Program-made: the position numbers and the translations under genes
Shown here: positions 1 through 64,000 of the stretch, in pieces
Layout of the letters: every line of letters starts with the position of its first letter
Position numbering within the stretch: position 1 is the stretch's first letter
Source of the DNA: Hymenobacter chitinivorans DSM 11115
GTDB lineage: Bacteria > Bacteroidota > Bacteroidia > Cytophagales > Hymenobacteraceae
Direction: 5' to 3'
Assembly: GCF_002797555.1 (NCBI RefSeq)
Contig: NZ_PGFA01000001.1
Location: 1,550,001-1,614,000, forward strand
DNA: 64,000 bases
Notes under the pieces: generated by a model
The model's input: only the letters and a program-made list of their open reading frames with translations
Told to the model about the DNA's origin: nothing
The model's database searches: none

Positions 1-768
1 GTGTCGTATTCCTTTCTGGGCCGCCTCGCCAAAGCCGAGGACCTGACGGCCGCCAAAGCCCGCATCCTGGCCGCGGGTAGCATTATTCCGGTGTATACCA
101 ACGCCGAAAAAGCCCTGAAAGCCCAGCAGACGCCCGCCTTTACGCTCAGCACCCTGCAGGCCAGCACCGCGGCCGGCAAGCAGGCGGCCGGCGCTTCCGG
201 CACCGTGGCCGACGCCCGCTCGGGCATCAGCACCTACCTCGATAAAGTGGTGCAGCCCGGCCAGGGCCAGGTGGAGCTGGTGTGGGAGCGGGATGGGCAG
301 CGCTTCACTTCGCTCTGCCTCTACAACGACCGGGGCCTGGTGTACGACAACATCCTGGCCAACCTGTTTACGGTGGAAGATCAGCTGGCTGATGGGGCAG
401 CCACCGAGCAGGCCAAGGTAACCACCTCGGCCTTCACGGCCACCGTGCTCAGCTTCGACATCAAGTGGATTTGGGGCGGGCAGCGCGGCCACATCACCGT
501 GCAGCACAGCATTCTGTACGCCAGCGGCAAGATCAGCACCAACTCCGGCTCGACCAGCGCCTGGATGTCGGTGGGCTCGGCCGAGGCCCGGCAGCGCCGC
601 TACTCCCTGCACAGCACTTACGCCCAGCTTACCTGGGCCTACGGCTGGGCCACGCCCACGGGCAGCTTCAGCTTCTCCTACGATGGTAGCCCGGTTAAAA
701 TCAGCGCTTCGGTGTCGGGCGTAGGTTCCAAAGGCCAGGGGGAAGGCGTGCACACGATTTACTTGTAA
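1..768 (+). CDS. Unknown protein, cut by the left window edge
   Basis: An open frame of 255 codons ends at TAA (766-768). It begins at base 1 with GTG, but since the window starts there the true start and N-terminus may lie outside. No membrane segment, Cys cluster or catalytic motif is visible. The middle (about residues 75-140) is mixed; the last 110 residues are rich in Ser, Thr, Gly and aromatics in an alternating pattern, which suggests beta strands. I do not recognise the family. Codon use fits the neighbouring high-GC genes, so it is a real gene. Confidence 0.6.
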   Translation: MSYSFLGRLAKAEDLTAAKARILAAGSIIPVYTNAEKALKAQQTPAFTLSTLQASTAAGKQAAGASGTVADARSGISTYLDKVVQPGQGQVELVWERDGQRFTSLCLYNDRGLVYDNILANLFTVEDQLADGAATEQAKVTTSAFTATVLSFDIKWIWGGQRGHITVQHSILYASGKISTNSGSTSAWMSVGSAEARQRRYSLHSTYAQLTWAYGWATPTGSFSFSYDGSPVKISASVSGVGSKGQGEGVHTIYL

Positions 769-909
769 GCCCCCGGGCCGCTAACCGAGCCGGAATTGGA
801 GCCGCCCCGCTCCGGTTCCGGCTTTTTCGCGTCGGCAGGGTAGCACATGCGCCTGGCCCGGCGCATCTTTGCCGGCGCTACTTTCCCACTCATTTCTGGC
901 CCGCCACCT

Positions 910-1836
910 ATGCAATCTGCTTCTACCGTGCTGCTCGTGCGGCCCACCAGCTTTGGTTTCAACGCCGAAACGGCCGCTTCCAACCATTTTCAGCAGCCCC
1001 TGACCCAACTCAGCCCCGCGCAGGTGCAGCAGCAGGCCTTTGCCGAGTTCGACCAGGCCGTGGCCACGCTCCGGGCGCGGGGCGTGCGGGTGCTGGTCGA
1101 AGACGACACGCCCGCCCCGGCCAAGCCCGACGCCGTATTTCCCAACAACTGGGGCACGTTTCACCCCGACGGCCGCGTACTGCTCTACCCCATGTGCGCC
1201 CCCAACCGCCGCGCCGAGCGCCGCCCCGATATTCTGGCGCGCCTGGGCCAGCAGTTCGCAGTAACTGAAATCGTCGATTTGTCGCCCCACGAGCAGCAAG
1301 GGCGGTTTTTGGAAGGCACCGGCAGCATCATCTTCGACCATGAGCACCGCCGGGCCTACGCCGGCCTCTCAGCCCGCACCGATGCCGGCCTGTTTGCCGA
1401 AGTGGCCGCCCGCCTGGGCTACGCGCCCGTCGCCTTTCACGCCTCCGATGCCCAGGGCCAATCTATTTACCATACCAACGTGATGCTGTGCGTGGGCCCG
1501 GCGTTTGCCGTTATCTGCCTGGAAAGCATTACCGATGCCGCCGAACGGGCCCGCGTGGTGGAATCTTTAACCACGACCGGCCACGAAATCATTGCCATTT
1601 CCCTGGCCCAGGTAACCCGGTTTGCCGGCAATATGCTCACCGTGCAACCCACCGCCGGCCCCCCCGAGCTGCTGGTGATGTCGCAGAGCGCCCACGACGC
1701 CCTGACCGAGGAGCAGCGCCGCCGCCTGAGCCATTACTGCGAGCTGCTGCCCCTATCTATTCCGACCATCGAAACCATTGGGGGCGGCAGTGCGCGCTGC
1801 ATGCTGGCCGAAATTTTTCTGCCGCCGCGGGCCTAA
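910..1836 (+). CDS. ctlX: Citrulline/arginine deiminase-type hydrolase (CtlX-like amidinotransferase fold)
   Basis: Family members are about 300 residues and use the five-bladed amidinotransferase/arginine-deiminase propeller fold; CtlX proteins are linked to citrulline or arginine use. Visible signs are LLVRPTSFGFN near the N-terminus, FPNNWGTFHPDG at about 77-88, EGTGSIIFDH at about 135, HTNVML at about 188, GNML at about 240, and GGGSARCMLAE at the C-terminus with the likely catalytic Cys about residue 297. The ATG at 910 is preferred over an upstream in-frame ATG at 847 because homology-like sequence begins only there. It stands alone, downstream of the cut-off gene. Exact substrate is not settled by sequence. 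Confidence 0.85.
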   Translation: MQSASTVLLVRPTSFGFNAETAASNHFQQPLTQLSPAQVQQQAFAEFDQAVATLRARGVRVLVEDDTPAPAKPDAVFPNNWGTFHPDGRVLLYPMCAPNRRAERRPDILARLGQQFAVTEIVDLSPHEQQGRFLEGTGSIIFDHEHRRAYAGLSARTDAGLFAEVAARLGYAPVAFHASDAQGQSIYHTNVMLCVGPAFAVICLESITDAAERARVVESLTTTGHEIIAISLAQVTRFAGNMLTVQPTAGPPELLVMSQSAHDALTEEQRRRLSHYCELLPLSIPTIETIGGGSARCMLAEIFLPPRA

Positions 1837-1926
1837 ATATTCCAGGCACGAAAAAGCGTTCGGCGGCCCTTGCCGGCGGCCGAACGTTGGTGTCTGGCAT
1901 AACGAGGTAGGGTCGGACCACTGGGC

Positions 1927-2340
1927 TCAGGCCGCCGACGAATTCGCGGCCAACCAGTCCTGGGCAGCTTGCTCGTCCACGAAAATCCGGGCCCGGAAGG
2001 CCTGGCCCTCGTAGAAATCCAGGGTGGGCACGTCGCCCTGGTCTTCCATGTCGTGCTGCAGGGTGGGCGAAACCAGATAGGCCAGGTAAGTGAGGGCGCC
2101 GGTCCGGTCGCCGGGCTGGGGGAAAAAGGTGGAAAGCAGCTTGGGGCGGTAGGTAGCGTCGCGGCGCAAATCAATCAGCCAGTGCTGGCAGCCGTGTTGG
2201 TTGGCCGCCTCCAGCATCACCGAGTAGGCCTCCTGAATTTCGGTGTTGTCCAGGGGGCGCAGGATGCGGTTGATAATAAAGCACACGTCGTCCCGGTAGC
2301 TCAGGGTCTGATAGTCGCGGGCGGGTAAGGTGTGGTACAT
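1927..2340 (-). CDS. Small hypothetical protein, STAS/SpoIIAA-like size
   Basis: A 137-residue soluble protein with no signal peptide or membrane segment. The sequence has an alternating alpha/beta pattern (for example CQHWLIDLRRDATY at about 53-66 and ARIFVDEQAAQDWL at about 117-130). The last motif resembles the end of SpoIIAA/STAS-like domains of Bacteroidetes, in which 'VF.....A..WL' closes the fold. That assignment is tentative. It is divergent from the methyltransferase gene at 2466, with about 125 bp between starts. It carries no catalytic residues that I can recognise. Confidence 0.6.
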   Translation of the reverse strand: MYHTLPARDYQTLSYRDDVCFIINRILRPLDNTEIQEAYSVMLEAANQHGCQHWLIDLRRDATYRPKLLSTFFPQPGDRTGALTYLAYLVSPTLQHDMEDQGDVPTLDFYEGQAFRARIFVDEQAAQDWLAANSSAA

Positions 2341-2465
2341 GGCAAAACAAGGAGGGCAGAAGTTGGTATACGGCTATGGTTGAGCTTAGTTACCGAGCCC
2401 GGCGTTTTGGCCCGGCAATGATACTTTCGTCCTGATTTCGGTTGCAAGCTTTTTTCCTTGTTCCT

Positions 2466-3272
2466 ATGAACCCGCCCGCTGCTTACCTCGACCTGAACCG
2501 CGCCCTCTGGAATGCCCGCACCGGCCCCCACCTGACGTCCGATTTTTACGGAGTGGAGGCGTTCAAAGCCGGTAAGTCGTCGTTGAACCAGATTGAGCTC
2601 GACCTGCTGGGCGATGTGGCCGGCCGGCGGATTCTGCACCTGCAGTGCCATTTCGGACAGGACAGCCTCTCGCTGGCCCGCCTGGGCGCCCAGGTCACCG
2701 GCGTCGACTTGTCCGACGCGGCCATTGCCGCCGCCCGCCAGCTGAGCGCCGAAATCGGGGTGGCGGCCGAGTTTATCTGCTGCGACATCCACGAGCTGCC
2801 CCAGCACTTGCCCGCCGACGTGCGCTTCGACGTGGTCTTTACCAGCTACGGCGTGCTGGGCTGGCTGCCCGACCTGCCGCGCTGGGCCGCACTGGTAAGC
2901 CACTACCTGCGGCCCGGCGGCCGGCTGGTACTGGCCGAGTTTCACCCCGTGGTCTGGATGTTCGACAACGACTTTACCCGCCTGCAGTACAGCTACTTCA
3001 ACACCGGACCCATCGAGGAAACCGAGGTGGGCACCTACGCCGACCGGGAAGCGGGCATCGTGCATCAGTCCATTACCTGGAACCACAGCCTGAGCGAGGT
3101 CATCGGCAGCCTGCTGGGGCAGGGGTTGCAGCTGACCAGCTTCCGGGAGTACGACTATTCGCCCTACAACTGCTTTGCCCACACCGTGGCCCAGCCCGAC
3201 GGCACGTTCCGCATCGGTCCGCTCGGCAACCAGGCCCCGCTGGTGTATTCGGTGGTGGCTACCCGGCCGTGA
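2466..3272 (+). CDS. Class I SAM-dependent methyltransferase
   Basis: A 268-residue cytoplasmic protein. The SAM-binding motif I is ILHLQCHFGQDSLSLARLG at about residues 57-75, followed by the acidic end of strand 2 (VTGVDLSDAAIAAAR) and motif III around FDVVFTSYGVLGWL. The LQCHFGQD variant instead of the usual GxGxG is typical of a Bacteroidetes subfamily annotated as UbiE/Tam-like. Substrate unknown. The ATG at 2466 is chosen; an upstream TTG-like extension at 2442 adds residues without family similarity. A TACTTTCG (-7-like) lies at 2422-2429. It is monocistronic, followed by an inverted repeat. Confidence 0.85.
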   Translation: MNPPAAYLDLNRALWNARTGPHLTSDFYGVEAFKAGKSSLNQIELDLLGDVAGRRILHLQCHFGQDSLSLARLGAQVTGVDLSDAAIAAARQLSAEIGVAAEFICCDIHELPQHLPADVRFDVVFTSYGVLGWLPDLPRWAALVSHYLRPGGRLVLAEFHPVVWMFDNDFTRLQYSYFNTGPIEETEVGTYADREAGIVHQSITWNHSLSEVIGSLLGQGLQLTSFREYDYSPYNCFAHTVAQPDGTFRIGPLGNQAPLVYSVVATRP

Positions 3273-3304
3273 AGTAGCAGGACTGGCGTGCTATTTCTAC
3301 CACC

Positions 3305-3412
3305 GTTCTGTCGAGCATTCTGCGCTTCGAGTAGAGAGGAGACATTTCGCGGGCAATGGGAATTCTGAGTACTGCTGCACGCGAGATGTCTCCCGCTGGT
3401 CGACATGACGAA
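3305..3412. repeat. Palindromic intergenic repeat, family B
   Basis: An imperfect inverted repeat. GGAGACATTTCGCG on the left pairs with CGCGAGATGTCTCC on the right, and the outer ends carry CTGTCGA and TCGACA. A left half of the same family is seen at 18981-19037. It lies between converging genes, so it may also aid termination. Confidence 0.7.
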
Positions 3413-3425
3413 TGGTATAGTGCAT

Positions 3426-3461
3426 AAAAAAGCCTCCGGACGTGGTGTTCGGAGGCTTTTT
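3426..3461. terminator. Bidirectional rho-independent terminator
   Basis: The stem AAAAAGCCTCCG / CGGAGGCTTTTT has an 11-nt loop and A/T runs on both sides. It serves the methyltransferase gene on the plus strand and mqo on the minus strand. Confidence 0.85.
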
Positions 3462-3478
3462 GCGTCTGATAAACAAAC

Positions 3479-5002
3479 CTATTTGCCCACCACGTCGGCG
3501 GGGGCGGCCAGGCCCAGCACCGCGCTGGTGTGGTTGCGGATTTGCTCCAGCAACTCGGGGTTGTCGTTGAGCTTCTGGCCGAAGGAGGGAATCATTTCCT
3601 TGAACTTGGCCTGCCACTCCGGTGAGTTGCCCTGTTCTTTAAAGCACTTCTGAATCAGGCTGACCATGATGCTGACGGCCGTGGAAGCCCCCGGCGAAGC
3701 GCCCAGCAGCGCGGCAATGGAGCCGTCGGCGGCGCTGACGACTTCGGTGCCGAATTCGAGCACGCCGCCTTCCTTGGCATCTTTTTTAATGACCTGCACG
3801 CGCTGACCGGCAATTTCGAGCTGCCAGTCCTCGGCCCGGGCATTGGGCAGGTATTCCTTCAGGGCCATCAGCCGGTCCTGGGGCGACTGCCGCACCTGGT
3901 TGATGAGGTAGCGGGTCAGGGGAATGTTCTTGAGGCCGGCAATAATCATGGGGCGCAGGTTGCCGGCCCGGATGGAAGCGGGCAAGTCCAGGAAGGAGCC
4001 TTTTTTGAGGAACTTGGTGCTAAAGCCCGCGTAGGGCCCAAACAGCAGCTCCCGCTTGCCGTTGATCATGCGCGAGTCGAGGTGGGGCACCGACATGGGC
4101 GGGGAGCCCACGGCGGCCTTACCGTACACTTTGGCCTCGTGCCGCTCAATCACGTCGGGGTTGACGCACTTGAGCCACTGCCCGCTCACGGGGAAGCCGC
4201 CAAAGCCGTGGCCCTCCGGAATGTCGGACTTTTCGAGCAAGGTTAGGGAGCCGCCACCAGCCCCAATAAAGACGAATTTGGCGCGCACTTTCCGGGTTTG
4301 GCCGCTGAGGCGGTCGGAGGCCTTCACGCTCCAGCTGCCGTCGTCGCGGCGCTTGAGCTTGGTTACCTCGTGGTTGAAGTGGAACGTGACACCGGGCTTT
4401 TCCTGCAGCAGGTAAAACATGCCCCGGGTCAGGGAGCCGAAGTTGACGTCGGTGCCCAGCTCCATGTTGGTGGCCGCCACGGGCTGGCTCGGGTCGCGCC
4501 CTTCCATCACCAAGGGAATCCACTGCTCGATCTGCTGGCGGTCCTGGCTGAATTCCATGCCCTTGAACAAGGGCGACTGGGTCAGGGCCGCGTGGCGCTT
4601 GCGCAGGTACTCCACGTTGTCGTTGCCCCACACGAAGCTCATGTGCGGAATGTGGTTGATGAAGCGCTGCAGCTCCTTGACGGCGTATTTCTCGGCCAGA
4701 AACGACCAGAACTGCTTGGAGACTTCAAACGACTCGGCAATGCCGATGGCCTTGCTGATGTCGATGGAGCCGTCGGGCCGCTCGGGGGTGTAGTTGAGCT
4801 CACAAAAGGCCGAGTGGCCGGTGCCGGCGTTGTTCCAGGCGTCGGAGCTTTCGGCGGCGGCCACATCCAGGCGCTCGAGCACCGTGATGGTCAGGTCGGG
4901 TTGCAACTCCTTGAGCATCATGCCCAGCGTGGCACTCATAATGCCGGCGCCGATGAGCACGACATCGACCGCGCTTTCCGGAGAGTTATCGGTAGTATTC
5001 AT
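3479..5002 (-). CDS. mqo: Malate:quinone oxidoreductase
   Basis: FAD-dependent, membrane-associated enzyme that oxidises malate to oxaloacetate and passes electrons to quinone; it is a TCA-cycle step coupled to respiration. At 507 residues it has the family's usual length. The FAD-binding motif is VDVVLIGAGIMSATLG near residues 12-27; further family signatures are NAGTGHSAFCELNYTP (about 58-73), FVWGNDN, and the C-terminal GASPGASTA. The ATG at 5002 is chosen rather than an in-frame one 27 bp upstream because the conserved part begins shortly after it. It is monocistronic, ending at the shared terminator. Confidence 0.95.
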   Translation of the reverse strand: MNTTDNSPESAVDVVLIGAGIMSATLGMMLKELQPDLTITVLERLDVAAAESSDAWNNAGTGHSAFCELNYTPERPDGSIDISKAIGIAESFEVSKQFWSFLAEKYAVKELQRFINHIPHMSFVWGNDNVEYLRKRHAALTQSPLFKGMEFSQDRQQIEQWIPLVMEGRDPSQPVAATNMELGTDVNFGSLTRGMFYLLQEKPGVTFHFNHEVTKLKRRDDGSWSVKASDRLSGQTRKVRAKFVFIGAGGGSLTLLEKSDIPEGHGFGGFPVSGQWLKCVNPDVIERHEAKVYGKAAVGSPPMSVPHLDSRMINGKRELLFGPYAGFSTKFLKKGSFLDLPASIRAGNLRPMIIAGLKNIPLTRYLINQVRQSPQDRLMALKEYLPNARAEDWQLEIAGQRVQVIKKDAKEGGVLEFGTEVVSAADGSIAALLGASPGASTAVSIMVSLIQKCFKEQGNSPEWQAKFKEMIPSFGQKLNDNPELLEQIRNHTSAVLGLAAPADVVGK

Positions 5003-5131
5003 AGAGGGACGTAGCGAAGAAGTCGGCAAAGGTATTGCCTACGTCGAAAAGCAGAAAAAGGCTTTTTTGTTGGGCCCAATTGGTAAAAAAAGTGCGTTTG
5101 GTGCCTGCCAGGGCCAATAGGGTCGAGCTTC

Positions 5132-6550
5132 CTACCGGCTGGCCGGCCCGGCGGCGGACCGGGCCGCGTCGCGGTTTTTAGTCAGGCGGTAAGCCAGCAG
5201 GCCATTGACAAACCAGCACTTGGCCACGTAGCGGTTCGGGTCGAGGGCGTACACCCGACCCTGGTTGTCGCGCCACACCTTGCTGACGGTCAGCTCATCG
5301 CCGTAGTTGTCCCCGAAAAAGCGCGCGTCTACCGACACGGTGAAGCGGCCCCGGCGCAGACCGGTTTCCAGGTAGGGCATCGTCACGCTCGGGTTCTTGG
5401 TTTCGAGCAGCCCGAGCAAGCGGCCCGCGCCCGGCACGCTGACGCCGGCCACTTGCCGGGGCTGCCCGTCGCCGTAGCGTAGGCTCGATTCGGTGATGGT
5501 AAACCAATCGAGGGTGAGGCCGCCGCCCAGAAACAGCTGCTGCCGGGCGCCTACCGGCACGAAGTAGCGGACGCCCAGCCGGGCCGCCACGTTGTGGCCT
5601 TTCCAGCGGTATTCGGCGGCTGGCACGTTGCCGCGGCTTGCCGTCGTGCCCCGTTGGCCCAACTGGCTAAACAGCACGCTCGAATGCAGGGCTAAGCGGC
5701 GGTTGGGCATGAGCACGTCGGCGTATACGCCCAGCACGGGCTGGGGCCGGTGGCCCAGGTCGGTGCCGTTCAGCACCGGGGCCTCCTCGTAGGGTTCTCC
5801 CGGCGACTCAGCCTGCAGGCGGATGCTTTGAAACTGCACCCCAGTCAGGGGGCCGGCATTGATCTGGAGCTTGTGGGCGGGCTGGTTGGTGACCAGAAAG
5901 CTCGGGCCCGCCTGCCCGGCCGCCGAGCAGCTTTGATTGTAGGTTTGCACCACGGCGGCCAGGTCGCGGGCCGTGAAGCTGGCTTTGGCTACTTGCTGCA
6001 CGGCGGCCGGGCAGTCGCCGAAAAACTGCTGCAGCTGAATGCGAAAGGTGTTGGCGTCGACGATAACCAAACGGCCGCTCCGGTCGGGGCCCAGGTGTTT
6101 GCGCTCAGTCAGCTCGATGTAGGGTTGGTTTTCGCGCCGCACGAAGTAGTGCGTGGCCCCGGGCAGCACGTAGCGCAGCAGCGGCGCGGCACCTTCAACC
6201 AGCACCTCGGCAAAAACCGTTTCCTGCTTTTGGTCGGTGGAAAGGTAGCGCTGCAGCAGCGGGGTGCGGGTTTCGGCCCCGCGGCTCAGGGGCAGCAACT
6301 CGGTGCGAAAATACCGGCCGCTACGCAGCTGGAAGGCCCGGGCTTCGGTGGGAGAGTAGCTGCTAACCGGGGCGCTGGCCGCGGCCCGAAACCGGATACT
6401 GGTGGGGTTGGCTTCCCAGTAGCTGTTTTCAACTTCGCCCCGGAGCGTGTCGCCGGCGGTGGTAACTACGAAGCCCGGCTCGAAAGCCTGGGCCCGGGCA
6501 CTAAGAACGAAGCCCGAACAGGCCGTAATAATAAGTAGAGGTAAACGCAT
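5132..6550 (-). CDS. Exported hypothetical protein, probable outer-membrane beta-barrel
   Basis: A 472-residue protein with an N-terminal signal peptide (MRLPLLIITACSGFVLSARA). Residues 20-200 form a domain with the pattern 'GFVVTTAGDTLRGEV', which is frequent in secreted Hymenobacter and other Cytophagales proteins; residues 215-470 alternate polar and hydrophobic residues with GVRYFVPVG and GGGLTLDWF strands, as in OMP-beta-brl domains. Function unknown. It is separate from mqo (about 130 bp) and divergent from the dehydrogenase gene at 6696. Confidence 0.75.
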   Translation of the reverse strand: MRLPLLIITACSGFVLSARAQAFEPGFVVTTAGDTLRGEVENSYWEANPTSIRFRAAASAPVSSYSPTEARAFQLRSGRYFRTELLPLSRGAETRTPLLQRYLSTDQKQETVFAEVLVEGAAPLLRYVLPGATHYFVRRENQPYIELTERKHLGPDRSGRLVIVDANTFRIQLQQFFGDCPAAVQQVAKASFTARDLAAVVQTYNQSCSAAGQAGPSFLVTNQPAHKLQINAGPLTGVQFQSIRLQAESPGEPYEEAPVLNGTDLGHRPQPVLGVYADVLMPNRRLALHSSVLFSQLGQRGTTASRGNVPAAEYRWKGHNVAARLGVRYFVPVGARQQLFLGGGLTLDWFTITESSLRYGDGQPRQVAGVSVPGAGRLLGLLETKNPSVTMPYLETGLRRGRFTVSVDARFFGDNYGDELTVSKVWRDNQGRVYALDPNRYVAKCWFVNGLLAYRLTKNRDAARSAAGPASR

Positions 6551-6695
6551 TCTGCGGGAAGGCCAAAGATGGTAGAAGCCGCAAATACAGCATTAAGTCA
6601 GGGAATAAAAAATGCCTGGGCGCCAACAAATGGCCGGGGTGGCGGGTACTATGCTTTCTAAGCTTTACCCCACGCATACACACTTTTCTTTCCGC

Positions 6696-7433
6696 ATGAA
6701 TTTAGCCAACAACACCGTATTGATTACCGGCGGGGCCTCCGGAATTGGCCTGGCCCTGGCCGAGCGTTTCGTAAAGGCCGGCAGCCAGGTTATTGTCGTC
6801 GGCCGCCGCGAAGACAAGCTCCGCGAGGCCCAGGCCCAGCTGCCCGGCCTGCACACGCGGGTGTGCGACGTGGCCTCGGCCGCCGACCGGCAGGCGCTGC
6901 TGTACTGGGTGCAAACCGAGTTTGCCCAGGTCAACGTGCTGGTCAACAACGCCGGTATTCAGAATCGGCTGCAGCTGGCCCAGGACACGGAGGACTGGGA
7001 AGCGCGCCGCCAGGAACTCATCATCAACCTGGAGGCCCCGATTCACCTGACCCTGCTCTTTATTCCGCACTTGCAGCAGCAGCCCAACCCGGCCATTATC
7101 AACGTCACGTCGGGGTTGTCGTTTGCGCCGGCCGCTTTTGCCCCCATCTATAGCGCCACCAAGGCCGCGCTGCACTCCTTCACCCTGTCGTTGCGCCACC
7201 AGCTGGCCGCCACGCCCATCCAGGTGCTCGAAATCGTGCCACCGGCCGTGAATACCGACCTGGGCGGGGCCGGCCTGCACACCTTTGGCGTCCCCGTCGA
7301 CGCCTTTGCCGACTCCGTCATGGAGCGCCTGGCCGCCGGGGAAGAGGAAGTAGGCTACGGCACCTCGGAGGAAATCCGCCAAGCCGTGCGCCAGGTCACC
7401 GACGCCCGGTTTCAGCTGATCAACAACCGGTAG
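6696..7433 (+). CDS. Short-chain dehydrogenase/reductase (DltE-like)
   Basis: A 245-residue NAD(P)-dependent oxidoreductase. The cofactor motif TGGASGIG is at residues 10-17, VVGRRED follows strand 2 (suggesting NADP preference through Arg), NNAG is at about 85, and the catalytic Ser and Y-x3-K are in NVTSG and YSATKAAL (Tyr about 151). The whole protein resembles the DltE group. The ATG at 6696 is chosen; upstream in-frame Mets lack the fold. Substrate unknown. It converges on the TonB receptor gene, with a strong shared hairpin between. Confidence 0.9.
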   Translation: MNLANNTVLITGGASGIGLALAERFVKAGSQVIVVGRREDKLREAQAQLPGLHTRVCDVASAADRQALLYWVQTEFAQVNVLVNNAGIQNRLQLAQDTEDWEARRQELIINLEAPIHLTLLFIPHLQQQPNPAIINVTSGLSFAPAAFAPIYSATKAALHSFTLSLRHQLAATPIQVLEIVPPAVNTDLGGAGLHTFGVPVDAFADSVMERLAAGEEEVGYGTSEEIRQAVRQVTDARFQLINNR

Positions 7434-7483
7434 GTTTTCGGCCCGACAGCGGCTTTTCCTAGCGCCTGTCGGGCCGAAAACCT
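7432..7483. terminator. Perfect 18-bp hairpin between converging genes
   Basis: AGGTTTTCGGCCCGACAG at 7432-7449 pairs perfectly with 7466-7483, leaving a 16-nt loop. It begins inside the stop codon of the dehydrogenase gene. No long T-run follows in either direction, but the position fits a bidirectional terminator. Confidence 0.75.
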
Positions 7484-7500
7484 AACCCGGTCGAACCAGC

Positions 7501-10284
7501 TTACTTCACGTTGACCAGCACGCCCAGGAAGGCCAGGCGGCCAATCTGCGGGCCGCCAATAATCTGGATGTTATTGGTGTTGAAGAGGTTGGAAACCCCG
7601 GCCTGGAAGGTGGTCGAGAGCTTGGGCAACGTGTAGCCCAGGTAGGCGTCGGTGGAGCTGTAGGAGCGGACGGTGCCCGAGGCGAAGGGCATTTCCTGGC
7701 GGTGCCCTTCGGCCCAGCGGTAGTTTAGGGCGTAGGTCAGGTTAGGGGCCGCGGTACCGGTAGCGCCCACGTTGAACTTGTGCTTGGGCGTGTTAAAAAA
7801 GGTCTGAAAATCGGTGGGCAGGTGGCGGCGGTCCAGCACGTTGAGCGAGTAGTTACCGTTAAGGCTCAAGGCCTTGTGCAGCTGATAGGCCAGGCCCAGG
7901 GTAGCGCCCTGGGTACGCACCTGCTGGTCGTGGTTGTACCAGCTGAAGATGAAGCGCGTGGGCTTGCTGCGGTCCGCAAGCGTGGGCAAACCCTCATCGA
8001 GCTGCTGCTGGCTGGGGCGGGAGCCGTCCACGTTGCCGACAAAAGTTTTGGCCCCTACGAAGTCGTGGTAGAGGCTGCGGAAATAGCTCACGTCGGCGTA
8101 GAGCTTGGGCAGCAGCATGCCCTTGTAGCCAATTTCCAGGGTTTGGGCGTGTTCCAGCTTGAGCTTGGGGAGCGTGATTTCGAAGGCCGACAGCGGAATG
8201 CCGGGCGTGCCGTAGGGGTGGCCGGCGGCGTCGGTGAAGCCATAGCCCTGGAAGCCCCGCCCGATGTTGCCGAGCACGATAAACGTGGTAACGTCGGACT
8301 GCCCGTACTGCTCCAGCTGGGAGGGGCTGCGGTAGGCCGCCGCGTAGGAGCCGCGGAAGTTGTGGCGCTTATCGGGCCCGAAAGAGTACACGGCCGAGGC
8401 CCGGGGCGACAACGCCGGGGAGAAGTTCTGAAAGTAGTCCACGCGGGCGGCCAGGGCCAGCTTCAGGTGGTCGTGCAGCCCGGTTTGGGTAAGCTGGGAG
8501 TAAGCCCCAAACTCGTAGTTGCGCAGGCGCTGCCCGTCGGTGTCGCGGAAGAGCTTGCCGCCCGAGCCAAGGCGGTATTCGCGGTAGGCCCCGCCCACAA
8601 TCAGGTCGGTACCGAAGTCGGACACCCGGAAGCTGCGCTGGGTGCTGATGTCGTTGAGAAAGGAGTTGAGCCGCTGCTGGGCGCCTTGGCCGGGCACGTC
8701 GTTGGCAATTAGCTGAGTGCGCAGCTCACCGAAGCGCGGGTCGGAGGCTTTGAGCTGGGTGGCGTTGGCGGCCTGCTGGGCCAAAGCCTGGGCCTGCTCC
8801 CGAGTGGCGCCGGGCTGCTGAATAGCCTGCTTATACGCCGTGTTGTAGGTCGAGAAGTAGAGCTGGGCGTAGCTCAGCGTCCCGTACGGCGTATTGACCG
8901 GGGCCGGGGAATTCAGCAGCAAAGCGCTGAGTTGGGTCAGTTCGTAGCTGCTGCCGGTGAAGTCCTCCGTGGAGTAGGCCCGGATAAAGCCCCGGTTGCT
9001 CTTCAGTTCGGCCCGGTACTGCTTGGTGCCCAGGTCTTTCACGCGGAAGCGGCTGATGTTCTGATACGTTGAGGTGCCGGTGGCGTACTTGGCCTCCAGG
9101 GTCAGCTGTAGGTTGTCTTTCAGCAAATACGCCACGGCGCCCTGTACCCGGTACGAGCGGGTTTTCTGGTCGGGGCCGATGAGCTCCTGCTCCGTGAAGC
9201 CGGGCATGTACACCGTTTTGCCGTACAAGTCGGGGTGGGTGCCGCCGGGCATTTGCTGGCGCGCACTGGGCGAGTACTGAAAACTGATTTCGCCGTAGCT
9301 GCTCACCGCGTCGTAGCCCAGCGGGGAACCGGCGGGGTTCACCGAGAAACTGGCGGCTTCGCGGTTGGTGGCAATCCAGTCGGTGGCCTGAAAGCCGCTG
9401 GCGTTGAACTTTACGGCCAGCTTTTTACCTAGCTTTTTGGCGTAGCGCAGCTGCCCGTCAACCATACTGCGTTGGCCGCCGCGCAGACGGACGCTCAAGC
9501 CCTCGTAAACAAAAGGGTCTTTGGAGTTGAAGAGCACCACCCCGCTCAGGGCATTGGCTCCGTACAGGGCCGAAGCCGGACCGTGGATGAGTTCGATGCT
9601 CTCCATATCCAGCTCGGGAATGCCCACCAGGTTGCCCGGGCTCAGGTTCAGGCTGGGCAGGGCCGTGTCCATGTAGTCCACCAGCTGAATCACCCGCTCA
9701 CTCTTGGCCGTGTTGAAGCCCCGGGTGCTAACGCTGGTAAAGAGCATCGAGGCCGAGTTGACATCCACGCCCGGCAGCTGCCCCAAACCGGCCAACACTT
9801 CCGGCGTGCTGATTTTTTCTATCTGGGCGCTGGTAACTTTATCGATGGTGACGGAGGTGCGCAGGATGTTTTCCTCCACCCGCGAGGCCGACACCACCGT
9901 GGCATTCACCGCCGCCGGGCTCGGCTCCAAGTCAATGACGAGCTCGTGGTCGGCTTCGGATAAGGTAATTTCCCGGGACTCGTAGCCCAAAAAGGAAACC
10001 ACCAGCGTCACGGGGCCTTTATCGAAGGGCAGCTTGAGGTGAAACTGCCCCAGCTGATTGGTACTGGTACCCACGAAGGAGCCCTTAATAAAAATGGTGG
10101 CCCCGGGCAGCGGCTCGCCTTCCTCCCCGCGCACCCTACCCCCCACGGCGTCGTCGGGAGTAGGGTGGGTAATAGGATGATTTGGAGAAGTACTGGCAAT
10201 GCAAGACTCAGCGGGAAGCGCAGCCGAAGCCGGAGCCGCGCCGGTAAGCAGCGCGGTGGCAAATAGAACGTAAAAGTGTTGCAT
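7501..10284 (-). CDS. TonB-dependent outer-membrane receptor
   Basis: A 927-residue exported receptor. Order of parts: signal peptide (1-22), carboxypeptidase-like regulatory domain (about 45-130, GRVRGEEGEPLPGATIFIKG), plug domain (about 140-250, including ALYGANALSGVVLF), then a beta-barrel to the C-terminal aromatic-rich strand. The organisation resembles FecA/CirA-type receptors rather than SusC, and no SusD partner is adjacent, so a metal chelate or small-molecule ligand is more likely than a glycan; this is inference. A dyad overlaps its putative promoter at 10319-10337. It is monocistronic. Confidence 0.9.
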   Translation of the reverse strand: MQHFYVLFATALLTGAAPASAALPAESCIASTSPNHPITHPTPDDAVGGRVRGEEGEPLPGATIFIKGSFVGTSTNQLGQFHLKLPFDKGPVTLVVSFLGYESREITLSEADHELVIDLEPSPAAVNATVVSASRVEENILRTSVTIDKVTSAQIEKISTPEVLAGLGQLPGVDVNSASMLFTSVSTRGFNTAKSERVIQLVDYMDTALPSLNLSPGNLVGIPELDMESIELIHGPASALYGANALSGVVLFNSKDPFVYEGLSVRLRGGQRSMVDGQLRYAKKLGKKLAVKFNASGFQATDWIATNREAASFSVNPAGSPLGYDAVSSYGEISFQYSPSARQQMPGGTHPDLYGKTVYMPGFTEQELIGPDQKTRSYRVQGAVAYLLKDNLQLTLEAKYATGTSTYQNISRFRVKDLGTKQYRAELKSNRGFIRAYSTEDFTGSSYELTQLSALLLNSPAPVNTPYGTLSYAQLYFSTYNTAYKQAIQQPGATREQAQALAQQAANATQLKASDPRFGELRTQLIANDVPGQGAQQRLNSFLNDISTQRSFRVSDFGTDLIVGGAYREYRLGSGGKLFRDTDGQRLRNYEFGAYSQLTQTGLHDHLKLALAARVDYFQNFSPALSPRASAVYSFGPDKRHNFRGSYAAAYRSPSQLEQYGQSDVTTFIVLGNIGRGFQGYGFTDAAGHPYGTPGIPLSAFEITLPKLKLEHAQTLEIGYKGMLLPKLYADVSYFRSLYHDFVGAKTFVGNVDGSRPSQQQLDEGLPTLADRSKPTRFIFSWYNHDQQVRTQGATLGLAYQLHKALSLNGNYSLNVLDRRHLPTDFQTFFNTPKHKFNVGATGTAAPNLTYALNYRWAEGHRQEMPFASGTVRSYSSTDAYLGYTLPKLSTTFQAGVSNLFNTNNIQIIGGPQIGRLAFLGVLVNVK

Positions 10285-10318
10285 GCACGGGGTGTGGTAG
10301 AGCGGGAGCGAGGAATTT

Positions 10319-10348
10319 CAAATCTACTGCAGATTTGGACAATCCCCA
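10319..10348 (-). promoter_or_regulatory. Putative promoter with overlapping dyad, TonB receptor gene
   Basis: On the minus strand TAGATTTG (10319-10326) matches the TAnnTTTG -7 element exactly, with a TTG 20 bp upstream. The dyad CAAATCT-N5-AGATTTG (10319-10337) covers the -7 element and part of the spacer, as a repressor operator would. The gene starts about 35 bp downstream. Confidence 0.5.
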
Positions 10349-10499
10349 ATCTAGATACCGCACCCGAGTTTCACGGTATTATTCGATGAACTACCCAGCC
10401 CAGACAATGAACCGAGCTTTCTTCCCACCGACGACCGAGAAGAAAGATGATGAGTCATTGAAAATAGTATAAAATGAATATATGGTTAACGGTTCTACA

Positions 10500-11009
10500 T
10501 TATGCCCCAAACGGAAAATACTGCAGTGCCTCCCAGGGTCCGTTGCGGTACGCCCACAGCTGCAGCCCGGTGCCAGTAGCCGCAAACGGCTCAAATGTCT
10601 CAGTCAACTGCTGGTACAGGGCGCGGGCTACCTCGGGCCGTACTTTGTTTTGAATGGTCACGTGGGGGCGGCGCTTCTGCTGGTCTTGGGGCGTAAGCCA
10701 GGGCCACCAGGCCTGCTGCAGGTCGCGGTGCAAGGCTTCCACGGCTTCATTCCCGACGCGGTAGGCCACGCCCTGCCCCAGAAACTGCAGGCCGCTTACC
10801 TGCAGCGGCAGCGGGGCCAGGCCGCGGGCATACTCGCTCAGCAGGCCGGTAATGGCGGCCTGCTCGGGGCCCGGCAGGTGGTGAAACAGCGTGAGGTGGG
10901 CGTCGAGGTAGTTGCGCTCGGGCGGGAAGTGCCGGCGGCGCAGGGCGTTGAAAAAACTGGCCGCGGCCTCGTCCAGGGCCAGGGTCAGAATCAGCGGGGC
11001 GGCGTCCAT
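10500..11009 (-). CDS. 2H phosphoesterase (2'-5' RNA ligase / LigT family)
   Basis: A 169-residue protein with the two HxT/S motifs of the 2H superfamily: HLTLF at about residues 38-42 and HVTIQ at about 121-125. The family includes RNA 2',3'-cyclic phosphodiesterases and cyclic-nucleotide esterases; the true substrate here is unknown. It starts 5 bp after the stop of the nicotinamidase gene, so the two are very probably co-transcribed. This pairing could suggest a role in NAD or nucleotide breakdown, but that is inference. Confidence 0.85.
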   Translation of the reverse strand: MDAAPLILTLALDEAAASFFNALRRRHFPPERNYLDAHLTLFHHLPGPEQAAITGLLSEYARGLAPLPLQVSGLQFLGQGVAYRVGNEAVEALHRDLQQAWWPWLTPQDQQKRRPHVTIQNKVRPEVARALYQQLTETFEPFAATGTGLQLWAYRNGPWEALQYFPFGA

Positions 11010-11014
11010 GCGCG

Positions 11015-11632
11015 TTAGGCCGGGCCGAGCAGCTCCGTGCTCTGGATGATGTGGCCACCCAGCTGCTCGAGGTCGGCTTTGGCGCGCTCAAATCCTTCGG
11101 CGGAAATCGGGCGGGTGGCGTCCTCAATCAGGAAAGTCTCGAAGCCCTCCTGCAAGGCGTCCTTGGTCGTGAAGTACACGCAGTAGTCGGCCGCCAGCCC
11201 GGCCACGTACACCTGCCGGATGCCTTTGCCGCGCAGGTAGTCGGCCAGGCCGGTGGCTTTGCGGTGGCCATTGTCGAAAAAGCCGCTGTAGCTGTCAATT
11301 TCCGGGTCGGTGCCCTTGCGGAAGATGGCCTCCACGCGGTTAGCTTCCACGGCGGCCGCCAGTTCGGCCCCGGGCGTGCCCTGTACGCAGTGCACCGGCC
11401 AGAGCACCTGGGGCAGGCCGTGCAGGTCAATCTGCTCGAAGGGCTGGCGGCCCGCGTGGTTGGCGGCAAAGCTTTTGTGGGTGGCCGGGTGCCAGTCCTG
11501 GGTGGCCACCACCAGGTCGAAGTGGGGCTGCAGGGCATTGGCCAGCGGAATTACCGCGTCGCCCTCGGGCACGGCCAACGAGCCGCCGGGCAGAAAATCG
11601 GGTTGAATATCAATCAGCAGCAGTGCTTTCAT
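11015..11632 (-). CDS. pncA: Nicotinamidase/pyrazinamidase
   Basis: A 205-residue cysteine hydrolase that converts nicotinamide to nicotinic acid in NAD salvage. The catalytic triad is visible: Asp8 (LLLIDIQPDF), Lys106 (FRKGTDPE) and Cys151 (GLAADYCV). Metal ligands Asp46 and His48 sit in TQDWHPATH. The EIDSYSGFFDNG stretch at about 111-122 is also typical. It is the first gene of a probable two-gene unit with the 2H phosphoesterase gene. Confidence 0.95.
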   Translation of the reverse strand: MKALLLIDIQPDFLPGGSLAVPEGDAVIPLANALQPHFDLVVATQDWHPATHKSFAANHAGRQPFEQIDLHGLPQVLWPVHCVQGTPGAELAAAVEANRVEAIFRKGTDPEIDSYSGFFDNGHRKATGLADYLRGKGIRQVYVAGLAADYCVYFTTKDALQEGFETFLIEDATRPISAEGFERAKADLEQLGGHIIQSTELLGPA

Positions 11633-11661
11633 ACGGGGTAAGTCGGGGGCTGACTACCGGC

Positions 11662-12516
11662 TCAGGGCTTAGCAGTGGTGGTCGGGCTGAGTACTTCCGC
11701 CACTAAACGCCAGCGGCCGGCTTCCTGTTGCCACACGTGCACGTAGCCGCCCTGGTCGGCGGGGTTTTGGGTGCCAAGGTACGTACCGTAGCTGTAACCC
11801 AGATCCTGGGCCCGGGCCAGCCGGCCGCCCTGGGCCGTGAAGCGCCGGCCCGACTCGGCGGCCACCTGAGCCGCCACGGCGACGGGCGTGGTCAGGGGCG
11901 GCATTGTTTCGCGCAGCACCCGGGCCTGGGGGCTCAGCCAGGCCGCGTAGCCCGCCCCGGTCCCCCGGGCTGCAATGGCCGCGCTCAGCTGCTGGTCGAG
12001 GCCCAGGAGCTGGGCGCGGGACGTTTTGGGCAGGCGGGCTTTGGGCAGGCTGCGGGTGGCTACGTCGGTGGGAGGCTCGGGGGCGGCCGGGGCCGGGTGC
12101 GACACGCCCACGTCGAGCAGAAACTTCCAGCCGCCCTCGGCCTGCCGGCCCCAAAGCGTGAAAAACTGCCCGTAGGCCACTCGTTTGCCGTCTGCCTGCT
12201 CTATCAGCCAAGGGCCGGTGGTGTAGCCCAAATCGGCGGAGCTGGACAGGCTGGCGAAGGCCGGGCCCCAGATGAGCTTGGGCGCGTCGGGCTGCTCGGG
12301 CCGCTTCTGCCAGGCGGGCCGGGCCAGCTCGGGCCGGCCGTTGGCAAACATGATGGCCGAATCGGCCATGTTGGCCAGAAACGCCTGTTTGGTCGAAGTT
12401 TGCCCGGCCGCCCGGGCAAAGCCCCGCTCGGCGCTAACCAGCTCGGCCGGTCCTTGCTGGGCGTGGAGGGGCAGAGAAGCAAGCAGGAAAGCGGCGGCGT
12501 AAAACCAGTTTTTCAT
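11662..12516 (-). CDS. Exported protein with two NTF2-like (DUF4440-type) domains
   Basis: A 284-residue protein with a signal peptide (MKNWFYAAAFLLASLPLHAQ). Residues 25-140 and 165-280 look like two copies of a SnoaL/DUF4440-type fold: each starts with a helix (LVSAERGFARAA; LLGLDQQLSAAI), has a 'DLGYTTG/DLGYSYG' strand pair, and ends with a W-R/K-F/L strand (GGWKFLLDVG; GRWRLVAEVL). Function unknown; in related proteins one domain binds a small ligand. It precedes pncA by 29 bp on the same strand and could be in the same transcript. Confidence 0.75.
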   Translation of the reverse strand: MKNWFYAAAFLLASLPLHAQQGPAELVSAERGFARAAGQTSTKQAFLANMADSAIMFANGRPELARPAWQKRPEQPDAPKLIWGPAFASLSSSADLGYTTGPWLIEQADGKRVAYGQFFTLWGRQAEGGWKFLLDVGVSHPAPAAPEPPTDVATRSLPKARLPKTSRAQLLGLDQQLSAAIAARGTGAGYAAWLSPQARVLRETMPPLTTPVAVAAQVAAESGRRFTAQGGRLARAQDLGYSYGTYLGTQNPADQGGYVHVWQQEAGRWRLVAEVLSPTTTAKP

Positions 12517-12740
12517 GGGCGGAATCGATAGGGTAGGAGAAGAAATTCGAGTGGCTGCTTACCAAGGATGGCGGCTTTGTACCCAACCGCTGCCTTGCCC
12601 CGGCGGAATTTCATATCTGGAAGTTGAAAAACAAGTTATGTGCCTGATTATCCATTATTAAAAATCAGTATAAACAAGGGTGAAATGGACTTAAAAAGCC
12701 TGCGCGGCTGTTTTTATAACACCACCAGCTACCTGATCTG
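12517..12740. other. AT-rich divergent intergenic region
   Basis: 224 bp between two divergent genes. The stretch about 12600-12720 is clearly richer in A/T than its surroundings and probably holds both promoters. I see no clean TAnnTTTG pair and no paired CTGA-N6-TCAG dyads here; a CTGAT...ATCAG pair exists but with a 17-bp gap. Confidence 0.4.
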
Positions 12741-13871
12741 ATGCTCGAAACCGGCACCGTAGTCCAGCTTTCCGATACCCTGCTCACCGACCAGTCCGCT
12801 CCCGTACTGGGAGCGCTGCAGCCCCGCACGCACTCGGCTAAGCTGTGGCTGCCCAAGCGCGTGCTCTTCACCCCGGACGCCTTGCAGGAGCCCTTTGGCC
12901 AGCAGATGTACGAGCGGGCCCAGGCCCACGGCCTCGACATTGAGCTGCTTAAGAGCAACCGCCTCACCGGCCTGCGCGGGGCCGACGTGCGCGAAACCTA
13001 CCGCAACGCCAAGAACACCCTGGCCGTGGTGTGCGCCCCGCCCGGCGCCCTGAAGCTGCAGCCAACTCCGCCCTCGGCCGACTGGCAGATGAACCTGGCC
13101 GAAGGCTGCCCCGCCCACTGCCAGTACTGCTACCTGGCCGGCAGCCTGCAGGGCCCGCCGGTGGTACGGGCCTACGCCAACCTGCCCAAGCTGCTCGAAG
13201 CCACGGCCAGCTACGAGCAAGCCGGGCGGCGCACCAGCTTCGAGGTGAGCTGCTACACCGACGTGCTCGGCATTGAGCACCTCACCGGCAGCCTGGCCGA
13301 GTGCATCCGCTACTACGGCCGCCGCGAAGGCGCCCAGCTGCGGTTTGTGAGCAAGTACGACCAGGTTGATTCCCTGCTCGGCTTGCCCCACAATGGCCAC
13401 ACCCGGGCCCGGTTCAGCCTCAATGCCGAGCCCATTGCCCGCCGCCTCGAAGGCGGCACGGCCTCGGTGGAAGCCCGGCTGCGGGCCCTACGCCAATTGG
13501 CTTTGCCCCGGGCGCAGGGTGGGGGCGGCTACCCCGTGGGCGTGGTATTGGCCCCGATTATGCCCATTCCGGGCTGGCGGGAGCACTACACTACCCTGCT
13601 CGACCGGCTGGCGGCCACCCTCGACTTCGACTGCGACCTGACCGTGGAGATGATCAGCCACCGCTTTACGCCCGGCTCCAAGGACGTGCTGCTACAGTGG
13701 TACCCCAATACCAGTCTCGACTTGGAAGAAGCCGGTCGGGCCGTGAAGCGCAACAAGTTCGGGGGCACCAAGTACGTCTACCAGCCCGAGGACATGCGCA
13801 CGCTCAAGCAGTTCTTCTTCACCGAGTGGCAGCGCCGCTTTCCCGGGGCCCCGATTCAGTACTGGACGTAA
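12741..13871 (+). CDS. splB: Spore-photoproduct-lyase family radical SAM protein
   Basis: A 376-residue protein. The radical SAM cluster is EGCPAHCQYCYLAG with Cys123, Cys127 and Cys130 (C-x3-C-x2-C), which bind a 4Fe-4S cluster that cleaves SAM. The family prototype repairs the thymine dimer 5-thyminyl-5,6-dihydrothymine in spore DNA of Firmicutes. The conserved FVSKYDQVDSLL and RFSLN strands and PIMPIPGW match the SPL family as well. The organism is not expected to form spores, so the physiological role is uncertain; UV-lesion repair is possible. It ends at a strong terminator. Confidence 0.85.
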   Translation: MLETGTVVQLSDTLLTDQSAPVLGALQPRTHSAKLWLPKRVLFTPDALQEPFGQQMYERAQAHGLDIELLKSNRLTGLRGADVRETYRNAKNTLAVVCAPPGALKLQPTPPSADWQMNLAEGCPAHCQYCYLAGSLQGPPVVRAYANLPKLLEATASYEQAGRRTSFEVSCYTDVLGIEHLTGSLAECIRYYGRREGAQLRFVSKYDQVDSLLGLPHNGHTRARFSLNAEPIARRLEGGTASVEARLRALRQLALPRAQGGGGYPVGVVLAPIMPIPGWREHYTTLLDRLAATLDFDCDLTVEMISHRFTPGSKDVLLQWYPNTSLDLEEAGRAVKRNKFGGTKYVYQPEDMRTLKQFFFTEWQRRFPGAPIQYWT

Positions 13872-13908
13872 CCGGCTGACTGCTAGTCTGGGCAAGCCAA
13901 GAGAAGTG

Positions 13909-13944
13909 AAAAGGATCCGTCAGCTGCTGGCGGATCCTTTTTTT
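13909..13944 (+). terminator. Rho-independent terminator after the SPL-like gene
   Basis: AAAAGGATCCG / CGGATCCTTTT stem with an 11-nt loop, followed by further Ts. Confidence 0.9.
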
Positions 13945-13996
13945 ATATGAGTAGCTTGGGGCCGCGGCCCGTTTTCACCCCGGGCGCCTTTCGTTC

Positions 13997-15262
13997 GTGC
14001 CCTACACTCTGCTCATTCGCAACTGCGGCCAGCTGCTCACGCTCAGCGGCGGCCCCACGCACCGCCCGCTCACCGGTCCCGACCTGGCTTCCTGGCTGAT
14101 TCTGGAGAATGCCTTTGTGGCCTGCGAAAACGAGCGTATCGTGGCCCTGGGGCTGATGGCTGAGCTGGATGAAAGCCAGATTACTCCCGCCACGCAAATC
14201 GTGGATGCCCAGGGTAAAGTGGTGATGCCGGGGCTGGTGGAGTGCCACACCCACCTGGTATTTGCCGGCAACCGCGCCCACGAGTTTCAGCGCAAGCTCC
14301 AGGGCGAGTCCTACCTCGATATTCTGGCCTCGGGCGGCGGGATTCTGAGCACCGTGCGCGCCACCCGGGCCGCTTCCGAAGCCGAGCTGCTCGATAACGC
14401 CCTGCGTCACCTGCGCGACTTCCGGCGCTACGGCGTGACGACGGTGGAGGCCAAGAGCGGCTACGGGCTCGACCGGGAAACCGAGCTGCGCCTGGTGCGC
14501 GTGGCCCGGCAGGCGGGCCGGCAGCAGCCGGTGCGGGTGGTGCCTACGTTTCTGGGCGCCCACGTAGTGCCGCCCGAATACAAGGGCCGCCCGGCCGACT
14601 ACCTCGATTTCCTGGCTGCCGAAGTGCTGCCTGCGCTGCGGGGTGAGGCCGAGTTCGTGGATATTTTCTGCGAGCAGGGCGCCTTCAGCGTCGAAGATTC
14701 GCGGCGCTACCTGCAGCAGGCCCGGGAGCTGGGGTTTGGGCTGAAAATTCACGCCGAACAGCTCCACGACCTGGGCGGCTCGGCTATGGCCGCCGAGCTG
14801 GGGGCCGTCAGCGTGGACCACTGTGACTACCTCAATGCCGAAGATGCCGCCACCATTGCGGCCGGGGGCCAAACGGTAGTGGTCCTGCTGCCCCTGGTGC
14901 CGCTGTTTCTGCGCCAGGAAACCTACGCCCCTGGCCGACAGCTCATCGAGCAGGGCCTGCCAGTGGCCATCAGCACCGATTTTAACCCCGGCTCCTGCCC
15001 GAGCAAAAACCTGTGGCTGGCCCTGTCGGTGGCCTGCCTGAAAATGGGACTAACCCCGCTCGAAGCCATTGCCGGCGTGACCCTCAACGCCGCCTGGGCC
15101 CTGAACCGGGCAACCGAAATTGGCAGCATTGCCGTCGGCAAGCGGGCCGATATCCTGGTGCTCGACGTGCCCGATTACCAGCAGATACCCTACTGGCTGG
15201 GTGAAAACCCGGTTCGGGAAGTCATCATTGGCGGCGTGACCAGTGCGCTGGAAGCGCCGTGA
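13997..15262 (+). CDS. hutI: Imidazolonepropionase
   Basis: A 421-residue amidohydrolase that opens imidazolone-5-propionate to N-formimino-L-glutamate, third step of histidine breakdown. Signs: metal-binding HTHLVFAGNR (about 83-92), GGGILSTVRATR (about 113-124), EAKSGYGL, KIHAEQLHDLGG, and STDFNPGSCPS. The start is a GTG at 13997, the first in frame after the terminator; no ATG fits. No hutH, hutU or hutG is in the window, so the pathway genes must be scattered. It converges on ccoS, with only 10 bp between stop codons. Confidence 0.93.
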   Translation: MPYTLLIRNCGQLLTLSGGPTHRPLTGPDLASWLILENAFVACENERIVALGLMAELDESQITPATQIVDAQGKVVMPGLVECHTHLVFAGNRAHEFQRKLQGESYLDILASGGGILSTVRATRAASEAELLDNALRHLRDFRRYGVTTVEAKSGYGLDRETELRLVRVARQAGRQQPVRVVPTFLGAHVVPPEYKGRPADYLDFLAAEVLPALRGEAEFVDIFCEQGAFSVEDSRRYLQQARELGFGLKIHAEQLHDLGGSAMAAELGAVSVDHCDYLNAEDAATIAAGGQTVVVLLPLVPLFLRQETYAPGRQLIEQGLPVAISTDFNPGSCPSKNLWLALSVACLKMGLTPLEAIAGVTLNAAWALNRATEIGSIAVGKRADILVLDVPDYQQIPYWLGENPVREVIIGGVTSALEAP

Positions 15263-15272
15263 GCGGGCGGCG

Positions 15273-15419
15273 CTACTCCGGCTCGTCATCAAAGAGCATG
15301 CGGACCGAAGGGGTGTAGTCGTCTTCGTACTGGCCCGAGCGCACGGCCCAGAGGAAGCCGCCCAGGAACAGCAGGGCCACCAGCAGGCTGATGCCGATAA
15401 GCAGGAAGATAATGGTCAT
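15273..15419 (-). CDS. ccoS: cbb3-type cytochrome oxidase assembly protein CcoS
   Basis: A 48-residue protein read on the minus strand, starting MTIIFLLIGISLLVALLF: a single N-terminal membrane helix, then FLWAVRSGQYEDDYTP, the family signature (W-A-x-x-S-G-Q-[FY]-D/E-D). CcoS is needed for cofactor insertion into cbb3 oxidase. It lies 21 bp downstream of ccoI and is very likely co-transcribed with it. The gene stops within 10 bp of hutI, and no ccoN/O/P follows, unlike the usual arrangement. Confidence 0.93.
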   Translation of the reverse strand: MTIIFLLIGISLLVALLFLGGFLWAVRSGQYEDDYTPSVRMLFDDEPE

Positions 15420-15440
15420 GGCGAAGAATACAAAGGTGGG

Positions 15441-17876
15441 TTACAGGCCCCGCCGCCGGGCGGCGTAGCGGACCAATAATGTGGCAAACACCATCACGCT
15501 CAGTGAGCTGATGGGCATCAGGATGGCCGACACGATGGGCGTGAATTTGCCCTGCACGGCCAAACCCAGGCCGATGCCGTTGTAGCAGAACGAAAGCACG
15601 AAGGTGGCCAGCACGATCTGCAGGCAGTCCTGGGAAAACTTGAGTACGGTGCCGAGCTGCCCGAAGCTGCCGGCGTCCAGGATAGCGTCGCAGGCGGGGG
15701 AGAAGTTGGTCAGGGTTTCCGAGAGGGCCACCCCGGCGTCGGCGCGCTGCAGGGCTCCGGCGTCGTTGAGCCCGTCGCCGACCATGACCACGCGCCGGCC
15801 CTGCTGCTGCTGGCGTTCCACGAAGTGCAGCTTATCGAGCGGCGACTGATTAAAGCGCAGCTCGGCCGCGGGCCCGAAGAGCTGGCGCAGGCGGGGCTCG
15901 TCGGCGGCGTTGTCGCCGGTGAGCAGGGCCAGCTGGTAGGTTTGGCCCAGCTCCCGCAGCAGCGAGCCCAGGCCGGGGCGGTACTCGCTGCTGACCTCGT
16001 ACCAGCCGTGCACTAGTCCATCCAGGGCCACGTACACCCGGGCCTGCCGCTCGCCGGGCGGGGCTGCCGCGGGCAAATCGACGAAGGTGGCCGAGCCCAG
16101 GCGCACCTCCCGGCCCGCCACCACGCCGCGCAAACCCTGGCCCGTCGTTTCCCGAAAGCCTTCTACCGGCAGGGGCGCAGTGCCGAGCTTTTCGACCAGG
16201 CGCTGGCTGAGCGGGTGAGTTGATTGGCCGGCCAGGGCGGCCACGCGCTGCTCGTCTTCGGCACTCAGCCCAAGGCCGTGGAAGCTGACCACGGCGCGCT
16301 GGGTATCGGTGAGCGTGCCGGTTTTGTCGAATACCAAGGTAGTGGCCCGGCCCAGGGTTTCGACTACGGCCGCGTTTTTCAGATAGAGCTTGTGGCGGCC
16401 CAGCACCCGTAGGGCGGCGCCCAGGGCAAAGGGCGTGGCCAACGACAAAGCGCAGGGACAGGCAATAACCAGCACCGAAGTGCAGGCCCGTAGCGCCATT
16501 TGCGGGTCGCGCGGAAACCAGTAGAGCCCCGCGCCCAGGGCCAGCAGCAGGGTTACGGCCACGAAGTAGCGGCCCACCTGGTTGGCGTAGGTTTCTAGGG
16601 TGGGCTTGCCTTCCTTCTCAAAGGCGGGGTTGTTCCAGAGCTGGGTGAGGTAGCCCTGCGACACTTCGCGCACCACTTCCAGCTCCACGGCCTCGCCCAC
16701 CTGCCGGCCGCCGGCGTACACGGTTTCCCCGGCCTGCTTGCGCACCGGCAGGCTTTCCCCCGACACGAAGCTGTAGTCAATCTGCCCGTTGCCGCGCAGC
16801 AGCACGGCGTCGGCGGGAATGATTTCCTGGTGCCGCACCCGGATGCGCTGACCCGCCTTGAGCTCTTTTACCGACACCGACTGCTCGCCGCCGTCCTTGT
16901 TTAGCACGGTCACGGCCACGGGAAAGTAGGAGGTGAAGTCCCGGTCGAAGCGCAGGGCGTCGTAGGTGCGCTGCTGCACCCACTTGCCGATGAGCATGAA
17001 GAACACCAGCCCGGTAAAGGAGTCGAAGTAGCCCGGGCCGCGGCCGGTGGCAAGGTCGAAGATGCTGGTCGTGAACAGGGCCGTCAGGCCCAGGCTGATG
17101 GGAAAGTCGAGGTTGATGTAGCGCTGCTTCAGGCCCTGCCAGGCGGAGAAGTAAAAGTCGCGGGCACTGATGAGCAGCACGGGCAGGGCCAGCAACAGGC
17201 TCAGGCCGCCGAAGAAGCGGCCAAACAGGCTTTGGAGCTGCTCAGTGAAGGAAAAATAGTCGGGAAAGGCCATCAGCATCACGTTGCCGAAGGCAAAGGC
17301 GGCCAGGCCCAGCTGGTAGGTCAGGCGCCGATTGGCATGGTGGGGTTGGGCGCCCAGCTCGGCCAGGGTTATGCGGGGCTCGTAGCCGATGGAAGCCAGC
17401 AACGTCACTACTGCCTGCAGGCTGGTGGTGGCGGGCTGGTAGCTCACCGTCAGCTCCTTGCGCAGGAAGTTGACCCGGGAGCTGCTGATACCGGGGTTGA
17501 GCTTGAACAGGTTTTCGAGCAGCCAGATGCAGGAGGCGCAGTGCATCTGCGGAATGGTGAAGGTGAGCCGGTGCAGCGTGGGCGACTGAAACGTGAGCAG
17601 CTGGCTTTGCACCGACTCCAGGGCGAGGTAGTCGAAGCGGCCGGGTAGCTCCACGGGCTGCACTTTCTGGCCGGGCTGCGCGTCGAGGCGGTAGTAGGTG
17701 CACAGGTTGCTGGCGTCGAGCAGCTCGTACACGGCCTTGCAGCCCTGGCAGCAGAAGGCCAGCGCGGGCCGGGCCGCCAGCCGAATTGGTTCTTCGGGGC
17801 AGTCGTCGCCGCAGTGGGCGCAGGCCAGGTGGGAGCGGGGCGGGGCAACGGGAGCAGGGGCAGGAGTCACGGGCAA
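15441..17876 (-). CDS. ccoI: Copper-exporting P1B-type ATPase for cbb3 oxidase assembly
   Basis: An 811-residue membrane pump of the FixI/CcoI type, which supplies or exports copper during cbb3 oxidase assembly. The N-terminus has a Cys-rich part (CAHCGDDC, FCCQGC, within 1-50), then a heavy-metal-associated domain with MHCASC at about 110. The CPC metal motif is in IACPCALSLATPFALG, DKTGT is the phosphorylation site, and GDGLNDAGAL is the hinge motif; eight membrane helices are expected. The start is a TTG at 17876 (or the GTG two codons later); no ATG exists upstream in frame. Paired dyads lie 50-90 bp upstream. Confidence 0.93.
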   Translation of the reverse strand: MPVTPAPAPVAPPRSHLACAHCGDDCPEEPIRLAARPALAFCCQGCKAVYELLDASNLCTYYRLDAQPGQKVQPVELPGRFDYLALESVQSQLLTFQSPTLHRLTFTIPQMHCASCIWLLENLFKLNPGISSSRVNFLRKELTVSYQPATTSLQAVVTLLASIGYEPRITLAELGAQPHHANRRLTYQLGLAAFAFGNVMLMAFPDYFSFTEQLQSLFGRFFGGLSLLLALPVLLISARDFYFSAWQGLKQRYINLDFPISLGLTALFTTSIFDLATGRGPGYFDSFTGLVFFMLIGKWVQQRTYDALRFDRDFTSYFPVAVTVLNKDGGEQSVSVKELKAGQRIRVRHQEIIPADAVLLRGNGQIDYSFVSGESLPVRKQAGETVYAGGRQVGEAVELEVVREVSQGYLTQLWNNPAFEKEGKPTLETYANQVGRYFVAVTLLLALGAGLYWFPRDPQMALRACTSVLVIACPCALSLATPFALGAALRVLGRHKLYLKNAAVVETLGRATTLVFDKTGTLTDTQRAVVSFHGLGLSAEDEQRVAALAGQSTHPLSQRLVEKLGTAPLPVEGFRETTGQGLRGVVAGREVRLGSATFVDLPAAAPPGERQARVYVALDGLVHGWYEVSSEYRPGLGSLLRELGQTYQLALLTGDNAADEPRLRQLFGPAAELRFNQSPLDKLHFVERQQQQGRRVVMVGDGLNDAGALQRADAGVALSETLTNFSPACDAILDAGSFGQLGTVLKFSQDCLQIVLATFVLSFCYNGIGLGLAVQGKFTPIVSAILMPISSLSVMVFATLLVRYAARRRGL

Positions 17877-17896
17877 GGCGAAGCGGATTGGAAACC

Positions 17897-17993
17897 CAAA
17901 GCTCCGACCCGGAGCCCGCCGAAAAGCTGACGAACGTCAGGTGCCGCGCTGATTCATCTCAGCCTAAACTCCCGGACCGAACCCGCATCTTTG
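17897..17993. promoter_or_regulatory. Divergent promoter with paired CTGA-N6-TCAG dyads (ccoI / membrane protein-haemoglobin)
   Basis: Two perfect dyads, CTGACGAACGTCAG at 17927-17940 and CTGATTCATCTCAG at 17949-17962, have centres exactly 22 bp apart. On the minus strand GAGCTTTG (17897-17904) and on the plus strand CATCTTTG (17986-17993) resemble the TAnnTTTG -7 element; their 5' ends are 29.5 and 30.5 bp from the nearest dyad centre. This predicts activator binding at about -41 for both directions. Same layout as at 21.9, 24.4 and 43.4 kb. Confidence 0.75.
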
Positions 17994-18060
17994 CCGTGTT
18001 GTTCCGTGCTGGTCGGGCCGCCGCTGCTGTCGGTCCGACCAGCTTTTTTGCCTGCGTATT

Positions 18061-18555
18061 ATGCCTCGTTCCCACGCTCCTGCTGCCCTGCTGCTGGTGC
18101 TGGCCCTGTTCGTCTGGGCCGGTATGGTGGCCGGCATTTCCTTTCTGGAAGCCCCGCTTAAGTTCACCGCGCCTAATATTACGGTGCCGTTGGGGCTGGG
18201 CATTGGCCGTATCGTGTTTGCCGCGCTGAATAAAGTAGAGCTGCTGCTGGCCGCCGTGGCCGTGGGCAGCGCGTTGGTATTGCGCGTGCCGGCCCATCTT
18301 GCCACCACCCTGGGGTTGCTCAGCGGCGTGCTGCTGCTCCAAACCTTCTGGCTCTTGCCCGCTTTGGATGCGCGGGCCCTGGCTTTGCTGGCCGGCCACC
18401 CGGCCCCGCCCAGCTCCCTGCACCTGGTCTATATCGGCCTGGACGTGGTGAAGCTGCTGACCCTGCTGCTCACCGGCAGCTGGGCCTTCCGCTGGGCGCT
18501 GCAGGTAGCCCGCGGGCAGGTCCTCAACCGTAAAGCCGCCCAGCTGGCCGCCTGA
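18061..18555 (+). CDS. Four-helix integral membrane protein, function unknown
   Basis: A 164-residue hydrophobic protein with about four membrane helices (about 8-28, 48-74, 80-102 and 122-146). The pattern WAGMVAGISFLEAPLKF and the helix start GIGRIVFAALNKVE resemble DUF4149/TMEM205-type proteins, but the match is only by eye. It lies 26 bp before the truncated haemoglobin gene, so they form a likely operon, and shares the regulated divergent region with ccoI. That context suggests a role under low oxygen, perhaps in haem or redox physiology. Confidence 0.75.
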   Translation: MPRSHAPAALLLVLALFVWAGMVAGISFLEAPLKFTAPNITVPLGLGIGRIVFAALNKVELLLAAVAVGSALVLRVPAHLATTLGLLSGVLLLQTFWLLPALDARALALLAGHPAPPSSLHLVYIGLDVVKLLTLLLTGSWAFRWALQVARGQVLNRKAAQLAA

Positions 18556-18581
18556 TTGCCCGATTGTATTTCCCCCTGCTC

Positions 18582-18971
18582 ATGACTGATTCCCGCCCCG
18601 ATATTCAGACCGAAGCCGACGTGCAGCGCCTGGTCGATACCTTCTACCAGAAAGTAAACCAGGACGAGCTGCTCGACCCGGTCTTCAACGGCTTTGCCCA
18701 CGTAGATTGGCAGCGCCACCTGCCCATTATGTACGATTTCTGGAGCAGCCTGCTGCTGGGCACCTCGCGCTACTCGGGCCGGCCCTTCCCCAAGCACATG
18801 CCGCTGCCCGTTGATGCCACCCACTTCACCCGCTGGATGCAGCTCTTCGAAGCCACCGTCGATGAGCTTTTCGCCGGCCCCGTGGCCGATATTGCCAAAG
18901 TGCGGGCCCTGAATATTGCCACCATGTTTGAGTACCGCCTCCGCAAGCGCGACCCGCTCTCATTGCTGTAA
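18582..18971 (+). CDS. Group III truncated haemoglobin
   Basis: A 129-residue globin of the 2-on-2 fold. Family signs: LVDTFYQKVNQDELLDPVF at the start, LPIMYDFWSSLLLG in the B-E region, YSGRPFPKHMPLP, and the proximal His in DATHFTRWMQLF (about residue 81). Group III proteins are linked to microaerobic oxygen or nitric-oxide handling. ATG at 18582 chosen over one 18 bp upstream because the family sequence begins here. Probably co-transcribed with the membrane protein before it, under the paired dyads at 17.9 kb. Confidence 0.9.
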   Translation: MTDSRPDIQTEADVQRLVDTFYQKVNQDELLDPVFNGFAHVDWQRHLPIMYDFWSSLLLGTSRYSGRPFPKHMPLPVDATHFTRWMQLFEATVDELFAGPVADIAKVRALNIATMFEYRLRKRDPLSLL

Positions 18972-18980
18972 ACCACCAAA

Positions 18981-19037
18981 CGTCCTGTCGACCATTCTGC
19001 GCTTCAAGCAGAGAGGAGACATCTCGCGTGCTGACGT
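18981..19037. repeat. Half copy of palindromic repeat family B
   Basis: Matches the left arm of the family B repeat at 3305-3412 (CATTCTGCGCTTC and GGAGACAT-TCGCG are shared). Its right arm is missing, and a family A palindrome follows directly, as if one repeat had been interrupted by the other. Confidence 0.6.
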
Positions 19038-19050
19038 TGTAGTGGCGTAT

Positions 19051-19147
19051 GTCATGCTGAGCGAAGTCGAAGCATCTCTACTGCTTCGTTGTCAAAGCAA
19101 TTTGATTACCACTGCGGTAGAGATGCTTCGACTTCGCTCAGCATGAC
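19051..19147. repeat. Palindromic intergenic repeat, family A (perfect 30-bp arms)
   Basis: GTCATGCTGAGCGAAGTCGA... at 19051-19080 is perfectly complementary to 19118-19147. Family members occur at 53879-53990 and 56894-56979. It sits between the converging haemoglobin and regulator genes. Confidence 0.85.
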
Positions 19148-19180
19148 GTTCTATAGTAACTAAGCTAACGGCCCCAACCG

Positions 19181-20229
<1,049 letters not shown>

Positions 20230-20233
<4 letters not shown>

Positions 20234-21825
20234 AGCGGAATGGTGATGGTGACGGTCGTGCCCACGTTCAGCTCACTGTCCAGCGCAATCGTGCCATCCA
20301 TGAGCTCCAAATAGCGGGCAATGATGTAGAGGCCCAGGCCGGTGCCGGGCAGGTTGGCCGCGTTGCGGGCCCGGAAAAACCGCTCGAACAAGTGCTCCTG
20401 GTCTTCCCTCGAAATGCCCAGGCCCTGGTCCTGCACCCGCAGGGTGAGTTGGCCCGGCTGGCAGTCGGCCAGCACGCGCACCAGGGAGTTTTCGCCCGAG
20501 TACTTAATGGCGTTGGAAAGCAGGTTGACCAGGATTTTGCGCAGCAACGACGGGTCGAGGCGCACCGGGCCGGGGCAGAGGACCTGCCGCTCGATACGCT
20601 GCCCGGTTTTGAGCATGCCCTGCACGTCGAGCACGGTTTCTTCCAGCAGGCCGCCCAAATCCAGTTCCACCGGCCGGGCTTCGATTTTGCCTTCCTCAAT
20701 GCGGCCCACCGAGAGAAACTCTTCCAGAATATCGTTCAGGTGGTTCACCGAGGCCCGAATGCGCTGCAAATGCTTCAGGCGCTTGTCCTGCTGCTCGGTG
20801 GCGGGGTATTTCTCGATCAGCGTGGCCGAGGTAAGCACCGCCGTGAGCGGGGTCCGGAACTCGTGGGAGGCCATGCTCACGAAGCGCGACTTGAGCTCCC
20901 CCAATTCCTGCTCGGCGGCCAGGGCCTGGGTCAGCTCCTGGCCGCGCTGCTCGAGCTGTTCCAGGGTGCTGAGCAGGGCGTGGGTGCGGTCGGCTACTTT
21001 CTGCTCGAGCTCGGCGTTGAGGCGCTCCACGTACTCGCGCTGGGCAATCAGCTCCCGCTCAGCTTCCTTTTTAAAGGTGATGTCGAGCACGTAGGCCACC
21101 ACGTAGAGCTCCTCGTCGAGGTGGAAATAGCTCAGGCTGACTTCCACCGGGAACACCGAGCCGTCTTTGCGCTGGCCCAGCAGGTCGCGGTTGTGGCCCA
21201 TGCCCCGCACCGAGGGTTTCTCATTAAAGGAAGCCCGGAGCTTGTCGTGGTGGCGGCCGGCGGCGTTGGGCACCAGCACGTCGATGCTGCGGCCCATGAG
21301 CTCCTGGGGCCGGTAGCCGAAGAGCTGTTCGGACAGCTGGTTGGCCGAGACGATGGTGCCGGGCCGGTCGCAGACGATGATGCCGATGGTGGCATTGGTA
21401 AAGACGGCTTCGAAGCGGCGCACGCTGTGGGCCAGCTCCCGCTCGGCCTGCTGCAGGCGGTTTTGCTCGGTGAGGCGTACCAGCAGGTACGGCTGCCCGC
21501 TGTGCTCAAAATACGCCAGCTCGACCCGGCCCCAGAACGTACCGCCCGCACCGTAGCGCCGGATTTCGGCCTCAATTTCCTGGCGGCCTTCGCGCCGGGT
21601 TTGGACGCACAGGGCTTCCCACTGGCCCTCGGCCCAGGGTGTGGCGCGCAGGGTGCGACTGGGGTCCGCGAGAAAATCCGCTTCCGACGGGTAGCCCAGC
21701 AGCTGCAGCCCGGCCGGGTTGACCTGGGTAAACCAGCCCCGGGTCAGGTCATAAATTCCCACAAACTCCCGGGCCTGGGTGTAAAGCAAATCGAGCAGGG
21801 CGGGAGCGAAGGAGGCAGGCAGCAT
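20230..21825 (-). CDS. PAS-domain sensor histidine kinase, partner of the CRP-fused regulator
   Basis: A 531-residue soluble kinase with no membrane segment. Order: PAS 1 (about 10-115), PAS 2 (about 130-245, FEAVFTNATIGIIVCDRPG), a coiled coil (about 250-310), HisKA with the phospho-His in FVSMASHEFRTPLTAVLTSA (about 325-344), and HATPase (NLLSNAIKYS, DQGLGISREDQEHLFERFF, GTGLGLY). The ATG at 21825 is preferred to one 114 bp upstream, which lies in the regulatory dyads. A cytoplasmic signal such as redox state or oxygen is plausible, but the PAS domains show no obvious haem or flavin residue. Stop overlaps the regulator ATG (translational coupling). Confidence 0.93.
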
Positions 21826-21871
21826 AGAGCGGAATACGCGCCCGAGCAGCAGAAAGGCCCGGCGGCGGGTG

Positions 21872-21969
21872 CGAAGATAAAAGACGGCAGCTTGGGGCCG
21901 GGGCTGATAAAAATCAGGTAGCCCCCTGACCGGCATCATCCCGGCGGCCGGACCGGGCCGGTAATTTTA
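21872..21969. promoter_or_regulatory. Divergent promoter with paired dyads (kinase-regulator / thioredoxin-like)
   Basis: Dyads CTGATAAAAATCAG (21904-21917, perfect) and CTGACCGGCATCAT (21926-21939, one base off) have centres 22 bp apart. On the minus strand TATCTTCG (21872-21879) is 31.5 bp from the nearest dyad centre; on the plus strand TAATTTTA (21962-21969) is 29.5 bp away. This suggests that the kinase-regulator pair controls its own expression. Confidence 0.7.
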
Positions 21970-21995
21970 CGGCTGCACCCTTAGCCCGAGTTCCG

Positions 21996-22331
21996 ATGTC
22001 CACTTTTCCTTCCCATTCTGTGCGGCCCCCCGAGGCGGCGGTGCTGCTGGTGCTGCTGCCCGCGGTGGGCGCGGTCCGCCCGGCCCCAGCCGCCCTACAG
22101 GCCCTGCAGCGGCAGCTGGGCTCGGCCGTGCGGGTGCTGCGGGTAGAGGAGGCCCGCCACCCGGCCGTGGTGCGCAGCTTTGCGGCCACCGAGCTGCCGG
22201 CCCTGGTGCTGGTGCAGCAGGGCGTGGAGCTCTGGCGCCACCAGGGCCTGCCCACTGACGAGGCCCTGGCCCCGCTACTGCTCAGCAAGCTCCGGCCCAC
22301 GGTGCCAGTCCTGCCCCAGGCGGTGCCCTAA
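21996..22331 (+). CDS. Thioredoxin-like protein lacking the CxxC motif
   Basis: A 111-residue protein with an N-terminal beta-alpha unit and the pattern VRVLRVEEARHPAVVRSFAA followed by ELPALVLVQQGVELWRHQG, as in the central and cis-Pro part of thioredoxins (the P of ELPALVL is the cis-Pro). The usual CxxC is absent: there is no Cys at all, so it cannot do disulfide exchange. It may be a scaffold or binding partner. The promoter region, shared with the kinase genes, carries two dyads, so low-oxygen control is likely. Confidence 0.7.
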   Translation: MSTFPSHSVRPPEAAVLLVLLPAVGAVRPAPAALQALQRQLGSAVRVLRVEEARHPAVVRSFAATELPALVLVQQGVELWRHQGLPTDEALAPLLLSKLRPTVPVLPQAVP

Positions 22332-22402
22332 GCGTACTGCGGCGGGCTAGGCAGGCCGGCAGGATACGTTGCCGCCAAGGGAAGCAGGCTCGAGTCGTAG
22401 CT

Positions 22403-22519
22403 TCTCATTTTTATTTTAATAGGTACTCCTCATCTGGCGTACCTTCTCAATTTTATTTTAGTAGGTACTCCACAATTGGCGTACCTATCAGATTTTATTT
22501 TGAAAGGTACTCCTGGGCT
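22403..22519. repeat. 2.8 tandem copies of a 42-bp hairpin-forming repeat
   Basis: Units at 22403-22444, 22445-22486 and 22487-22519 (partial). Each starts with an AT-rich TTTTATTTT part, then AGGTACTCC, and the first two end with GGCGTACCT, which pairs back with AGGTACTCC (one mismatch). The rest of the 300-bp gap between the converging genes (22332-22631) shows no gene. Confidence 0.8.
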
Positions 22520-22631
22520 AAGCCCTTGCCCTGGCTGCCCCACTCACCCCGGTTATCCCTCTGAGCCCAGGGACGAATAGTGCTCACCTGAGGAAAAGGA
22601 TGCAGGCCGACCAGCTTGCAGAGTATCGGAC

Positions 22632-24248
22632 CTACCAAATTTCACGGCCCGCGGCGGCAGTTGGGGCAGGACGAGGCTTAGCCGGTAAGGCCGTAGGGCC
22701 AAACAGCGCCTTGCGCAGGGGCTCGTCGAGGTGGTAGATATCGGGCAGGAAGCGCAAGTGGCCGTTTTCGGCCACGCAGGTGGCGTAGCGGATGTGCAGG
22801 GGCAGGGCGCGGTGCAGTCGCACGTCGCGGGGCTGGGGCTGGCGGGCGCACTCGGCCTCGTTGGGCAGAGGCTCCCGGCGGCCTTCGCGCCGCAGCAGGT
22901 AGGCGGCCAGCCGCAGGGGCTGTTCCAGCCGGACGCAGCCGTGGCTCAGGGCCCGGTCGGGGCGGGTGAAGAACTGGCGCATGGGCGTGTCGTGCAGGTA
23001 CACCGAGTAAGGGTTGGCAAAGCGAAAGACGATGTTGCCCAAGGCATTGTCGCAACCCGCCGCCTGCCGGATGGAATACCCAAAGCCGCGGGCCGTGACC
23101 TGGCGCCAGTCCACCGAATACGGGTCGAGCGGCAGGCCCCGGGCGTCATAGAGGCTGAGGCCGTTGCGGGCCAGGTAGCCGGCGTCTTCCCGCAGGCGGA
23201 GCAGCATTTCCTTTACGGCAATGGAGCGGGGCACCCGCCACTCGGGGGCCAGGGTAAAGTAACTGACGCGGCTGCTGAGCGTGGGCGTGGGCGTTTCGGG
23301 CTTGCCCACAATGACGCAGTGCCGGCGCACCACCGAGTCGTGGGCTACCACCTGCAGCTCGTAGGCCGGAATGTTGATCAGGATGTATGCTGAGTCGGGC
23401 GGCAGGGTCTCCCAGCGCCACCGCTCCAGATTCAGGGCCGCGTGCTCGTACTGCACCTGCCGGAAGACGGCCGAGTCGGGAGCTACGGGCCGGGTCAGCC
23501 ACCGGGCCAAAGCCTGCTGCAGCTGCCGGTACTCGCAGTGGGTGGGCTGGGCGGCCCGCAGGGTGGCCGCCACGGTATTGCCGGACAAGGCCGCGCGCAG
23601 CTCCTCGGCTGGCTGCCAGACCTGCCCCCGCGCTTTTTCCCGCCCCGCCACGGTGTAGGTCCGGAGCCGGCCCCGGCCCAGGTCGAGCATGAAACGCAGC
23701 ACGGCGTCGGTGAGAAGGAGTTCCAGCCGGGCCTGCTGCCGGGCCCGCCGACCGGAGGCAGTGGGCCGGGTCAGGGAGTCGCGCAGGGCCCGCAGGCGGG
23801 AGCCGCCGTAGTCGGCCGGGCGCAGGCCAAATTCCCGGGCCCGGTGCAGCAAGGCCAGCGCCTCCCGGGCTGGAGCATTCAGGCTGTCCGCCGCCAGCGT
23901 CCAGGCCGGTAGCACTTCCGCACCGTAAAACCGCCGCACCGCCGCGCCCACCTCCAGGCCCAGGCGCGCATCGGCCGCGGCGGCGCTGCCGGCCGCCGTG
24001 GTATCGAGCAGGGCCCGCAGCAGCGGGCCGGCCGACGCGGGTTCCGGGTCACGAAACTGGGCCAGGACCACGGCCGGCAGCTCCCCAACGCGGGCCGGAG
24101 AGGAGCACCAGCTAGTTAGCAAGAGCAAAGGGGCCACCCAGCTCAGCCGCCAGCCGCGGCCGGCCCGGCGTGGGTTTTGGGCGGCGGTGGCAGCACCGGA
24201 AGGATGGTCGGAGCTTGGGGAAGCCGCAGAAGAAGAAGGTGCGCGCAT
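22632..24248 (-). CDS. L,D-transpeptidase (YcbB/LdtD type) with scaffold domain
   Basis: A 538-residue cell-wall enzyme that makes 3-3 cross-links in peptidoglycan or attaches proteins to it. After an N-terminal membrane anchor (about residues 30-55), residues 90-280 form the scaffold/peptidoglycan-binding-like part, and residues about 295-470 form the YkuD catalytic domain: ILINIPAYELQVV, IVGKPETPTPTLSS, and the catalytic SHGCVRLEQP (Cys at about 445). Promoter-like TACTCTTG at 24331-24338 with a dyad 29.5 bp upstream suggests control by the CRP-type regulator. Wall change under starvation or hypoxia would fit. Confidence 0.88.
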   Translation of the reverse strand: MRAPSSSAASPSSDHPSGAATAAQNPRRAGRGWRLSWVAPLLLLTSWCSSPARVGELPAVVLAQFRDPEPASAGPLLRALLDTTAAGSAAAADARLGLEVGAAVRRFYGAEVLPAWTLAADSLNAPAREALALLHRAREFGLRPADYGGSRLRALRDSLTRPTASGRRARQQARLELLLTDAVLRFMLDLGRGRLRTYTVAGREKARGQVWQPAEELRAALSGNTVAATLRAAQPTHCEYRQLQQALARWLTRPVAPDSAVFRQVQYEHAALNLERWRWETLPPDSAYILINIPAYELQVVAHDSVVRRHCVIVGKPETPTPTLSSRVSYFTLAPEWRVPRSIAVKEMLLRLREDAGYLARNGLSLYDARGLPLDPYSVDWRQVTARGFGYSIRQAAGCDNALGNIVFRFANPYSVYLHDTPMRQFFTRPDRALSHGCVRLEQPLRLAAYLLRREGRREPLPNEAECARQPQPRDVRLHRALPLHIRYATCVAENGHLRFLPDIYHLDEPLRKALFGPTALPAKPRPAPTAAAGREIW

Positions 24249-24330
24249 GGGAAGGGGAGCAGAGCTGGAGCCTCGGAGCCGGTTGAGCAGCCCTGGCGGA
24301 GCTCAGTAGCAAGGGTGTTCAGGCCAGCTG

Positions 24331-24426
24331 CAAGAGTAGCCGAAACGCCGCCCCGGACAACTGACAAAAATCAGCTGCGGCGCCTGACTTCCGGCAGGGG
24401 AAGACCAGCCCCGCGGCGCGTTCTTG
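24331..24426. promoter_or_regulatory. Divergent promoter with paired dyads (L,D-transpeptidase / usp)
   Basis: Perfect dyad CTGACAAAAATCAG (24361-24374) and imperfect dyad CTGACTTCCGGCAG (24384-24397), centres 23 bp apart. On the minus strand TACTCTTG (24331-24338) is 29.5 bp from the first dyad centre. On the plus strand the best -7 candidate is CGTTCTTG (24419-24426), weak, 28.5 bp from the second. This is the weakest of the four regions on the plus side. Confidence 0.65.
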
Positions 24427-24458
24427 CTGCCGCATTCTCACCCTTTCACTTCCTGGCA

Positions 24459-25268
24459 ATGGCTGCTTCCCTGCTTGTACTGACCGACTTCCGCCAGCCC
24501 GCCGCCCGGGCCCTGGACTATGCCGCCGCGCTGGCCGGGGTGCTGGAAGCGCCGCTGGTGGTGCTGCACGTGTGTGCCCCCGGTATTCTGGACTCCGAGC
24601 TGCTCACCGCGCCCCAGCCCCGCCGCAGTCCGGACGTAGCGGCCCGGGCCCTGGCCTGCCTCACGGAAGATTTGCCGGTACCGGCCGTAACCGAAGTGCA
24701 GCAGGGCCGCGTGGCCGAGGCCGTAACCGGGGCCTTGCGCCAGCACCAGCCCGCCCTGCTGGTGCTGGGCCGCCCGCGCCACGAGGAGCTGCCCGACGAG
24801 CTGGCCACGACCACGGCCCTGGAGCTGCTGCCAACCACAACCCGGCCCATGCTGGTCGTGCCCGAGCAAGCCGTTGTGGGGCTGCCCCGCCGGGTGCTGC
24901 TGGCCCTAGATAACGAGCCGTATGAGCTGCCCGAATCGGCCCTTGTGGTGGACCGGCTGCTAAACCCGCTGCACGCCCGCCTTACGGTTTTGCACGTTGG
25001 GGCCGGGCCCGCTGAGGAGGCCGCCCGGCCCGCTGAGGAGGCCGCGGCGCTGCTGGGCCTGAGTCCGGAGCTGCCGCTCAAAACCCGGACGCTGCGCCAC
25101 GCCTGGCCCGCCGACGCCATTCTGGCCGCCGCCGGGAGCGGGGAGTTCGACCTGGTCATTCTGCTGGCCCGGCGGCGGAGCGTGCTCGGCCACCTGTTTC
25201 ACCACAGCGTCACGGCCCAGGTGCTGCTGCACAGCCCGGTGCCGGTGCTGGTACTACCCGCCCAGTAG
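24459..25268 (+). CDS. Universal stress protein, two tandem Usp domains
   Basis: A 269-residue cytoplasmic protein. Domain 1 is about 1-135 (LLVLTDFRQPAARALDYAAAL ... LLVLGRPRHEEL ... RPMLVVPEQ) and domain 2 about 140-269 (VLLALDNEPYELPESAL ... FDLVILLARRRSVLGHLFHHSVTAQVLLHSPVPVLVLP). The canonical GxxGxxxxG ATP loop is degenerate in domain 1. A seven-residue duplication (PAEEAAR/PAEEAAA, 25008-25049) lies in domain 2. A paralogue with the same layout is at 42477. ATG at 24459 chosen since the family begins there. Expression probably follows the dyads 60-100 bp upstream. Confidence 0.88.
   Translation: MAASLLVLTDFRQPAARALDYAAALAGVLEAPLVVLHVCAPGILDSELLTAPQPRRSPDVAARALACLTEDLPVPAVTEVQQGRVAEAVTGALRQHQPALLVLGRPRHEELPDELATTTALELLPTTTRPMLVVPEQAVVGLPRRVLLALDNEPYELPESALVVDRLLNPLHARLTVLHVGAGPAEEAARPAEEAAALLGLSPELPLKTRTLRHAWPADAILAAAGSGEFDLVILLARRRSVLGHLFHHSVTAQVLLHSPVPVLVLPAQ
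25008..25049. repeat. Two copies of a 21-bp in-frame repeat inside the usp gene
   Basis: CCCGCTGAGGAGGCCGC begins at 25008 and again at 25029; it adds the heptapeptide PAEEAA[R/A]. A recent slip-type duplication is likely. Confidence 0.8.
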
Positions 25269-25275
25269 CGGTGGC

Positions 25276-25350
25276 GGGCTTCCGGTTTGCCGGCAAACCG
25301 GAAGCCCGGGTGCAAAGCGCGTCCCCACAACAAGCTTTGCACCCGGGCTT
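25276..25350. terminator. Two overlapping, mutually exclusive hairpins
   Basis: A perfect 32-bp palindrome at 25276-25307 (GGGCTTCCGGTTTGCC and its complement) shares its last six bases with the first arm of a second hairpin, 25302-25318 with 25334-25350 (AAGCCCGGGTGCAAAGC and its complement). The two cannot form together. It lies between the converging usp and yceI genes. Confidence 0.8.
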
Positions 25351-25390
25351 TGGTCAATGACTGCCGGGCCGGCGCGGCGCGGGCCGCTAC

Positions 25391-26038
25391 TCAAGGCAGC
25401 TGGGTGCACACGAGCAGCACCTTCACGTCCACCGACTTGGCAATATTGTCGCGGACCAAAGACGGAATTTCGATGTTGTAGTCGGCCGGGGCCACGGCGA
25501 AGGTGGAGGTTATCAGCAGCTGGTCGTCCTTGATTTCGAGCGTGCCCGGCACCTTGATTTTGCGCTTCACCCCGTGAATGGTCAAAAAGCCCTGCACCTC
25601 CACCGGCTGGGGGGCTTTCTTGAGCTTGGCCCCGGCCGGCAAGGCCAGCAGTTTGCCGCTGAAGGTGGCCTTGGGGTATTTGTCCGACTCGGCGTAGTTT
25701 TCGTGGAAGTGCTCCTCCATCAGGTGGCGCTTGAAGTGAAACGCCCTCATGGGCGCCGAAAAAGCCACCCGCCCCGTCACCAGGTCGACCATGGCGGCCA
25801 CCTGCTGGTTCTGGGACTCGATATCCTCGATGGGCGTGCTGGAGAAAAAGGTAATCTGCCCGTAGTTGGTGCCGTACTTGAGTTGGAAAGCCGAGTGGCT
25901 GGAAGAAGGCAATTCCACGGCCGGCCCAGTCGAGGCCGTGCCCGTGGGGCTGGTCGGGAGTTCGGTCGTCTGGGCCCGGGCCGCAAAGCCCAGGCCGAAC
26001 AGCGCCCAGCCGACGCCAAGCGTAATTTTAGAGAGCAT
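25391..26038 (-). CDS. YceI-family exported protein
   Basis: A 215-residue secreted protein with signal peptide (MLSKITLGVGWALFGLGFAARA). Residues about 50-215 have the YceI lipocalin-like barrel pattern: YGQITFFSSTPIEDIESQN, HFKRHLMEEHFHENYAESDKYPKATF, and LTIHGVKRKI. Family members bind isoprenoid lipids such as quinones. It is the second gene after the lipoprotein (54 bp gap) and likely in one transcript. Exact role unknown. Confidence 0.88.
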   Translation of the reverse strand: MLSKITLGVGWALFGLGFAARAQTTELPTSPTGTASTGPAVELPSSSHSAFQLKYGTNYGQITFFSSTPIEDIESQNQQVAAMVDLVTGRVAFSAPMRAFHFKRHLMEEHFHENYAESDKYPKATFSGKLLALPAGAKLKKAPQPVEVQGFLTIHGVKRKIKVPGTLEIKDDQLLITSTFAVAPADYNIEIPSLVRDNIAKSVDVKVLLVCTQLP

Positions 26039-26091
26039 AAGCAGTAACGGTTAGCGTGGTGAAAAGCGGTGCTCGGGAGTTAGCGGCCCGC

Positions 26092-26958
26092 CTACGGCGT
26101 AGCCACCGACCACACGCCCCCGACCCCGTCGCCTTCCACCTTGCTGCGGGTGGCTCCGTCGGGGGCGTAGTAATAGAGCGGCAGGCCCTTGTAGGTGGTT
26201 TGCTGCCGGGTGGTATTGTTGGGCCCGTCGGGCCGGGTGATGACCCCAAAGTCGCTGCTTTTCAGCATTGAGGGCAAGTTGCGGCCCGTTTCCAGGTATA
26301 CCGGCCACGTCGTGATGCAGCCCCCGCTGCAGTTGGTGCTTTGAGTGGTCGGCTTGGTCTGGTCCAGGGCGAAGGTGTAGAGCGTGCGGCCCTGACTGTC
26401 GATGAGGAAGCTTTTCTGAGTGGTTTGGGTGGTGGTTTTGTTGGTCACGTTGGCCCGGGCCAGGAGCAGGCCGTAGTCGGGCTTCATCACAAACCAGACG
26501 TTGCCCACGTTTTCTCCTTTCACTTCGCCGGGCTGTTCGCGCACGTTCTGGCCGCTGCCGTTGGCCGGGGCGTAGTAGTACATGGGCCAGCCTTTGTAAG
26601 TGGTCTGCTTCTGGCCGTCGGTGGTGGTAATGGTGGCAAAGTCCTCGGCTTTCAACCCGTCGCCCACCACCAGGTTTTCGGCGTAAAACAGGGGCCACAG
26701 GGCTGCGCAGCCCCCCGTGCAGGAATTGGTGCCGGCCAGGTCCCGGCCGAAGTAGTAGAGGGTATTGCCTTGGGCATCAACGAGGTATTTGCCCAGCGTG
26801 GCGTTGGTTTCGAGGCGGATGGCGGGCTTAGGCGCGGCGGCATCGTCGTCCTGGGAGCTGCTGCAACCCGCCAGGCTCAGCGCGGTACCCAGCAGGAACC
26901 CTACCGCTCCGTAACGAAACAAGCGGCGGCCAAGGGCATAGAAGGTCTGACCAAGCAT
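26092..26958 (-). CDS. Lipoprotein with two 'secreted repeat' domains (PF03640 type)
   Basis: A 288-residue lipoprotein. The start at 26958 gives a signal peptide with a lipobox ending in LAGC (Cys32). Two copies of the repeat follow: about 55-165 (GKYLVDAQGNTLYYFGRD ... CTGGCAALWPLFY ... YKGWPMYYYAPANGSG) and 175-285 (KSFLIDSQGRTLYTFALD ... CSGGCITTWPVY ... YKGLPLYYYAPDG). Function unknown; the Cys pair in each copy might form a disulfide. Found upstream of yceI, so both may act in the same envelope process. Confidence 0.85.
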   Translation of the reverse strand: MLGQTFYALGRRLFRYGAVGFLLGTALSLAGCSSSQDDDAAAPKPAIRLETNATLGKYLVDAQGNTLYYFGRDLAGTNSCTGGCAALWPLFYAENLVVGDGLKAEDFATITTTDGQKQTTYKGWPMYYYAPANGSGQNVREQPGEVKGENVGNVWFVMKPDYGLLLARANVTNKTTTQTTQKSFLIDSQGRTLYTFALDQTKPTTQSTNCSGGCITTWPVYLETGRNLPSMLKSSDFGVITRPDGPNNTTRQQTTYKGLPLYYYAPDGATRSKVEGDGVGGVWSVATP

Positions 26959-27210
26959 AATATGCACGGAAAAAAGGTGGGAGGAAATGATAGGAGGCAG
27001 GCCGCCCATCGGCGCGGGCCGCCCCGGACCCAATAGCTCGGCGGTATTTCCAACTGTGTGGCCAGCACGCGGAAAATGGGCGCCGGAACCGGGCCTGCCC
27101 AGCCGCCGGAGCGGCTAGCTGAATACTTACTCGGCGGCGCGGCCGAAAGGGTTGCCTGCGGCCTCATGGGGGGCGCAGTATTTTTTTCGGCCCCGTTTTA
27201 CACCAAACAA
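26959..27210. other. Intergenic region between converging-type units, no gene seen
   Basis: The stretch carries the upstream region of the lipoprotein gene (minus strand). Open frames here are short and lack gene-like codon use. A T-run at 27181-27187 is seen. No dyad of the CTGA-N6-TCAG class. The hairpin at 27211-27259 ends the next unit. Confidence 0.4.
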
Positions 27211-27259
27211 AGCAAGCCGCTGCGGCCCCCGAATTTCTCAGGAGCCGCAGCGGCTTGCT
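27211..27259 (-). terminator. Perfect 16-bp hairpin downstream of the 133-residue protein gene
   Basis: AGCAAGCCGCTGCGGC (27211-27226) pairs perfectly with 27244-27259; loop of 17 nt. On the minus strand it is followed by TTTGTTTGG, a loose T-rich tail. Confidence 0.75.
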
Positions 27260-27288
27260 AGGGTGGGCCGAAGCCCGGGCAGAAAAGC

Positions 27289-27690
27289 TTAATGCACGAT
27301 GCGCAGCTCGTAGTGCGGCTCGGCCGAGGTAGTCTCCCCGCCGTGCTCCACGGCAAAGGCGCCCACCCGGCTGGGGCCGTAGCCCAGGTTTACTTTCACG
27401 AATTCGTTGCGGGTGGGCAGCATCCCGATGATTTCCTGGCGCAGCAGCTGCAAGTCGTCCCGCAGGTTTTGCAGGCGCTGCTCCACCTCGTCGGCGTGCT
27501 GGTCGAAGCTGCCGGTGGCGGGGCGGTGGTCAAAGGCCGCATTGGCTTGGGCTTCGGCCGCGGCGTTGTTGGGCAAGGACTTGGACTCGACGACGGCCTT
27601 GCGCAGGTCTTCTTCGGCCTCCAGGTAGGCTTTTACTTTGTCTTCGAGCGGAATCAGGTTAGGGTCGAGGTAGTCGAGGTTGCTGGCCAT
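27289..27690 (-). CDS. Hypothetical 133-residue coiled-coil protein
   Basis: A soluble 133-residue protein. Residues 15-100 look helical with a coiled-coil part (EVEQRLQNLRDDLQLLRQEI at about 68-87). The C-terminus (GYGPSRVGAFAVEHGG ... PHYELRIVH) is probably beta. ATG at 27690 chosen; a longer reading frame upstream runs into the promoter region of the divergent methyltransferase gene. I do not recognise the family. Confidence 0.65.
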   Translation of the reverse strand: MASNLDYLDPNLIPLEDKVKAYLEAEEDLRKAVVESKSLPNNAAAEAQANAAFDHRPATGSFDQHADEVEQRLQNLRDDLQLLRQEIIGMLPTRNEFVKVNLGYGPSRVGAFAVEHGGETTSAEPHYELRIVH

Positions 27691-27816
27691 TGCAGAAAGG
27701 GCGAAAAGGAAAGAAGGGTTGCGGGAAAACAACGCAGATCGGGGCCGGAAAGATACAGGCCCGTCCCGATTTCCGGCCGGCCCCCGCTGTTTTTCGTACC
27801 CTGTGGCAACTCCTCT

Positions 27817-27824
27817 TACCTTTG
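27817..27824 (+). promoter_or_regulatory. -7 promoter element immediately before the start codon
   Basis: TACCTTTG matches TAnnTTTG exactly and ends only 4 nt before the ATG at 27829. The expected transcript would start near or inside the first codons, so this gene is either leaderless or starts slightly downstream. Confidence 0.55.
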
Positions 27825-27828
27825 CGAC

Positions 27829-28572
27829 ATGTCCCAATCTCCTGCTCCCGACCCCATCGGCCACGCCCTGCTGGCGTATCTACAAGGCAACAAGAAGGCC
27901 GAGCTGACCGTGCACAGCAACGTGGCCGACGAAGAGCCGCTGCCGGCCAGCTACTTTTTCCGCACCCTTTGGGAAATGCCCGAGCTGGAGCGCACCGCCC
28001 TGGAAGAATGCCGCGGCCGGGTGCTCGACGCCGGGGCCGGGGCCGGCTGCCACAGCCTGGAGCTGCAAAGCCGGGGCTTTCAGGTCAAGGCCATCGACGC
28101 CTCCCCCGGCGCGGTGCAGGTGCTGCAGCAGCGCGGGGTGCAGGAAGCCGCTTGCCACAACCTGTTCGAGCTGCCCGCCACCGAGCATTACGACACGATT
28201 CTGATGCTCATGAACGGTATTGGGCTGGTGGGCACGCTCGAAGGGCTGGAGAAGTTTCTGCAGCAGGCCAAGCACCTGCTGGCCCCCGGCGGCCAGATTC
28301 TGGCCACTTCCTCCGACATCAGCTACCTCTACGAAGACGAGGACGGCGCCCTGGTGCTCAACCTCAACGGCCCTTACTACGGCGAGGTGGAGTATTCCAT
28401 GCGCTACGGCGAGGAAACCGGGGCTACTTTCGACTGGCTTTTCGCCGATGCCAGCCTGCTGCAGGACTACGCCGAGGAAGCCGGCTACCAAGTTGAGTTC
28501 CTGGGCGAAGACGACCAGCAGCAGTATTTGGTGCGCCTCACCCTCAAGCAGCAGAATATCGACAACCAGTAA
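27829..28572 (+). CDS. Class I SAM-dependent methyltransferase
   Basis: A 247-residue methyltransferase: motif I GRVLDAGAGAGCHSLELQ at about 65-82, then VKAIDASPGAVQVLQ (strand 2), YDTILMLMNGIGLVG (motif near strand 4), and LLAPGGQILATSSD (post-motif). Substrate unknown. The ATG is only 4 nt after a perfect TAnnTTTG. A small hairpin (28577-28598) lies between it and the thioesterase gene (67 bp gap), which is likely in the same transcript. Confidence 0.88.
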   Translation: MSQSPAPDPIGHALLAYLQGNKKAELTVHSNVADEEPLPASYFFRTLWEMPELERTALEECRGRVLDAGAGAGCHSLELQSRGFQVKAIDASPGAVQVLQQRGVQEAACHNLFELPATEHYDTILMLMNGIGLVGTLEGLEKFLQQAKHLLAPGGQILATSSDISYLYEDEDGALVLNLNGPYYGEVEYSMRYGEETGATFDWLFADASLLQDYAEEAGYQVEFLGEDDQQQYLVRLTLKQQNIDNQ

Positions 28573-28576
28573 GTTC

Positions 28577-28598
28577 GCCGGCTGCATGCGCAGCCGGC
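28577..28598. repeat. Small perfect hairpin in the methyltransferase-thioesterase gap
   Basis: GCCGGCTGC-ATGC-GCAGCCGGC. No T-run follows, so it may stabilise the mRNA or attenuate rather than end transcription. Confidence 0.6.
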
Positions 28599-28639
28599 GC
28601 CGGTCGGCGGGCCGGCTTTCTTTACCGCTTTACCCGTTT

Positions 28640-29086
28640 ATGGAATACGCCAAAACCTACACTGCCCGCTGGGCCGACATGGACCCCAACGTCCACATGC
28701 GCCACTCGGCCTACACCGATTACGCCGCCCAGCTGCGCCTCGAGTTCCTGGCCGAGGCAGGCTTCCCGATGAAGCGCTTCGCCGAGCTGGGCATCGGCCC
28801 GATTCTGTTCCGCGAAGACACCCGCTTCCTCAAGGAAATCAGCCTGAGTGAGGCCATCAAGGTCACCGCCGAGCTCAGCGGCCTCAGCGCCGACGGGGCC
28901 CGGTGGCGCATCATTCACACCATCTACAAAGCCGACGGCCGCGTGGCCGCCACCGTGGCCGTCGACGGCGCCTGGCTCGATCTGCGCCTGCGCAAGCTCA
29001 CCGTGCCCCCCGTCGAAATGGTAGCCGCCATGCTCAAGCTCGACAAGCACGAGTCCTACGCCGACATCGAGCGGGGACAGAAGTAG
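28640..29086 (+). CDS. Hot-dog fold acyl-CoA thioesterase (4-hydroxybenzoyl-CoA thioesterase family)
   Basis: A 148-residue protein. The N-terminus TYTARWADMDPNVHMRHSAYTDY holds the catalytic Asp-containing motif of the YbgC/4HBT group (RWADMDPNxHM, Asp at about 13-15). The rest has hot-dog beta strands (DTRFLKEISLSEAIKVTAELSG, IYKADGRVAATVAVDGAWLD). It cleaves acyl-CoA thioesters; the substrate is not predictable. ATG at 28640 is 12 nt after a short T-rich stretch. Confidence 0.85.
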   Translation: MEYAKTYTARWADMDPNVHMRHSAYTDYAAQLRLEFLAEAGFPMKRFAELGIGPILFREDTRFLKEISLSEAIKVTAELSGLSADGARWRIIHTIYKADGRVAATVAVDGAWLDLRLRKLTVPPVEMVAAMLKLDKHESYADIERGQK

Positions 29087-29177
29087 GGTGCTCAAGTGCT
29101 AATGGCAGGAATGTGCTAATGCTTGACGTGTGTGAATGTGCTAAATGTGGTTGAATGTGAGGAATGAGGGGGAATGT

Positions 29178-29333
29178 GTCCTTGCGAGCTTGCGAAGCCA
29201 TCCGTCCTCTGAAATGTGCTCCGCTCTTTAATGTGAAAAGCCCTTTATCGAACTACCGATAAAGGGCTTTCTGGTACAAGAACGAGTTGTACTGCGCAGA
29301 GGACGGATGGCTTCGGCTGCGCCTCGCAAGGAC
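29178..29333. repeat. Large nested palindrome, family D, with terminator in its loop
   Basis: Left arm 29178-29211 (GTCCTTGCGAG ... CGTCCTCTG) pairs with right arm 29297-29333 (CAGAGGACG ... CTCGCAAGGAC) with small mismatches. The loop carries a separate terminator hairpin at 29237-29270. Flanked by AT-rich sequence containing repeated GAATGTG words. Confidence 0.75.
29237..29270. terminator. Terminator hairpin inside the family D palindrome
   Basis: AAAGCCCTTTATCG / CGATAAAGGGCTTT, perfect 14-bp stem with a 6-nt loop. Lies between the converging thioesterase and DinB genes. Confidence 0.85.
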
Positions 29334-29376
29334 AGATAAGCATTAGCACATTTCCCCACATCAGCACCTGAGCATA

Positions 29377-29913
29377 TTAACTCACTGCTTTGGTAATGCG
29401 CTCCAGCTGCTTCTGGTGGTGCAGCACGTGGTCGACCATGAAGTCCAGGGTCTGGTAGATGTTGAGCATGCCCGAGCGGGGGTGCTTGAAAATGTCGCGG
29501 TTGAGCAGCAGACTGGGAAACTCGTTGAGGATTTGCTCCAGCTGCCGGCGCACCCGCTCCCAGTCGGCGCGCAGCTCGGGCAGGGGCGGCACCGTGTCGG
29601 GCGTTAGGGCGGCCAGGTATTTGGGGGCTTTGAAGCGCAGAAACGGCAGCCGCAGGGCCAGGCGCAGCACCCGGGAGCGGACGAAGGTCATAAAGCTGGT
29701 TTTGGTCAGGCCTTCTTCCTGCTGAATCTTCTTGCTGATGTACTGCCCAATGCCGGTTTCGGCCACCAGCAGGTGCTGCACCACCTGGGCCGCCGACCAT
29801 TGTCCCACCCCGGGCGACTGGTGGGCTTTCTCCCCCAGGGCCTCGACCGAGGCCAGCAGGCGAGTAGTGGCTTGCTCGAGCTGCTCGAAGCGGATGTGCA
29901 GACGATGATTCAT
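29377..29913 (-). CDS. DinB-family protein
   Basis: A 178-residue four-helix-bundle protein. Metal-binding His residues of the family are seen in AAQVVQHLLVAE (about 41-52) and FMVDHVLHHQKQLERI (about 158-173). DinB/YfiT proteins include bacillithiol- or mycothiol-dependent transferases; the specific reaction is unknown. It is monocistronic and convergent with the thioesterase gene. Confidence 0.85.
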   Translation of the reverse strand: MNHRLHIRFEQLEQATTRLLASVEALGEKAHQSPGVGQWSAAQVVQHLLVAETGIGQYISKKIQQEEGLTKTSFMTFVRSRVLRLALRLPFLRFKAPKYLAALTPDTVPPLPELRADWERVRRQLEQILNEFPSLLLNRDIFKHPRSGMLNIYQTLDFMVDHVLHHQKQLERITKAVS

Positions 29914-30113
29914 GCGGGCGGAGGCGGAAAGAAGTCAGTAGATTTGGGCAAAAGGTACGTAAAATACCCCGTTGCAGCTCGGCCCTACCCCAGGCGCCTG
30001 GGCGGCCACGGGCTGGTTTTTCGGCCTTCTACTCCGCCCGGCATGAATTTCTGCTTTTCTTCCTTAGGCTGCTTTCCAGCGGCAAACTGCGGCAACGAAG
30101 CCGGGCCGTCCTT

Positions 30114-31550
30114 ATGCCGGTTCCGCCGATGAGCGACGCTAAAGCCCCAGTTGCCCGGCTTCCGTCGTCCGGCTCCCGCAGTTGGCCGCTCACCGCCGGT
30201 ATCTTTCTGCTGTACTGTCTGTACCTGCCGTTTTCGGCTTGCTCCGCAATGGTGTATGACGCGCTGGGCTACTGGACATTGACCGAGCGGTTTTTTCGGG
30301 CCGGAAGCTTCCATTTTCTGGCCTACGATGATGCGCTGCGGGGCTACCTACTGCCCTTGCTCAACCTGCCGGCCAAGGCCGTGGCCCACTTCACCGGGGC
30401 TGCCCCGCTCACGCTTACCCGCCTGATGGGGGCCGCCTACGCGGCGCTGCTCTTTGGCTGGGCCGGGCCGGCGCTGTGGCTGCGGCTGTTTCCGCGCCAC
30501 CGCCTGGACTGGCTGCCGCGGCTGGCATTTGCCGGGCTGGGCTTCCTGTTCTGGCGCGACTATTTCAACTTCGTGCTGTCCGACTTTCCGGCCGTGCTGG
30601 CCCTGGTGCTGAGCTTGTGGCTGGTGCTGGGCCGGGGCGGACCAGGGGCGGCCGTGCTGGCCGGCGCCGGCCTGATGGCGGCCGCCAACATCCGGCCCGT
30701 GTACTTGCTGGCCGCCCCGGCGGTACTGTTGCTGAGCGTGCTGCATGTGCCCGGCCCGCGGCGCCTGGGGCAGCTCGGCGGGTTGCTATTGGGCGCGGCC
30801 CTGCTGGGTGGGCCCCAGCTGCTGCTCAACCAGCGCCACCACCACGTGGCTACGCCCCTGGTGTTGTCGCGCGATGCCCGCCTGCCCACGGCCAACCTGT
30901 ACCTGGCGCAGCTGGGTTGGGGGCTAGTTATTCAGAAGTACGAAACCAGCCTGGACCCGGCCTTTCCCGCCCCGCGCATGCTCTACACCGACCCGGCCGG
31001 CCAGGCCCTGCTGCAGCGCCTGCACACCCGCCATTTCACCAGCTACGCCCAGTATGCCGCTGCGACCCGGCGCGAGCCGCTGGCCTTTGTGGCTCTCTAC
31101 GGCCGGCATTTGTTTAACGGCCTCGACGTACAGTATCCCAGCCCGTTCGTCACCCGAATTACCGCCCGGTCCCCGTGGCTGGCGGGGTTGCACTACTCGG
31201 TTTGGTTTGTGGCCCTGGTTGTGGCAGCGGCCGGCGGGCGGGCCGTGGACGGGCGCAGTTTGCTCACGGTAGCGGCCCTGCTGCTGCCGTGCCTGGCGGC
31301 GTTGCCCATTGCCATGGAGTGCCGGTTTCTGCTGCCCCTGCACCTGCTGCTGTACGCGGTGGCCTGCTTCGGCGGGGCCCAGTGGCGGCCCGCCTGGACG
31401 GCATTGCCTTGGCCCAGAATAGCCCTGCTGATGGCCGGCTACGCGGTATTTGTGCTACTCTGCTTGCGGCTTTCAACCCAAACCCAACGCCAGCTCACGG
31501 CCGACGTGCGGGTGCTGGCTCCGTTGGGCGGGACCGAGGCCCAGCGCTGA
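30114..31550 (+). CDS. Multi-pass membrane protein, GT-C-like (glycosyltransferase family 39 type)
   Basis: A 478-residue protein with about 10-11 hydrophobic helices (about 24-44, 95-120, 135-150, 160-180, 190-215, 220-240, 360-385, 395-420 and onwards). The first loop has YDALGYWTLTERFF, similar to the Asp-containing catalytic loop of GT-C enzymes (PMT/ArnT). Lipid-linked sugar transfer is plausible but not proven. Start could also be ATG 30129 (15 bp later). It is convergent with the AraC regulator gene. Confidence 0.75.
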   Translation: MPVPPMSDAKAPVARLPSSGSRSWPLTAGIFLLYCLYLPFSACSAMVYDALGYWTLTERFFRAGSFHFLAYDDALRGYLLPLLNLPAKAVAHFTGAAPLTLTRLMGAAYAALLFGWAGPALWLRLFPRHRLDWLPRLAFAGLGFLFWRDYFNFVLSDFPAVLALVLSLWLVLGRGGPGAAVLAGAGLMAAANIRPVYLLAAPAVLLLSVLHVPGPRRLGQLGGLLLGAALLGGPQLLLNQRHHHVATPLVLSRDARLPTANLYLAQLGWGLVIQKYETSLDPAFPAPRMLYTDPAGQALLQRLHTRHFTSYAQYAAATRREPLAFVALYGRHLFNGLDVQYPSPFVTRITARSPWLAGLHYSVWFVALVVAAAGGRAVDGRSLLTVAALLLPCLAALPIAMECRFLLPLHLLLYAVACFGGAQWRPAWTALPWPRIALLMAGYAVFVLLCLRLSTQTQRQLTADVRVLAPLGGTEAQR

Positions 31551-31557
31551 GAAAATG

Positions 31558-32481
31558 CTAGGCCGCCGCGTGGTCCGCCGTCCGGAAGGCGGCCGGCGTC
31601 AGGCCGGTTTTGCTTTTGAAAAGGCGGGTAAAATATTGCGGATACTCGAAGCCCAGCTGAAAGGCGGTTTCGTTGATGCTCAGCGAGGTGCTCAGCAGCA
31701 AGTGCTTGGCTTTTTCAATCAGGCCGTGGTGCAGGTGCTGCTGGGTGTTCTGGCCGGTGAGGGTGCGCAGCATGTCGCTCAGGTAAGCCGGCGACACGTG
31801 CAGCTGATCGGCAAAGTGCTGTACGGTGGGCAAGGGCAGTTCCCCGTCCTGGGCGAAGTAGGCCGTCAGCAGCGTTTCAAAGCGGGTCAGCAGGTCGTGC
31901 TCGGCCGTGCGCCGGGTCAGAAACTGCCGGTGGTAGAAGCGGTTGGCGTAGCTGAGCAGCACGTCGAGCTGGGCCACCAGCACGTCGTGGCTAAAGGCGT
32001 CGATGGGCTGCTGATACTCGCGCCGAATGTTGTGCATCAAGCCTTCCAGGGCCTGTTCCTCGGCGTCGGATAAGTGCAGGGCCTCGTTTACGGCGTAGGA
32101 AAAGAAGCCGTAGGTGCTGATTTTCTTGGCCAGCGGGTGCTTGAGCAGCAAGTCGGGGTGAAAGACCAGCATCCAGCCGCTAAGCTCCGAAATATCTACC
32201 GAGGGGCTGCCTTCGCAGAACTGCCCGGGCGCGTAAAACGCCAGCACGCCCTGGCTGAAATCGTAGGCCCGGTGCCCGTAGTGCAGCTTGCCCTTGAGGT
32301 TTTTCTTCAGCGAAATAATGTAGAGCTGCCGCACAACCGGGCTGGTGGGCGGCACCAAATGGCGCGTCTTTTCCAGGTCAATAACGGTGAGCAGCGGGTG
32401 AGCCGGCGGCGGAAAGTTGAAGTGGCGGGTGAAATCCGACACGGTGGATAAAACCTTGAATTCGCGGGCTGACTGTTTCAT
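31558..32481 (-). CDS. AraC-family transcriptional regulator
   Basis: A 307-residue regulator. Residues 1-190 form an N-terminal cupin-like sensor domain; residues 195-300 are the AraC DNA-binding domain with the two helix-turn-helix units, HVSPAYLSDMLRTLTGQN (about 231-248) and INETAFQLGFEYPQYFTRLF (about 269-288). It follows the esterase gene by 47 bp on the same strand and sits next to two aldo/keto reductase genes, a frequent AraC-regulated target. It may bind the conserved block upstream of the latter (inference). Confidence 0.9.
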   Translation of the reverse strand: MKQSAREFKVLSTVSDFTRHFNFPPPAHPLLTVIDLEKTRHLVPPTSPVVRQLYIISLKKNLKGKLHYGHRAYDFSQGVLAFYAPGQFCEGSPSVDISELSGWMLVFHPDLLLKHPLAKKISTYGFFSYAVNEALHLSDAEEQALEGLMHNIRREYQQPIDAFSHDVLVAQLDVLLSYANRFYHRQFLTRRTAEHDLLTRFETLLTAYFAQDGELPLPTVQHFADQLHVSPAYLSDMLRTLTGQNTQQHLHHGLIEKAKHLLLSTSLSINETAFQLGFEYPQYFTRLFKSKTGLTPAAFRTADHAAA

Positions 32482-32528
32482 AAGAGGAAAATAACCGGGT
32501 TGGAAAAAGCGGCCCGCGGACAACTATG

Positions 32529-33431
32529 CTACAAACCTCGTTGGACCTCCGCAGGTTGGAGCACCGCCCGTAGAAAAGTTAAAACCTCGGCCTGCAGCTC
32601 CTGCTGAAACTGCGCCCGGTCGAAGCCCGGTGGGTCCTGGGAAGGCGGAAACATCCGACTGACCCGCGCGGCCGGAAACGGACTCAGAAACGAGAAGTGG
32701 CCGGCGTTTGCCACCTCCCGGTGCTGCACCCGGGCGGGGTCGGGCAGGCCCCGCAGCACGTTTTGCGCGTGCCAGGGCCCGGTATGCTGGTCTTTTTCGG
32801 CGGTGAGCAGCAATACCGGCACTTGTATTTGGCACAGCGTATCCGGCGCCCGAAACCAGGGCGTGGCCGGAGCTAGCAGCACCAGCGCCCGGATACGCCC
32901 ATCCGTCGGCGTCGGAATCAGCCGGGGCCGCCCGTCGGCCGACTCCCGGGGCAGCGTGGTGGGCGTGCCGCCGGCCAGGGCCAGGGCCGTGTAGCCGCCC
33001 AGGGAGTGTCCAATCAGCGCCACGGCGTCGGGCGCGGTGGCCGGGGCCAGGGAGGAGTCGTGGAGCACCGCGTCGAGGGCCAGCTGCAGGTGGCGGGGGC
33101 GGGCCGTCAGGTTCTGGGGCGTTTGGGCCCAGGAGTCGTCCGCGCGGTTGTTGTGCGGGTGTTCGGGCAGGCCCACGACAAAGCCCTGACTAGCCAGAAA
33201 GTGCGCCAGCGTGCGGTATACCAGCCCCGAGCCGCCCGTCCCGTGCGAAATCAGCACCACGGGAAACCGGCCGGGAGCTGGCTCTGCCGCCCGGGCCAGG
33301 CTCAGCTCGTAGGGGCCCAGTTGCTCGGGCTGTTCGGGTCCGGCGCTGGGGTAGAGCACCACCACGGGAAAGGTCAGGGCCAGGGTTGCGTCGGTTACAA
33401 GGAGGCTGCGGTAGCCCACCGGGTAGCTCAT
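32529..33431 (-). CDS. Alpha/beta-hydrolase (PAF-acetylhydrolase or dienelactone hydrolase type)
   Basis: A 300-residue enzyme. The nucleophile elbow is IGHSLGGYTAL with Ser about residue 144; the oxyanion-hole region is LISHGTGGSG (about 60-69), and LPEHPHNNR follows. The acid and His likely lie in LLLTAEKDQHTG (about 207-218) and VANAGHFSF (about 241-249). No signal peptide, so cytoplasmic. Ester hydrolase; substrate unknown. First gene of a probable unit with the AraC regulator. Confidence 0.85.
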   Translation of the reverse strand: MSYPVGYRSLLVTDATLALTFPVVVLYPSAGPEQPEQLGPYELSLARAAEPAPGRFPVVLISHGTGGSGLVYRTLAHFLASQGFVVGLPEHPHNNRADDSWAQTPQNLTARPRHLQLALDAVLHDSSLAPATAPDAVALIGHSLGGYTALALAGGTPTTLPRESADGRPRLIPTPTDGRIRALVLLAPATPWFRAPDTLCQIQVPVLLLTAEKDQHTGPWHAQNVLRGLPDPARVQHREVANAGHFSFLSPFPAARVSRMFPPSQDPPGFDRAQFQQELQAEVLTFLRAVLQPAEVQRGL

Positions 33432-33535
33432 CAGCGTCGGGGTTGGTTAGGCCGGCAAGTACGCTAATTGTGGGTTCCGGCGCATCGGGGCCGGGCCAAT
33501 AATACCAGCCCGGCCCCGGCCGTTTATCCGGCCGG

Positions 33536-34531
33536 CTAAAAGCCTTCCGGATAGGCTGCGCCCACCGAGCTGCCCACTGGCATAATGGCTTCCAGCTCGG
33601 CCAGCTCCGCCTCACTCAGCGCGAGGCTGGCCGCTGCCACGTTCTGCTCCAGGTACTTGCGGCGCTTGGTGCCGGGAATGGCCACCACGCCCTGAGCCAG
33701 CACCCAGGCCAAGGCCAGCTGGGCCGCCGTGACGCCCTTGGCCTGGGCCAAACTTTGGAGCTTCTCCACCAAGGCCAGATTCTTATAGAAATTCTCACCC
33801 TGGTAGCGGGGGAAAAAGCGGCGGGAGTCGGAAGCCTCGAAGTCGTCCGGGGTCTTGATGTCGCCCGACAGAAAGCCCCGGCCCAGCGGGGAGTAGCCCA
33901 CGAAGCCGATGCCCAGGTCCCGGGTGGCTTGCAGTACGCCGTTTTCCTCCACGCCCCGGTCAAAGAGCGAGTATTCGGTTTGCAGGGCCGTAATCGGGTG
34001 CACGGCGTGGCCCCGGCGCAGCTCCTCGGCCGTCACTTCCGAGAGGCCCAGAAAGCGCACCTTGCCTTCCTCCACCAGCCGGCTCATGGCCCCCACGGTG
34101 TCTTCCAGCGGCGTATTTGGGTCGATACGGTGCAGGTAGTAGAGGTCCACGTAGTCGGTGCCAAGGTTGCGCAACGACCGTTCAATGCTTTTGCGCACGT
34201 ACTCGGGCCGGCCGTTGTAGCCGCCGGTCCAGTTTTCCTGGTCGTCGACTTCAAAGCCAAATTTGGTAGCCAGAAGTATGTCCTGCCGCCGCCCGGCAAT
34301 GGCCCGGCCCACCAGCCGCTCGTTGACCATCGGTCCGTACAAATCGGCCGTGTCGAGCAGGTTCACGCCCAGCTCCAGGGCCCGGTGAATGGTGGCTTCA
34401 CTTTCCACCTCGTCGGCCTCGCCGTACACGCTCATGCCGTTGACGCCGCTGGTCATGCCCATGCAGCCCAGGCCTTCCACGGGTACTTCCAAACCCTGGC
34501 TGCCCAGGGCTACTTGTTTGATGGTGCTCAT
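33536..34531 (-). CDS. Aldo/keto reductase
   Basis: A 331-residue NADPH-dependent oxidoreductase of the AKR (beta/alpha)8 fold. The catalytic tetrad is Asp ([10 protein letters not shown], about 58-63), Tyr in the same motif, Lys (LLATKFGFE, about 85-95) and His (LYYLHRIDP, about 127). NADPH site: [13 protein letters not shown] and [13 protein letters not shown]. It resembles the YajO/AKR13 type. Reduces aldehydes or ketones. It has an upstream block (34570-34633) shared with the next reductase gene. Confidence 0.9.
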
Positions 34532-34569
34532 CTTGTTTTCAGGTAAGAAGGATGAATAGTTCTACTGCA

Positions 34570-34633
34570 CAAAGGTCCGCCGCCGGGTAGCTGCCGCAGG
34601 TATACAAACCCGCGCTTCTGCAACACAAAACGC
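34570..34633 (-). promoter_or_regulatory. Conserved upstream block, copy 1 (AKR genes)
   Basis: On the minus strand the -7-like GACCTTTG (34570-34577) is preceded, 27 bp upstream, by a 30-bp block (34604-34633) almost identical to copy 2 at 35759-35788; shared core words are ACAAACCC and CTTCTGCAACACAAAA (plus-strand reading). The block would lie about -38 to -67, the position of an activator site. Confidence 0.65.
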
Positions 34634-34635
34634 TG

Positions 34636-35679
34636 CTACTGCCACCCTTGCACGCTGCCGCCCCCGAACACGGCCTTCTTCAGCATGGGCCAGAACCGGT
34701 CCTGGAACGGGTCCAGGATGCTGGCCTCGTCCAGGGTCTGGAGCTGCTCCGGGCTCAGCTCAATGTCGAGTGCGGCCACACTCTCGTGCAGCTGGGCCAC
34801 CTTGCTGGCCCCCACGATGACCGAGCTGATGCCGGGCTGCCGGGCCACCCAGGCCAGGGCCACCTGGGCCAAGGGCCGGCCCAGCTCGGCCGCCACGGGC
34901 CGCAGCGCGTCGAGTACCCGCCAGTTGTGGTCGGTGAATTTCAGGTTACCGAAGGGGTTGGGCCCACTCAGGCGGCCTTCGCCCCGGGCCCCGGCGCCCT
35001 CACGCTGGTACTTGCCGGCCAGAAAGCCGGCCGCCAACGGGCTCCACGGCGTAATACCCAGCCCCGTTTCGAGGGCGGCCGGCACGTGCTCCTGCTCGAT
35101 GCGGCGGGCCACCAGGGAGTATTCCAGCTGCAGGGCCACGGGGCCGGGCACGGCGTGGGCGGCGGCCAGCGTGGCGGCTTTGGTGGCGTACCAGGCCGGC
35201 ACGTTGGAGAAGCCGAAGTAGCGGATTTTGCCCGCCCGCACCAGGTCGCCCAGGGTTTGCAGCACCTCTTCCACTGGCGTCACCGAGTCGTAGGCGTGCA
35301 GCCAGTAGAGGTCCACGTAGTCGGTGTGGAGGCGGCGCAGGGAGCCTTCCAGGGCCCGCAGGATGTTCTTGCGGCCGTTGCCGCCCACGTTGGGGTTGCC
35401 CGCCTGCCCGCCGAAGCTGAACTTGGTGGCCAGCACCAGCTGGTCGCGCAGGCGGCGCTCAGCCACGAAGCGGCCCAGCATTTCCTCGCTCTGCCCGCCC
35501 GAGTACACGTCGGCGGTATCCAGGAAATTGCCGCCCGCGTCGACGTAAGCATCAAACACGGCCCGGGAAACGTCATCATCGGAGCCCCAGCGGGCGGTGC
35601 CGAAGGTCATAGTGCCCAGGGCCAGGGGGCTGACCACGAGGCCGGAGCGGCCCAGGGTACGGAAGTTGGGTAGCGACAT
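34636..35679 (-). CDS. Aldo/keto reductase
   Basis: A 347-residue AKR-fold NADPH oxidoreductase. Catalytic residues: Asp and Tyr in FLDTADVYSGGQSE (about 48-61), Lys in VLATKFSFG (about 82-90), His in LYWLHAYDS (about 122). Cofactor site: WSPLAAGFLAGKY and IVGASKVAQLHES. Resembles the YdhF/YccK or AKR11/12 type rather than the preceding reductase. The conserved upstream block (35725-35788) is shared with the other reductase gene; its stop codon is 2 bp from the first block copy. Confidence 0.9.
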   Translation of the reverse strand: MSLPNFRTLGRSGLVVSPLALGTMTFGTARWGSDDDVSRAVFDAYVDAGGNFLDTADVYSGGQSEEMLGRFVAERRLRDQLVLATKFSFGGQAGNPNVGGNGRKNILRALEGSLRRLHTDYVDLYWLHAYDSVTPVEEVLQTLGDLVRAGKIRYFGFSNVPAWYATKAATLAAAHAVPGPVALQLEYSLVARRIEQEHVPAALETGLGITPWSPLAAGFLAGKYQREGAGARGEGRLSGPNPFGNLKFTDHNWRVLDALRPVAAELGRPLAQVALAWVARQPGISSVIVGASKVAQLHESVAALDIELSPEQLQTLDEASILDPFQDRFWPMLKKAVFGGGSVQGWQ

Positions 35680-35724
35680 AAAGCAGGGGTTGGGAGTGGG
35701 GCTGTTCTGGTAAAACAACTTTCC

Positions 35725-35788
35725 CAAAGGTCCGGCCTGACTGGCCCGTCGAGCCTACACAAACCCACGCTTCTGCAACACAAAATGC
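35725..35788 (-). promoter_or_regulatory. Conserved upstream block, copy 2 (AKR genes)
   Basis: Minus-strand -7-like GACCTTTG at 35725-35732, and the 30-bp block at 35759-35788, with exactly the same 27-bp spacing as in copy 1. The sequence between is not conserved, which points to a binding site and not simply a recent duplication. Confidence 0.65.
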
Positions 35789-35789
35789 A

Positions 35790-36100
35790 GTTGTTAGTTG
35801 ATTGTTGTTCGTTGATTGTTGTTAGTTGTTAGTTGTTGGTTGATTGTTGTTAGGCAGTCTGTCCTCCTGAGGCGCAGCCGAAGGACCTGCCTCGCCTTCG
35901 TGACAAGCATCATTCAACGTACCAAAGCCCTTTTCTGCTTGCGCGGAAAAGGGCTTTGGTACGTTGGTACAATCCTCAGTGGGGTAGGTAAGGAAGGTCC
36001 TTCACTCTGCTTCGCGCCGTTCAGGATGACAGATCTAACAACTAACAACAATCAACTAACAACAATCAACTAACAACAGTCAACTAACAACAATCAACTA
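35790..36100. repeat. About 300-bp nested inverted repeat (family C core with 14-bp tandem arms)
   Basis: The outer arms are tandem repeats: GTTGTTAGTTGATT-type on the left (about 35790-35853) and four and a half copies of AACTAACAACAATC on the right (36040-36100). Inside is a family C repeat (about 35854-36034: GTCCTCC ... GAAGGACC ... GGAAGGTCCTTC), and in its centre a perfect 20-bp hairpin at 35916-35935 / 35946-35965. Another family C copy is at 58585-58762. No gene in this gap. Confidence 0.8.
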
Positions 36101-36101
36101 A

Positions 36102-36136
36102 AAAAGCCCTGACTACCGCGGTAGCCAGGGCTTTTG
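36102..36136 (-). terminator. Terminator after pdhB
   Basis: AAAAGCCCTG-A-CTACCGCGGTAG-C-CAGGGCTTTT, a long hairpin with one mismatch and flanking A/T runs. Confidence 0.85.
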
Positions 36137-36157
36137 CTTGCCTTAGAAAAGCTGAAA

Positions 36158-37141
<984 letters not shown>

Positions 37142-37236
37142 AATCAGATTACAGGAATTCGAAACGTCAGAAACAAAATGCCGGAAATTTTCCGGCCCGT
37201 AAAGCTACAACGACAAGCCGGGACGGGCAAGCACGA

Positions 37237-37447
37237 TTACGATTCAAGTTGCCGCCGCCCCGGCAGTCGCTCGGCTATTGCCGAGTGACGCCTATGCGGA
37301 GGGGCTCTGCCCCGGGCGTCCCGTGCCGTGTGGCCGTTCTGCTGGCGCGCGGTAATTCGCAGCAGAGCTGCTCACGCGTAGTCGTCACTCGGCATAGCCG
37401 AGCGACTGCCGAGAAGACTGTTTAGGATTCAAGTTGCAGCCGCCCCG
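37237..37447. repeat. Inverted-repeat element bracketed by a 26-bp duplication of a gene 3' end
   Basis: Arms 37261-37290 and 37383-37411 are inverted (CGGCAGTCGCTCGGCTATTG ... with one single-base gap) around a 92-bp centre without a gene. Outside them is a direct repeat: 37237-37262 and 37422-37447 (24 of 26 identical). The right copy is the 3' end of the 142-residue protein gene, including stop codon TAA; the left copy still encodes the same ending, with one residue changed (GRRQLES and stop). It looks like a MITE-like insertion with duplication of the target. Confidence 0.7.
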
Positions 37448-37850
37448 TAGCCGCATTCACTTTGATTCCCCACTCGCTTTCGAAGTATAAGAGTACGTCG
37501 TAATCCGGTTGGGCATCCTTGTTAAAATAGATGTTCTCAAACTCCTCTCGCGCCTCCGTCGGTGTGCGGCAAATATGTTGCACCGTGCTGTCCTCGGAAA
37601 AAGGATATTCTGGGTCCCGCTCTTTCACCCGCAGGTAGCTCACACCTTCAAAAACCAGGTGCAGCGCCGGCCACGGCACATTCCGGGCCCATTCACCCGT
37701 CGATTTCTGCCACGACAGCCGTAGCGTAGCGGCGGCCGGGTTGTAGCGCAGCTCTACGAAATCGAAGTCGTTGTGCAAATCAGCGTAGCCGCCGTTGGCC
37801 CATTCCAGTCCGATATTCTGCTTGTCGAGAGTGAAGTTTATAAAGTCCAT
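37422..37850 (-). CDS. Hypothetical 142-residue protein
   Basis: Soluble protein, start at ATG 37850 (a longer frame to 37928 is possible but has weaker codon use). Pattern is mixed alpha/beta: VELRYNPAAATLRLSW (about 33-48), HLVFEGVSYLRVKERD, and YDVLLYFESEWGIKVNAATG at the end. I do not recognise the family. Its last eight codons are duplicated at 37237-37262, on the other side of an inverted-repeat element, as if the element had inserted at the 3' end. Confidence 0.7.
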   Translation of the reverse strand: MDFINFTLDKQNIGLEWANGGYADLHNDFDFVELRYNPAAATLRLSWQKSTGEWARNVPWPALHLVFEGVSYLRVKERDPEYPFSEDSTVQHICRTPTEAREEFENIYFNKDAQPDYDVLLYFESEWGIKVNAATGRLQLES

Positions 37851-37892
37851 AGGCCGGTAAGGTAGCAGCTGATTGACACTTTTGGCCGCTGT

Positions 37893-37971
37893 AGAGACGC
37901 ATAGTTGCGTCTCCTCGTTGAACGACAATCGTTGGTACGGCGCCTACGACGAGACGTAAGAATGCGTCTCT
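37893..37971. repeat. Palindromic intergenic repeat, family F
   Basis: GTAGAGACGCA...GCGTCTC at the left pairs with GAGACG...TGCGTCTCTAC at the right. The interior contains AACGACAATCGTTG, a word also present in the family E repeat at 59144. Confidence 0.75.
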
Positions 37972-37982
37972 ACATCGTTCAC

Positions 37983-38171
37983 ACCGCTTCGAAGATCATT
38001 GCCGTTGCTTAGTAGCTCATTCACGGCTCTTCGAAGACCATTTCCACCGCTTCGAAGGTCATTGCCAGCCTTTAGAAGATCATTTCCACTGCTTCGAAGG
38101 TCGCTTCCACCGCTTAGTGAATCATTTCCACCGGTTCGAAGCTCATTTCCACCGCTTAGAAGGTCGTTGCC
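37983..38171. repeat. Minisatellite: nine 21-bp tandem repeats
   Basis: Unit is close to ACCGCTTCGAAGGTCATTTCC; copies differ at several positions. As 21 is a multiple of three it stays open in more than one frame: on the minus strand it would read as a heptapeptide G-N-D-L-R-S-G (37944-38237), on the plus strand as S-F-P-P-L-R-R (37999-38184). Neither has a clear start site or family. It is flanked by family F and family E palindromes. Confidence 0.85.
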
Positions 38172-38190
38172 GGTGGCGGCGTAGTAGCGC

Positions 38191-38253
38191 GAACCGTGTA
38201 GTTCGTGTGCCAAAACGACTCTACTGGCGCGGGGCACGCGAACTACACGGTTC
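38191..38253. repeat. Palindromic intergenic repeat, family E
   Basis: GAACCGTGTAGTTCG.GTGCC at 38191-38211 pairs with 38233-38253 (one mismatch in 21). Related copy at 59144-59266 (GTAGTTCGTGTG). Confidence 0.8.
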
Positions 38254-38383
38254 TGCGATGGTTCACGGCGGCGCAGTAGTGCGAACTTGGTAGTTGGCGC
38301 TTTATACCGACTTACCTGCCTAGGAACGGGTTACCAGGGTAGAGCTGCCGTTCAACGAAGCGACGATTAGGCCACCCCGCCCT

Positions 38384-38414
38384 TCGGGCACCCCTCCTTG
38401 AAAAAAGGAGGGGA
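38384..38414 (-). terminator. Hairpin downstream of the TPR lipoprotein gene
   Basis: CCCCTCCTT / AAGGAGGGG, with A-rich loop. The T-tract is weak, but it is the first stem after the stop codon at 38426. Confidence 0.55.
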
Positions 38415-38425
38415 GTTTCGTTCTG

Positions 38426-40234
38426 TTACCGCAACGCTTCGAGGAACACTTTGCCGGCGGCGTAGTCCCGGAACTCCAGGTCCTCGACGGCGCGCTGGGC
38501 GTAGGCGCGGTCCAGCTGCACGGCGCGGCGCAGGAACTGGCCCATCTGGGCTTCGTCCTTGGTGCGGGCCGCTACTACGGCCAGGCAGTAGTAGGCCAGC
38601 GGGTCGCTGGGCTTCAGGTCCAGGGCTTCGCGGTAAATGCCGGCGGCGCCCTCGTAGTTGCTTTTGAGCAAGTAAATCAGGGCCCGGTTCATGGTGTTCT
38701 GGTAGGTTTTGCCGCTGTAGCTGATGCTGCCCAGGGCATCATCGAGCTGCCCGACTTCGATTTCCAGGGCGGCTTTGTCGGCAAAGACTTTTTCCAGCAC
38801 CGGCCGCGGGCCGCCGAGCTTGATGGCGTAGTCGTAGTTCTGCAGGGCTTCGAGCCGGTCGCCGGCCCGGTGGTAGGCCGTGCCCACGCGGTAGAACAGG
38901 TCGGCGGTGGGGTTGCGGTGGGCGGCCAGGGTGAAGTTGGTGGCGGCCCGGCGCAGGTAGGCCTTGCGCACCTTGTCACTGACTTCCTTCTCGGAGCGTT
39001 GCAAGAGCACCACGGCCAGGTTGTGGTAGGCTTCCCAGCGGCCGGTGGTGGCCACGGCCGTTTCGTAGATGCGCTGCTTTTCGGCCAGCAGGGGCGTGAG
39101 CGTGGCCGAGTAGCGCAGCTCCTCGGGAGTCAGCGCGTCGGCCTCCATTTCCTTCTCCACAATCTTTTTGGAGAGCAAATAGATTTCCGAGTCGTAGCGC
39201 TTGGGGGCGGTGTACTCCACGGCCACCGTGCCGAAGCGCATCACCGGGTAAATGTACTGGTCGAGGTAATCGTAGAAAGACAGGGCCCGCAGCTGCCGCT
39301 CCTTCTGGGCAAACGAGCCCTTGGAGTCGTTAATCAGCAGCACCACCGAGTCGATCTGGGCGGGCTTGAGGGCCGAGTTCTGGACCTTGTTCAGAAACAG
39401 GTCCCAGCGCCGGTGGTAAGCCACGGTTTCAAACTTGATGTCGCCGACCTTATTCAGGTACGAATCGGTATCGACGCGCTTCTTGTAGTAGCGCAGCAGG
39501 CCCTGCACCCGCTTATCGGCCAGGCGGGCGTCGCGGGCGTCGATAGAGTCGGGGGAGTGGCCGGCGGCAATCATCACCTTCTTGGTGTGCTGGTTGGCCT
39601 CGATAAAGTCTTCCAGAGCCTGCACGTTGGTGCCCAAATAATTGCGAATGGCGGCGCTGCCCTGGTCGAAGAAGAAGGGCAGGATGCGGGTGCCGCTCAT
39701 GTTGTTGTCGGCCGTTTCGGGCAGCAGGCCGATGGCCGTATCCTGGCGCACCACCAGCCGGCCCGTCGTGACGATGCCGCGGGCCAACCGAAACGGAGTG
39801 CCTTTCACCCGCTTGCCGTTGGGCTTGAGCTGGTGGGCATCGGGCAGAACCAGCAGCTCCCCGGGGCTTTTGCGGGGCGAGTAGGGAAAGGAAAACTGCT
39901 TGGTGATGACCAGCTCGTCTTTTTTCTCGGTGTCGTAGGTGTACTCGCCCGAGACGAAGGTGAGGCGGCCCACGGTGTCTTCGCGCAGGCCGTTGTCGTA
40001 GCGGTAGCTCAGGGCCAGGTTGTAGGCGTTGCCCTTCTTGAGGTGCTTGGCCGGCACCCGGGCCGAGACTTCGAACAGCACATTCTCGCCGTTGCTTTCC
40101 AGCACCGAGGGCTGCACCGTAACTTGCTGACCTTCTTGCGCAACCTTTAGCATCCGGGGCAACGTACAACCCGGCAGTGCGGCTGCGGCCAGCACTACCC
40201 ACCCGAACGGAAACAAGCGCAAATAAACTCTCAT
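38426..40234 (-). CDS. Outer-membrane lipoprotein with OmpA-like and TPR domains
   Basis: A 602-residue lipoprotein (lipobox LAAAALPGC, Cys23). Residues 25-160 form a beta-rich N-terminal domain (LFEVSARVPAKHLKKG); residues about 175-330 resemble an OmpA-like peptidoglycan-binding part (ILPFFFDQGSAAIRN ... LEDFIEANQHTKKVMIAAGHS); residues 395-600 hold TPR units (AYHNLAVVLLQRSE, ADLFYRVGTAYHRAGDRLEALQNYDYAI, PLAYYCLAVVAARTKDE). It probably links the envelope to peptidoglycan. No neighbours in operon. Confidence 0.8.
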   Translation of the reverse strand: MRVYLRLFPFGWVVLAAAALPGCTLPRMLKVAQEGQQVTVQPSVLESNGENVLFEVSARVPAKHLKKGNAYNLALSYRYDNGLREDTVGRLTFVSGEYTYDTEKKDELVITKQFSFPYSPRKSPGELLVLPDAHQLKPNGKRVKGTPFRLARGIVTTGRLVVRQDTAIGLLPETADNNMSGTRILPFFFDQGSAAIRNYLGTNVQALEDFIEANQHTKKVMIAAGHSPDSIDARDARLADKRVQGLLRYYKKRVDTDSYLNKVGDIKFETVAYHRRWDLFLNKVQNSALKPAQIDSVVLLINDSKGSFAQKERQLRALSFYDYLDQYIYPVMRFGTVAVEYTAPKRYDSEIYLLSKKIVEKEMEADALTPEELRYSATLTPLLAEKQRIYETAVATTGRWEAYHNLAVVLLQRSEKEVSDKVRKAYLRRAATNFTLAAHRNPTADLFYRVGTAYHRAGDRLEALQNYDYAIKLGGPRPVLEKVFADKAALEIEVGQLDDALGSISYSGKTYQNTMNRALIYLLKSNYEGAAGIYREALDLKPSDPLAYYCLAVVAARTKDEAQMGQFLRRAVQLDRAYAQRAVEDLEFRDYAAGKVFLEALR

Positions 40235-40338
40235 AGGCGAAAAAGCTAGGCAGTACGGAGGCAGGGCGGAAATTCTGGCCTACAAACGTAAAAACTGCCG
40301 GGAGGGGTCAGAAATTGTGTTCAATTGTAGCCGCTGAG

Positions 40339-40396
40339 CTTGCCGTCCGCGGGTTTTCTTGTTATTTTGAGGAGCAGTAACCGGTTCAACCGGTTA
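40339..40396 (+). promoter_or_regulatory. PspC promoter with overlapping tandem palindrome
   Basis: -33 CTTG at 40339-40342, 19-bp spacer, -7 TTATTTTG at 40362-40369. Just downstream TAACCGGTTCAACCGGTTA (40378-40396) is a perfect 9-1-9 inverted repeat made of two AACCGGTT palindromes. Its place at about +2 to +20 fits a repressor operator. AGGAG at 40402-40406 acts as ribosome binding site. Confidence 0.6.
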
Positions 40397-40409
40397 AAAA
40401 TGAGGAGCT

Positions 40410-40628
40410 ATGAAACGACTAACCGACTTCATCGAACAGCAGAGCTTTGGTGTCTGCAATGCTTTGGGGAACCGTTTGGGCTTCTCCAGCAGCAGTGTGC
40501 GCCTGTCCTTTGTCTACGCGTCGTTCTTCACCTTTGGCTCGCCCATCGTGCTGTACTTCGCCCTGGCCTTCTGGATGAACGTGCGCCGGGCCATGCGCCG
40601 GCAGCGCAGCACCGTCTGGGACTTGTAA
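40410..40628 (+). CDS. PspC-domain membrane protein
   Basis: A 72-residue protein with a single long hydrophobic segment (about 34-56, FVYASFFTFGSPIVLYFALAF). The order 'NALGNRLGFSSSSVRLSFVYASFF' is the Bacteroidetes PspC-domain form. Such proteins are envelope-stress responsive. It has a ribosome binding site (AGGAG) 4 nt upstream of the ATG, unusual in this window, and a perfect palindrome between promoter and start. Confidence 0.88.
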   Translation: MKRLTDFIEQQSFGVCNALGNRLGFSSSSVRLSFVYASFFTFGSPIVLYFALAFWMNVRRAMRRQRSTVWDL

Positions 40629-40666
40629 GTGAAGTGGTGAAGTGGTGAGTTGGTGAAGTAGCCGTT

Positions 40667-41773
40667 TTAAGAAGGGGTGGGGCTTGCTGCGTCTTGCATT
40701 CCGCCAAATTCTTGCGGGCTGAGCTGACTAAAAGCGCGAATTCCTTTACCGAAATAGGCCCAGACGAGGCTGCCCTGGTACACGCCGGGGCGGTGGCGGG
40801 TCAGAAGTTTTTGCGGGTGCTGCCGGCGCTTTTGCTGCCAGTAGCGGCGCTGGTTGAAAAAGTCGCGGTGGGCGCGCAGGATAGCTTTGCCGTCGGCGGT
40901 GTTGCCTTGGAGCAGAAAGCGCAGGGCCGCCACCCAGTCGAGCACCAGCCGGGCCCCGATAACCCTAATTAGCTCCGGCTCGGCCACGTTCTTGTAGACC
41001 AGGGCCAGGCCGTTGCGGAAGTTGAGGTAGGTTTTGCGCGGGTTCGACTTGTGCAGCGTGCCGCCGCCCACGTGAAAGACCGTGCTGCCGCCGTGGTACC
41101 ACACCTGCTGCCCCGCGTTCCAGAGCCGCCAGCAGAGGTCAATTTCCTCCATGTGGGCAAAAAAGGCCGGTTCCAGGCCGCCCAGCTGCTGCCAGGCGGC
41201 GGCCCGCACCATCATGCAGGCGCCCGTAGCCCAGGCCACGGGGCGTGGGTCGTCGTACTGCCCGAGGTCTTTTTCGAGCGTGTCGAAGAGCCGGCCCCGG
41301 CAGAAAGGGTAGCCTAGCCCGTCGAGGTAGCCCCCGCCGGCCCCGGCGTACTCAAACAGCTCGCGCTGGGCCGCCTCGGGGCTGTACTGCCGGATTTTGG
41401 GCTGGCAGGCGGCTACTTCCGGGCGGGTTTCGAGCAGCTCCCGCAACGGGCGCAGCCAGCCGGGCGTCACCTCCACGTCGGAGTTGAGCAGCAGGTAATA
41501 TTTGGCCTCCACCTGCTGCAAGGCCCGGTTGTACCCGTCGCAAAAGCCTAGGTTCTCGGGGTTCTGAATGATTTCGACCTGCGCAAACTCGTTGCGCAGC
41601 ACGGCCACTGAGTCATCGGTGCTGGCGTTGTCGGCCACGATGATGCGGGCCCCGTCGGAGCAAGCCAGCACGGCGGGCAGGAACTGCCGCAAAAACTGCT
41701 GCCCGTTCCAGTTCAGAATCACCACGGCCACGTCGGCACACGGGCCGCCGGGGCCGGCCCCGCTAGAGGCCAA
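40667..41773 (-). CDS. Glycosyltransferase family 2
   Basis: A 368-residue GT-A fold enzyme. VVILNWNGQQFLRQFLPA at about 17-34, IIVADNASTDDS (about 45-56), LLLNSDVEVTPGW (DxD-like, about 94-106), and the acceptor-site WATGACMMVRAAAW and HMEEIDLCWRLW (about 205-216). Rhamnosyltransferase-like (WbbL type). The start is uncertain: a TTG at 41773 overlaps the stop of the YbaB gene by 11 bp; GTGs at 41731 or a few codons later are alternatives. Co-transcription with ybaB is likely. Confidence 0.85.
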   Translation of the reverse strand: MASSGAGPGGPCADVAVVILNWNGQQFLRQFLPAVLACSDGARIIVADNASTDDSVAVLRNEFAQVEIIQNPENLGFCDGYNRALQQVEAKYYLLLNSDVEVTPGWLRPLRELLETRPEVAACQPKIRQYSPEAAQRELFEYAGAGGGYLDGLGYPFCRGRLFDTLEKDLGQYDDPRPVAWATGACMMVRAAAWQQLGGLEPAFFAHMEEIDLCWRLWNAGQQVWYHGGSTVFHVGGGTLHKSNPRKTYLNFRNGLALVYKNVAEPELIRVIGARLVLDWVAALRFLLQGNTADGKAILRAHRDFFNQRRYWQQKRRQHPQKLLTRHRPGVYQGSLVWAYFGKGIRAFSQLSPQEFGGMQDAASPTPS

Positions 41774-42098
41774 AGCTGCCCAAATCGAAGCCGGGAATGT
41801 TGGGTAGCAGGCCGGAAGTCTTGCTTTTGAGCTCTTCCTTGCCTTTTTCGCCGGCTTCGTTCATGGCCTTGTTCACTGCCGCTACCACTAGGTCGGCCAG
41901 CATGTCGCGGTCCTGGGGCGTGAGCAGGGTCTCGTCGATATCGAGCTTGAGCAGCTGGCGGTGGCCGTTTACGGTGGCCTTCACCAGTCCCCCGCCCGAC
42001 TCGGCCGTGACAGTCAGGTACTGCAGTTCGCTCTGGGCTTTCTGGAGCTTTTCCTGGAGCTCCTTGGCTTTGCCCATCATGCCCATCATGTCAAACAT
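41763..42098 (-). CDS. YbaB/EbfC nucleoid-associated protein
   Basis: A 111-residue DNA-binding protein. MMGKAKELQEKLQKAQSEL (about 4-23) starts the family helix, followed by VTAESGGGLVKATVNGHRQLLKLDID (strands), and the last helix (DMLADLVVAAVNKAMNEAGEKG). The C-terminal GLLPNIPGFDLGSFGL is Bacteroidetes-typical. ATG at 42098 selected since an upstream frame lacks family sequence. Usual genomic neighbours such as dnaX or recR are not adjacent. Confidence 0.92.
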   Translation of the reverse strand: MFDMMGMMGKAKELQEKLQKAQSELQYLTVTAESGGGLVKATVNGHRQLLKLDIDETLLTPQDRDMLADLVVAAVNKAMNEAGEKGKEELKSKTSGLLPNIPGFDLGSFGL

Positions 42099-42398
42099 AG
42101 GGTCTATTCGTTGTTTCCAGCAAGCTGGAAGGGTGGTTGCATTAAATGGAATACGGGAAAGGCAGGCGGGAAGAGACGTTGGAGCCGATAATTCTGGCCC
42201 CACTTCACCCACCGGCCTTACGGCGTACGGAAAGCAGAATTGCGGGGCAATTTACGCAAAGCCCCCGCACCTTAACCGCCCGGGAGCCGCGCGGCCACGG
42301 AAGCCGCCGACACCACAGCCGCCCGCCGCCCCGGAAACGTCCTGAAACGGCCGCGCTTACCCACGGCCGCCCGCCGCTGCCGGGCTGCCCCGTAAACG
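42099..42398. other. Intergenic region, no gene recognised
   Basis: 300 bp between ybaB and the usp gene, both minus. The stretch 42280-42400 is very C-rich on the plus strand. No convincing ORF, dyad pair or repeat family was seen. It likely holds the ybaB promoter near 42100-42200. Confidence 0.4.
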
Positions 42399-42444
42399 CC
42401 ACCTGCTGCCCCCGCCCGGCGGAGCGGACAAGGGCAGCAGGTGG
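42399..42444 (-). terminator. Perfect 13-bp hairpin downstream of usp
   Basis: CCACCTGCTGCCC / GGGCAGCAGGTGG (42399-42411 with 42432-42444), 20-nt loop. Followed on the plus strand by CTGCATTTTT. Confidence 0.7.
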
Positions 42445-42476
42445 CTGCATTTTTACAAAAAAGCTGACGATACAGG

Positions 42477-43301
42477 CTACGCCGTGGTAGGCAACACCAG
42501 CACGGGTACTTTGCTGTGGCGCAGCACCTGGGCCGTGACGCTGCGGTGAAACAGGCCGCCCAGGAAGCTGTGGGGCCGGGCCAGTACCACTACCATTTCG
42601 GCCTGCAGCTCCTCGGCCGCCTGCAGAATGCCGTCGGCGGGTGCCGCTTCCCGGATTTCGTAGAGACTGTTGCCGGTAAGGGAGCCAAACAGACCCGTGC
42701 GCTGCACCGAGGCCAAGCCCACGTCGGCCCGGCTGGGGCCCGATTCCGGGGCGACGTGGACTACGGTGGTGGTGGCGTAGCAGTGGTCCAGCAGCTCCGA
42801 CAAGGCCAGGGAAGGCGCCGTCAGCCAGAACGGCTGGTCGTCGGCGGCTACCACCAGGCGGCGGGGCAGCCGGGAGCTGGTATAGCCTTCGGGCACGAGC
42901 AGCAACGGGTAGCGGGCCGCCTGCAGAATGGGCGTGGCCTGCAGCCGAATCAACTGGTCGAGCAGAGTGGGGTCTTTTTCGCGGCCCAGCACCAGCAGCA
43001 GCGGGTGATGCACCTGCACGGCTTCGGCCACCGCGTCGCGGAAGGGGCCGACGGCCAGCTCGGCGCTGGCCGGAATGGGCAGGCGCAGGGCCCGCTCGAC
43101 CAGCTCGCTGAGCAGAACCTTCCGGCTTTCCAGCACCAGCGGCACCGTTACCATCGCCGCTTCGGGCACCACCATGGGGTCCTGGTACACGTGCAGCAGC
43201 TGCAGCCGGCCACTGAGCCGCTGGGCCAGCAGCGTGGCGTAGGTCAGGGCCGATTCGGCGGCCGTTGATAAGTCGGTAAGTACAACGAAGGCGGGTAGCA
43301 T
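42477..43301 (-). CDS. Universal stress protein, two tandem Usp domains
   Basis: A 274-residue paralogue of the Usp at 24459. Domain 1 about 1-140 (FVVLTDLSTAAESALTYATLLAQ ... LLLVLGREKDPTLLDQLI ... YPLLLVPEG), domain 2 about 145-274 (LVVAADDQPFWLTAPSLALSE ... MVVVLARPHSFLGGLFHRSVTAQVLRHSKVPVLVLP). The C-terminal block F-L/H-L-F-H-R/H-S-V-T-A-Q-V-L is nearly the same in both paralogues. ATG at 43301 begins the domain. Paired dyads upstream (43384-43419), shared with pta, suggest common control. Confidence 0.9.
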   Translation of the reverse strand: MLPAFVVLTDLSTAAESALTYATLLAQRLSGRLQLLHVYQDPMVVPEAAMVTVPLVLESRKVLLSELVERALRLPIPASAELAVGPFRDAVAEAVQVHHPLLLVLGREKDPTLLDQLIRLQATPILQAARYPLLLVPEGYTSSRLPRRLVVAADDQPFWLTAPSLALSELLDHCYATTTVVHVAPESGPSRADVGLASVQRTGLFGSLTGNSLYEIREAAPADGILQAAEELQAEMVVVLARPHSFLGGLFHRSVTAQVLRHSKVPVLVLPTTA

Positions 43302-43353
43302 GACAGTAGATTTTGTGGTGGAGAACCGGACGCGGCAGGCAGGGCCGATGGTG

Positions 43354-43461
43354 TAAAAGTCGGCTACCCGGGCCCGGCCGCACATGACGCGCATCAGCCA
43401 AACGCCTGACCTTTATCAGGCCGCGGGCCAGGGGTTAACTCGGTGGTGCCCGCTACTTTTG
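43354..43461. promoter_or_regulatory. Divergent promoter with paired dyads (usp / pta)
   Basis: Dyads ATGACGCGCATCAG (43384-43397, one base off) and CTGACCTTTATCAG (43406-43419, perfect, extended to GCCTGA...TCAGGC) have centres 22 bp apart. On the minus strand GACTTTTA (43354-43361) is 29.5 bp from the first dyad centre. On the plus strand TACTTTTG (43454-43461), an exact -7 element, is 41.5 bp from the second, about one helical turn farther than in the other regions; pta then has a leader of about 150 nt. Confidence 0.7.
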
Positions 43462-43618
43462 TGACCCGAAAAAGCGGCCAGCTGTAGCCGAAGCTGGTCT
43501 GCCGATTACATTGTACCCGCCGGACTTCGGCAAAAGCCGGCCGAGAATAGCCCCGTGCCCAAAGCCCCCGTCCGGCCCCTGCGCCAACACCAAGCCCACC
43601 TGCTACGTTAGCCTTGTT

Positions 43619-45712
43619 ATGACCAAAACCGTCTTCATTGCCTCCGCCGAGCCCTACAGCGGCAAATCCCTCGTGACGCTGGGCCTGGTGAATATGCTGC
43701 TCAGCAAAGCCCAGAAAGTCGGCTACTTCAAGCCCGTCATTACCCCGGGGCCCGACGACAAGCACGATGCTCACCTCGACACCGTGCTGCGCCACTTCCA
43801 GCTGCCGCTGGCCTACGAAGATACCTTTGCCTACACCGGCCCGGAAGTGCTGCGGCTGATTGAAACCGAGCGGCAGGGCGAAATGATTGACACCATCATC
43901 CGCCGCTACAAGCAGCTCGAAGAGCAGCACGACTTCATCGTGGTGGAAGGCACCGACTTCGTGGGCCAGGGCACCGCCTTCAAGTTTGATTTGAACGTGA
44001 CCATTGCCAAAAACCTGGGCGAACCGGTGCTGCTGGTCGTGTCGGGGGAGGGCAAAACCACGGCCCAAATCATCAGCAACACGCTCACGGCTTTGCGCGG
44101 CTTCGAGGCCCGGGAGGTGCAGGTGCTCACGGTGGTGGCCAATAAGGTGCACCCCGGGCAGGTGGCTGATGTGCAGGAGCTGCTGCGCGCCCAACTCCCG
44201 GCCGAGGTTATCCTGTCCGTCATTCCCGAGGACAAAGCCCTGCTCAACCCCACGATGCAGGAAATTCACAAGGCCCTGGGCGGGCGGCTGCTTTTTGGGG
44301 AAGAGCTGCTCGGCAACCAGGTCGACAACTTCGTGACCGGGGCCATGAACGTGCCCAACTTCCTAAACTACCTCAAGGAAAACGTGGTCATCGTGACGCC
44401 CGGCGACCGGGGCGACATCGTTATCTGCGCCGTGCAGGCCAACCTCTCGGCCAGCTACCCCAAGGTGGCCGGCGTGGTCCTGACGGCCGGCTGGGAGCCC
44501 GAGGAGCCTATTCTGCGCCTGCTGCGCGGCCTGCAAACGGTGATTCCCATCTTGGCCGTGCCCACCGGCACCTTCGAAACCAGCGCCCGGCTGGCGGCCG
44601 TCAAGTCGCGCATCTCGGCCGACAACCCCAAGAAGGTGCAGCTGGCCATCCGCACCTTTGAGCGCTACGTCGACGTGCCCGCCCTGGCCCAGCAGCTCAC
44701 TACTTTCCAAGCGGAGGGCATTACGCCCCACATGTTCCAGTACCGGCTCATGCAGTGGGCCAAGCGCCAGCGCCGCCACATTGTGCTGCCCGAAGGCAAC
44801 GACGACCGAATCCTGCGGGCCGCCGCCCAGCTGCTGCACCAGAACATTGTGGACCTGACCATTCTCGGTACCACCGAGGAAGTGCTGGCCTCCGTTAAGC
44901 GCCTGGGGCTGAGCTGGCCCACCGACCACGTGCGCATCATTGACCCGGTGCACTCGGAGTTCTACGACGACTACGTCAACACCTTTTATGAGCTGCGCAA
45001 AGACAAGGGCGTCAATGAGGACATGGCCCGCGACCTGCTGCGCGACGTGTCGTACTTCGGCTCGATGATGGTGTACAAGGGCCACGCCGACGGGATGGTA
45101 TCGGGGGCGGTGCACACCACCCAGCACACCATCCGGCCGGCCCTGCAGTTTATCAAAACCAAGCCGGGCGTGTCGGTGGTGTCGTCGGTGTTCTTCATGT
45201 GCTTGCCCGACCGGGTGGCCGTCTTCGGCGACTGCGCCGTGAACCCCAACCCAACGGCCGAGCAGTTGGCCGAAATTGCCATTTCCTCGGCCGAAAGCAG
45301 CCGGGCCTTCGGCATCGAGCCCCGCGTGGCCATGCTGTCCTACTCCTCGGGCACCTCGGGCGCCGGGGCCGACGTGGACAAGGTGCGGCAGGCCACCGAG
45401 CTGGTGCGCCGGAAGCGGCCCGATCTGAAAGTGGAAGGCCCCATCCAGTACGATGCCGCCGTGGACCCCTTGGTGGGCCGGCAGAAGCTGCCCGACTCGG
45501 AGGTAGCCGGCCAGGCCAGCGTGCTGATTTTTCCGGACTTGAACACCGGCAACAACACCTACAAGGCCGTGCAGCGCGAAACCGGCGCCCTGGCCATTGG
45601 TCCGGTGCTGCAGGGCCTGAATAAGCCGGTAAATGACCTAAGCCGGGGCTGCACCGTGGACGACGTGTTCAACACCGTGGTTATCACCGCCATTCAAAGT
45701 CAGCAGCAATAA
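43619..45712 (+). CDS. pta: Phosphate acetyltransferase
   Basis: A 697-residue enzyme converting acetyl-CoA and phosphate to acetyl phosphate. It is of the long, three-part type: N-terminal P-loop BioD-like domain (about 1-220, FIASAEPYSGKSLVTLGL), DRTGG-like middle (about 230-350), and the C-terminal PTA_PTB catalytic domain (about 375-695; IVLPEGNDDRILRAA, SYSSGTSGAGADV, DLNTGNNTYKAVQR). Start at ATG 43619. Works with ackA for acetate formation and ATP. It is preceded by paired dyads and an exact -7 element; it ends at a long hairpin. Confidence 0.95.
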   Translation: MTKTVFIASAEPYSGKSLVTLGLVNMLLSKAQKVGYFKPVITPGPDDKHDAHLDTVLRHFQLPLAYEDTFAYTGPEVLRLIETERQGEMIDTIIRRYKQLEEQHDFIVVEGTDFVGQGTAFKFDLNVTIAKNLGEPVLLVVSGEGKTTAQIISNTLTALRGFEAREVQVLTVVANKVHPGQVADVQELLRAQLPAEVILSVIPEDKALLNPTMQEIHKALGGRLLFGEELLGNQVDNFVTGAMNVPNFLNYLKENVVIVTPGDRGDIVICAVQANLSASYPKVAGVVLTAGWEPEEPILRLLRGLQTVIPILAVPTGTFETSARLAAVKSRISADNPKKVQLAIRTFERYVDVPALAQQLTTFQAEGITPHMFQYRLMQWAKRQRRHIVLPEGNDDRILRAAAQLLHQNIVDLTILGTTEEVLASVKRLGLSWPTDHVRIIDPVHSEFYDDYVNTFYELRKDKGVNEDMARDLLRDVSYFGSMMVYKGHADGMVSGAVHTTQHTIRPALQFIKTKPGVSVVSSVFFMCLPDRVAVFGDCAVNPNPTAEQLAEIAISSAESSRAFGIEPRVAMLSYSSGTSGAGADVDKVRQATELVRRKRPDLKVEGPIQYDAAVDPLVGRQKLPDSEVAGQASVLIFPDLNTGNNTYKAVQRETGALAIGPVLQGLNKPVNDLSRGCTVDDVFNTVVITAIQSQQQ

Positions 45713-45740
45713 GGCGGCTTTGAAAATGGGAATAAAGTCC

Positions 45741-45786
45741 GCAGGCAGGCCGCCGACAACGCTGGCGTTGGTGGCGACCTGCCTGC
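45741..45786 (+). terminator. Long hairpin after pta
   Basis: GCAGGCAGG / CCTGCCTGC outer stem (45741-45749, 45778-45786) and CAACGC / GCGTTG inner stem. A T-rich run follows after some 25 nt. Confidence 0.7.
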
Positions 45787-45897
45787 TCTGTTATATAGAA
45801 TTGGTGCTCTTGTTTATCTCTATCCGTAGCCAAAATAATAACAGAGTAGGACACAATTTCTGTATCGCCTATAAAGTAAAACCATGCTTGCCGGAGC

Positions 45898-46197
45898 TTA
45901 GAAGCTGGCCATCATAAGGTCGATTTTATCGAATAATTCACCTACGCCCAGTGCCAGCCAGAAAATTAAAAAGGCCAGCACCCATTTTGCCACCACGGGA
46001 ATTGCAAAACCAATTTTTTCTTTCAGCAGCGCATTTAGCGGCGGAAAAAAAGCCAGGGAAAGCGCCACGATAAAAATGCCGAAGCCCGGGTCATTGCCCC
46101 AGAAGGTGTTGATCAGGCCAATTGCCAAAGCAAGCAGGCCGAAAAGCCAGCCCGTTACAGTAAAAGTGCTGGTCAGTGCATTTGAAGAGTTGGTCAT
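45898..46197 (-). CDS. Small membrane protein, function unknown
   Basis: A 99-residue protein with three hydrophobic segments (about 12-32, 37-57, 66-86). It is less GC-rich than its neighbours. No known family recognised. It lies about 120 bp downstream of the DoxX gene on the same strand and might share its transcript. Confidence 0.65.
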   Translation of the reverse strand: MTNSSNALTSTFTVTGWLFGLLALAIGLINTFWGNDPGFGIFIVALSLAFFPPLNALLKEKIGFAIPVVAKWVLAFLIFWLALGVGELFDKIDLMMASF

Positions 46198-46319
46198 GGT
46201 GTGGGGGTTTGAAAGTGAGTGTTTATTAAAAAAAAACCGGGAAAGTACGTGGCAGGCAGAAGCCGCTCAGGTATTCTGAGGAAAGCCGGAAGCGGTGCAT
46301 TTGCTGGGTTAGACCGTTT

Positions 46320-47045
46320 TTAGGGCCGTCGGACCGGGTTGGCGGGGGCTCGGTTGTACTCGTCGAGGCACTTATCCAGCGGCTCTCCGCCGTTGTGGAT
46401 ACAGTCGCAGAACGTGTAGCAGGCCGCCGATTTGCTGTTGCCCGGGCAGCGCTTGATGCAGTCCTGAAAAGTGTTGTAGGGCTGAATAGTATACAGGTGG
46501 CTGACGGTAAAGGCCACGGTAAAAATGGCAGCCACTACGCCGGCGAAAAAATAAGTCGGGAAGGCGTTGCTGATGGAGTGCTGGGTTTCCAACTCGGGGG
46601 TTGGGCGGCGCCAGGGCAGGAGGTGTTTTAATTTGTCGTAGTCCCAGCAGAGCAGGTACAGGTTGGCCAGCACCATGAGCGGCGACGTGAGTATGGAGCC
46701 GACGAAGCGCACGGAAATGGTCAGGATAAAAATATTGAGGATGATGGGAAAATACAGCACGGCGCCGAGCGTGGCCGTGCGCGGAATGAGCAGCAGCACC
46801 GCCGCCAGCATTTGCACCACGCCCACGAATGGGTAATAAAAACCGGTGCGGTAAAAAGCGTACAGATAATGCCCCATCGGCTGGTTAATTGCCAGGTCGG
46901 TGAACCGCTCCCCGGCAATTTTGACGTAGCCCGCCGGCAAAAAGCCCATGGCCAGCACAACCCGGTTGAAGACCGTGAAATGCTGCAGCCACCGGTTGTG
47001 CCGGGCCTGGGCATGAAGCGAGTCGAGGGTAGCAGCGAGGCTCAT
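46320..47045 (-). CDS. DoxX-like membrane protein with Cys-rich C-terminal tail
   Basis: A 241-residue protein. Residues 20-150 are a DoxX/DoxD-type membrane part with about four helices (VVLAMGFLPAGYVKIAG ... FVGVVQMLAAVLLLIPRTATLGAVLYFPIILNIF split over several helices); a fifth at about 164-185. After the last helix is an outside tail of about 50 residues with seven Cys (CIKRCPGNSKSAACYTFCDC ... CLDEY), which could bind a metal or form disulfides. Function unknown. Promoter and operator-like dyad at 47137-47167. Confidence 0.8.
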   Translation of the reverse strand: MSLAATLDSLHAQARHNRWLQHFTVFNRVVLAMGFLPAGYVKIAGERFTDLAINQPMGHYLYAFYRTGFYYPFVGVVQMLAAVLLLIPRTATLGAVLYFPIILNIFILTISVRFVGSILTSPLMVLANLYLLCWDYDKLKHLLPWRRPTPELETQHSISNAFPTYFFAGVVAAIFTVAFTVSHLYTIQPYNTFQDCIKRCPGNSKSAACYTFCDCIHNGGEPLDKCLDEYNRAPANPVRRP

Positions 47046-47136
47046 CGGGTGGGGCGTTGGGGCGCGGCAGGTTGATTGCAGGAGCTGAGCCGTCGGTTGG
47101 TTTTGGCAGGGCGGCAGCAGTGCGAGCTTGATGTTT

Positions 47137-47167
47137 CAAAAGTACTTTGTTTTTCAAAGTATGCAAA
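47137..47167 (-). promoter_or_regulatory. DoxX promoter with operator-like dyad in the spacer
   Basis: Minus strand: TTTG (47164-47167), exactly 19 bp, TACTTTTG (47137-47144): a perfect Bacteroidetes promoter. The dyad TACTTTG-N5-CAAAGTA (47143-47161) overlaps spacer and -7, the place for a repressor. Leader to the ATG is about 85 nt. The surrounding sequence is AT-rich. Confidence 0.75.
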
Positions 47168-47468
47168 TAAAAAAATGGTTTGCCCGAGTATTTTCCTGTT
47201 GCCGTTTCCTGGAATGCAGTTGATTTGATGCGTAAATGCCATAAAAGTAGATAGTTATGATGTTAAGGGCCATGAAAGGCCGTGGGTCCAGCCGAAGTAG
47301 CTAAAGCCAGGCGCAGGAGCGGGGTGGGGCCATCTACTCAGGGCGCCGGCCGGGCGCAGTGCTACTGAGCAGGCGTAGTTGTGCATCGGGGCGGGCGGTG
47401 GAGCAGCCGCCGGGCGTACTTTGGGGCGGCAATGCTCGTACTGCTGGGTATTGCCACCTGTTCCGTCT

Positions 47469-47476
47469 TACTTTTG
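47469..47476 (+). promoter_or_regulatory. Putative -7 element before ackA
   Basis: TACTTTTG matches TAnnTTTG exactly, 32 nt before the ackA ATG. No well-spaced -33 element and no CTGA-N6-TCAG dyad nearby, unlike pta. Confidence 0.5.
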
Positions 47477-47507
47477 GGCCCCGTGGTGGGGCCGCCCAAT
47501 TTCTTCC

Positions 47508-48716
47508 ATGAATATTTTCGTCGTCAACTCCGGCAGCTCGTCTATTAAGTATCAACTTTTCCGCTGGCCCGCCGAGCAGCCCGTGTGCAGCGGCCTGGTG
47601 GAGCGAATCGGGCAGGAGCAGGCCACCATTACCCACAAGGTTTTCGACGGAGCCGGTGCCGAAGCGGCCGAACAGCGCCTGACCCGGGAGCTGCCCGACC
47701 ACGAAGCTGGTCTGCGCGAAGTGGTGCGCCTGCTGACCGAGGGCGAAGGCCGCGTCATTCAGGACCCGACCGAAATTGCCGTGGTGGGCCACCGGGTGGT
47801 GCACGGTGGCGAGGCTTTTGCCGCTACGACGCTGATTACCGAGGCCGTAAAAACGGAAATTCACCGGTTGTTTGCCCTGGCGCCCCTGCACAACCCGGCC
47901 AATCTGCTGGGCATTGAGGTGGCCGAGCGGCTCTTTGCCCAGGCCCGGCAAGTGGCGGTATTCGACACCGCTTTTCACCAGACCCTGCCCGAGCACGCCT
48001 TCCGCTACGCCCTGCCGGAATCTTTGTATACCGAGCAGCGCATCCGCAAATACGGCTTTCACGGCACCAGCCACCAATACGTAGCGGCTCAGGCCGCCGC
48101 TTACCTGAACAACCCCGACGCCCGCCTGATTACCATTCACCTCGGCAACGGCTGCAGCATGGCGGCCGTGCGCGCCGGCCGGGCCCTGGATACGACCATG
48201 GGCTTCGGGCCCCTGGCCGGGCTGGTGATGGGCACCCGCTCCGGCGACCTGGACCCTTCGGTGTTGCTGCATCTGCTCGGGCCACTGGGCTATTCGGCGG
48301 AGCAGGTCAGCACCTTGCTCAACAAGGAAAGCGGCATGCTGGGCCTCACCGGCTTTAGCGACATGCGCGACGTAACCCGGGCCCTGGCGGCGGGGGAGGC
48401 CCGGGCCCAGCTGGCCTACGACCTGTATGCCTACCGCATCCGGCAGTATATCGGGGCCTACGCGGCGGTGCTGGGCGGGCTGGATGCCATTGTATTTACG
48501 GCCGGCGTAGGCGAAAACGACGCCCTGGTGCGCCGCCTGGCGTGCCAGGACATGGACTTTTTCGGCCTGCAGCTCGACGAGGCCCAGAACCAGCGCCGGG
48601 CGCCGGGCCTGCGCGACATCAGCAGTGCCGGAGCGCGGGCCCGGATTCTGGTAATTCCCACCAACGAGGAGCTGGAAATAGCCCGGCAGTGCGCTCAGCT
48701 GCTGTTGCCGGCCTAA
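47508..48716 (+). CDS. ackA: Acetate kinase
   Basis: A 402-residue enzyme that makes ATP and acetate from acetyl phosphate. ASKHA fold signatures: VNSGSSSIKYQLF (about 5-17), VGHRVVHGG (about 88-96), VAVFDTAFHQTLP (catalytic Asp, about 150), YGFHGTSHQYV, HLGNGCSMAAVRAG, and FTAGVGENDALVR. Length is standard. ATG at 47508 is chosen since the family begins at MNIFVVNSG. It is separated from pta by about 1.8 kb with three other features, not directly co-transcribed. Confidence 0.95.
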   Translation: MNIFVVNSGSSSIKYQLFRWPAEQPVCSGLVERIGQEQATITHKVFDGAGAEAAEQRLTRELPDHEAGLREVVRLLTEGEGRVIQDPTEIAVVGHRVVHGGEAFAATTLITEAVKTEIHRLFALAPLHNPANLLGIEVAERLFAQARQVAVFDTAFHQTLPEHAFRYALPESLYTEQRIRKYGFHGTSHQYVAAQAAAYLNNPDARLITIHLGNGCSMAAVRAGRALDTTMGFGPLAGLVMGTRSGDLDPSVLLHLLGPLGYSAEQVSTLLNKESGMLGLTGFSDMRDVTRALAAGEARAQLAYDLYAYRIRQYIGAYAAVLGGLDAIVFTAGVGENDALVRRLACQDMDFFGLQLDEAQNQRRAPGLRDISSAGARARILVIPTNEELEIARQCAQLLLPA

Positions 48717-48986
48717 AGCAGGCAGGTGCTAAAGCGTCGTTGGGGGCGAAACGTTGGCTTTAGTCGGGAAAAGCTAGAACTGCTGGGCCGCCGGAAGCAG
48801 GTGCGGAAGCGAGGAGTGCTATTTTTCTTTCGGCCAGGGAATCCAGTCGTTGACATCGTGCCAGCGCCCGTTGGGTAAGTAGGCCGGATAAGCTGAACCA
48901 TAGCGGCTAGGTTTGACTCATCACTGCGCCACCAACGGGCGGCGGTGGTACCAAACCCGCTCTTGCTACCTCTTTTCTGCCCGCCT

Positions 48987-49475
48987 ATGTTCCCACTTCG
49001 CCCCGCCCTCGCCGTTTGCCTCTCCGCGCTGCTGACCCTGACTCTGCTGACCGGCCCCGCCGCCCGGGCCAACGATTCGACGCCGGCTGCTAAGCAGACG
49101 AAGCCCGCGCCGGCCCGTACTGCCAAGAAGCGCACGGCGGCCGCGGGGGCCACGGCCAAGGTGACCAAGCTCCAGCCCGTGCAGGTAGCGCCGGCGCGCG
49201 ACGTAATGAACGACCACCGCCCCCTGACGCTGGCCGGCTGGGTTACCGGGGCCGACGGCTTGCCCCTGCCCGGGGCCACCGTCTGGATGACCAACACCCA
49301 CGCCCCGGCCGTGGTGACCAACGGCCAGGGCGACTTTCTGCTGGCCCTGCCCAGCAACGCCCCGGTAAGCCTGACCATCGGGTGCGCCGGCTACCACGAC
49401 CAGGTCGTGATGCTCAACCAGCCCCACCTGCAAAACGGCGTGAGCGTGGCCCTGCAGCCCTTGGCCCGCCGCTAA
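48987..49475 (+). CDS. Secreted protein with carboxypeptidase-like regulatory domain
   Basis: A 162-residue exported protein with signal peptide (MFPLRPALAVCLSALLTLTL...) and a Lys/Ala-rich linker (about 30-70). Residues 80-160 are a small beta-sandwich of the carboxypeptidase-regulatory type (LAGWVTGADGLPLPGATVWM, VVTNGQGDFLLALPSN), the same fold as in TonB receptors' N-termini. Function unknown. Start at ATG 48987. It ends at a strong terminator. Confidence 0.8.
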   Translation: MFPLRPALAVCLSALLTLTLLTGPAARANDSTPAAKQTKPAPARTAKKRTAAAGATAKVTKLQPVQVAPARDVMNDHRPLTLAGWVTGADGLPLPGATVWMTNTHAPAVVTNGQGDFLLALPSNAPVSLTIGCAGYHDQVVMLNQPHLQNGVSVALQPLARR

Positions 49476-49499
49476 GTCTGGCTGGCTCGACAAAACGCA

Positions 49500-49538
49500 A
49501 AGCGCCCGAACTACTGCTAGTTCGGGCGCTTCTTTTTT
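49500..49538 (+). terminator. Terminator after the carboxypeptidase-like domain protein gene
   Basis: AAGCGCCCGAACTA / TAGTTCGGGCGCTT with a 4-nt loop, then CTTTTTT. Confidence 0.92.
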
Positions 49539-49566
49539 AGGGTCGTCAGCCTGGCAAAGGCCACGT

Positions 49567-50559
49567 TTACCCCTGCAGAACCTGCTCAATAGCCGTCAGC
49601 TCGTCGGGGGTGAACTGCAGGTTGTGCAGGCACTGCAGCGAGTCGGTGAGCTGCTCGGGGCGGCTGGCGCCGATGAGGACCGAGGTGACCCGCTCATCCT
49701 TGAGCAGCCAGGCCAGGGCCATCTGGGCCAGGCTTTGGTGGCGGTTCTGGGCCAGCTCGTTCAGGCGCTGCACCTGCGAGAGGCGCTCCGGCGTCAGCTG
49801 GTTTTCGGTCAGGAACCCGACGCCCTTGGCTACCCGGGAGTCGGCGGGGATGCCGCGCAGGTACTTATCCGTGAGCAGGCCCTGGGCCAGGGGCGAGAAG
49901 GGAATGCAGCCCACGCCTTCCTCGGCCAGCAAGTCGAGCAGGCCGTCTTCCACCCACCGCTCAAACATGGAGTACTTGGGCTGGTGAATCAGGCAGGGCG
50001 TGCCCAGCTCGCGCAGAATGCGGAAGGCTTCCCGGGCTTCGGCGGGCTGGTAATTGCTCAGGCCCACGTACAGAGCCTTGCCCTGGCGCACGAGCAGGTC
50101 GAGGGCCGTCATGGTTTCCGCCAGCGGCGTGTCGGGGTCGGGGCGGTGGTGGTAGAAGATGTCCACGTAGTCCAGGCCCAGGCGCCGCAGGCTTTGGTCG
50201 AGGCTGCTGACCAGGTACTTTTTCGAGCCCCATTCCCCGTAGGGCCCTTCCCACATGTGGTAGCCGGCCTTGGTTGAAATGATCAGCTCGTCGCGGTAGC
50301 CGGCAAAATCCTCGCGCAGAATGCGGCCGAAGTTGAGCTCGGCCGAGCCGGGCGGCGGCCCGTAGTTGTTGGCCAAATCGAAGTGGGTCACGCCCGCGTC
50401 GAAGGCCCGGCGCAGGGTGCTGCGGCCCACGGAGAGCTGGTCGACGTCGCCGAAGTTGTGCCACAGGCCCAGGGAAAGAGCCGGTAGTTTGAGGCCGCTG
50501 CGGCCGCAGCGGCGGTAGGTCATGTCCTGGTAGCGGCCGGGGCTGGGGAGGTAGTGCAT
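49567..50559 (-). CDS. Aldo/keto reductase, L-glyceraldehyde-3-phosphate reductase type
   Basis: A 330-residue AKR14-like enzyme (YghZ/Gpr type). Catalytic Asp and Tyr in HFDLANNYGPPPGSAE (about 56-71), Lys in IISTKAGYHMWEG (about 91-103), His in YHHRPDPDTPL (about 134-144); the YGPPPGSAE and GYxMWxGPYGEWGS signature is specific to this group. Detoxifies aldehydes such as methylglyoxal. ATG at 50559 chosen. It lies next to the pectin genes but is probably not part of the locus. Confidence 0.88.
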   Translation of the reverse strand: MHYLPSPGRYQDMTYRRCGRSGLKLPALSLGLWHNFGDVDQLSVGRSTLRRAFDAGVTHFDLANNYGPPPGSAELNFGRILREDFAGYRDELIISTKAGYHMWEGPYGEWGSKKYLVSSLDQSLRRLGLDYVDIFYHHRPDPDTPLAETMTALDLLVRQGKALYVGLSNYQPAEAREAFRILRELGTPCLIHQPKYSMFERWVEDGLLDLLAEEGVGCIPFSPLAQGLLTDKYLRGIPADSRVAKGVGFLTENQLTPERLSQVQRLNELAQNRHQSLAQMALAWLLKDERVTSVLIGASRPEQLTDSLQCLHNLQFTPDELTAIEQVLQG

Positions 50560-50625
50560 GGTTGGAAAAACGGTAAGGCGAAAGAACGAGCGGGCAAGAT
50601 GGGTGGCCGCGCCCAATTCTCGCAA

Positions 50626-51417
50626 CTACTTCCGCAAATACTTGCGCAGGGCCAGGTGTTTCGCTTGCCGGATGCCCTCGGCCACGGCTTCGGCGTTAAG
50701 TCGGGCCCCGGCCTCGATGGTGTGGGTGTGGTCGGTGGGGTTGAAGTAAGTGGCGCGCACGGTGGCTTCGCCGGCCCGGTCGTACTTATCGGCCGCGAGC
50801 TGGTTGAGGTCGATGAACCCAGCGCCGCCCTGCCGGGCGGCTTCCTGGGCCCAGCGGCCGTAGTCTTCCCGGCTGCGGTTGACTTTGCCGCCGGTCCAGG
50901 CGTTGCGCGGAATCGGGGAGCAGACGATAGGCGTGGCGCCCTGGGCCTTGATTTCGGCCATAAACTGGCGCAGATACCAGCCGTAGGAGTGTACCGTTTC
51001 GGGCTGCTTGGTGAGCAGGTTCACGATGTCCTGGGTTTCCTCGCCGTTGCTTTTGATGGTGCCCCGGGCCCGGGTCGTGTCGTTGATGGGGCTGCTGTCG
51101 TTGTGGCCAAACTGCATGATGACGAAGTCGCCGGCCTGGAGGCGGGGCAACACCTTGGCCCAGTGGCCCTGGCTGCGAAAGGTGCGGGAGCTGGTGCCGC
51201 CCAGGGCGTGGTTTTCGAGGCGGATGCGGGTCGTGTCGAAGTAGGCGGGCAGGAAGTTGCCCCAGCCCCAGAGGCCCCCGTCGCCGCGGCCCTTACCGTT
51301 TTTCACCGTCGAGTCGCCGATGAGGAAGAGCGTGGGGCGGGGTTTGGGCCGGGGCAGAAAAGCCGAGAGTAAAGCCAGGGCCAGCAGTAAGGTGAGGGTG
51401 GGGCGGAAGAGTTTCAT
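50626..51417 (-). CDS. Rhamnogalacturonan acetylesterase, CE12 (SGNH hydrolase)
   Basis: A 263-residue exported enzyme that removes acetyl groups from rhamnogalacturonan. Signal peptide 1-22. SGNH blocks: nucleophile Ser in LFLIGDSTVKNGKG (about 30-43), Gly in ENHALGGTSSRTF, Asn in MQFGHNDSSP (about 100-109), and the Asp-His pair in PTDHTHTIEAGA (about 229-240). Paralogous to the gene at 51441 (23 bp downstream gap), same strand, probably one transcript. Confidence 0.9.
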   Translation of the reverse strand: MKLFRPTLTLLLALALLSAFLPRPKPRPTLFLIGDSTVKNGKGRGDGGLWGWGNFLPAYFDTTRIRLENHALGGTSSRTFRSQGHWAKVLPRLQAGDFVIMQFGHNDSSPINDTTRARGTIKSNGEETQDIVNLLTKQPETVHSYGWYLRQFMAEIKAQGATPIVCSPIPRNAWTGGKVNRSREDYGRWAQEAARQGGAGFIDLNQLAADKYDRAGEATVRATYFNPTDHTHTIEAGARLNAEAVAEGIRQAKHLALRKYLRK

Positions 51418-51440
51418 AGGAAAGCAAGTGTCGTTGCTGC

Positions 51441-52229
51441 TTACTGCTGCTTGGCCAGGTACTTGTTCAGCGCGATTTTGCGGTTGGCCCGGATGCCTTC
51501 CACTACTGAGGCCGCGTTAAGCAACGCGCCGGCTTCGTTGGTGTGGGTATGGTCGCCGGCGAAGAGCTTGGCCACGGCCTCGGGGCCGAGTCGGTCGTAC
51601 TTGTCGGCCGTGAGCTGGTTGAGGTCGATGAAGGCCACGTTTTCCTGCCGGGCTACTTCCCGGGCCCAGCCACCGAAGTTCTGGGTGGCGCGCTTCACTT
51701 TGCCATCCTGCCACTGGTTGCGCGGAATCATGGAGGCCACGAGGGGCGTCACGCCTTTGGCTTTAGCCTGGCGGATAAACTGGCGCAGGTACCAGCCGTA
51801 GGTATGCACCGTTTCGGGGCGGCCATTGGGCCAGATCAGCTGCTTGGTTTCCTCACCCGTGCCGGGCAATACGCCCCGGCGGCCGGCCTTGGTGGTGTCG
51901 GGGGCGCTGCCTTCGTTGTGGCCAAATTGCATGAGCAGAAAGTCGCCGGGCCGCAGCAGGGAGTCCACCACGCGCCAGCGCTTCTCCGAAACGAAGGTGC
52001 GGGTGCTGCGCCCGGCCATAGCCCGGTTGTCGATATTGATTCTGGCCGTGTCGAAAAAAGCCGGCAGCTGCGTGCCCCAGCCCATCTGCGGGGCATTGGT
52101 ATTGCGCACCGTCGAGTCGCCAATCAGATAGAGTGTGGGGCGTTTGGGTCCTTTGCCAAAGGCCAGCAGCAGGGTGCTCAGGGCCAGCGCAGCCAGGAGG
52201 CCGAAGCGGAAAACCAGTGGGTGTTTCAT
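51441..52229 (-). CDS. Rhamnogalacturonan acetylesterase, CE12 (SGNH hydrolase), paralogue
   Basis: A 262-residue exported enzyme of the same type as the previous gene. Signal peptide 1-25. SGNH blocks: LYLIGDSTVRNTNAP (about 33-47), DNRAMAGRSTRTF, LMQFGHNEGSAP (about 103-114), and FAGDHTHTNEAGA (about 229-241). Asn in block III (GHNE rather than GHND) is retained. The two paralogues share the YGWYLRQF and FIDLNQL(A/T)ADKYDR stretches, so a tandem duplication is likely, but divergence suggests different acetyl positions. Confidence 0.9.
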   Translation of the reverse strand: MKHPLVFRFGLLAALALSTLLLAFGKGPKRPTLYLIGDSTVRNTNAPQMGWGTQLPAFFDTARINIDNRAMAGRSTRTFVSEKRWRVVDSLLRPGDFLLMQFGHNEGSAPDTTKAGRRGVLPGTGEETKQLIWPNGRPETVHTYGWYLRQFIRQAKAKGVTPLVASMIPRNQWQDGKVKRATQNFGGWAREVARQENVAFIDLNQLTADKYDRLGPEAVAKLFAGDHTHTNEAGALLNAASVVEGIRANRKIALNKYLAKQQ

Positions 52230-52690
52230 GAATTAGCGGGGAAAAGCAACAGTACGCTGCGGCAAGGACGCACGCCGGCCGGGCTGGCCCATCCTGCACT
52301 CTCCTGTGGGTTCCGGTGGTTTTTAGTGAGCAAATAGTGAGCAAAGCAACGGCGGCCGGGGCCTGCGGGTCGGCACCAAAAGCGGCGTACCGAAGAGTAC
52401 AGGAGGGTTTGGGTGCGGCTCCTGGTTTTCTTGCAACCTACAAAGCGGCTGGTCCGGCCGGCCGCTCTGTAATTCATGCTGTTGCGCCGCGCCGATGCCC
52501 CTTACCCGTTGCCTGCCCGGCGCCGTTGAAAGCGGCTTACGGCAGCCGGCCGCCGACAAATGGATTATTTTTCGGGCTAATAATGAGAGGTCAAGCCCGG
52601 GGAGCGGGTCGGAAGTGGCGAAAACCGCTTCCTAGCGCTATCTTCCGGGTTCAGCCTTTCTTCACCCGATTCTACCACCTCGCGTCCTCC

Positions 52691-53842
52691 ATGAAGCTTT
52701 CTTCCCTGCTCACTACTTCTCTTGCCGGCCTGGGTTTGCTGGGTCTGGTGCTGACGGCCACCCCGGCCCCGGCCCAGAAGCTGCCCAAGAAAGAAAAGGT
52801 GCTCAAAGCCCTGACCCTGACCAATGACTACTTCATGCAGAAGTGGCCCGACCCGGGCAAGGACATCATGACCAACAAGCTGCGCCCCAGTCATATCTGG
52901 ACCCGCAGCGTGTACTACGAAGGCCTGATGGCCCTGTATCAGCTCGACAAGCAGAAGCGCTACTACGACTACGCCGTGGATTGGGCCGAAAAGCACAAGT
53001 GGGGCATCCGCAACGGCATCACCGACCGGGACGCCGACAACCAGTGCGCCGGCCAGACCTACATCGACCTCTACCTGATTGACCGCAAGCCCGAGCGCAT
53101 CCGCGACATCAAGGCCAGCATTGACAACATGGTTAACAGCCCGAAAGTGGACGACTGGAGCTGGATTGACGCCCTGCAGATGGCCATGCCGGTGTATGCC
53201 AAGCTGGGCGCCGAGTACAACGACAGCCGCTACTACGAGAAGATGTACCAGATCTATAACTACTCCAAAACCCAGCACGGGGGCAAGGGACTGTTCAATG
53301 CCGAGGACAACCTGTGGTGGCGCGACAAGGACTTTGTGCCGCCCTACAAGGAGCCCAACGGCCAGGACTGCTACTGGAGTCGGGGCAACGGCTGGGTGGT
53401 GGCGGCCATGGTGCGCGTGCTCGACGTGATGCCCCGCAGCGCCCCGCACCGCGACGAGTACGTGCAGATGTACATGAACATGATCAAGGCGCTGCCGCCG
53501 CTGCAGCGCCCCGACGGCTTCTGGAACGTGAGCCTGCACGACGAGACGCACTTCGGCGGCAAGGAGCTGACGGGCACGGCCCTGTTCGTGTACGGCATGG
53601 CCTGGGGCATCAACCGCGGCCTGCTGGACCGCAAAACCTACCAGCCCATCATTGCCAAGGCCTGGCAGGGCATGATTAAGGACTGCCTGCACCCCGACGG
53701 CTTCCTGGGCTACGTGCAGGGCACCGGCAAGGAACCCAAGGACGGACAGCCGGTGAGCTACACCAGCCGGCCCGATTTCGAAGACTACGGCCTGGGCTGC
53801 TTCCTGCTGGCCGGCAGTGAGGTCTACAAGCTGCAACCATAA
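52691..53842 (+). CDS. Unsaturated rhamnogalacturonyl hydrolase, GH105
   Basis: A 383-residue exported (alpha/alpha)6-barrel enzyme of the YteR/YesR type, which removes the unsaturated galacturonyl residue left by rhamnogalacturonan lyase. Signal peptide 1-28. Signs: YFMQKWPDPGKDIMTNKLRPSHIWTRSVYYEGL (broken over helix 1-2), DADNQCAGQTYIDLY (about 111-125), WWRDKDFVPP and QDCYWSRGNGWVVAAM (about 226-241), with the usual catalytic Asp in the DADNQ loop. ATG at 52691 chosen. Upstream is the divergent CE12 gene. Confidence 0.93.
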   Translation: MKLSSLLTTSLAGLGLLGLVLTATPAPAQKLPKKEKVLKALTLTNDYFMQKWPDPGKDIMTNKLRPSHIWTRSVYYEGLMALYQLDKQKRYYDYAVDWAEKHKWGIRNGITDRDADNQCAGQTYIDLYLIDRKPERIRDIKASIDNMVNSPKVDDWSWIDALQMAMPVYAKLGAEYNDSRYYEKMYQIYNYSKTQHGGKGLFNAEDNLWWRDKDFVPPYKEPNGQDCYWSRGNGWVVAAMVRVLDVMPRSAPHRDEYVQMYMNMIKALPPLQRPDGFWNVSLHDETHFGGKELTGTALFVYGMAWGINRGLLDRKTYQPIIAKAWQGMIKDCLHPDGFLGYVQGTGKEPKDGQPVSYTSRPDFEDYGLGCFLLAGSEVYKLQP

Positions 53843-53878
53843 CCGCTCAGGCCGAAGTGTCTGGCGGGCAACACAGAA

Positions 53879-53990
53879 CGTCCTGCTGAGTCCTGCGAAG
53901 CATCTCTGCCGCTTCGTTGCAATAGTAAAATCTACTGACCAGTGCGGTAGAGCTGCTTCGGCAAGCGGACGACAGATAAAGCATGACGTT
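53879..53990. repeat. Palindromic intergenic repeat, family A, degenerate copy
   Basis: GTCCTGCTGAG ... GAAGCATCTCT at the left and AGAGCTGCTTCGG ... GCATGACG at the right match the family A arms with several mismatches. Precedes the GH106 gene. Confidence 0.7.
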
Positions 53991-54012
53991 CTTCTTTATA
54001 ACCCGCTCCCAT

Positions 54013-56865
54013 ATGAAAAAGTCCCTGGCTCTGTCCCTGTTGCTGACCGCCGCGCTGGCCCAACCCGGCTTCGCGCAAGCCCCCAAATGGCCCGAAATAA
54101 CCCAGCAGGCCAAGCCCTGGACGCGCTGGTGGTGGCAGGGCAGCGCCGTGAACGAGCAGGACCTGACCCGCCTGCTGACCCAGTACCAGCAGGCCGGCCT
54201 GGGCGGGGTCGAAATCACCACAATTTACGGGCAGCAAGGGGCCGAGCCGCAGTTTATCAACTTCCTCTCGCCCAGGTGGGTGGATATGCTGGAGCACACG
54301 CTCAAGGAAAGCGGGCGGCTGGGGCTGGGCGTGGATATGGCCCAGGCTTCGGGCTGGCCCTTCGGCGGGCCCTGGGTCAGCTCGGCCGACGCCTGCAAGT
54401 ACGCCACCTACCAGACCTACGCCATGCAGGGTGGCGAGCAGCTCCAGCAGGCCGTGACTTTCGTGCAAAAGCCCATTGTGCGCACCGTGGGCCAGCCCAT
54501 CGACCTGAAGCAGCTCAAGGAGCCGGTGGCCAGCAACCCCGATTTGCAGCTCCACGCCTTCGACCAGGTCCGCTTCGAAAAGCCCCTGCCGTTGCAGGCC
54601 CTGATGGCCTATTCGGAGAAGGGCGAAATGCTGGATTTGACCAGTAAGGTAGACGCCGCCGGTAAGCTGAACTGGACCGCCCCGCCCGGCCGCTGGAAGT
54701 TGTATGCCCTGTTCGAGGGCTGGCACGGCAAGCAGGTGGAGCGGGCCGGCCCCGGCGGGGAAGGCGACGTGGTGGACCACTTCTCCAAAACTGCCACCCA
54801 GCACTATCTGCAGCACTTCGACGAGGCCTTCAAGGGCCGTAGCCTTAAGGGCTTGCGCGCCTTTTTCAACGATTCCTACGAGGTGGACGATGCCCAGGGC
54901 GAGGCCAACTGGACGCCGCTTATGTTCTCGGAGTTTCAGAAGCGCCGCGGCTACGACTTGCGTCAGCACCTGCCGGCGTTGTTTGGGCAGGCCTCGGCCG
55001 ACGAAAACCAGCGGGTGCTGACCGACTACCGGGAGACCATATCGGAGCTGCTGCTCGAAAACTACACCCAGACCTGGGGCGCCTGGGCCAAAACCCATGG
55101 CGCGCTGATTCGCAACCAGGCCCACGGCTCCCCGGCCAACATCCTGGATTTGTACGCCGCCACCGACATTCCCGAAACGGAAGGGGAGGATTTGCTGCGC
55201 ATCAAGTTTGCCTCCTCGGCGGCCCACGTCACGGGTAAAAAGCTGGCTTCCTCGGAAACGGCCACCTGGGAAAACGACCATTTCCTGTCCTCGCTCGGCG
55301 ACGTAAAAAAGGCCCTGGACCGGATGCTGCTCGGCGGCATCAACCACACCTTTTACCACGGCACCAACTACTCTCCCCAATCGGCGCCCTGGCCCGGCTG
55401 GCTGTTTTACGCGGCCGTCCACTTCAACCCCAACAACACGTTCTGGCCGGATTTCGGGCAGTTGAACCGCTACGTGGCCCACTGCCAGTCGTTTCTGCAG
55501 GCCGGCAAGCCCGCCAACGACGTGCTGGTGTATCTGCCTATTTACGACGCCTACCAGAAGCCCGGCAAGGTCCTGCTCCAGCACTTCGACGGCATCGAGC
55601 ACGGCTTCAAGGGCATGACCGTGGGCACCACCGGCGAAGAGCTGCTCAAGCGCGGCTACGGCTTCGACTTTATTTCCGACAAGCAGCTGCTGCAAGTCAC
55701 GGCGGCCGGCAAAACCCTGCAAACCGGCGGGGGAGCCACCTACCAGACCATTCTCGTGCCCGATGCCCGCACCCTGCCGCTGCCCACGCTGGCGCAGCTG
55801 CTGAAGCTGGCCAGCAGCGGCGCCACCATCGTGTTTCAGAACGGCTTGCCCACCGACGTGCCCGGCTGGGGCAACCTGGCCGCCCGCCGCGCCGCGTTTA
55901 AAAAGCAACTGGCCCAGCTCAAATTCACGGCCGGGGCCAAGGGCAGCAAAAAGGCCGTGCTCGGCAAAGGCGCGGTGCTGGTGGGCGCCAACGTCGACCA
56001 GCTTTTGGCCCAGGCCGGGGTGAAGCGCGAAACGATGGTGGACTCCGGCCTGCAGTTTGAGCGCCGCCGCTCGGCCAAGGGCCTTACTTACTTCGTGGCC
56101 AACTGGAGCCCCAAGCCCGTTCACGCCTGGGTGCCGCTGCAAACTGCGGCTAAGTCGGTGGCGCTCTACAACCCCATGACCGAGCAGCTGGGAATGGCCG
56201 CCGTGCGCACTTCCGCCAAAGGCCAGCCCGAGGTGTACGTGCAGCTGGCCCCGGGGGAGTCCTGTTTGCTGGAAACCTCGACGGCAGCGGTAATTGCCCC
56301 GGCCTACGCTTACCAGAAACCCGCCGGCCCGGCCCAGCCGCTCACCGGCCGCTGGGACGTGAAATTCGGGGTGGGCGGCCCCGAGCTGCCGGCCCCGACG
56401 CAGGTGGAAAGCCTGAGCTCCTGGACTACCTGGCAAGGCGACGCGGTGAAGAAATTCGCCGGCACGGCCACCTACACCCTGGCTTTTGCCCGGCCCCAGG
56501 GCGCGGCCGACGGCTGGCTGCTCGACCTGGGCCGGGTGGCCGAAACGGCCCGGGTGCACCTCAACGGCCAGCCCCTGGCTACGCTCATTGGCCCCACGTA
56601 TCAGGTCTTTATTCCCAAAGCCCAGCTCCAAGCTACCAACACCCTGACCGTGGCCGTGAGCAACGGCATGGCCAACCGCATTGCGGATATGGACCGCCGC
56701 CACGAGTCCTACAAAAACGCCTACAACATCAACATGTCGAGCAAGCTGGCCGAAAACCGCGGCCCCAACGGCTTGTTCACCGCCGAGAAATGGACTCCGC
56801 GCGAGTCGGGCCTGCTTGGCCCCGTCACCCTGACCCCAACCACCACCGGCCAGCAGGTGCAGTAG
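54013..56865 (+). CDS. Alpha-L-rhamnosidase, GH106
   Basis: A 950-residue exported enzyme that removes terminal alpha-L-rhamnose. Signal peptide 1-22 (MKKSLALSLLLTAALAQPGF). The N-terminal region WTRWWWQGSAVNEQDLTRLL and GGVEITTIYGQQGAEPQF (about 38-80) is the GH106 signature; GMDMAQASGWPFGGP-like text (VDMAQASGWPFGGP) and LLRIKFASSAAHVTGKKLASSETATWE with the catalytic acid region follow. The C-terminal 200 residues form a galactose-binding-like beta domain (TARVHLNGQPLATLIGP). ATG at 54013 is chosen. It lies between two family A palindromes. Confidence 0.92.
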   Translation: MKKSLALSLLLTAALAQPGFAQAPKWPEITQQAKPWTRWWWQGSAVNEQDLTRLLTQYQQAGLGGVEITTIYGQQGAEPQFINFLSPRWVDMLEHTLKESGRLGLGVDMAQASGWPFGGPWVSSADACKYATYQTYAMQGGEQLQQAVTFVQKPIVRTVGQPIDLKQLKEPVASNPDLQLHAFDQVRFEKPLPLQALMAYSEKGEMLDLTSKVDAAGKLNWTAPPGRWKLYALFEGWHGKQVERAGPGGEGDVVDHFSKTATQHYLQHFDEAFKGRSLKGLRAFFNDSYEVDDAQGEANWTPLMFSEFQKRRGYDLRQHLPALFGQASADENQRVLTDYRETISELLLENYTQTWGAWAKTHGALIRNQAHGSPANILDLYAATDIPETEGEDLLRIKFASSAAHVTGKKLASSETATWENDHFLSSLGDVKKALDRMLLGGINHTFYHGTNYSPQSAPWPGWLFYAAVHFNPNNTFWPDFGQLNRYVAHCQSFLQAGKPANDVLVYLPIYDAYQKPGKVLLQHFDGIEHGFKGMTVGTTGEELLKRGYGFDFISDKQLLQVTAAGKTLQTGGGATYQTILVPDARTLPLPTLAQLLKLASSGATIVFQNGLPTDVPGWGNLAARRAAFKKQLAQLKFTAGAKGSKKAVLGKGAVLVGANVDQLLAQAGVKRETMVDSGLQFERRRSAKGLTYFVANWSPKPVHAWVPLQTAAKSVALYNPMTEQLGMAAVRTSAKGQPEVYVQLAPGESCLLETSTAAVIAPAYAYQKPAGPAQPLTGRWDVKFGVGGPELPAPTQVESLSSWTTWQGDAVKKFAGTATYTLAFARPQGAADGWLLDLGRVAETARVHLNGQPLATLIGPTYQVFIPKAQLQATNTLTVAVSNGMANRIADMDRRHESYKNAYNINMSSKLAENRGPNGLFTAEKWTPRESGLLGPVTLTPTTTGQQVQ

Positions 56866-56893
56866 GGCCGGAACCGAATAAAATTATAAGAAC

Positions 56894-56979
56894 GTCATGC
56901 TGAGCGCAGTCGAAGCATCTCTACCGCAGTGCTAATTCGCACCGAAGCGGGAGAGATGCTTCGACGAGCTCAGCATGAC
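56894..56979. repeat. Palindromic intergenic repeat, family A
   Basis: GTCATGCTGAGCGCAGTCGA... pairs with ...TCGACGAGCTCAGCATGAC; close to the perfect copy at 19051-19147. Confidence 0.85.
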
Positions 56980-57010
56980 TACAACGCTTACTCCTCGTTT
57001 CTAACGGCTT

Positions 57011-58555
57011 ATGCGCATTTCCCGGCTCCTTACGTCTGCTTTCCTGCTGACCCTGACTTACTCGGCCCAAGCCAACGTCACGCTGCCCGCCCTGATTGCC
57101 GACAACATGGTGCTCCAGCAGAAAAGCACCGTGGCCCTCTGGGGCTGGGCCGAGGCCGGAGAAACGGTGAGCGTAACGGCCAGCTGGCAGAAAGCCCCGG
57201 TCAACGCTACGGCCGATGCGGCGGGCAACTGGCTGGTGCGGGTACCCACGGGCCAGGCGGGCGGGCCGTATACCATCCGGTTTCAGGGCCGGAATGAGCT
57301 GACGGTGCGCAACGTGCTGCTGGGCGAGGTCTGGCTGTGCTCGGGGCAGTCGAACATGGCGTTTTCCGTCAGTAAAAAGCCCAACAGCGGCTCCTATACC
57401 GGCGTTATCAATGAGGCCGAGGTGGTGCCCAAGGCCAGCTACCCGGCCATCCGGATGTTCACCGTGAAGAATACCGTGGCCAACGAGCCCCAGCGCGACA
57501 CCCAGGGCCAGTGGCAGGTGTGTAGCCCCCAGACCGTGGGCGAATTCTCGGCCGTGGCCTACTTTTTTGCCCAGGAAATCCACGAGCACACCCGGCTGCC
57601 CATCGGCCTGATCAACTCGACCTGGGGCGGCACCCCGGCCGAGTCCTGGACCCGTAAGGACGTGCTGGAGCAGGACCCCGACTTCCGGCCCATCCTGCGC
57701 CGCTACGAGCGGGGCCTGACGACCTTCGAGCAGGACCAGGCCACCTACAAGCAGCAACTGGCCGAGTTTCAGCAGGAGCGGGCCGCCAACCCGCAAACGG
57801 CCCGTATGGCACCCGTCGCGCCGGTGGGAGTTACCTCGAATAAGTCGCCCTACAAGCTCTACAACGGCATGATTCGGCCCCTGATTCCCTACACGCTCCG
57901 GGGCGTACTCTGGTACCAGGGCGAAAACAACGCCGACCGGGCCTACCAGTACCGCCGTCTGTTTCCGGCCCTGATCCAAAGCTGGCGGCAGGAATGGCAG
58001 CAGCCCGAAATGCCCTTTTACTTCGTCCAGATTGCCCCGCACCGCAGCCAGAATCCCGAAATCCGGGAGGCCCAGCTGCTGACGCTGCAAACCGTGCCCC
58101 GCACCGGCATGGCCGTCATCACCGACTGGGGCGACTCACTCGATATTCACCCCCGCAACAAGCAGGTGGTGGGCCACCGCCTGGCCCAGTGGGCCCTGGC
58201 CAAAGACTACGGCGCGAAGAAAACGGTGTATTCGGGCCCCATCTACCACAGTATGAAAGTGGAAGCCGGCGGCCAGGTGCGCCTGCGCTTCGACTACGCC
58301 GCCGGCGGCCTGCAAGCCCGGAACGGGCCCCTGCGCGAGTTCACCATTGCCGGCCCCGACAGCGTTTTTCGCCCCGCCCAGGCCCGTATCGAGGGCAACT
58401 CGGTGGTGGTCTGGAACGAGCAGGTAAAGCAGCCCGTGGCCGTGCGCTTCGCCTGGCGGGCCATTCCCAACCCCAACTTCTACAACGCCGCCGGCCTGCC
58501 CGCCACGCCCTTCCGCACCGACCAGTGGAAGCTCAAAACCCAGGGTTTGCTGTAA
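57011..58555 (+). CDS. Sialate O-acetylesterase-type SGNH esterase
   Basis: A 514-residue exported carbohydrate acetylesterase. Signal peptide 1-21. An N-terminal beta-sandwich (about 22-105, NMVLQQKSTVALWGWAEAGE) precedes the SASA catalytic domain: VWLCSGQSNMAF with nucleophile Ser (about 114), GTPAESW, WYQGENNADRA (about 303-313), and the catalytic Asp-His in DWGDSLDIHPRNK (about 371-383). In this context it probably removes acetyl groups from pectin sugars rather than sialic acid (inference). Confidence 0.9.
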   Translation: MRISRLLTSAFLLTLTYSAQANVTLPALIADNMVLQQKSTVALWGWAEAGETVSVTASWQKAPVNATADAAGNWLVRVPTGQAGGPYTIRFQGRNELTVRNVLLGEVWLCSGQSNMAFSVSKKPNSGSYTGVINEAEVVPKASYPAIRMFTVKNTVANEPQRDTQGQWQVCSPQTVGEFSAVAYFFAQEIHEHTRLPIGLINSTWGGTPAESWTRKDVLEQDPDFRPILRRYERGLTTFEQDQATYKQQLAEFQQERAANPQTARMAPVAPVGVTSNKSPYKLYNGMIRPLIPYTLRGVLWYQGENNADRAYQYRRLFPALIQSWRQEWQQPEMPFYFVQIAPHRSQNPEIREAQLLTLQTVPRTGMAVITDWGDSLDIHPRNKQVVGHRLAQWALAKDYGAKKTVYSGPIYHSMKVEAGGQVRLRFDYAAGGLQARNGPLREFTIAGPDSVFRPAQARIEGNSVVVWNEQVKQPVAVRFAWRAIPNPNFYNAAGLPATPFRTDQWKLKTQGLL

Positions 58556-58584
58556 GGTGAGTAGCAGGGAGTTACTGCGCCTGT

Positions 58585-58762
58585 CCTCCTCCATCTGGCG
58601 TACGCAGAGCGAAGGACCTTCCTCGCCTCAGTGACAAGCATCATTCAACGTGCTAAAGCCCATTACTACTGGTCAGGGAAGAGCTTTGGTATCAGGCTCG
58701 GCGGGGTAGGGGAGGAAGGTCCTTCCCTCCGCTGCGCTGCATTCAGGATGACAGGGAGTACA
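58585..58762. repeat. Palindromic intergenic repeat, family C
   Basis: GTCCTCC ... GAAGGACCTTCCTCGCC on the left and GGGGAGGAAGGTCCTTC ... CAGGATGACAGG on the right; centre GTGACAAGCATCATTCAACG is the same as in the copy within 35854-36034. Confidence 0.75.
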
Positions 58763-58821
58763 TCAATTCGGCAGTTTTTCCGGTCTACGCTAATTCACTT
58801 ACTTAACCCTTATCCGTCATC

Positions 58822-59136
58822 ATGGAAGAAATTGCCTTTACCATGCAGCTCAAGCCCGGCGTAGCGGCCGAGTATCAGCGCCGCCACGACGAAATCTGGC
58901 CCGAGCTAACCCAGGCCCTGCACGAAGCCGGCATCCGCGACTATTCCATCTTCCTGGACGAGGCCAGCGGCCGGCTGTTTGCCGTGCAAAAGCGCCGGCC
59001 CGGCCACACCACCGACCAGCTCCCGAGCCAGGAAATCATGCGGCACTGGTGGGCCTACATGGCCGATTTGATGGAAACCAACCCCGACAACTCGCCCGTA
59101 GTGCAGTCCTTGGCTCGGGTGTTTCATCAGGACTAA
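58822..59136 (+). CDS. rhaM: L-rhamnose mutarotase
   Basis: A 104-residue dimeric ferredoxin-like protein that interconverts alpha- and beta-L-rhamnopyranose. Family signature KPGVAAEYQRRHDEIWPEL with catalytic His22, and HWWAYMADLMETNPDNSPV at the C-terminal end. Normal length. It follows the glycosidase and esterase genes and would serve rhamnose released by GH106; no rhaA, rhaB or rhaD is in the window. Confidence 0.95.
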   Translation: MEEIAFTMQLKPGVAAEYQRRHDEIWPELTQALHEAGIRDYSIFLDEASGRLFAVQKRRPGHTTDQLPSQEIMRHWWAYMADLMETNPDNSPVVQSLARVFHQD

Positions 59137-59143
59137 CCTATCC

Positions 59144-59266
59144 GTAGCGCGAACTGTGGCTGCGCCGACCTACGGTTGTAGTTCGTGTGCCCCGCGCTGA
59201 ATCAACGATTGTCGTTCAGCCACGCGAACTACAGCCAACGGTCGGCGTAGCCAAAGTTCGCGCTAC
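59144..59266. repeat. Palindromic intergenic repeat, family E
   Basis: GTAGCGCGAAC ... GTAGTTCGTGTG on the left and CACGCGAACTACAG ... GTTCGCGCTAC on the right; long imperfect hairpin between the converging rhaM and susD genes. Shares GTAGTTCG[TC]GTG with the copy at 38191-38253 and an AACGATTGTCGTT word with family F. Confidence 0.8.
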
Positions 59267-59270
59267 AAGC

Positions 59271-59310
59271 AAACGGCCCGCACCTGGGAGTTCCGGATGC
59301 GGGCCGTTTT
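59271..59310. terminator. Terminator between rhaM and susD
   Basis: AAACGGCCCGCA / TGCGGGCCGTTT, perfect 12-bp stem with a 15-nt loop and A/T runs on both sides; likely bidirectional. Confidence 0.88.
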
Positions 59311-59330
59311 AGCACAGTCGTAAGCTGCAG

Positions 59331-60848
59331 TTAATACCCTGGGTTCTGGTCGTAGAGGCCGGGGGCGGCGCTGAGCTCGGCCTGCGGGATGGGGTAAATA
59401 ATGCTGTTAGCCGAGATGTTGCGGGTGATTTTGTTGCGGGTGTCTTCCTTGGGAATCCAGGCGTTCATCACATCCAGCACCACGCCCTCGCGCACCAAGT
59501 CGTGCCAGCGCAGGCCCTCACCGGCAAACTCCCGACGCCGCTCCTCCAGCAGCTGAGCCAGCGTGACGCCCGTAATTGGGCCCAGTCCGGCGCGGCTACG
59601 CACCTGGTTGACGGCCGCGTCCACGTCGGCCGGGGTGCCACCGGCACCGTGCAGGATGCACTCGGCCCGCATCAGTAGCACGTCGGTGTAGCGGAGCACG
59701 ATGAAGTTGATGGGCCAGTCGAACCGGTCGACGCCGCGCAGGGTTTCGTTCAGGTATTTGCGCTCAAAGGCCCTGGTTTCCTTGATGTTGGTGAGCGTGG
59801 TGTAGCCCATCTGGAAGTTGAAGTCCTTGCGCCCGTCGCCGGTGGGGTAGGAGTTGAGCAGGTCGTTGGCCACGGGCTTGATTTCCTCGGCCCCGGCAAA
59901 GGGAATCTTCACCGCCGCGAAGTACACGCCCGGCGACACCAGCGTGGGCAGCGTGCCACCCCGGCCCGTACCCCCGCTGATGTACTGCACGTCGAAAATC
60001 ACCTCCCGGTTGTTTTCGTTGGTGTAGCTGAAAATATCCGCGTACTTGGGTACGAAGCCAAACTTGCCGCTGGCAATGATTTCGTTCAGCAGCGTAGCCG
60101 CCTTGCCGTACTCATTGCTGCCCAGGCCCGGACCCTGAATGCCGTAAGTCGGGCCCGAGCGGGTGAGGTAGACCAGGGCCAGCAGGGCCTTGGCGGCGCT
60201 GGCCGTGGCCCGACCCACGCTGCCCTTGTCGGCCGTCACGGCGTTGTCGTAAATGAGCGGCAGGTTGGCAATGGCCGTTTGCAGGTCCGAAATTATCAGC
60301 TCGTACACCTGCGCTACCGGGGTACGGGGTACTTTCAGCACCTCGCTCGGCACCAGGGCCTTATCGATGAGGGGCACCCGGCCGAAGGTGCGCACCAGGT
60401 CGAAGTAGTAGAAGGCCCGCAGAAACTTGGCCTCGCCCTCGGTGCGGCTGCGCACGGCCGCGCTCAGCACGCTGCCGTTGGTGCCGGCCAGCTGATCGAG
60501 CACGGTATTGGCCCGCAGGATGGCGTTGTAATTCGTGGTCCAGGCCTCGGCAATGTAGGGGTTGGTGGCCAGCGTGGTCTGGAAGTTGTTGATGGGCTCC
60601 CAGTCGCGCACCCCGGCCTCGCCCACGCCGTAGATGTTGTCGGAGCGCATTTCCGAGAGGTTGTAGAGCCGGTCGGGGTAGGCCACCAGGCCGGCGTAAG
60701 TGGCCGTCAGGGCCTGGTCGAAGTCGTTGGGCGTTTGGTAGAACGTGGGCACTGAGCCGCTCGAAAGCGGGGCCTGGTCCAGGTCTTTTTCGCAGGCGCT
60801 CAGCGTCAGGAGCAGGGCCGCGGCCAGGGTGGTATAGCGGTTTTTCAT
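59331..60848 (-). CDS. susD: SusD/RagB-type glycan-binding lipoprotein
   Basis: A 505-residue outer-membrane lipoprotein (lipobox LLTLSAC, Cys19) that sits as a lid on the SusC transporter. SusD signs: FDQALTATYAGLVAYP (first TPR-like helix), AEAWTTNYNAILRANTVLDQL, EGEAKFLRAFYYFDLVRTFGRVPL (about 128-152), and at the C-terminus LRYTDVLLMRAECILHGAG and EERRREFAGEGLRWHDLVREG. Binds oligosaccharides, here probably rhamnogalacturonan pieces. It starts 30 bp after the susC stop, so both form one transcript. Confidence 0.95.
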   Translation of the reverse strand: MKNRYTTLAAALLLTLSACEKDLDQAPLSSGSVPTFYQTPNDFDQALTATYAGLVAYPDRLYNLSEMRSDNIYGVGEAGVRDWEPINNFQTTLATNPYIAEAWTTNYNAILRANTVLDQLAGTNGSVLSAAVRSRTEGEAKFLRAFYYFDLVRTFGRVPLIDKALVPSEVLKVPRTPVAQVYELIISDLQTAIANLPLIYDNAVTADKGSVGRATASAAKALLALVYLTRSGPTYGIQGPGLGSNEYGKAATLLNEIIASGKFGFVPKYADIFSYTNENNREVIFDVQYISGGTGRGGTLPTLVSPGVYFAAVKIPFAGAEEIKPVANDLLNSYPTGDGRKDFNFQMGYTTLTNIKETRAFERKYLNETLRGVDRFDWPINFIVLRYTDVLLMRAECILHGAGGTPADVDAAVNQVRSRAGLGPITGVTLAQLLEERRREFAGEGLRWHDLVREGVVLDVMNAWIPKEDTRNKITRNISANSIIYPIPQAELSAAPGLYDQNPGY

Positions 60849-60878
60849 GGGTGAAAAGCTCTGTGGCAGCAATTGCGG

Positions 60879-63800
60879 TTAGAAAGTCAGGTTCAGGCCC
60901 AGTACCAGGGACTTGGTCAGGGGCAGGCCGCCGTAGTCGACGCCCACGGGGAAGCTTGCGTCGCCGCCGTCGGTGTTCACCGCCTCGGGGTTGTAGCCGC
61001 CGTCGTATTTGTCCTGGCCGAAGAAGTTTTCGGCTGTCACGTAGATGCGGGCGCCCTGGGCAATGCTTTTCTTAATAACCAGGCCCAGATCGTAGCCCAG
61101 GGTGATATTGCGCACCCGGTAGTAGTCGGACGAATACAGCCAGTCGGTGTTTTTGATGCGGCCGAACGTCGAGTAGGCCTTGCCCCGCTCACCCGCGCCG
61201 GGGTTGTCGGCCGAGCGCCACCGCTCGGTGTAGAAGGCCGGCACGTTGTCGACGTAGCCCTGCCCGGTCCGGTCGATGGCCCGGCCGAAGAGCGAGTAAA
61301 TCGAGCCGCCCCACTGGCCCTGAACCAGCACGCTCAAATCGAAGCCTTTGTACTTGAAGCTGTTGGTGATGCCGGCCACGTAGTCGGGATTCGGGTGGCC
61401 CACGATGACCCGGTCGTTGGGGTCAATCTTGCCGTCGCCGTTGGCATCGAAGTACTTCGGGTCGCCCACGGTCTGGGAGCCGTACAGCGCGGCCTTGCTG
61501 TCCAGGTCGGCCTGCGACAAAATGCCGATCTGCTTGACGACGTAGATGCTGTAGAGCGGCTGACCGACCTGCAGGATGTTGTTGGGAATATCGAAGGCCG
61601 ACACCACCTGAATCGGGGCGTCGCCCTGGCCCAGGTGCACTACTTTGTTGGTGTTGTGGGCCAGGTTCACGGCCGTGTTCCACTGGAAGGCGCCGGTCAG
61701 GTTGCGGCTGCTCAGCTCCAGTTCCCAGCCCTTGTTCACCACTTCACCCACGTTGGTAAGCTGGGTGGTAAAGCCCGCCGAGGACGGAATGGGCACGTTG
61801 AGCAGCAAATCCTTGCTGGTTTTGGTGTAGTAGTCGAACGAGCCGGTGAGGCGGTTTTTGAGCACCCCGAAGTCTACGCCCACGTCCAGGGTCTGGGACT
61901 TTTCCCACTTCAGATCGGGGTTATTCACCCGGTTCGGCGCCTGTCCGTTCACCGGCGTCGTGCCGAAGCTGTAGCCGTAGCTGCCCAGGGTGGCCACGCT
62001 GCTGTAGTCGCCGATGTTGTTGTTGCCCGACAGGCCGTAGGAAGCCCGCAGCTTGAGCTCACTCAGGGCACTGAGGCTCTGCAGAAAGCTTTCCTGGGAC
62101 AGGCGCCAGCCCGCCGACACCGACGGAAACACGCCGAACTGCTGGTTCTGCCCGAAGCGCGAAGACCCGTCGCGGCGCACCGTGCCCGACACCAGGTATT
62201 TGCCCAGATACGAGTACTGCACCCGCCCGAAGTAAGACACCAGCACGTTGCGGGTTTCGGTGGTAAAGTTGTTGGCCGTGCCCGACACGCTGGCCGCTCC
62301 GTTGATGGTCGTCACGGCGCTATTGACGAAGCCCCCGGCGGCCGTCAGGCGCTGGGCATCGAGCTTGGTCACGTTATAGGCGTAGCCCACCAGGGCCGAA
62401 AAGTCGTGGTTGCCGCCCAGGTTGAAGCTGTAGGCCAGGGTGTTTTCGTTGACGAAGGTGGTGCGCCGGTAGCCGTTGTAGGAGCCCTGGGCCTGGCGGT
62501 TGCCGAGGCTGCCGTTCACGAAGGCCGGGCTGTAGGCTTTGGTGGCCCCGTCGCTGTTGTCCAGGTTCAGGGTGGAGCGCAGGTTCAGGTTTTTGACCAG
62601 CTGGTACTCGGCGTAAAGCGTGGCCAGGGTGCGCATGGTGCGGGTTTCGCCGGTGTTGTTTTCCAGCTGCCGCAGCGGGCTGTTGCGCGTGGCGCCCCAG
62701 CGGTAACTGGTAAAGTCGCCGGTGTTGGTGTTCAGGCCGGCCTCGGCCTCCACGACGGGCGTAATCGAGGTGAGCAGGTGAATCAGCGCGTCCTTGCCTT
62801 CCACGCCGGGGTCCTTGGCCACGGAGTAGGAAGGGGAGAGGTTGAGGCCAAACTTGAGCTTGTCGGTGGCCTTGATGTCGAGGTTGGCCCGGCCCGAGTA
62901 GCGCTTATAGCCCAGGCCCGGCAGAATCCCGGTCTGGGTGAAATAGTCGCCCGACACGTAGTAGTTCACGAAGTCGTTGGCCCCGCTGGCCGACACCTGG
63001 TAGTCCTGGGTGGCGCCCTTCTGAAAAGCTTCCTTTTCCCAGTCCACGTAGGTCAGGCCCGGGTGGCCGGGCTCAAACCACCGGTCGTCGACCATGTAGG
63101 TGGGGTTGATGGTGTTCACGCCCAGAATCTTCATCCGCTCGGCTGTGGTTTGGGCGGCGGTGCGGCCCGTCCCCGAGCCGACCCAGGTGGCGTTGATGAT
63201 TTCGGTGGCCCGGTCGACCCACTGCTCGGCGCTGAGCATGGGCAGGGTGCGCACGGCCTGGCTGTAGCCGGCGTAGGTGTTCAGGTTGATGCGGGGCTTG
63301 CCGCTTTTGCCCTTTTTGGTGGTAATCAGCACCACGCCGTTGGAAGCCCGGGAACCGTAGATGGCGGCCGCCGCGGCATCCTTGAGCACCTCGATGCTTT
63401 CAATGTCGTTCGGGTTGATGTTGTCCAGCGGGCTGCCCGTGCCGAAGCGGCCTCCGGCATTCTGGGCAGCCGTTTCCAGCGGAAATCCGTCGATGACGTA
63501 AAGCGGCTCGTTGCCGGCCGTAATGGAGCCCGAGCCCCGCACCTGCACCGAAAAGCCCCGGCCCGGCACGCCCGTCGTCTGCTTGACCTGCACGCCGGCC
63601 AGCTGCCCGATCAGGGCCTGATCCACGCGGGCAATGGGCCGCTCTTCGAGCTGCTTGGCGTCGAAGCGGGCAATGGCGGCCGTCACGTCGGCCTTTTTCT
63701 GGGTGCCGTAGCCCACTACCACCACTTCCTCCAGGGCCTTGGCGTCGTCGGCCAGCCGGATGCTGAGCGTCGTGGCCCCGCTGAAGCTTTGCTCCTGGGT

Positions 63801-64000
63801 TTGGTAGCCGATGTAGCTGAAAACCAAGGTGCCGGCCGTTTCGGGCACGGCCAGCGCGAAGCTGCCGTCGGGTCCGGTGGTCGTGCCGCGGGTCGTGCCC
63901 TTGAGCACTACCGTGACGCCGGGCAGGGCCTCACCGTTAGACGCCGTTACTTTGCCCGTCACCTGCCACTCGGCCACGGCCGCCGGGCGGGCTACGGCCA
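60879..64000 (-). CDS. susC: SusC/RagA-type TonB-dependent transporter, 5' end outside the window
   Basis: More than 1,040 codons, with the first part cut by the window edge; the signal peptide is missing but the last visible residues before the mature start (AVARPAAVAEWQVTGKV) fit it. Carboxypeptidase-like domain (GKVTASNGEALPGVTVVLKG, then VFSYIGYQTQEQ), SusC signature EEVVVVGYGTQKKADVT, plug domain (SIEVLKDAAAAAIYGSRASNGVVLITTK), then barrel and a final NLTF strand. Imports oligosaccharides with SusD. No anti-sigma or regulator gene is seen in view; it may lie beyond the right edge. Confidence 0.95.
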   Translation of the reverse strand, partial: AVARPAAVAEWQVTGKVTASNGEALPGVTVVLKGTTRGTTTGPDGSFALAVPETAGTLVFSYIGYQTQEQSFSGATTLSIRLADDAKALEEVVVVGYGTQKKADVTAAIARFDAKQLEERPIARVDQALIGQLAGVQVKQTTGVPGRGFSVQVRGSGSITAGNEPLYVIDGFPLETAAQNAGGRFGTGSPLDNINPNDIESIEVLKDAAAAAIYGSRASNGVVLITTKKGKSGKPRINLNTYAGYSQAVRTLPMLSAEQWVDRATEIINATWVGSGTGRTAAQTTAERMKILGVNTINPTYMVDDRWFEPGHPGLTYVDWEKEAFQKGATQDYQVSASGANDFVNYYVSGDYFTQTGILPGLGYKRYSGRANLDIKATDKLKFGLNLSPSYSVAKDPGVEGKDALIHLLTSITPVVEAEAGLNTNTGDFTSYRWGATRNSPLRQLENNTGETRTMRTLATLYAEYQLVKNLNLRSTLNLDNSDGATKAYSPAFVNGSLGNRQAQGSYNGYRRTTFVNENTLAYSFNLGGNHDFSALVGYAYNVTKLDAQRLTAAGGFVNSAVTTINGAASVSGTANNFTTETRNVLVSYFGRVQYSYLGKYLVSGTVRRDGSSRFGQNQQFGVFPSVSAGWRLSQESFLQSLSALSELKLRASYGLSGNNNIGDYSSVATLGSYGYSFGTTPVNGQAPNRVNNPDLKWEKSQTLDVGVDFGVLKNRLTGSFDYYTKTSKDLLLNVPIPSSAGFTTQLTNVGEVVNKGWELELSSRNLTGAFQWNTAVNLAHNTNKVVHLGQGDAPIQVVSAFDIPNNILQVGQPLYSIYVVKQIGILSQADLDSKAALYGSQTVGDPKYFDANGDGKIDPNDRVIVGHPNPDYVAGITNSFKYKGFDLSVLVQGQWGGSIYSLFGRAIDRTGQGYVDNVPAFYTERWRSADNPGAGERGKAYSTFGRIKNTDWLYSSDYYRVRNITLGYDLGLVIKKSIAQGARIYVTAENFFGQDKYDGGYNPEAVNTDGGDASFPVGVDYGGLPLTKSLVLGLNLTF

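Follow-up and report, generated by a model that had tools for sequence, protein, structure and literature searches.

Among class II promoters of the E. coli FNR/CRP type, the activator binds a dyad near -41.5 that overlaps the -35/-33 element, and reads it with a recognition helix of the E..xR form. In the DosRST and dormancy regulons, a kinase controls Usp and truncated-globin targets, and the output of DosR is a LuxR-type HTH. A third arrangement is described for Bradyrhizobium diazoefficiens, where FixK2 is a CRP/FNR-type activator of the cbb3 operon fixNOQP, its site is a 14-bp palindrome (TTGA/C-N6-T/GCAA), and the targets listed include a universal stress protein (PMC9104804). FixLJ acts there in a FixL-FixJ-FixK2 cascade, with the sensor kinase at the top (PMC9104804, PMC4999443).

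Here, a stretch of 64,000 nt (the window) was analyzed together with the remainder of its genome and sequences from related genomes. We consider it very likely that a receiver-CRP regulator encoded in the window binds paired dyads and would activate the predicted regulon from the class II position.

Paired dyads and the putative promoters beside them

The initial annotation had described eight CTGA-N6-TCAG dyads in four pairs, with centres 22, 22, 23 and 22 bp apart and five of the dyads perfect. All of these were found again on re-reading the window, and the other three dyads have one mismatch each. Given without strand, operator A consists of perfect dyads at 17927..17940 (ccoI side) and 17949..17962 (globin side); operator B of a perfect dyad at 21904..21917 (kinase-regulator side) and one with a single mismatch at 21926..21939 (thioredoxin-like side); operator C of a perfect dyad at 24361..24374 (L,D-transpeptidase side) and one with a single mismatch at 24384..24397 (Usp side); and operator D of a dyad with a single mismatch at 43384..43397 (Usp side) and a perfect one at 43406..43419 (pta side). 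Three more perfect dyads in the window, at 1000, 8927 and 15508, are unpaired.

A scan of the whole genome (5.87 Mb, spacings 22 and 23 bp) returned three pairs at 22 bp and two at 23 bp when up to one mismatch was allowed, namely the four of the window and one adjoining the cbb3-oxidase gene ccoN. Enrichment at the stated spacing, which had been proposed as a check, is thereby borne out. All five pairs are intergenic and lie between divergent genes. At 22 bp and up to three mismatches the true pattern occurs 22 times vs 3 for the reversed pattern used as a control, and at 23 bp and up to two mismatches 2 times vs 0. The fifth operator lies upstream of ccoN, 138 kb outside the window, and ccoN scores above the NCBIfam cut-off for TIGR00780. 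With ccoN in the predicted regulon, the core theme of the regulon is the cbb3 oxidase.

The genes beside the pairs were identified mainly by their Pfam domains. Operator A is flanked by a heavy-metal P-type ATPase of the ccoI type, of cbb3 oxidase assembly (15441..17876, minus strand; E1-E2_ATPase, HMA, ATPase-cat_bd), which we take to be ccoI and for which only the ATPase_P-type model of NCBIfam reaches its cut-off. Downstream of it is a small ccoS-like ORF, 48 aa in translation (15273..15419, minus strand), presumably ccoS itself. On the other side lies the globin operon, whose first gene encodes a hydrophobic membrane protein of 164 aa without a Pfam match (18061..18555, plus strand), followed by a truncated (bacterial-like) globin (18564..18971, plus strand; Bac_globin, 6.5e-8). 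Operator B faces a 111-aa protein (21996..22331, plus strand) without CxxC and without a Pfam match, whose sequence points to a thioredoxin-like fold. Pfam also identifies an L,D-transpeptidase (YkuD; 22632..24248, minus strand) and a tandem Usp protein (24459..25268, plus strand) at operator C, and at operator D a second tandem Usp protein (42477..43301, minus strand; start set at the 274-aa frame) and the phosphate acetyltransferase gene pta (43619..45712, plus strand; start chosen at MTKTVF).

The claim of a TAnnTTTG-like -7 element at a fixed distance from the dyad largely held. Five of the eight directions have such an element with at most one mismatch, 22-24 bp from the outer dyad edge: ccoI (GAGCTTTG, 17897..17904, minus strand, 22 bp), the membrane-protein/globin operon (CATCTTTG, 17986..17993, plus strand, 23 bp) and, with -7-like elements, the kinase-regulator operon (TATCTTCG, 21872..21879, minus strand, 24 bp), the 111-aa thioredoxin-like gene (TAATTTTA, 21962..21969, plus strand, 22 bp) and the L,D-transpeptidase (TACTCTTG, 24331..24338, minus strand, 22 bp). 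The rest are weaker or displaced. Usp 42477 has the -7-like GACTTTTA (43354..43361, minus strand, two mismatches, 22 bp) and Usp 24459 the weak -7-like CGTTCTTG (24419..24426, plus strand, three mismatches, 21 bp), while pta, already singled out as the exception in distance, has a perfect TACTTTTG (43454..43461, plus strand, read from the sequence) 34 bp from the dyad edge and none at the usual distance. The displaced pta direction and the very weak Usp 24459 direction count against the activator model.

In the relatives, 65 of 131 distinct flanks have a -7 element (at most one mismatch) at a distance of precisely 22 bp from the edge of the dyad, vs 6 at the next best offset, and GAGCTTTG recurs with identical letters upstream of a ccoI-length ORF in many of them. 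No TTTG-like -33 element appears in the averaged flanks. The fixed 22-bp gap to AnnTTTG fits a dyad centre at -41.5 if transcription starts about 5 bp past the element, and the proposed CRP/FNR-type regulon with class II geometry near -41 is the best reading of these predicted sites and their fixed -7 distance. The related idea of two divergent promoters, one per dyad, would apply to the 31 of 140 pairs with a -7 element on both sides, but is not general, as 108 pairs have one on a single side and 1 on neither. Since 131 of 139 promoter-proximal dyads nevertheless keep a partner dyad 22/23 bp upstream with no more than one mismatch, vs 1 of 139 at a control spacing of 18/19 bp, the pair appears to act as a tandem operator that serves one promoter and sometimes two. 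Dyad, 22 bp and AnnTTTG would form a clean promoter code for activators of Bacteroidota.

Predicted regulator, kinase and candidate operators in related genomes

The regulator predicted to bind the dyads is likely encoded by the ORF at 19181..20233 (minus strand, 350 aa), whereas a free CRP or an Fe-S FNR is unlikely. According to Pfam, the encoded protein is a fusion of a receiver (residues 4-115; PF00072, 3.6e-27), a cNMP_binding fold (162-245; PF00027, 7.3e-22) and a CRP-type HTH (HTH_Crp_2, 279-347; PF13545, 8.5e-17), in an operon with a PAS kinase under operator B. The cNMP_binding fold followed by a CRP-type winged HTH places it in the CRP/FNR superfamily, and the receiver with its conserved Asp (D52) and the neighbouring partner kinase mark it as a response regulator. 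An identity as an Fe-S FNR was rejected, as the four cysteine ligands are absent and the sole Cys, C51, lies in the receiver. The phospho-acceptor residues D9, D52, T82 and K104 are invariant in 38 sequences. The recognition helix (314-326) presents E315, I318 and R319; its E315 and R319 (E..xR) are likewise invariant in the 38 sequences, which fits candidate operators of the TGA-N6-TCA type. The AlphaFold2 model has a mean pLDDT of 85.8 and a pTM of 0.58. The only other HTH_Crp_2 protein encoded in the genome is FNR-like. Homologues of the regulator form a very large family: in one search, 7,957 of 7,999 scored candidates pass 1e-40, and the receiver, cNMP-binding and HTH_Crp_2 domains occur in 120 of 120 homologues among the matches listed. 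The present case would provide one member of this family for which a binding site and a core regulon are predicted, together with a partner kinase and a candidate signal.

The kinase (20230..21825, minus strand; PAS-HisKA-HATPase histidine kinase by Pfam) overlaps the regulator gene by 4 bp; its start was set at the 531-aa frame, as the longer ORF start (21939) falls within the operator. In 75 of 80 loci, a frame of at least 400 aa that aligns with the kinase ends at the regulator start. Among the 60 PDB matches listed, the solved PAS domains nearest to those of the kinase are from FixL and DosP, and H231 is kept in 73 of 76 kinases, that of the window included. Position 251, presumably equivalent to Arg220 of FixL, varies among the 76 (R in 51, G in 22), a point against the model that makes heme binding and oxygen sensing no more than candidate properties.

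Conservation in Hymenobacter, another check proposed by the initial annotation, is seen in that the pairs recur in relatives. Across 80 loci, exact TGA-N6-TCA pairs number 135 at 22/23 bp, 2 at 24 bp and at most 5 at any other spacing; ten shuffles of these loci gave 0 pairs at 22/23 bp, as did five other words. Of 90 genomes with the regulator, 57 have a pair, vs 1 of 30 without it (p 1.5e-9); for ccoI the counts are 67 of 90 vs 0 of 30 (p 3.7e-14). These p-values are overstated since the genomes and loci are mutually related. Counting against the model, 33 of the 90 genomes with the regulator have no 22-bp CTGA pair even when one mismatch is allowed (23-bp and TTGA forms fall outside this count), and 23 of 90 have no ccoI at 1e-150. 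Genomes without the regulator are also without ccoI, so that site loss there could follow target loss. The sole pair-bearer without the regulator has no ccoI match; its pair adjoins a globin operon and faces a ccoI-type GAGCTTTG at 22 bp.

At the level of sequence, the outer base of the operator varies with the recognition helix. The 59 loci with helix ESLIR carry 61 CTGA and 0 TTGA pairs, and the 21 with ESLSR carry 7 TTGA and 0 CTGA; an outer C was counted in 263 of 412 vs 11 of 84 and 9 of 44. This switch corresponds to two changes on the tree, or three when the helix is omitted from it. Also counting against the model, 10 of the 59 ESLIR loci, some on short contigs, have no exact TGA pair. 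In relatives of about 50% identity the helix is KETVIR (KEAVIR in one), and of 84 half-sites 41 have A as the outer base and 15 have C; as this helix also has I yet A prevails, I alone does not set C. The I/S swap offers a ready-made test of outer-base reading by CRP/FNR helices.

Proposed mechanism and rival explanations

We infer binding, activation and oxygen sensing alike. The regulator would bind both dyads of a pair as two dimers on one DNA face, with phosphorylation of D52 promoting binding. From the class II position near -41.5, the proximal dimer would touch RNA polymerase, and the distal one (about -63.5) might add cooperativity or a class I contact. The cbb3-oxidase, oxidase-assembly, globin, Usp and pta genes would thus be turned on jointly with the regulator's own genes, autoregulation being predicted from operator B upstream of the kinase-regulator operon. 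The second PAS domain of the kinase may bind heme as that of FixL does and activate the kinase as oxygen drops, and the regulon genes are probably switched on together when oxygen runs low.

An origin of the pairs as chance palindromes or as members of a repeat family is barely credible. CTGA/TCAG words are common in the window (41 dyads with at most one mismatch vs 16.6 +/- 4.3 in shuffles), but the 22/23-bp spacing and the variable inner bases speak against such an origin, and the empty shuffles and word controls and the fixed -7 distance contradict it. The dyads could also be sites of the FNR-like HTH_Crp_2 protein (contig 3, with an N-terminal cysteine cluster), the receiver-CRP protein being merely another target. 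That protein does exist in the genome, and the dyad CTGAY-N4-RTCAG differs from the FNR box, TTGAT-N4-ATCAA, mainly at the outer base. However, its helix ETASR belongs to the ExxSR type, for which TTGAT is the expected site; the outer base changes with the helix of the response regulator itself; and no pair occurs in 29 of the 30 genomes that lack the response regulator. We regard this reading as improbable, although in another organism a cbb3 oxidase operon is controlled by a CRP/FNR-type protein, FixK2 (PMC9104804).

It is similarly hard to credit that the response regulator is a repressor or derepression switch whose two dimers bridge and block divergent promoters. Repression is within the range of CRP/FNR proteins, and the pairs do sit between divergent genes; yet the proximal dyad is placed as for a class II activator, its end 22 bp from the -7 element, with no TTTG-like -33 sequence in the averaged flanks, and 108 of 140 pairs have a single promoter-like side. 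A far more serious contender, which we place just short of an even chance, keeps the regulator and operators and lets the kinase PAS read redox, a small molecule or light in a general respiratory-stress regulon. PAS folds are versatile, position 251 varies, and the Usp, L,D-transpeptidase and pta genes are not in themselves tied to oxygen. Against it stand the kinship of the PAS domain to FixL and DosP among the 60 PDB matches listed, the retention of H231, and the cbb3 oxidase and Usp genes, which are target kinds of FixK2 (PMC9104804).

Beyond activation by the receiver-CRP regulator, a broader scenario can be drawn that we would back at slightly less than even odds. In Hymenobacteraceae and relatives, the FixL-FixJ-FixK oxygen relay would be shortened and folded into a kinase and a receiver-FixK fusion with an obligatory tandem 22-bp class II operator (for one or two promoters), and the operator alphabet would have changed two or three times via one helix residue (I/S, outer C/T). 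If true, this would be a natural specificity switch separating the regulator's sites from FNR sites of the same cell. The predicted system would also place microaerobic respiration in Bacteroidota under a direct phospho-switch.

Comparison with known systems

The titles and abstract openings of the literature surveyed name no regulator of the receiver-CRP kind and no such operator layout. Among the best sequence matches listed for residues 135-347 are 4ev0 (Thermus) and 2gau (Porphyromonas gingivalis). The best Foldseek matches of the model by E-value include both, together with A. fischeri FNR, and their TM-scores (about 0.3 by query, 0.45 by target) and rmsd of 15-19 show a likeness by domain rather than by arrangement. 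Among the sequence and Foldseek matches listed, no description mentions a CRP module with a receiver attached.

Like E. coli FNR/CRP class II promoters, those described here have a predicted dyad near -41.5 and a regulator helix of the E..xR form; unlike them, nearly all promoters seen have a second dyad two helical turns upstream, and the regulator has no Fe-S cysteines (C51 only) and a receiver fused in front. Likewise, the predicted kinase-controlled regulation of Usp and truncated-globin genes recalls DosRST, but the CRP-type HTH in place of the LuxR-type HTH means that the regulator is not a DosR member. The parallels with FixL-FixJ-FixK2 are a CRP/FNR-type output, cbb3 and Usp genes as predicted targets (with candidate operators upstream of ccoN and ccoI, and ccoI co-occurring with the regulator), and a kinase on top whose PAS is FixL-like by sequence. 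Unlike FixK2 sites, the dyads form a near-obligatory tandem pair at 22/23 bp, have C rather than T as the outer base, and occur in a different phylum; the promoter is presumably of the Bacteroidota -7 type, unlike that of FixK2. In contrast to FixLJ-FixK, receiver and CRP/FNR output form one 350-aa protein with no separate FixJ step, and this single fused protein rules out membership in a FixLJ-FixK system with a separate LuxR-type FixJ and FixK. The predicted system would work like a FixL-FixJ-FixK relay carried out in one step.

Paired dyads in the window and the genome

All eight CTGA-N6-TCAG-type dyads that the initial annotation had placed in four regions are present in the window sequence at the places and spacings claimed, and they form four pairs with centres 22 or 23 bp apart: ccoI/globin (operator A), kinase-regulator/thioredoxin-like gene (B), L,D-transpeptidase/Usp 24459 (C) and Usp 42477/pta (D). 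The labels ccoI and ccoS are our assumption for the genes so named. The accompanying claim of a -7-like element at a regular distance in every direction but one holds for five of the eight directions, which carry such an element with at most one mismatch to TAnnTTTG at 22-24 bp beyond the outer dyad edge, and the matches are weaker for Usp 42477 (two mismatches) and Usp 24459 (three). For pta, the direction set apart as the exception, a perfect TACTTTTG lies 34 bp out from the dyad.

The genome search that had been proposed, run here for spacings of 22 and 23 bp, retrieved three pairs at 22 bp with at most one mismatch, all of them in the window, and at this threshold two pairs at 23 bp in the whole 5.87-Mb genome, namely operator C and a pair on contig 1 (C1:1411577), the contig on which the window spans 1550001-1614000. 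All five genomic pairs sit between divergent genes. The C1:1411577 pair, a candidate fifth operator, has a cbb3 oxidase subunit I gene (COX1, 6.4e-123) on one side and a thioredoxin-family gene (AhpC-TSA) on the other; the oxidase gene scores 676 bits with TIGR00780 (ccoN), for which the cut-off is 583. On its ccoN side GACCTTTG lies exactly 22 bp from the dyad, and on its thioredoxin side no -7 element was found at the usual distance. The corresponding gene in one relative (L019) is a ccoN-ccoO fusion.

Left out of the regulon were a pair with two mismatches inside a coding frame (C1:2175984), a pair about 0.2 kb past the gene of the FNR-like protein considered below (C3:576730), and a pair of two perfect TTGATATTTATCAA dyads 23 bp apart (C1:171285-171319; 1501-1535 of locus L166), which lies before a short-chain dehydrogenase gene and beside another cNMP-binding protein. 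The latter protein has an ETLSR helix, and together with its pair it possibly represents a second tandem-operator regulator with an FNR-type alphabet. Also not claimed is C1:764242, a lone dyad upstream of a YceI-like gene; it has an exact -7 core and runs into the stop codon of the gene before it. Perfect but unpaired dyads occur at three other places in the window. One of them, CTGATGGGCATCAG (15508-15521), lies within the 3' part of ccoI. The other two, 1000 and 8927, considered as a longer repeat, are mutual reverse complements, but their identity ends after about 15 bp, so they do not form one.

Spacing and promoter geometry in relatives

The conservation that was to be looked for in related genomes is evident in 80 named loci around regulator orthologues (the best 80 of 554 confirmed), where 102 exact TGA-N6-TCA pairs have a spacing of 22 bp and 33 a spacing of 23 bp; among the other spacings from 14 to 80 bp in these loci there are two pairs at 24 bp and at most five at any other. 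No pairs at 22 or 23 bp appeared in the same best 80 loci after ten dinucleotide shuffles or with five other three-base words. The promoter side was read from 131 distinct flanks, drawn from 66 CTGA pairs including those of the window and of locus L016. In 65 of these flanks the -7 element, allowing one mismatch, begins exactly 22 bp beyond the dyad, and no other offset accounts for more than six; many of the flanks are orthologous, so that the 65 matches are not 65 independent events. This distance is common to the ccoI, ccoN, thioredoxin-like and globin-operon promoters. The averaged profile of the 131 flanks contains nothing resembling a -33 TTTG element, and an apparent second -7 position, 12-13 bp from the dyad, was rejected as an artefact because ACnTTTG occurs within the neighbouring dyad. 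In the -33/-7 promoter numbering transcription starts about 5 bp downstream of the -7 element; if this applies here, the dyad centre would fall near -41.5 and that of its partner near -63.5.

An AnnTTTG without mismatch stands at the right distance from 139 exact dyads, and these nearly always have a partner 22 or 23 bp upstream, which is exact in 115 cases, within one mismatch in 131 and within two in 137, against 0, 1 and 7, respectively, at a control spacing of 18 or 19 bp. When 140 pairs were scored for AnnTTTG with at most one mismatch at 22-24 bp, a -7 element was found on both sides of 31, on one side of 108 and on neither side of one. The partner is thus near-constant, yet most pairs have a single -7 side, indicating that the second dyad is retained also on sides that lack a recognisable promoter. 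Such an arrangement fits two dimers that would act jointly, and presumably cooperatively, on one promoter.

Larger arrays were also seen. A Spirosoma locus (L089, 1187-1271) has two tandem pairs 49 bp apart, making four dyads, and both outer sides show -7-like elements at 22 bp with one or two mismatches. Five exact dyad pairs at 44-bp spacing in the 80 loci (best 80 of 554) hint that dyads sometimes come in threes, at 22 + 22 bp.

The probable regulator and its recognition helix

The likely regulator (19181-20233, minus strand) joins a receiver, a cNMP-binding fold and a CRP-type HTH, and by these predicted domains it is both a CRP/FNR protein and a response regulator. Its gene overlaps the 3' end of the PAS histidine kinase gene (20230-21825, minus strand), and both genes are under operator B. 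Across 38 sequences neither the receiver residues D9, D52, T82 and K104 nor the helix residues E315 and R319 vary, and the window protein shares 94% identity with a Hymenobacter aquaticus protein. Since its only cysteine is C51, the regulator is not an Fe-S FNR. An AlphaFold2 model (mean pLDDT 85.8, pTM 0.58) places the recognition helix at 314-326. Ranked by E-value, the Foldseek matches listed are CRP/FNR-type proteins, but their TM-scores are near 0.3 (query) and their rmsd is 15-19, so that the domains match and their modelled arrangement is unsure. A long, near-perfect inverted repeat (19049-19149, arms GTCATGCTGAGCGAAGTCGAAGCATCTCTAC...) is located between the genes for the globin and the regulator. 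It has a folding energy of -79.4 kcal/mol (z -12.5) and a 23-base core that has no other copy within the window, and it could represent a transcript end or a mobile palindromic element.

In 80 regulators (best 80 of 554), 59 have an ESLIR-type helix and 21 an ESLSR-type helix, and the outer operator base follows this division. With at most one mismatch in total, ESLIR loci contain 61 CTGA-type pairs and no TTGA pairs, and ESLSR loci contain seven TTGA pairs and no CTGA pairs. A tree of 81 regulators requires two helix changes with the helix columns included, forced by its starred branches, and three without these columns. When half-sites are limited to those whose TGA core is exact, the outer base reads C in 263/412 for ESLIR, 11/84 for the first ESLSR clade and 9/44 for the second, and T in 36/412, 37/84 and 15/44, respectively; the mean per-locus C fraction is 0.64 (49 loci), 0.13 (11) and 0.20 (10). 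Aligned to a Thermus CRP-family protein, the variable residue I318 stands opposite the S of RETVSR, a position that we take to be FNR Ser212; the FNR box is TTGAT-N4-ATCAA. More distant regulators of about 50% identity (20 loci, from roughly 60 among the matches listed) have KETVIR helices and one KEAVIR, and 16 of the 20 loci have a 22/23-bp pair (at most one core mismatch) with an exact -7 core. Their 84 half-sites have A 41, T 17, C 15 and G 11 as outer base, so that an isoleucine is present yet the base is mostly not C, which implies that neighbouring residues matter too.

The dyads might instead be read by an FNR-like protein with an ETASR helix, the only other HTH_Crp_2 protein in the genome. 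We dropped this candidate and retain it as a very improbable rival. The outer base tracks the regulator's own helix, and this is the best evidence in the analysis that the regulator would read the predicted sites.

Predicted target genes, possible kinase signal and comparison with known systems

In a genus sample of 120 genomes (regulator threshold 1e-40), the regulator occurs in 90; of the 30 genomes without it, 20 are listed and the rest were assigned by subtraction. Among genomes with the regulator, 57/90 have a 22-bp pair (up to one mismatch), against 1/30 of those without; for ccoI (1e-150) the counts are 67/90 and 0/30. Genomes that lack the regulator thus lack this target as well, and the co-occurrence links regulator, sites and oxidase and is no proof of binding. 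The single exception (G185) has a pair beside its globin operon and no ccoI match; the pair still faces a ccoI-type GAGCTTTG at 22 bp, now before a different gene, and so looks like a relic.

Of 82 sources (the window, locus L177 and the best 80 of 554 loci), 72 contain a pair. Among ORF clusters present in at least three loci, the conserved neighbours of pairs across these 82 sources include the kinase-regulator operon (43), the gene for the 111-aa thioredoxin-like protein (42), ccoN (32), P-type ATPases of the ccoI kind and related ones (30), the membrane protein gene that precedes globin in the window (16), Usp (7) and L,D-transpeptidase (5). Several further clusters carry no assignment or resemble spurious frames. 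The thioredoxin-like protein (21996-22331 in the window, divergent from the kinase) has CxxC in none of its 42 members beside pairs, window included.

Among the 60 PDB matches listed, the best for the second PAS domain of the kinase (about residues 170-300 of the long kinase ORF) is FixL (1d06, 4.1e-11), followed by the heme PAS protein Dos/DosP. In 76 of the 81 kinases, five loci with an upstream frame below 400 aa being excluded, H231, presumably the counterpart of the FixL heme ligand, is H in 73, and position 251, presumably that of FixL Arg220, is R in 51 and G in 22. Oxygen sensing by the kinase is therefore a plausible reading of these residues.

Open-access PMC titles and abstract openings, among the matches listed, yielded no report of the regulon, the layout or the regulator. 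DosR has a LuxR-type output domain. According to the excerpted text on Bradyrhizobium diazoefficiens (PMC9104804), FixLJ induces the CRP/FNR protein FixK2, which binds TTGA/C-N6-T/GCAA and controls fixNOQP, and the genes with lowered expression in the fixK2 deletion include one for a universal stress protein that has a FixK2 box. The window system is predicted to work like this FixLJ-FixK2 cascade; however, it fuses the receiver and the CRP/FNR module in one protein, its operator is tandem, and the outer base is changed. Strictly defined, FixLJ-FixK systems do not include it, and it is not an FNR either.
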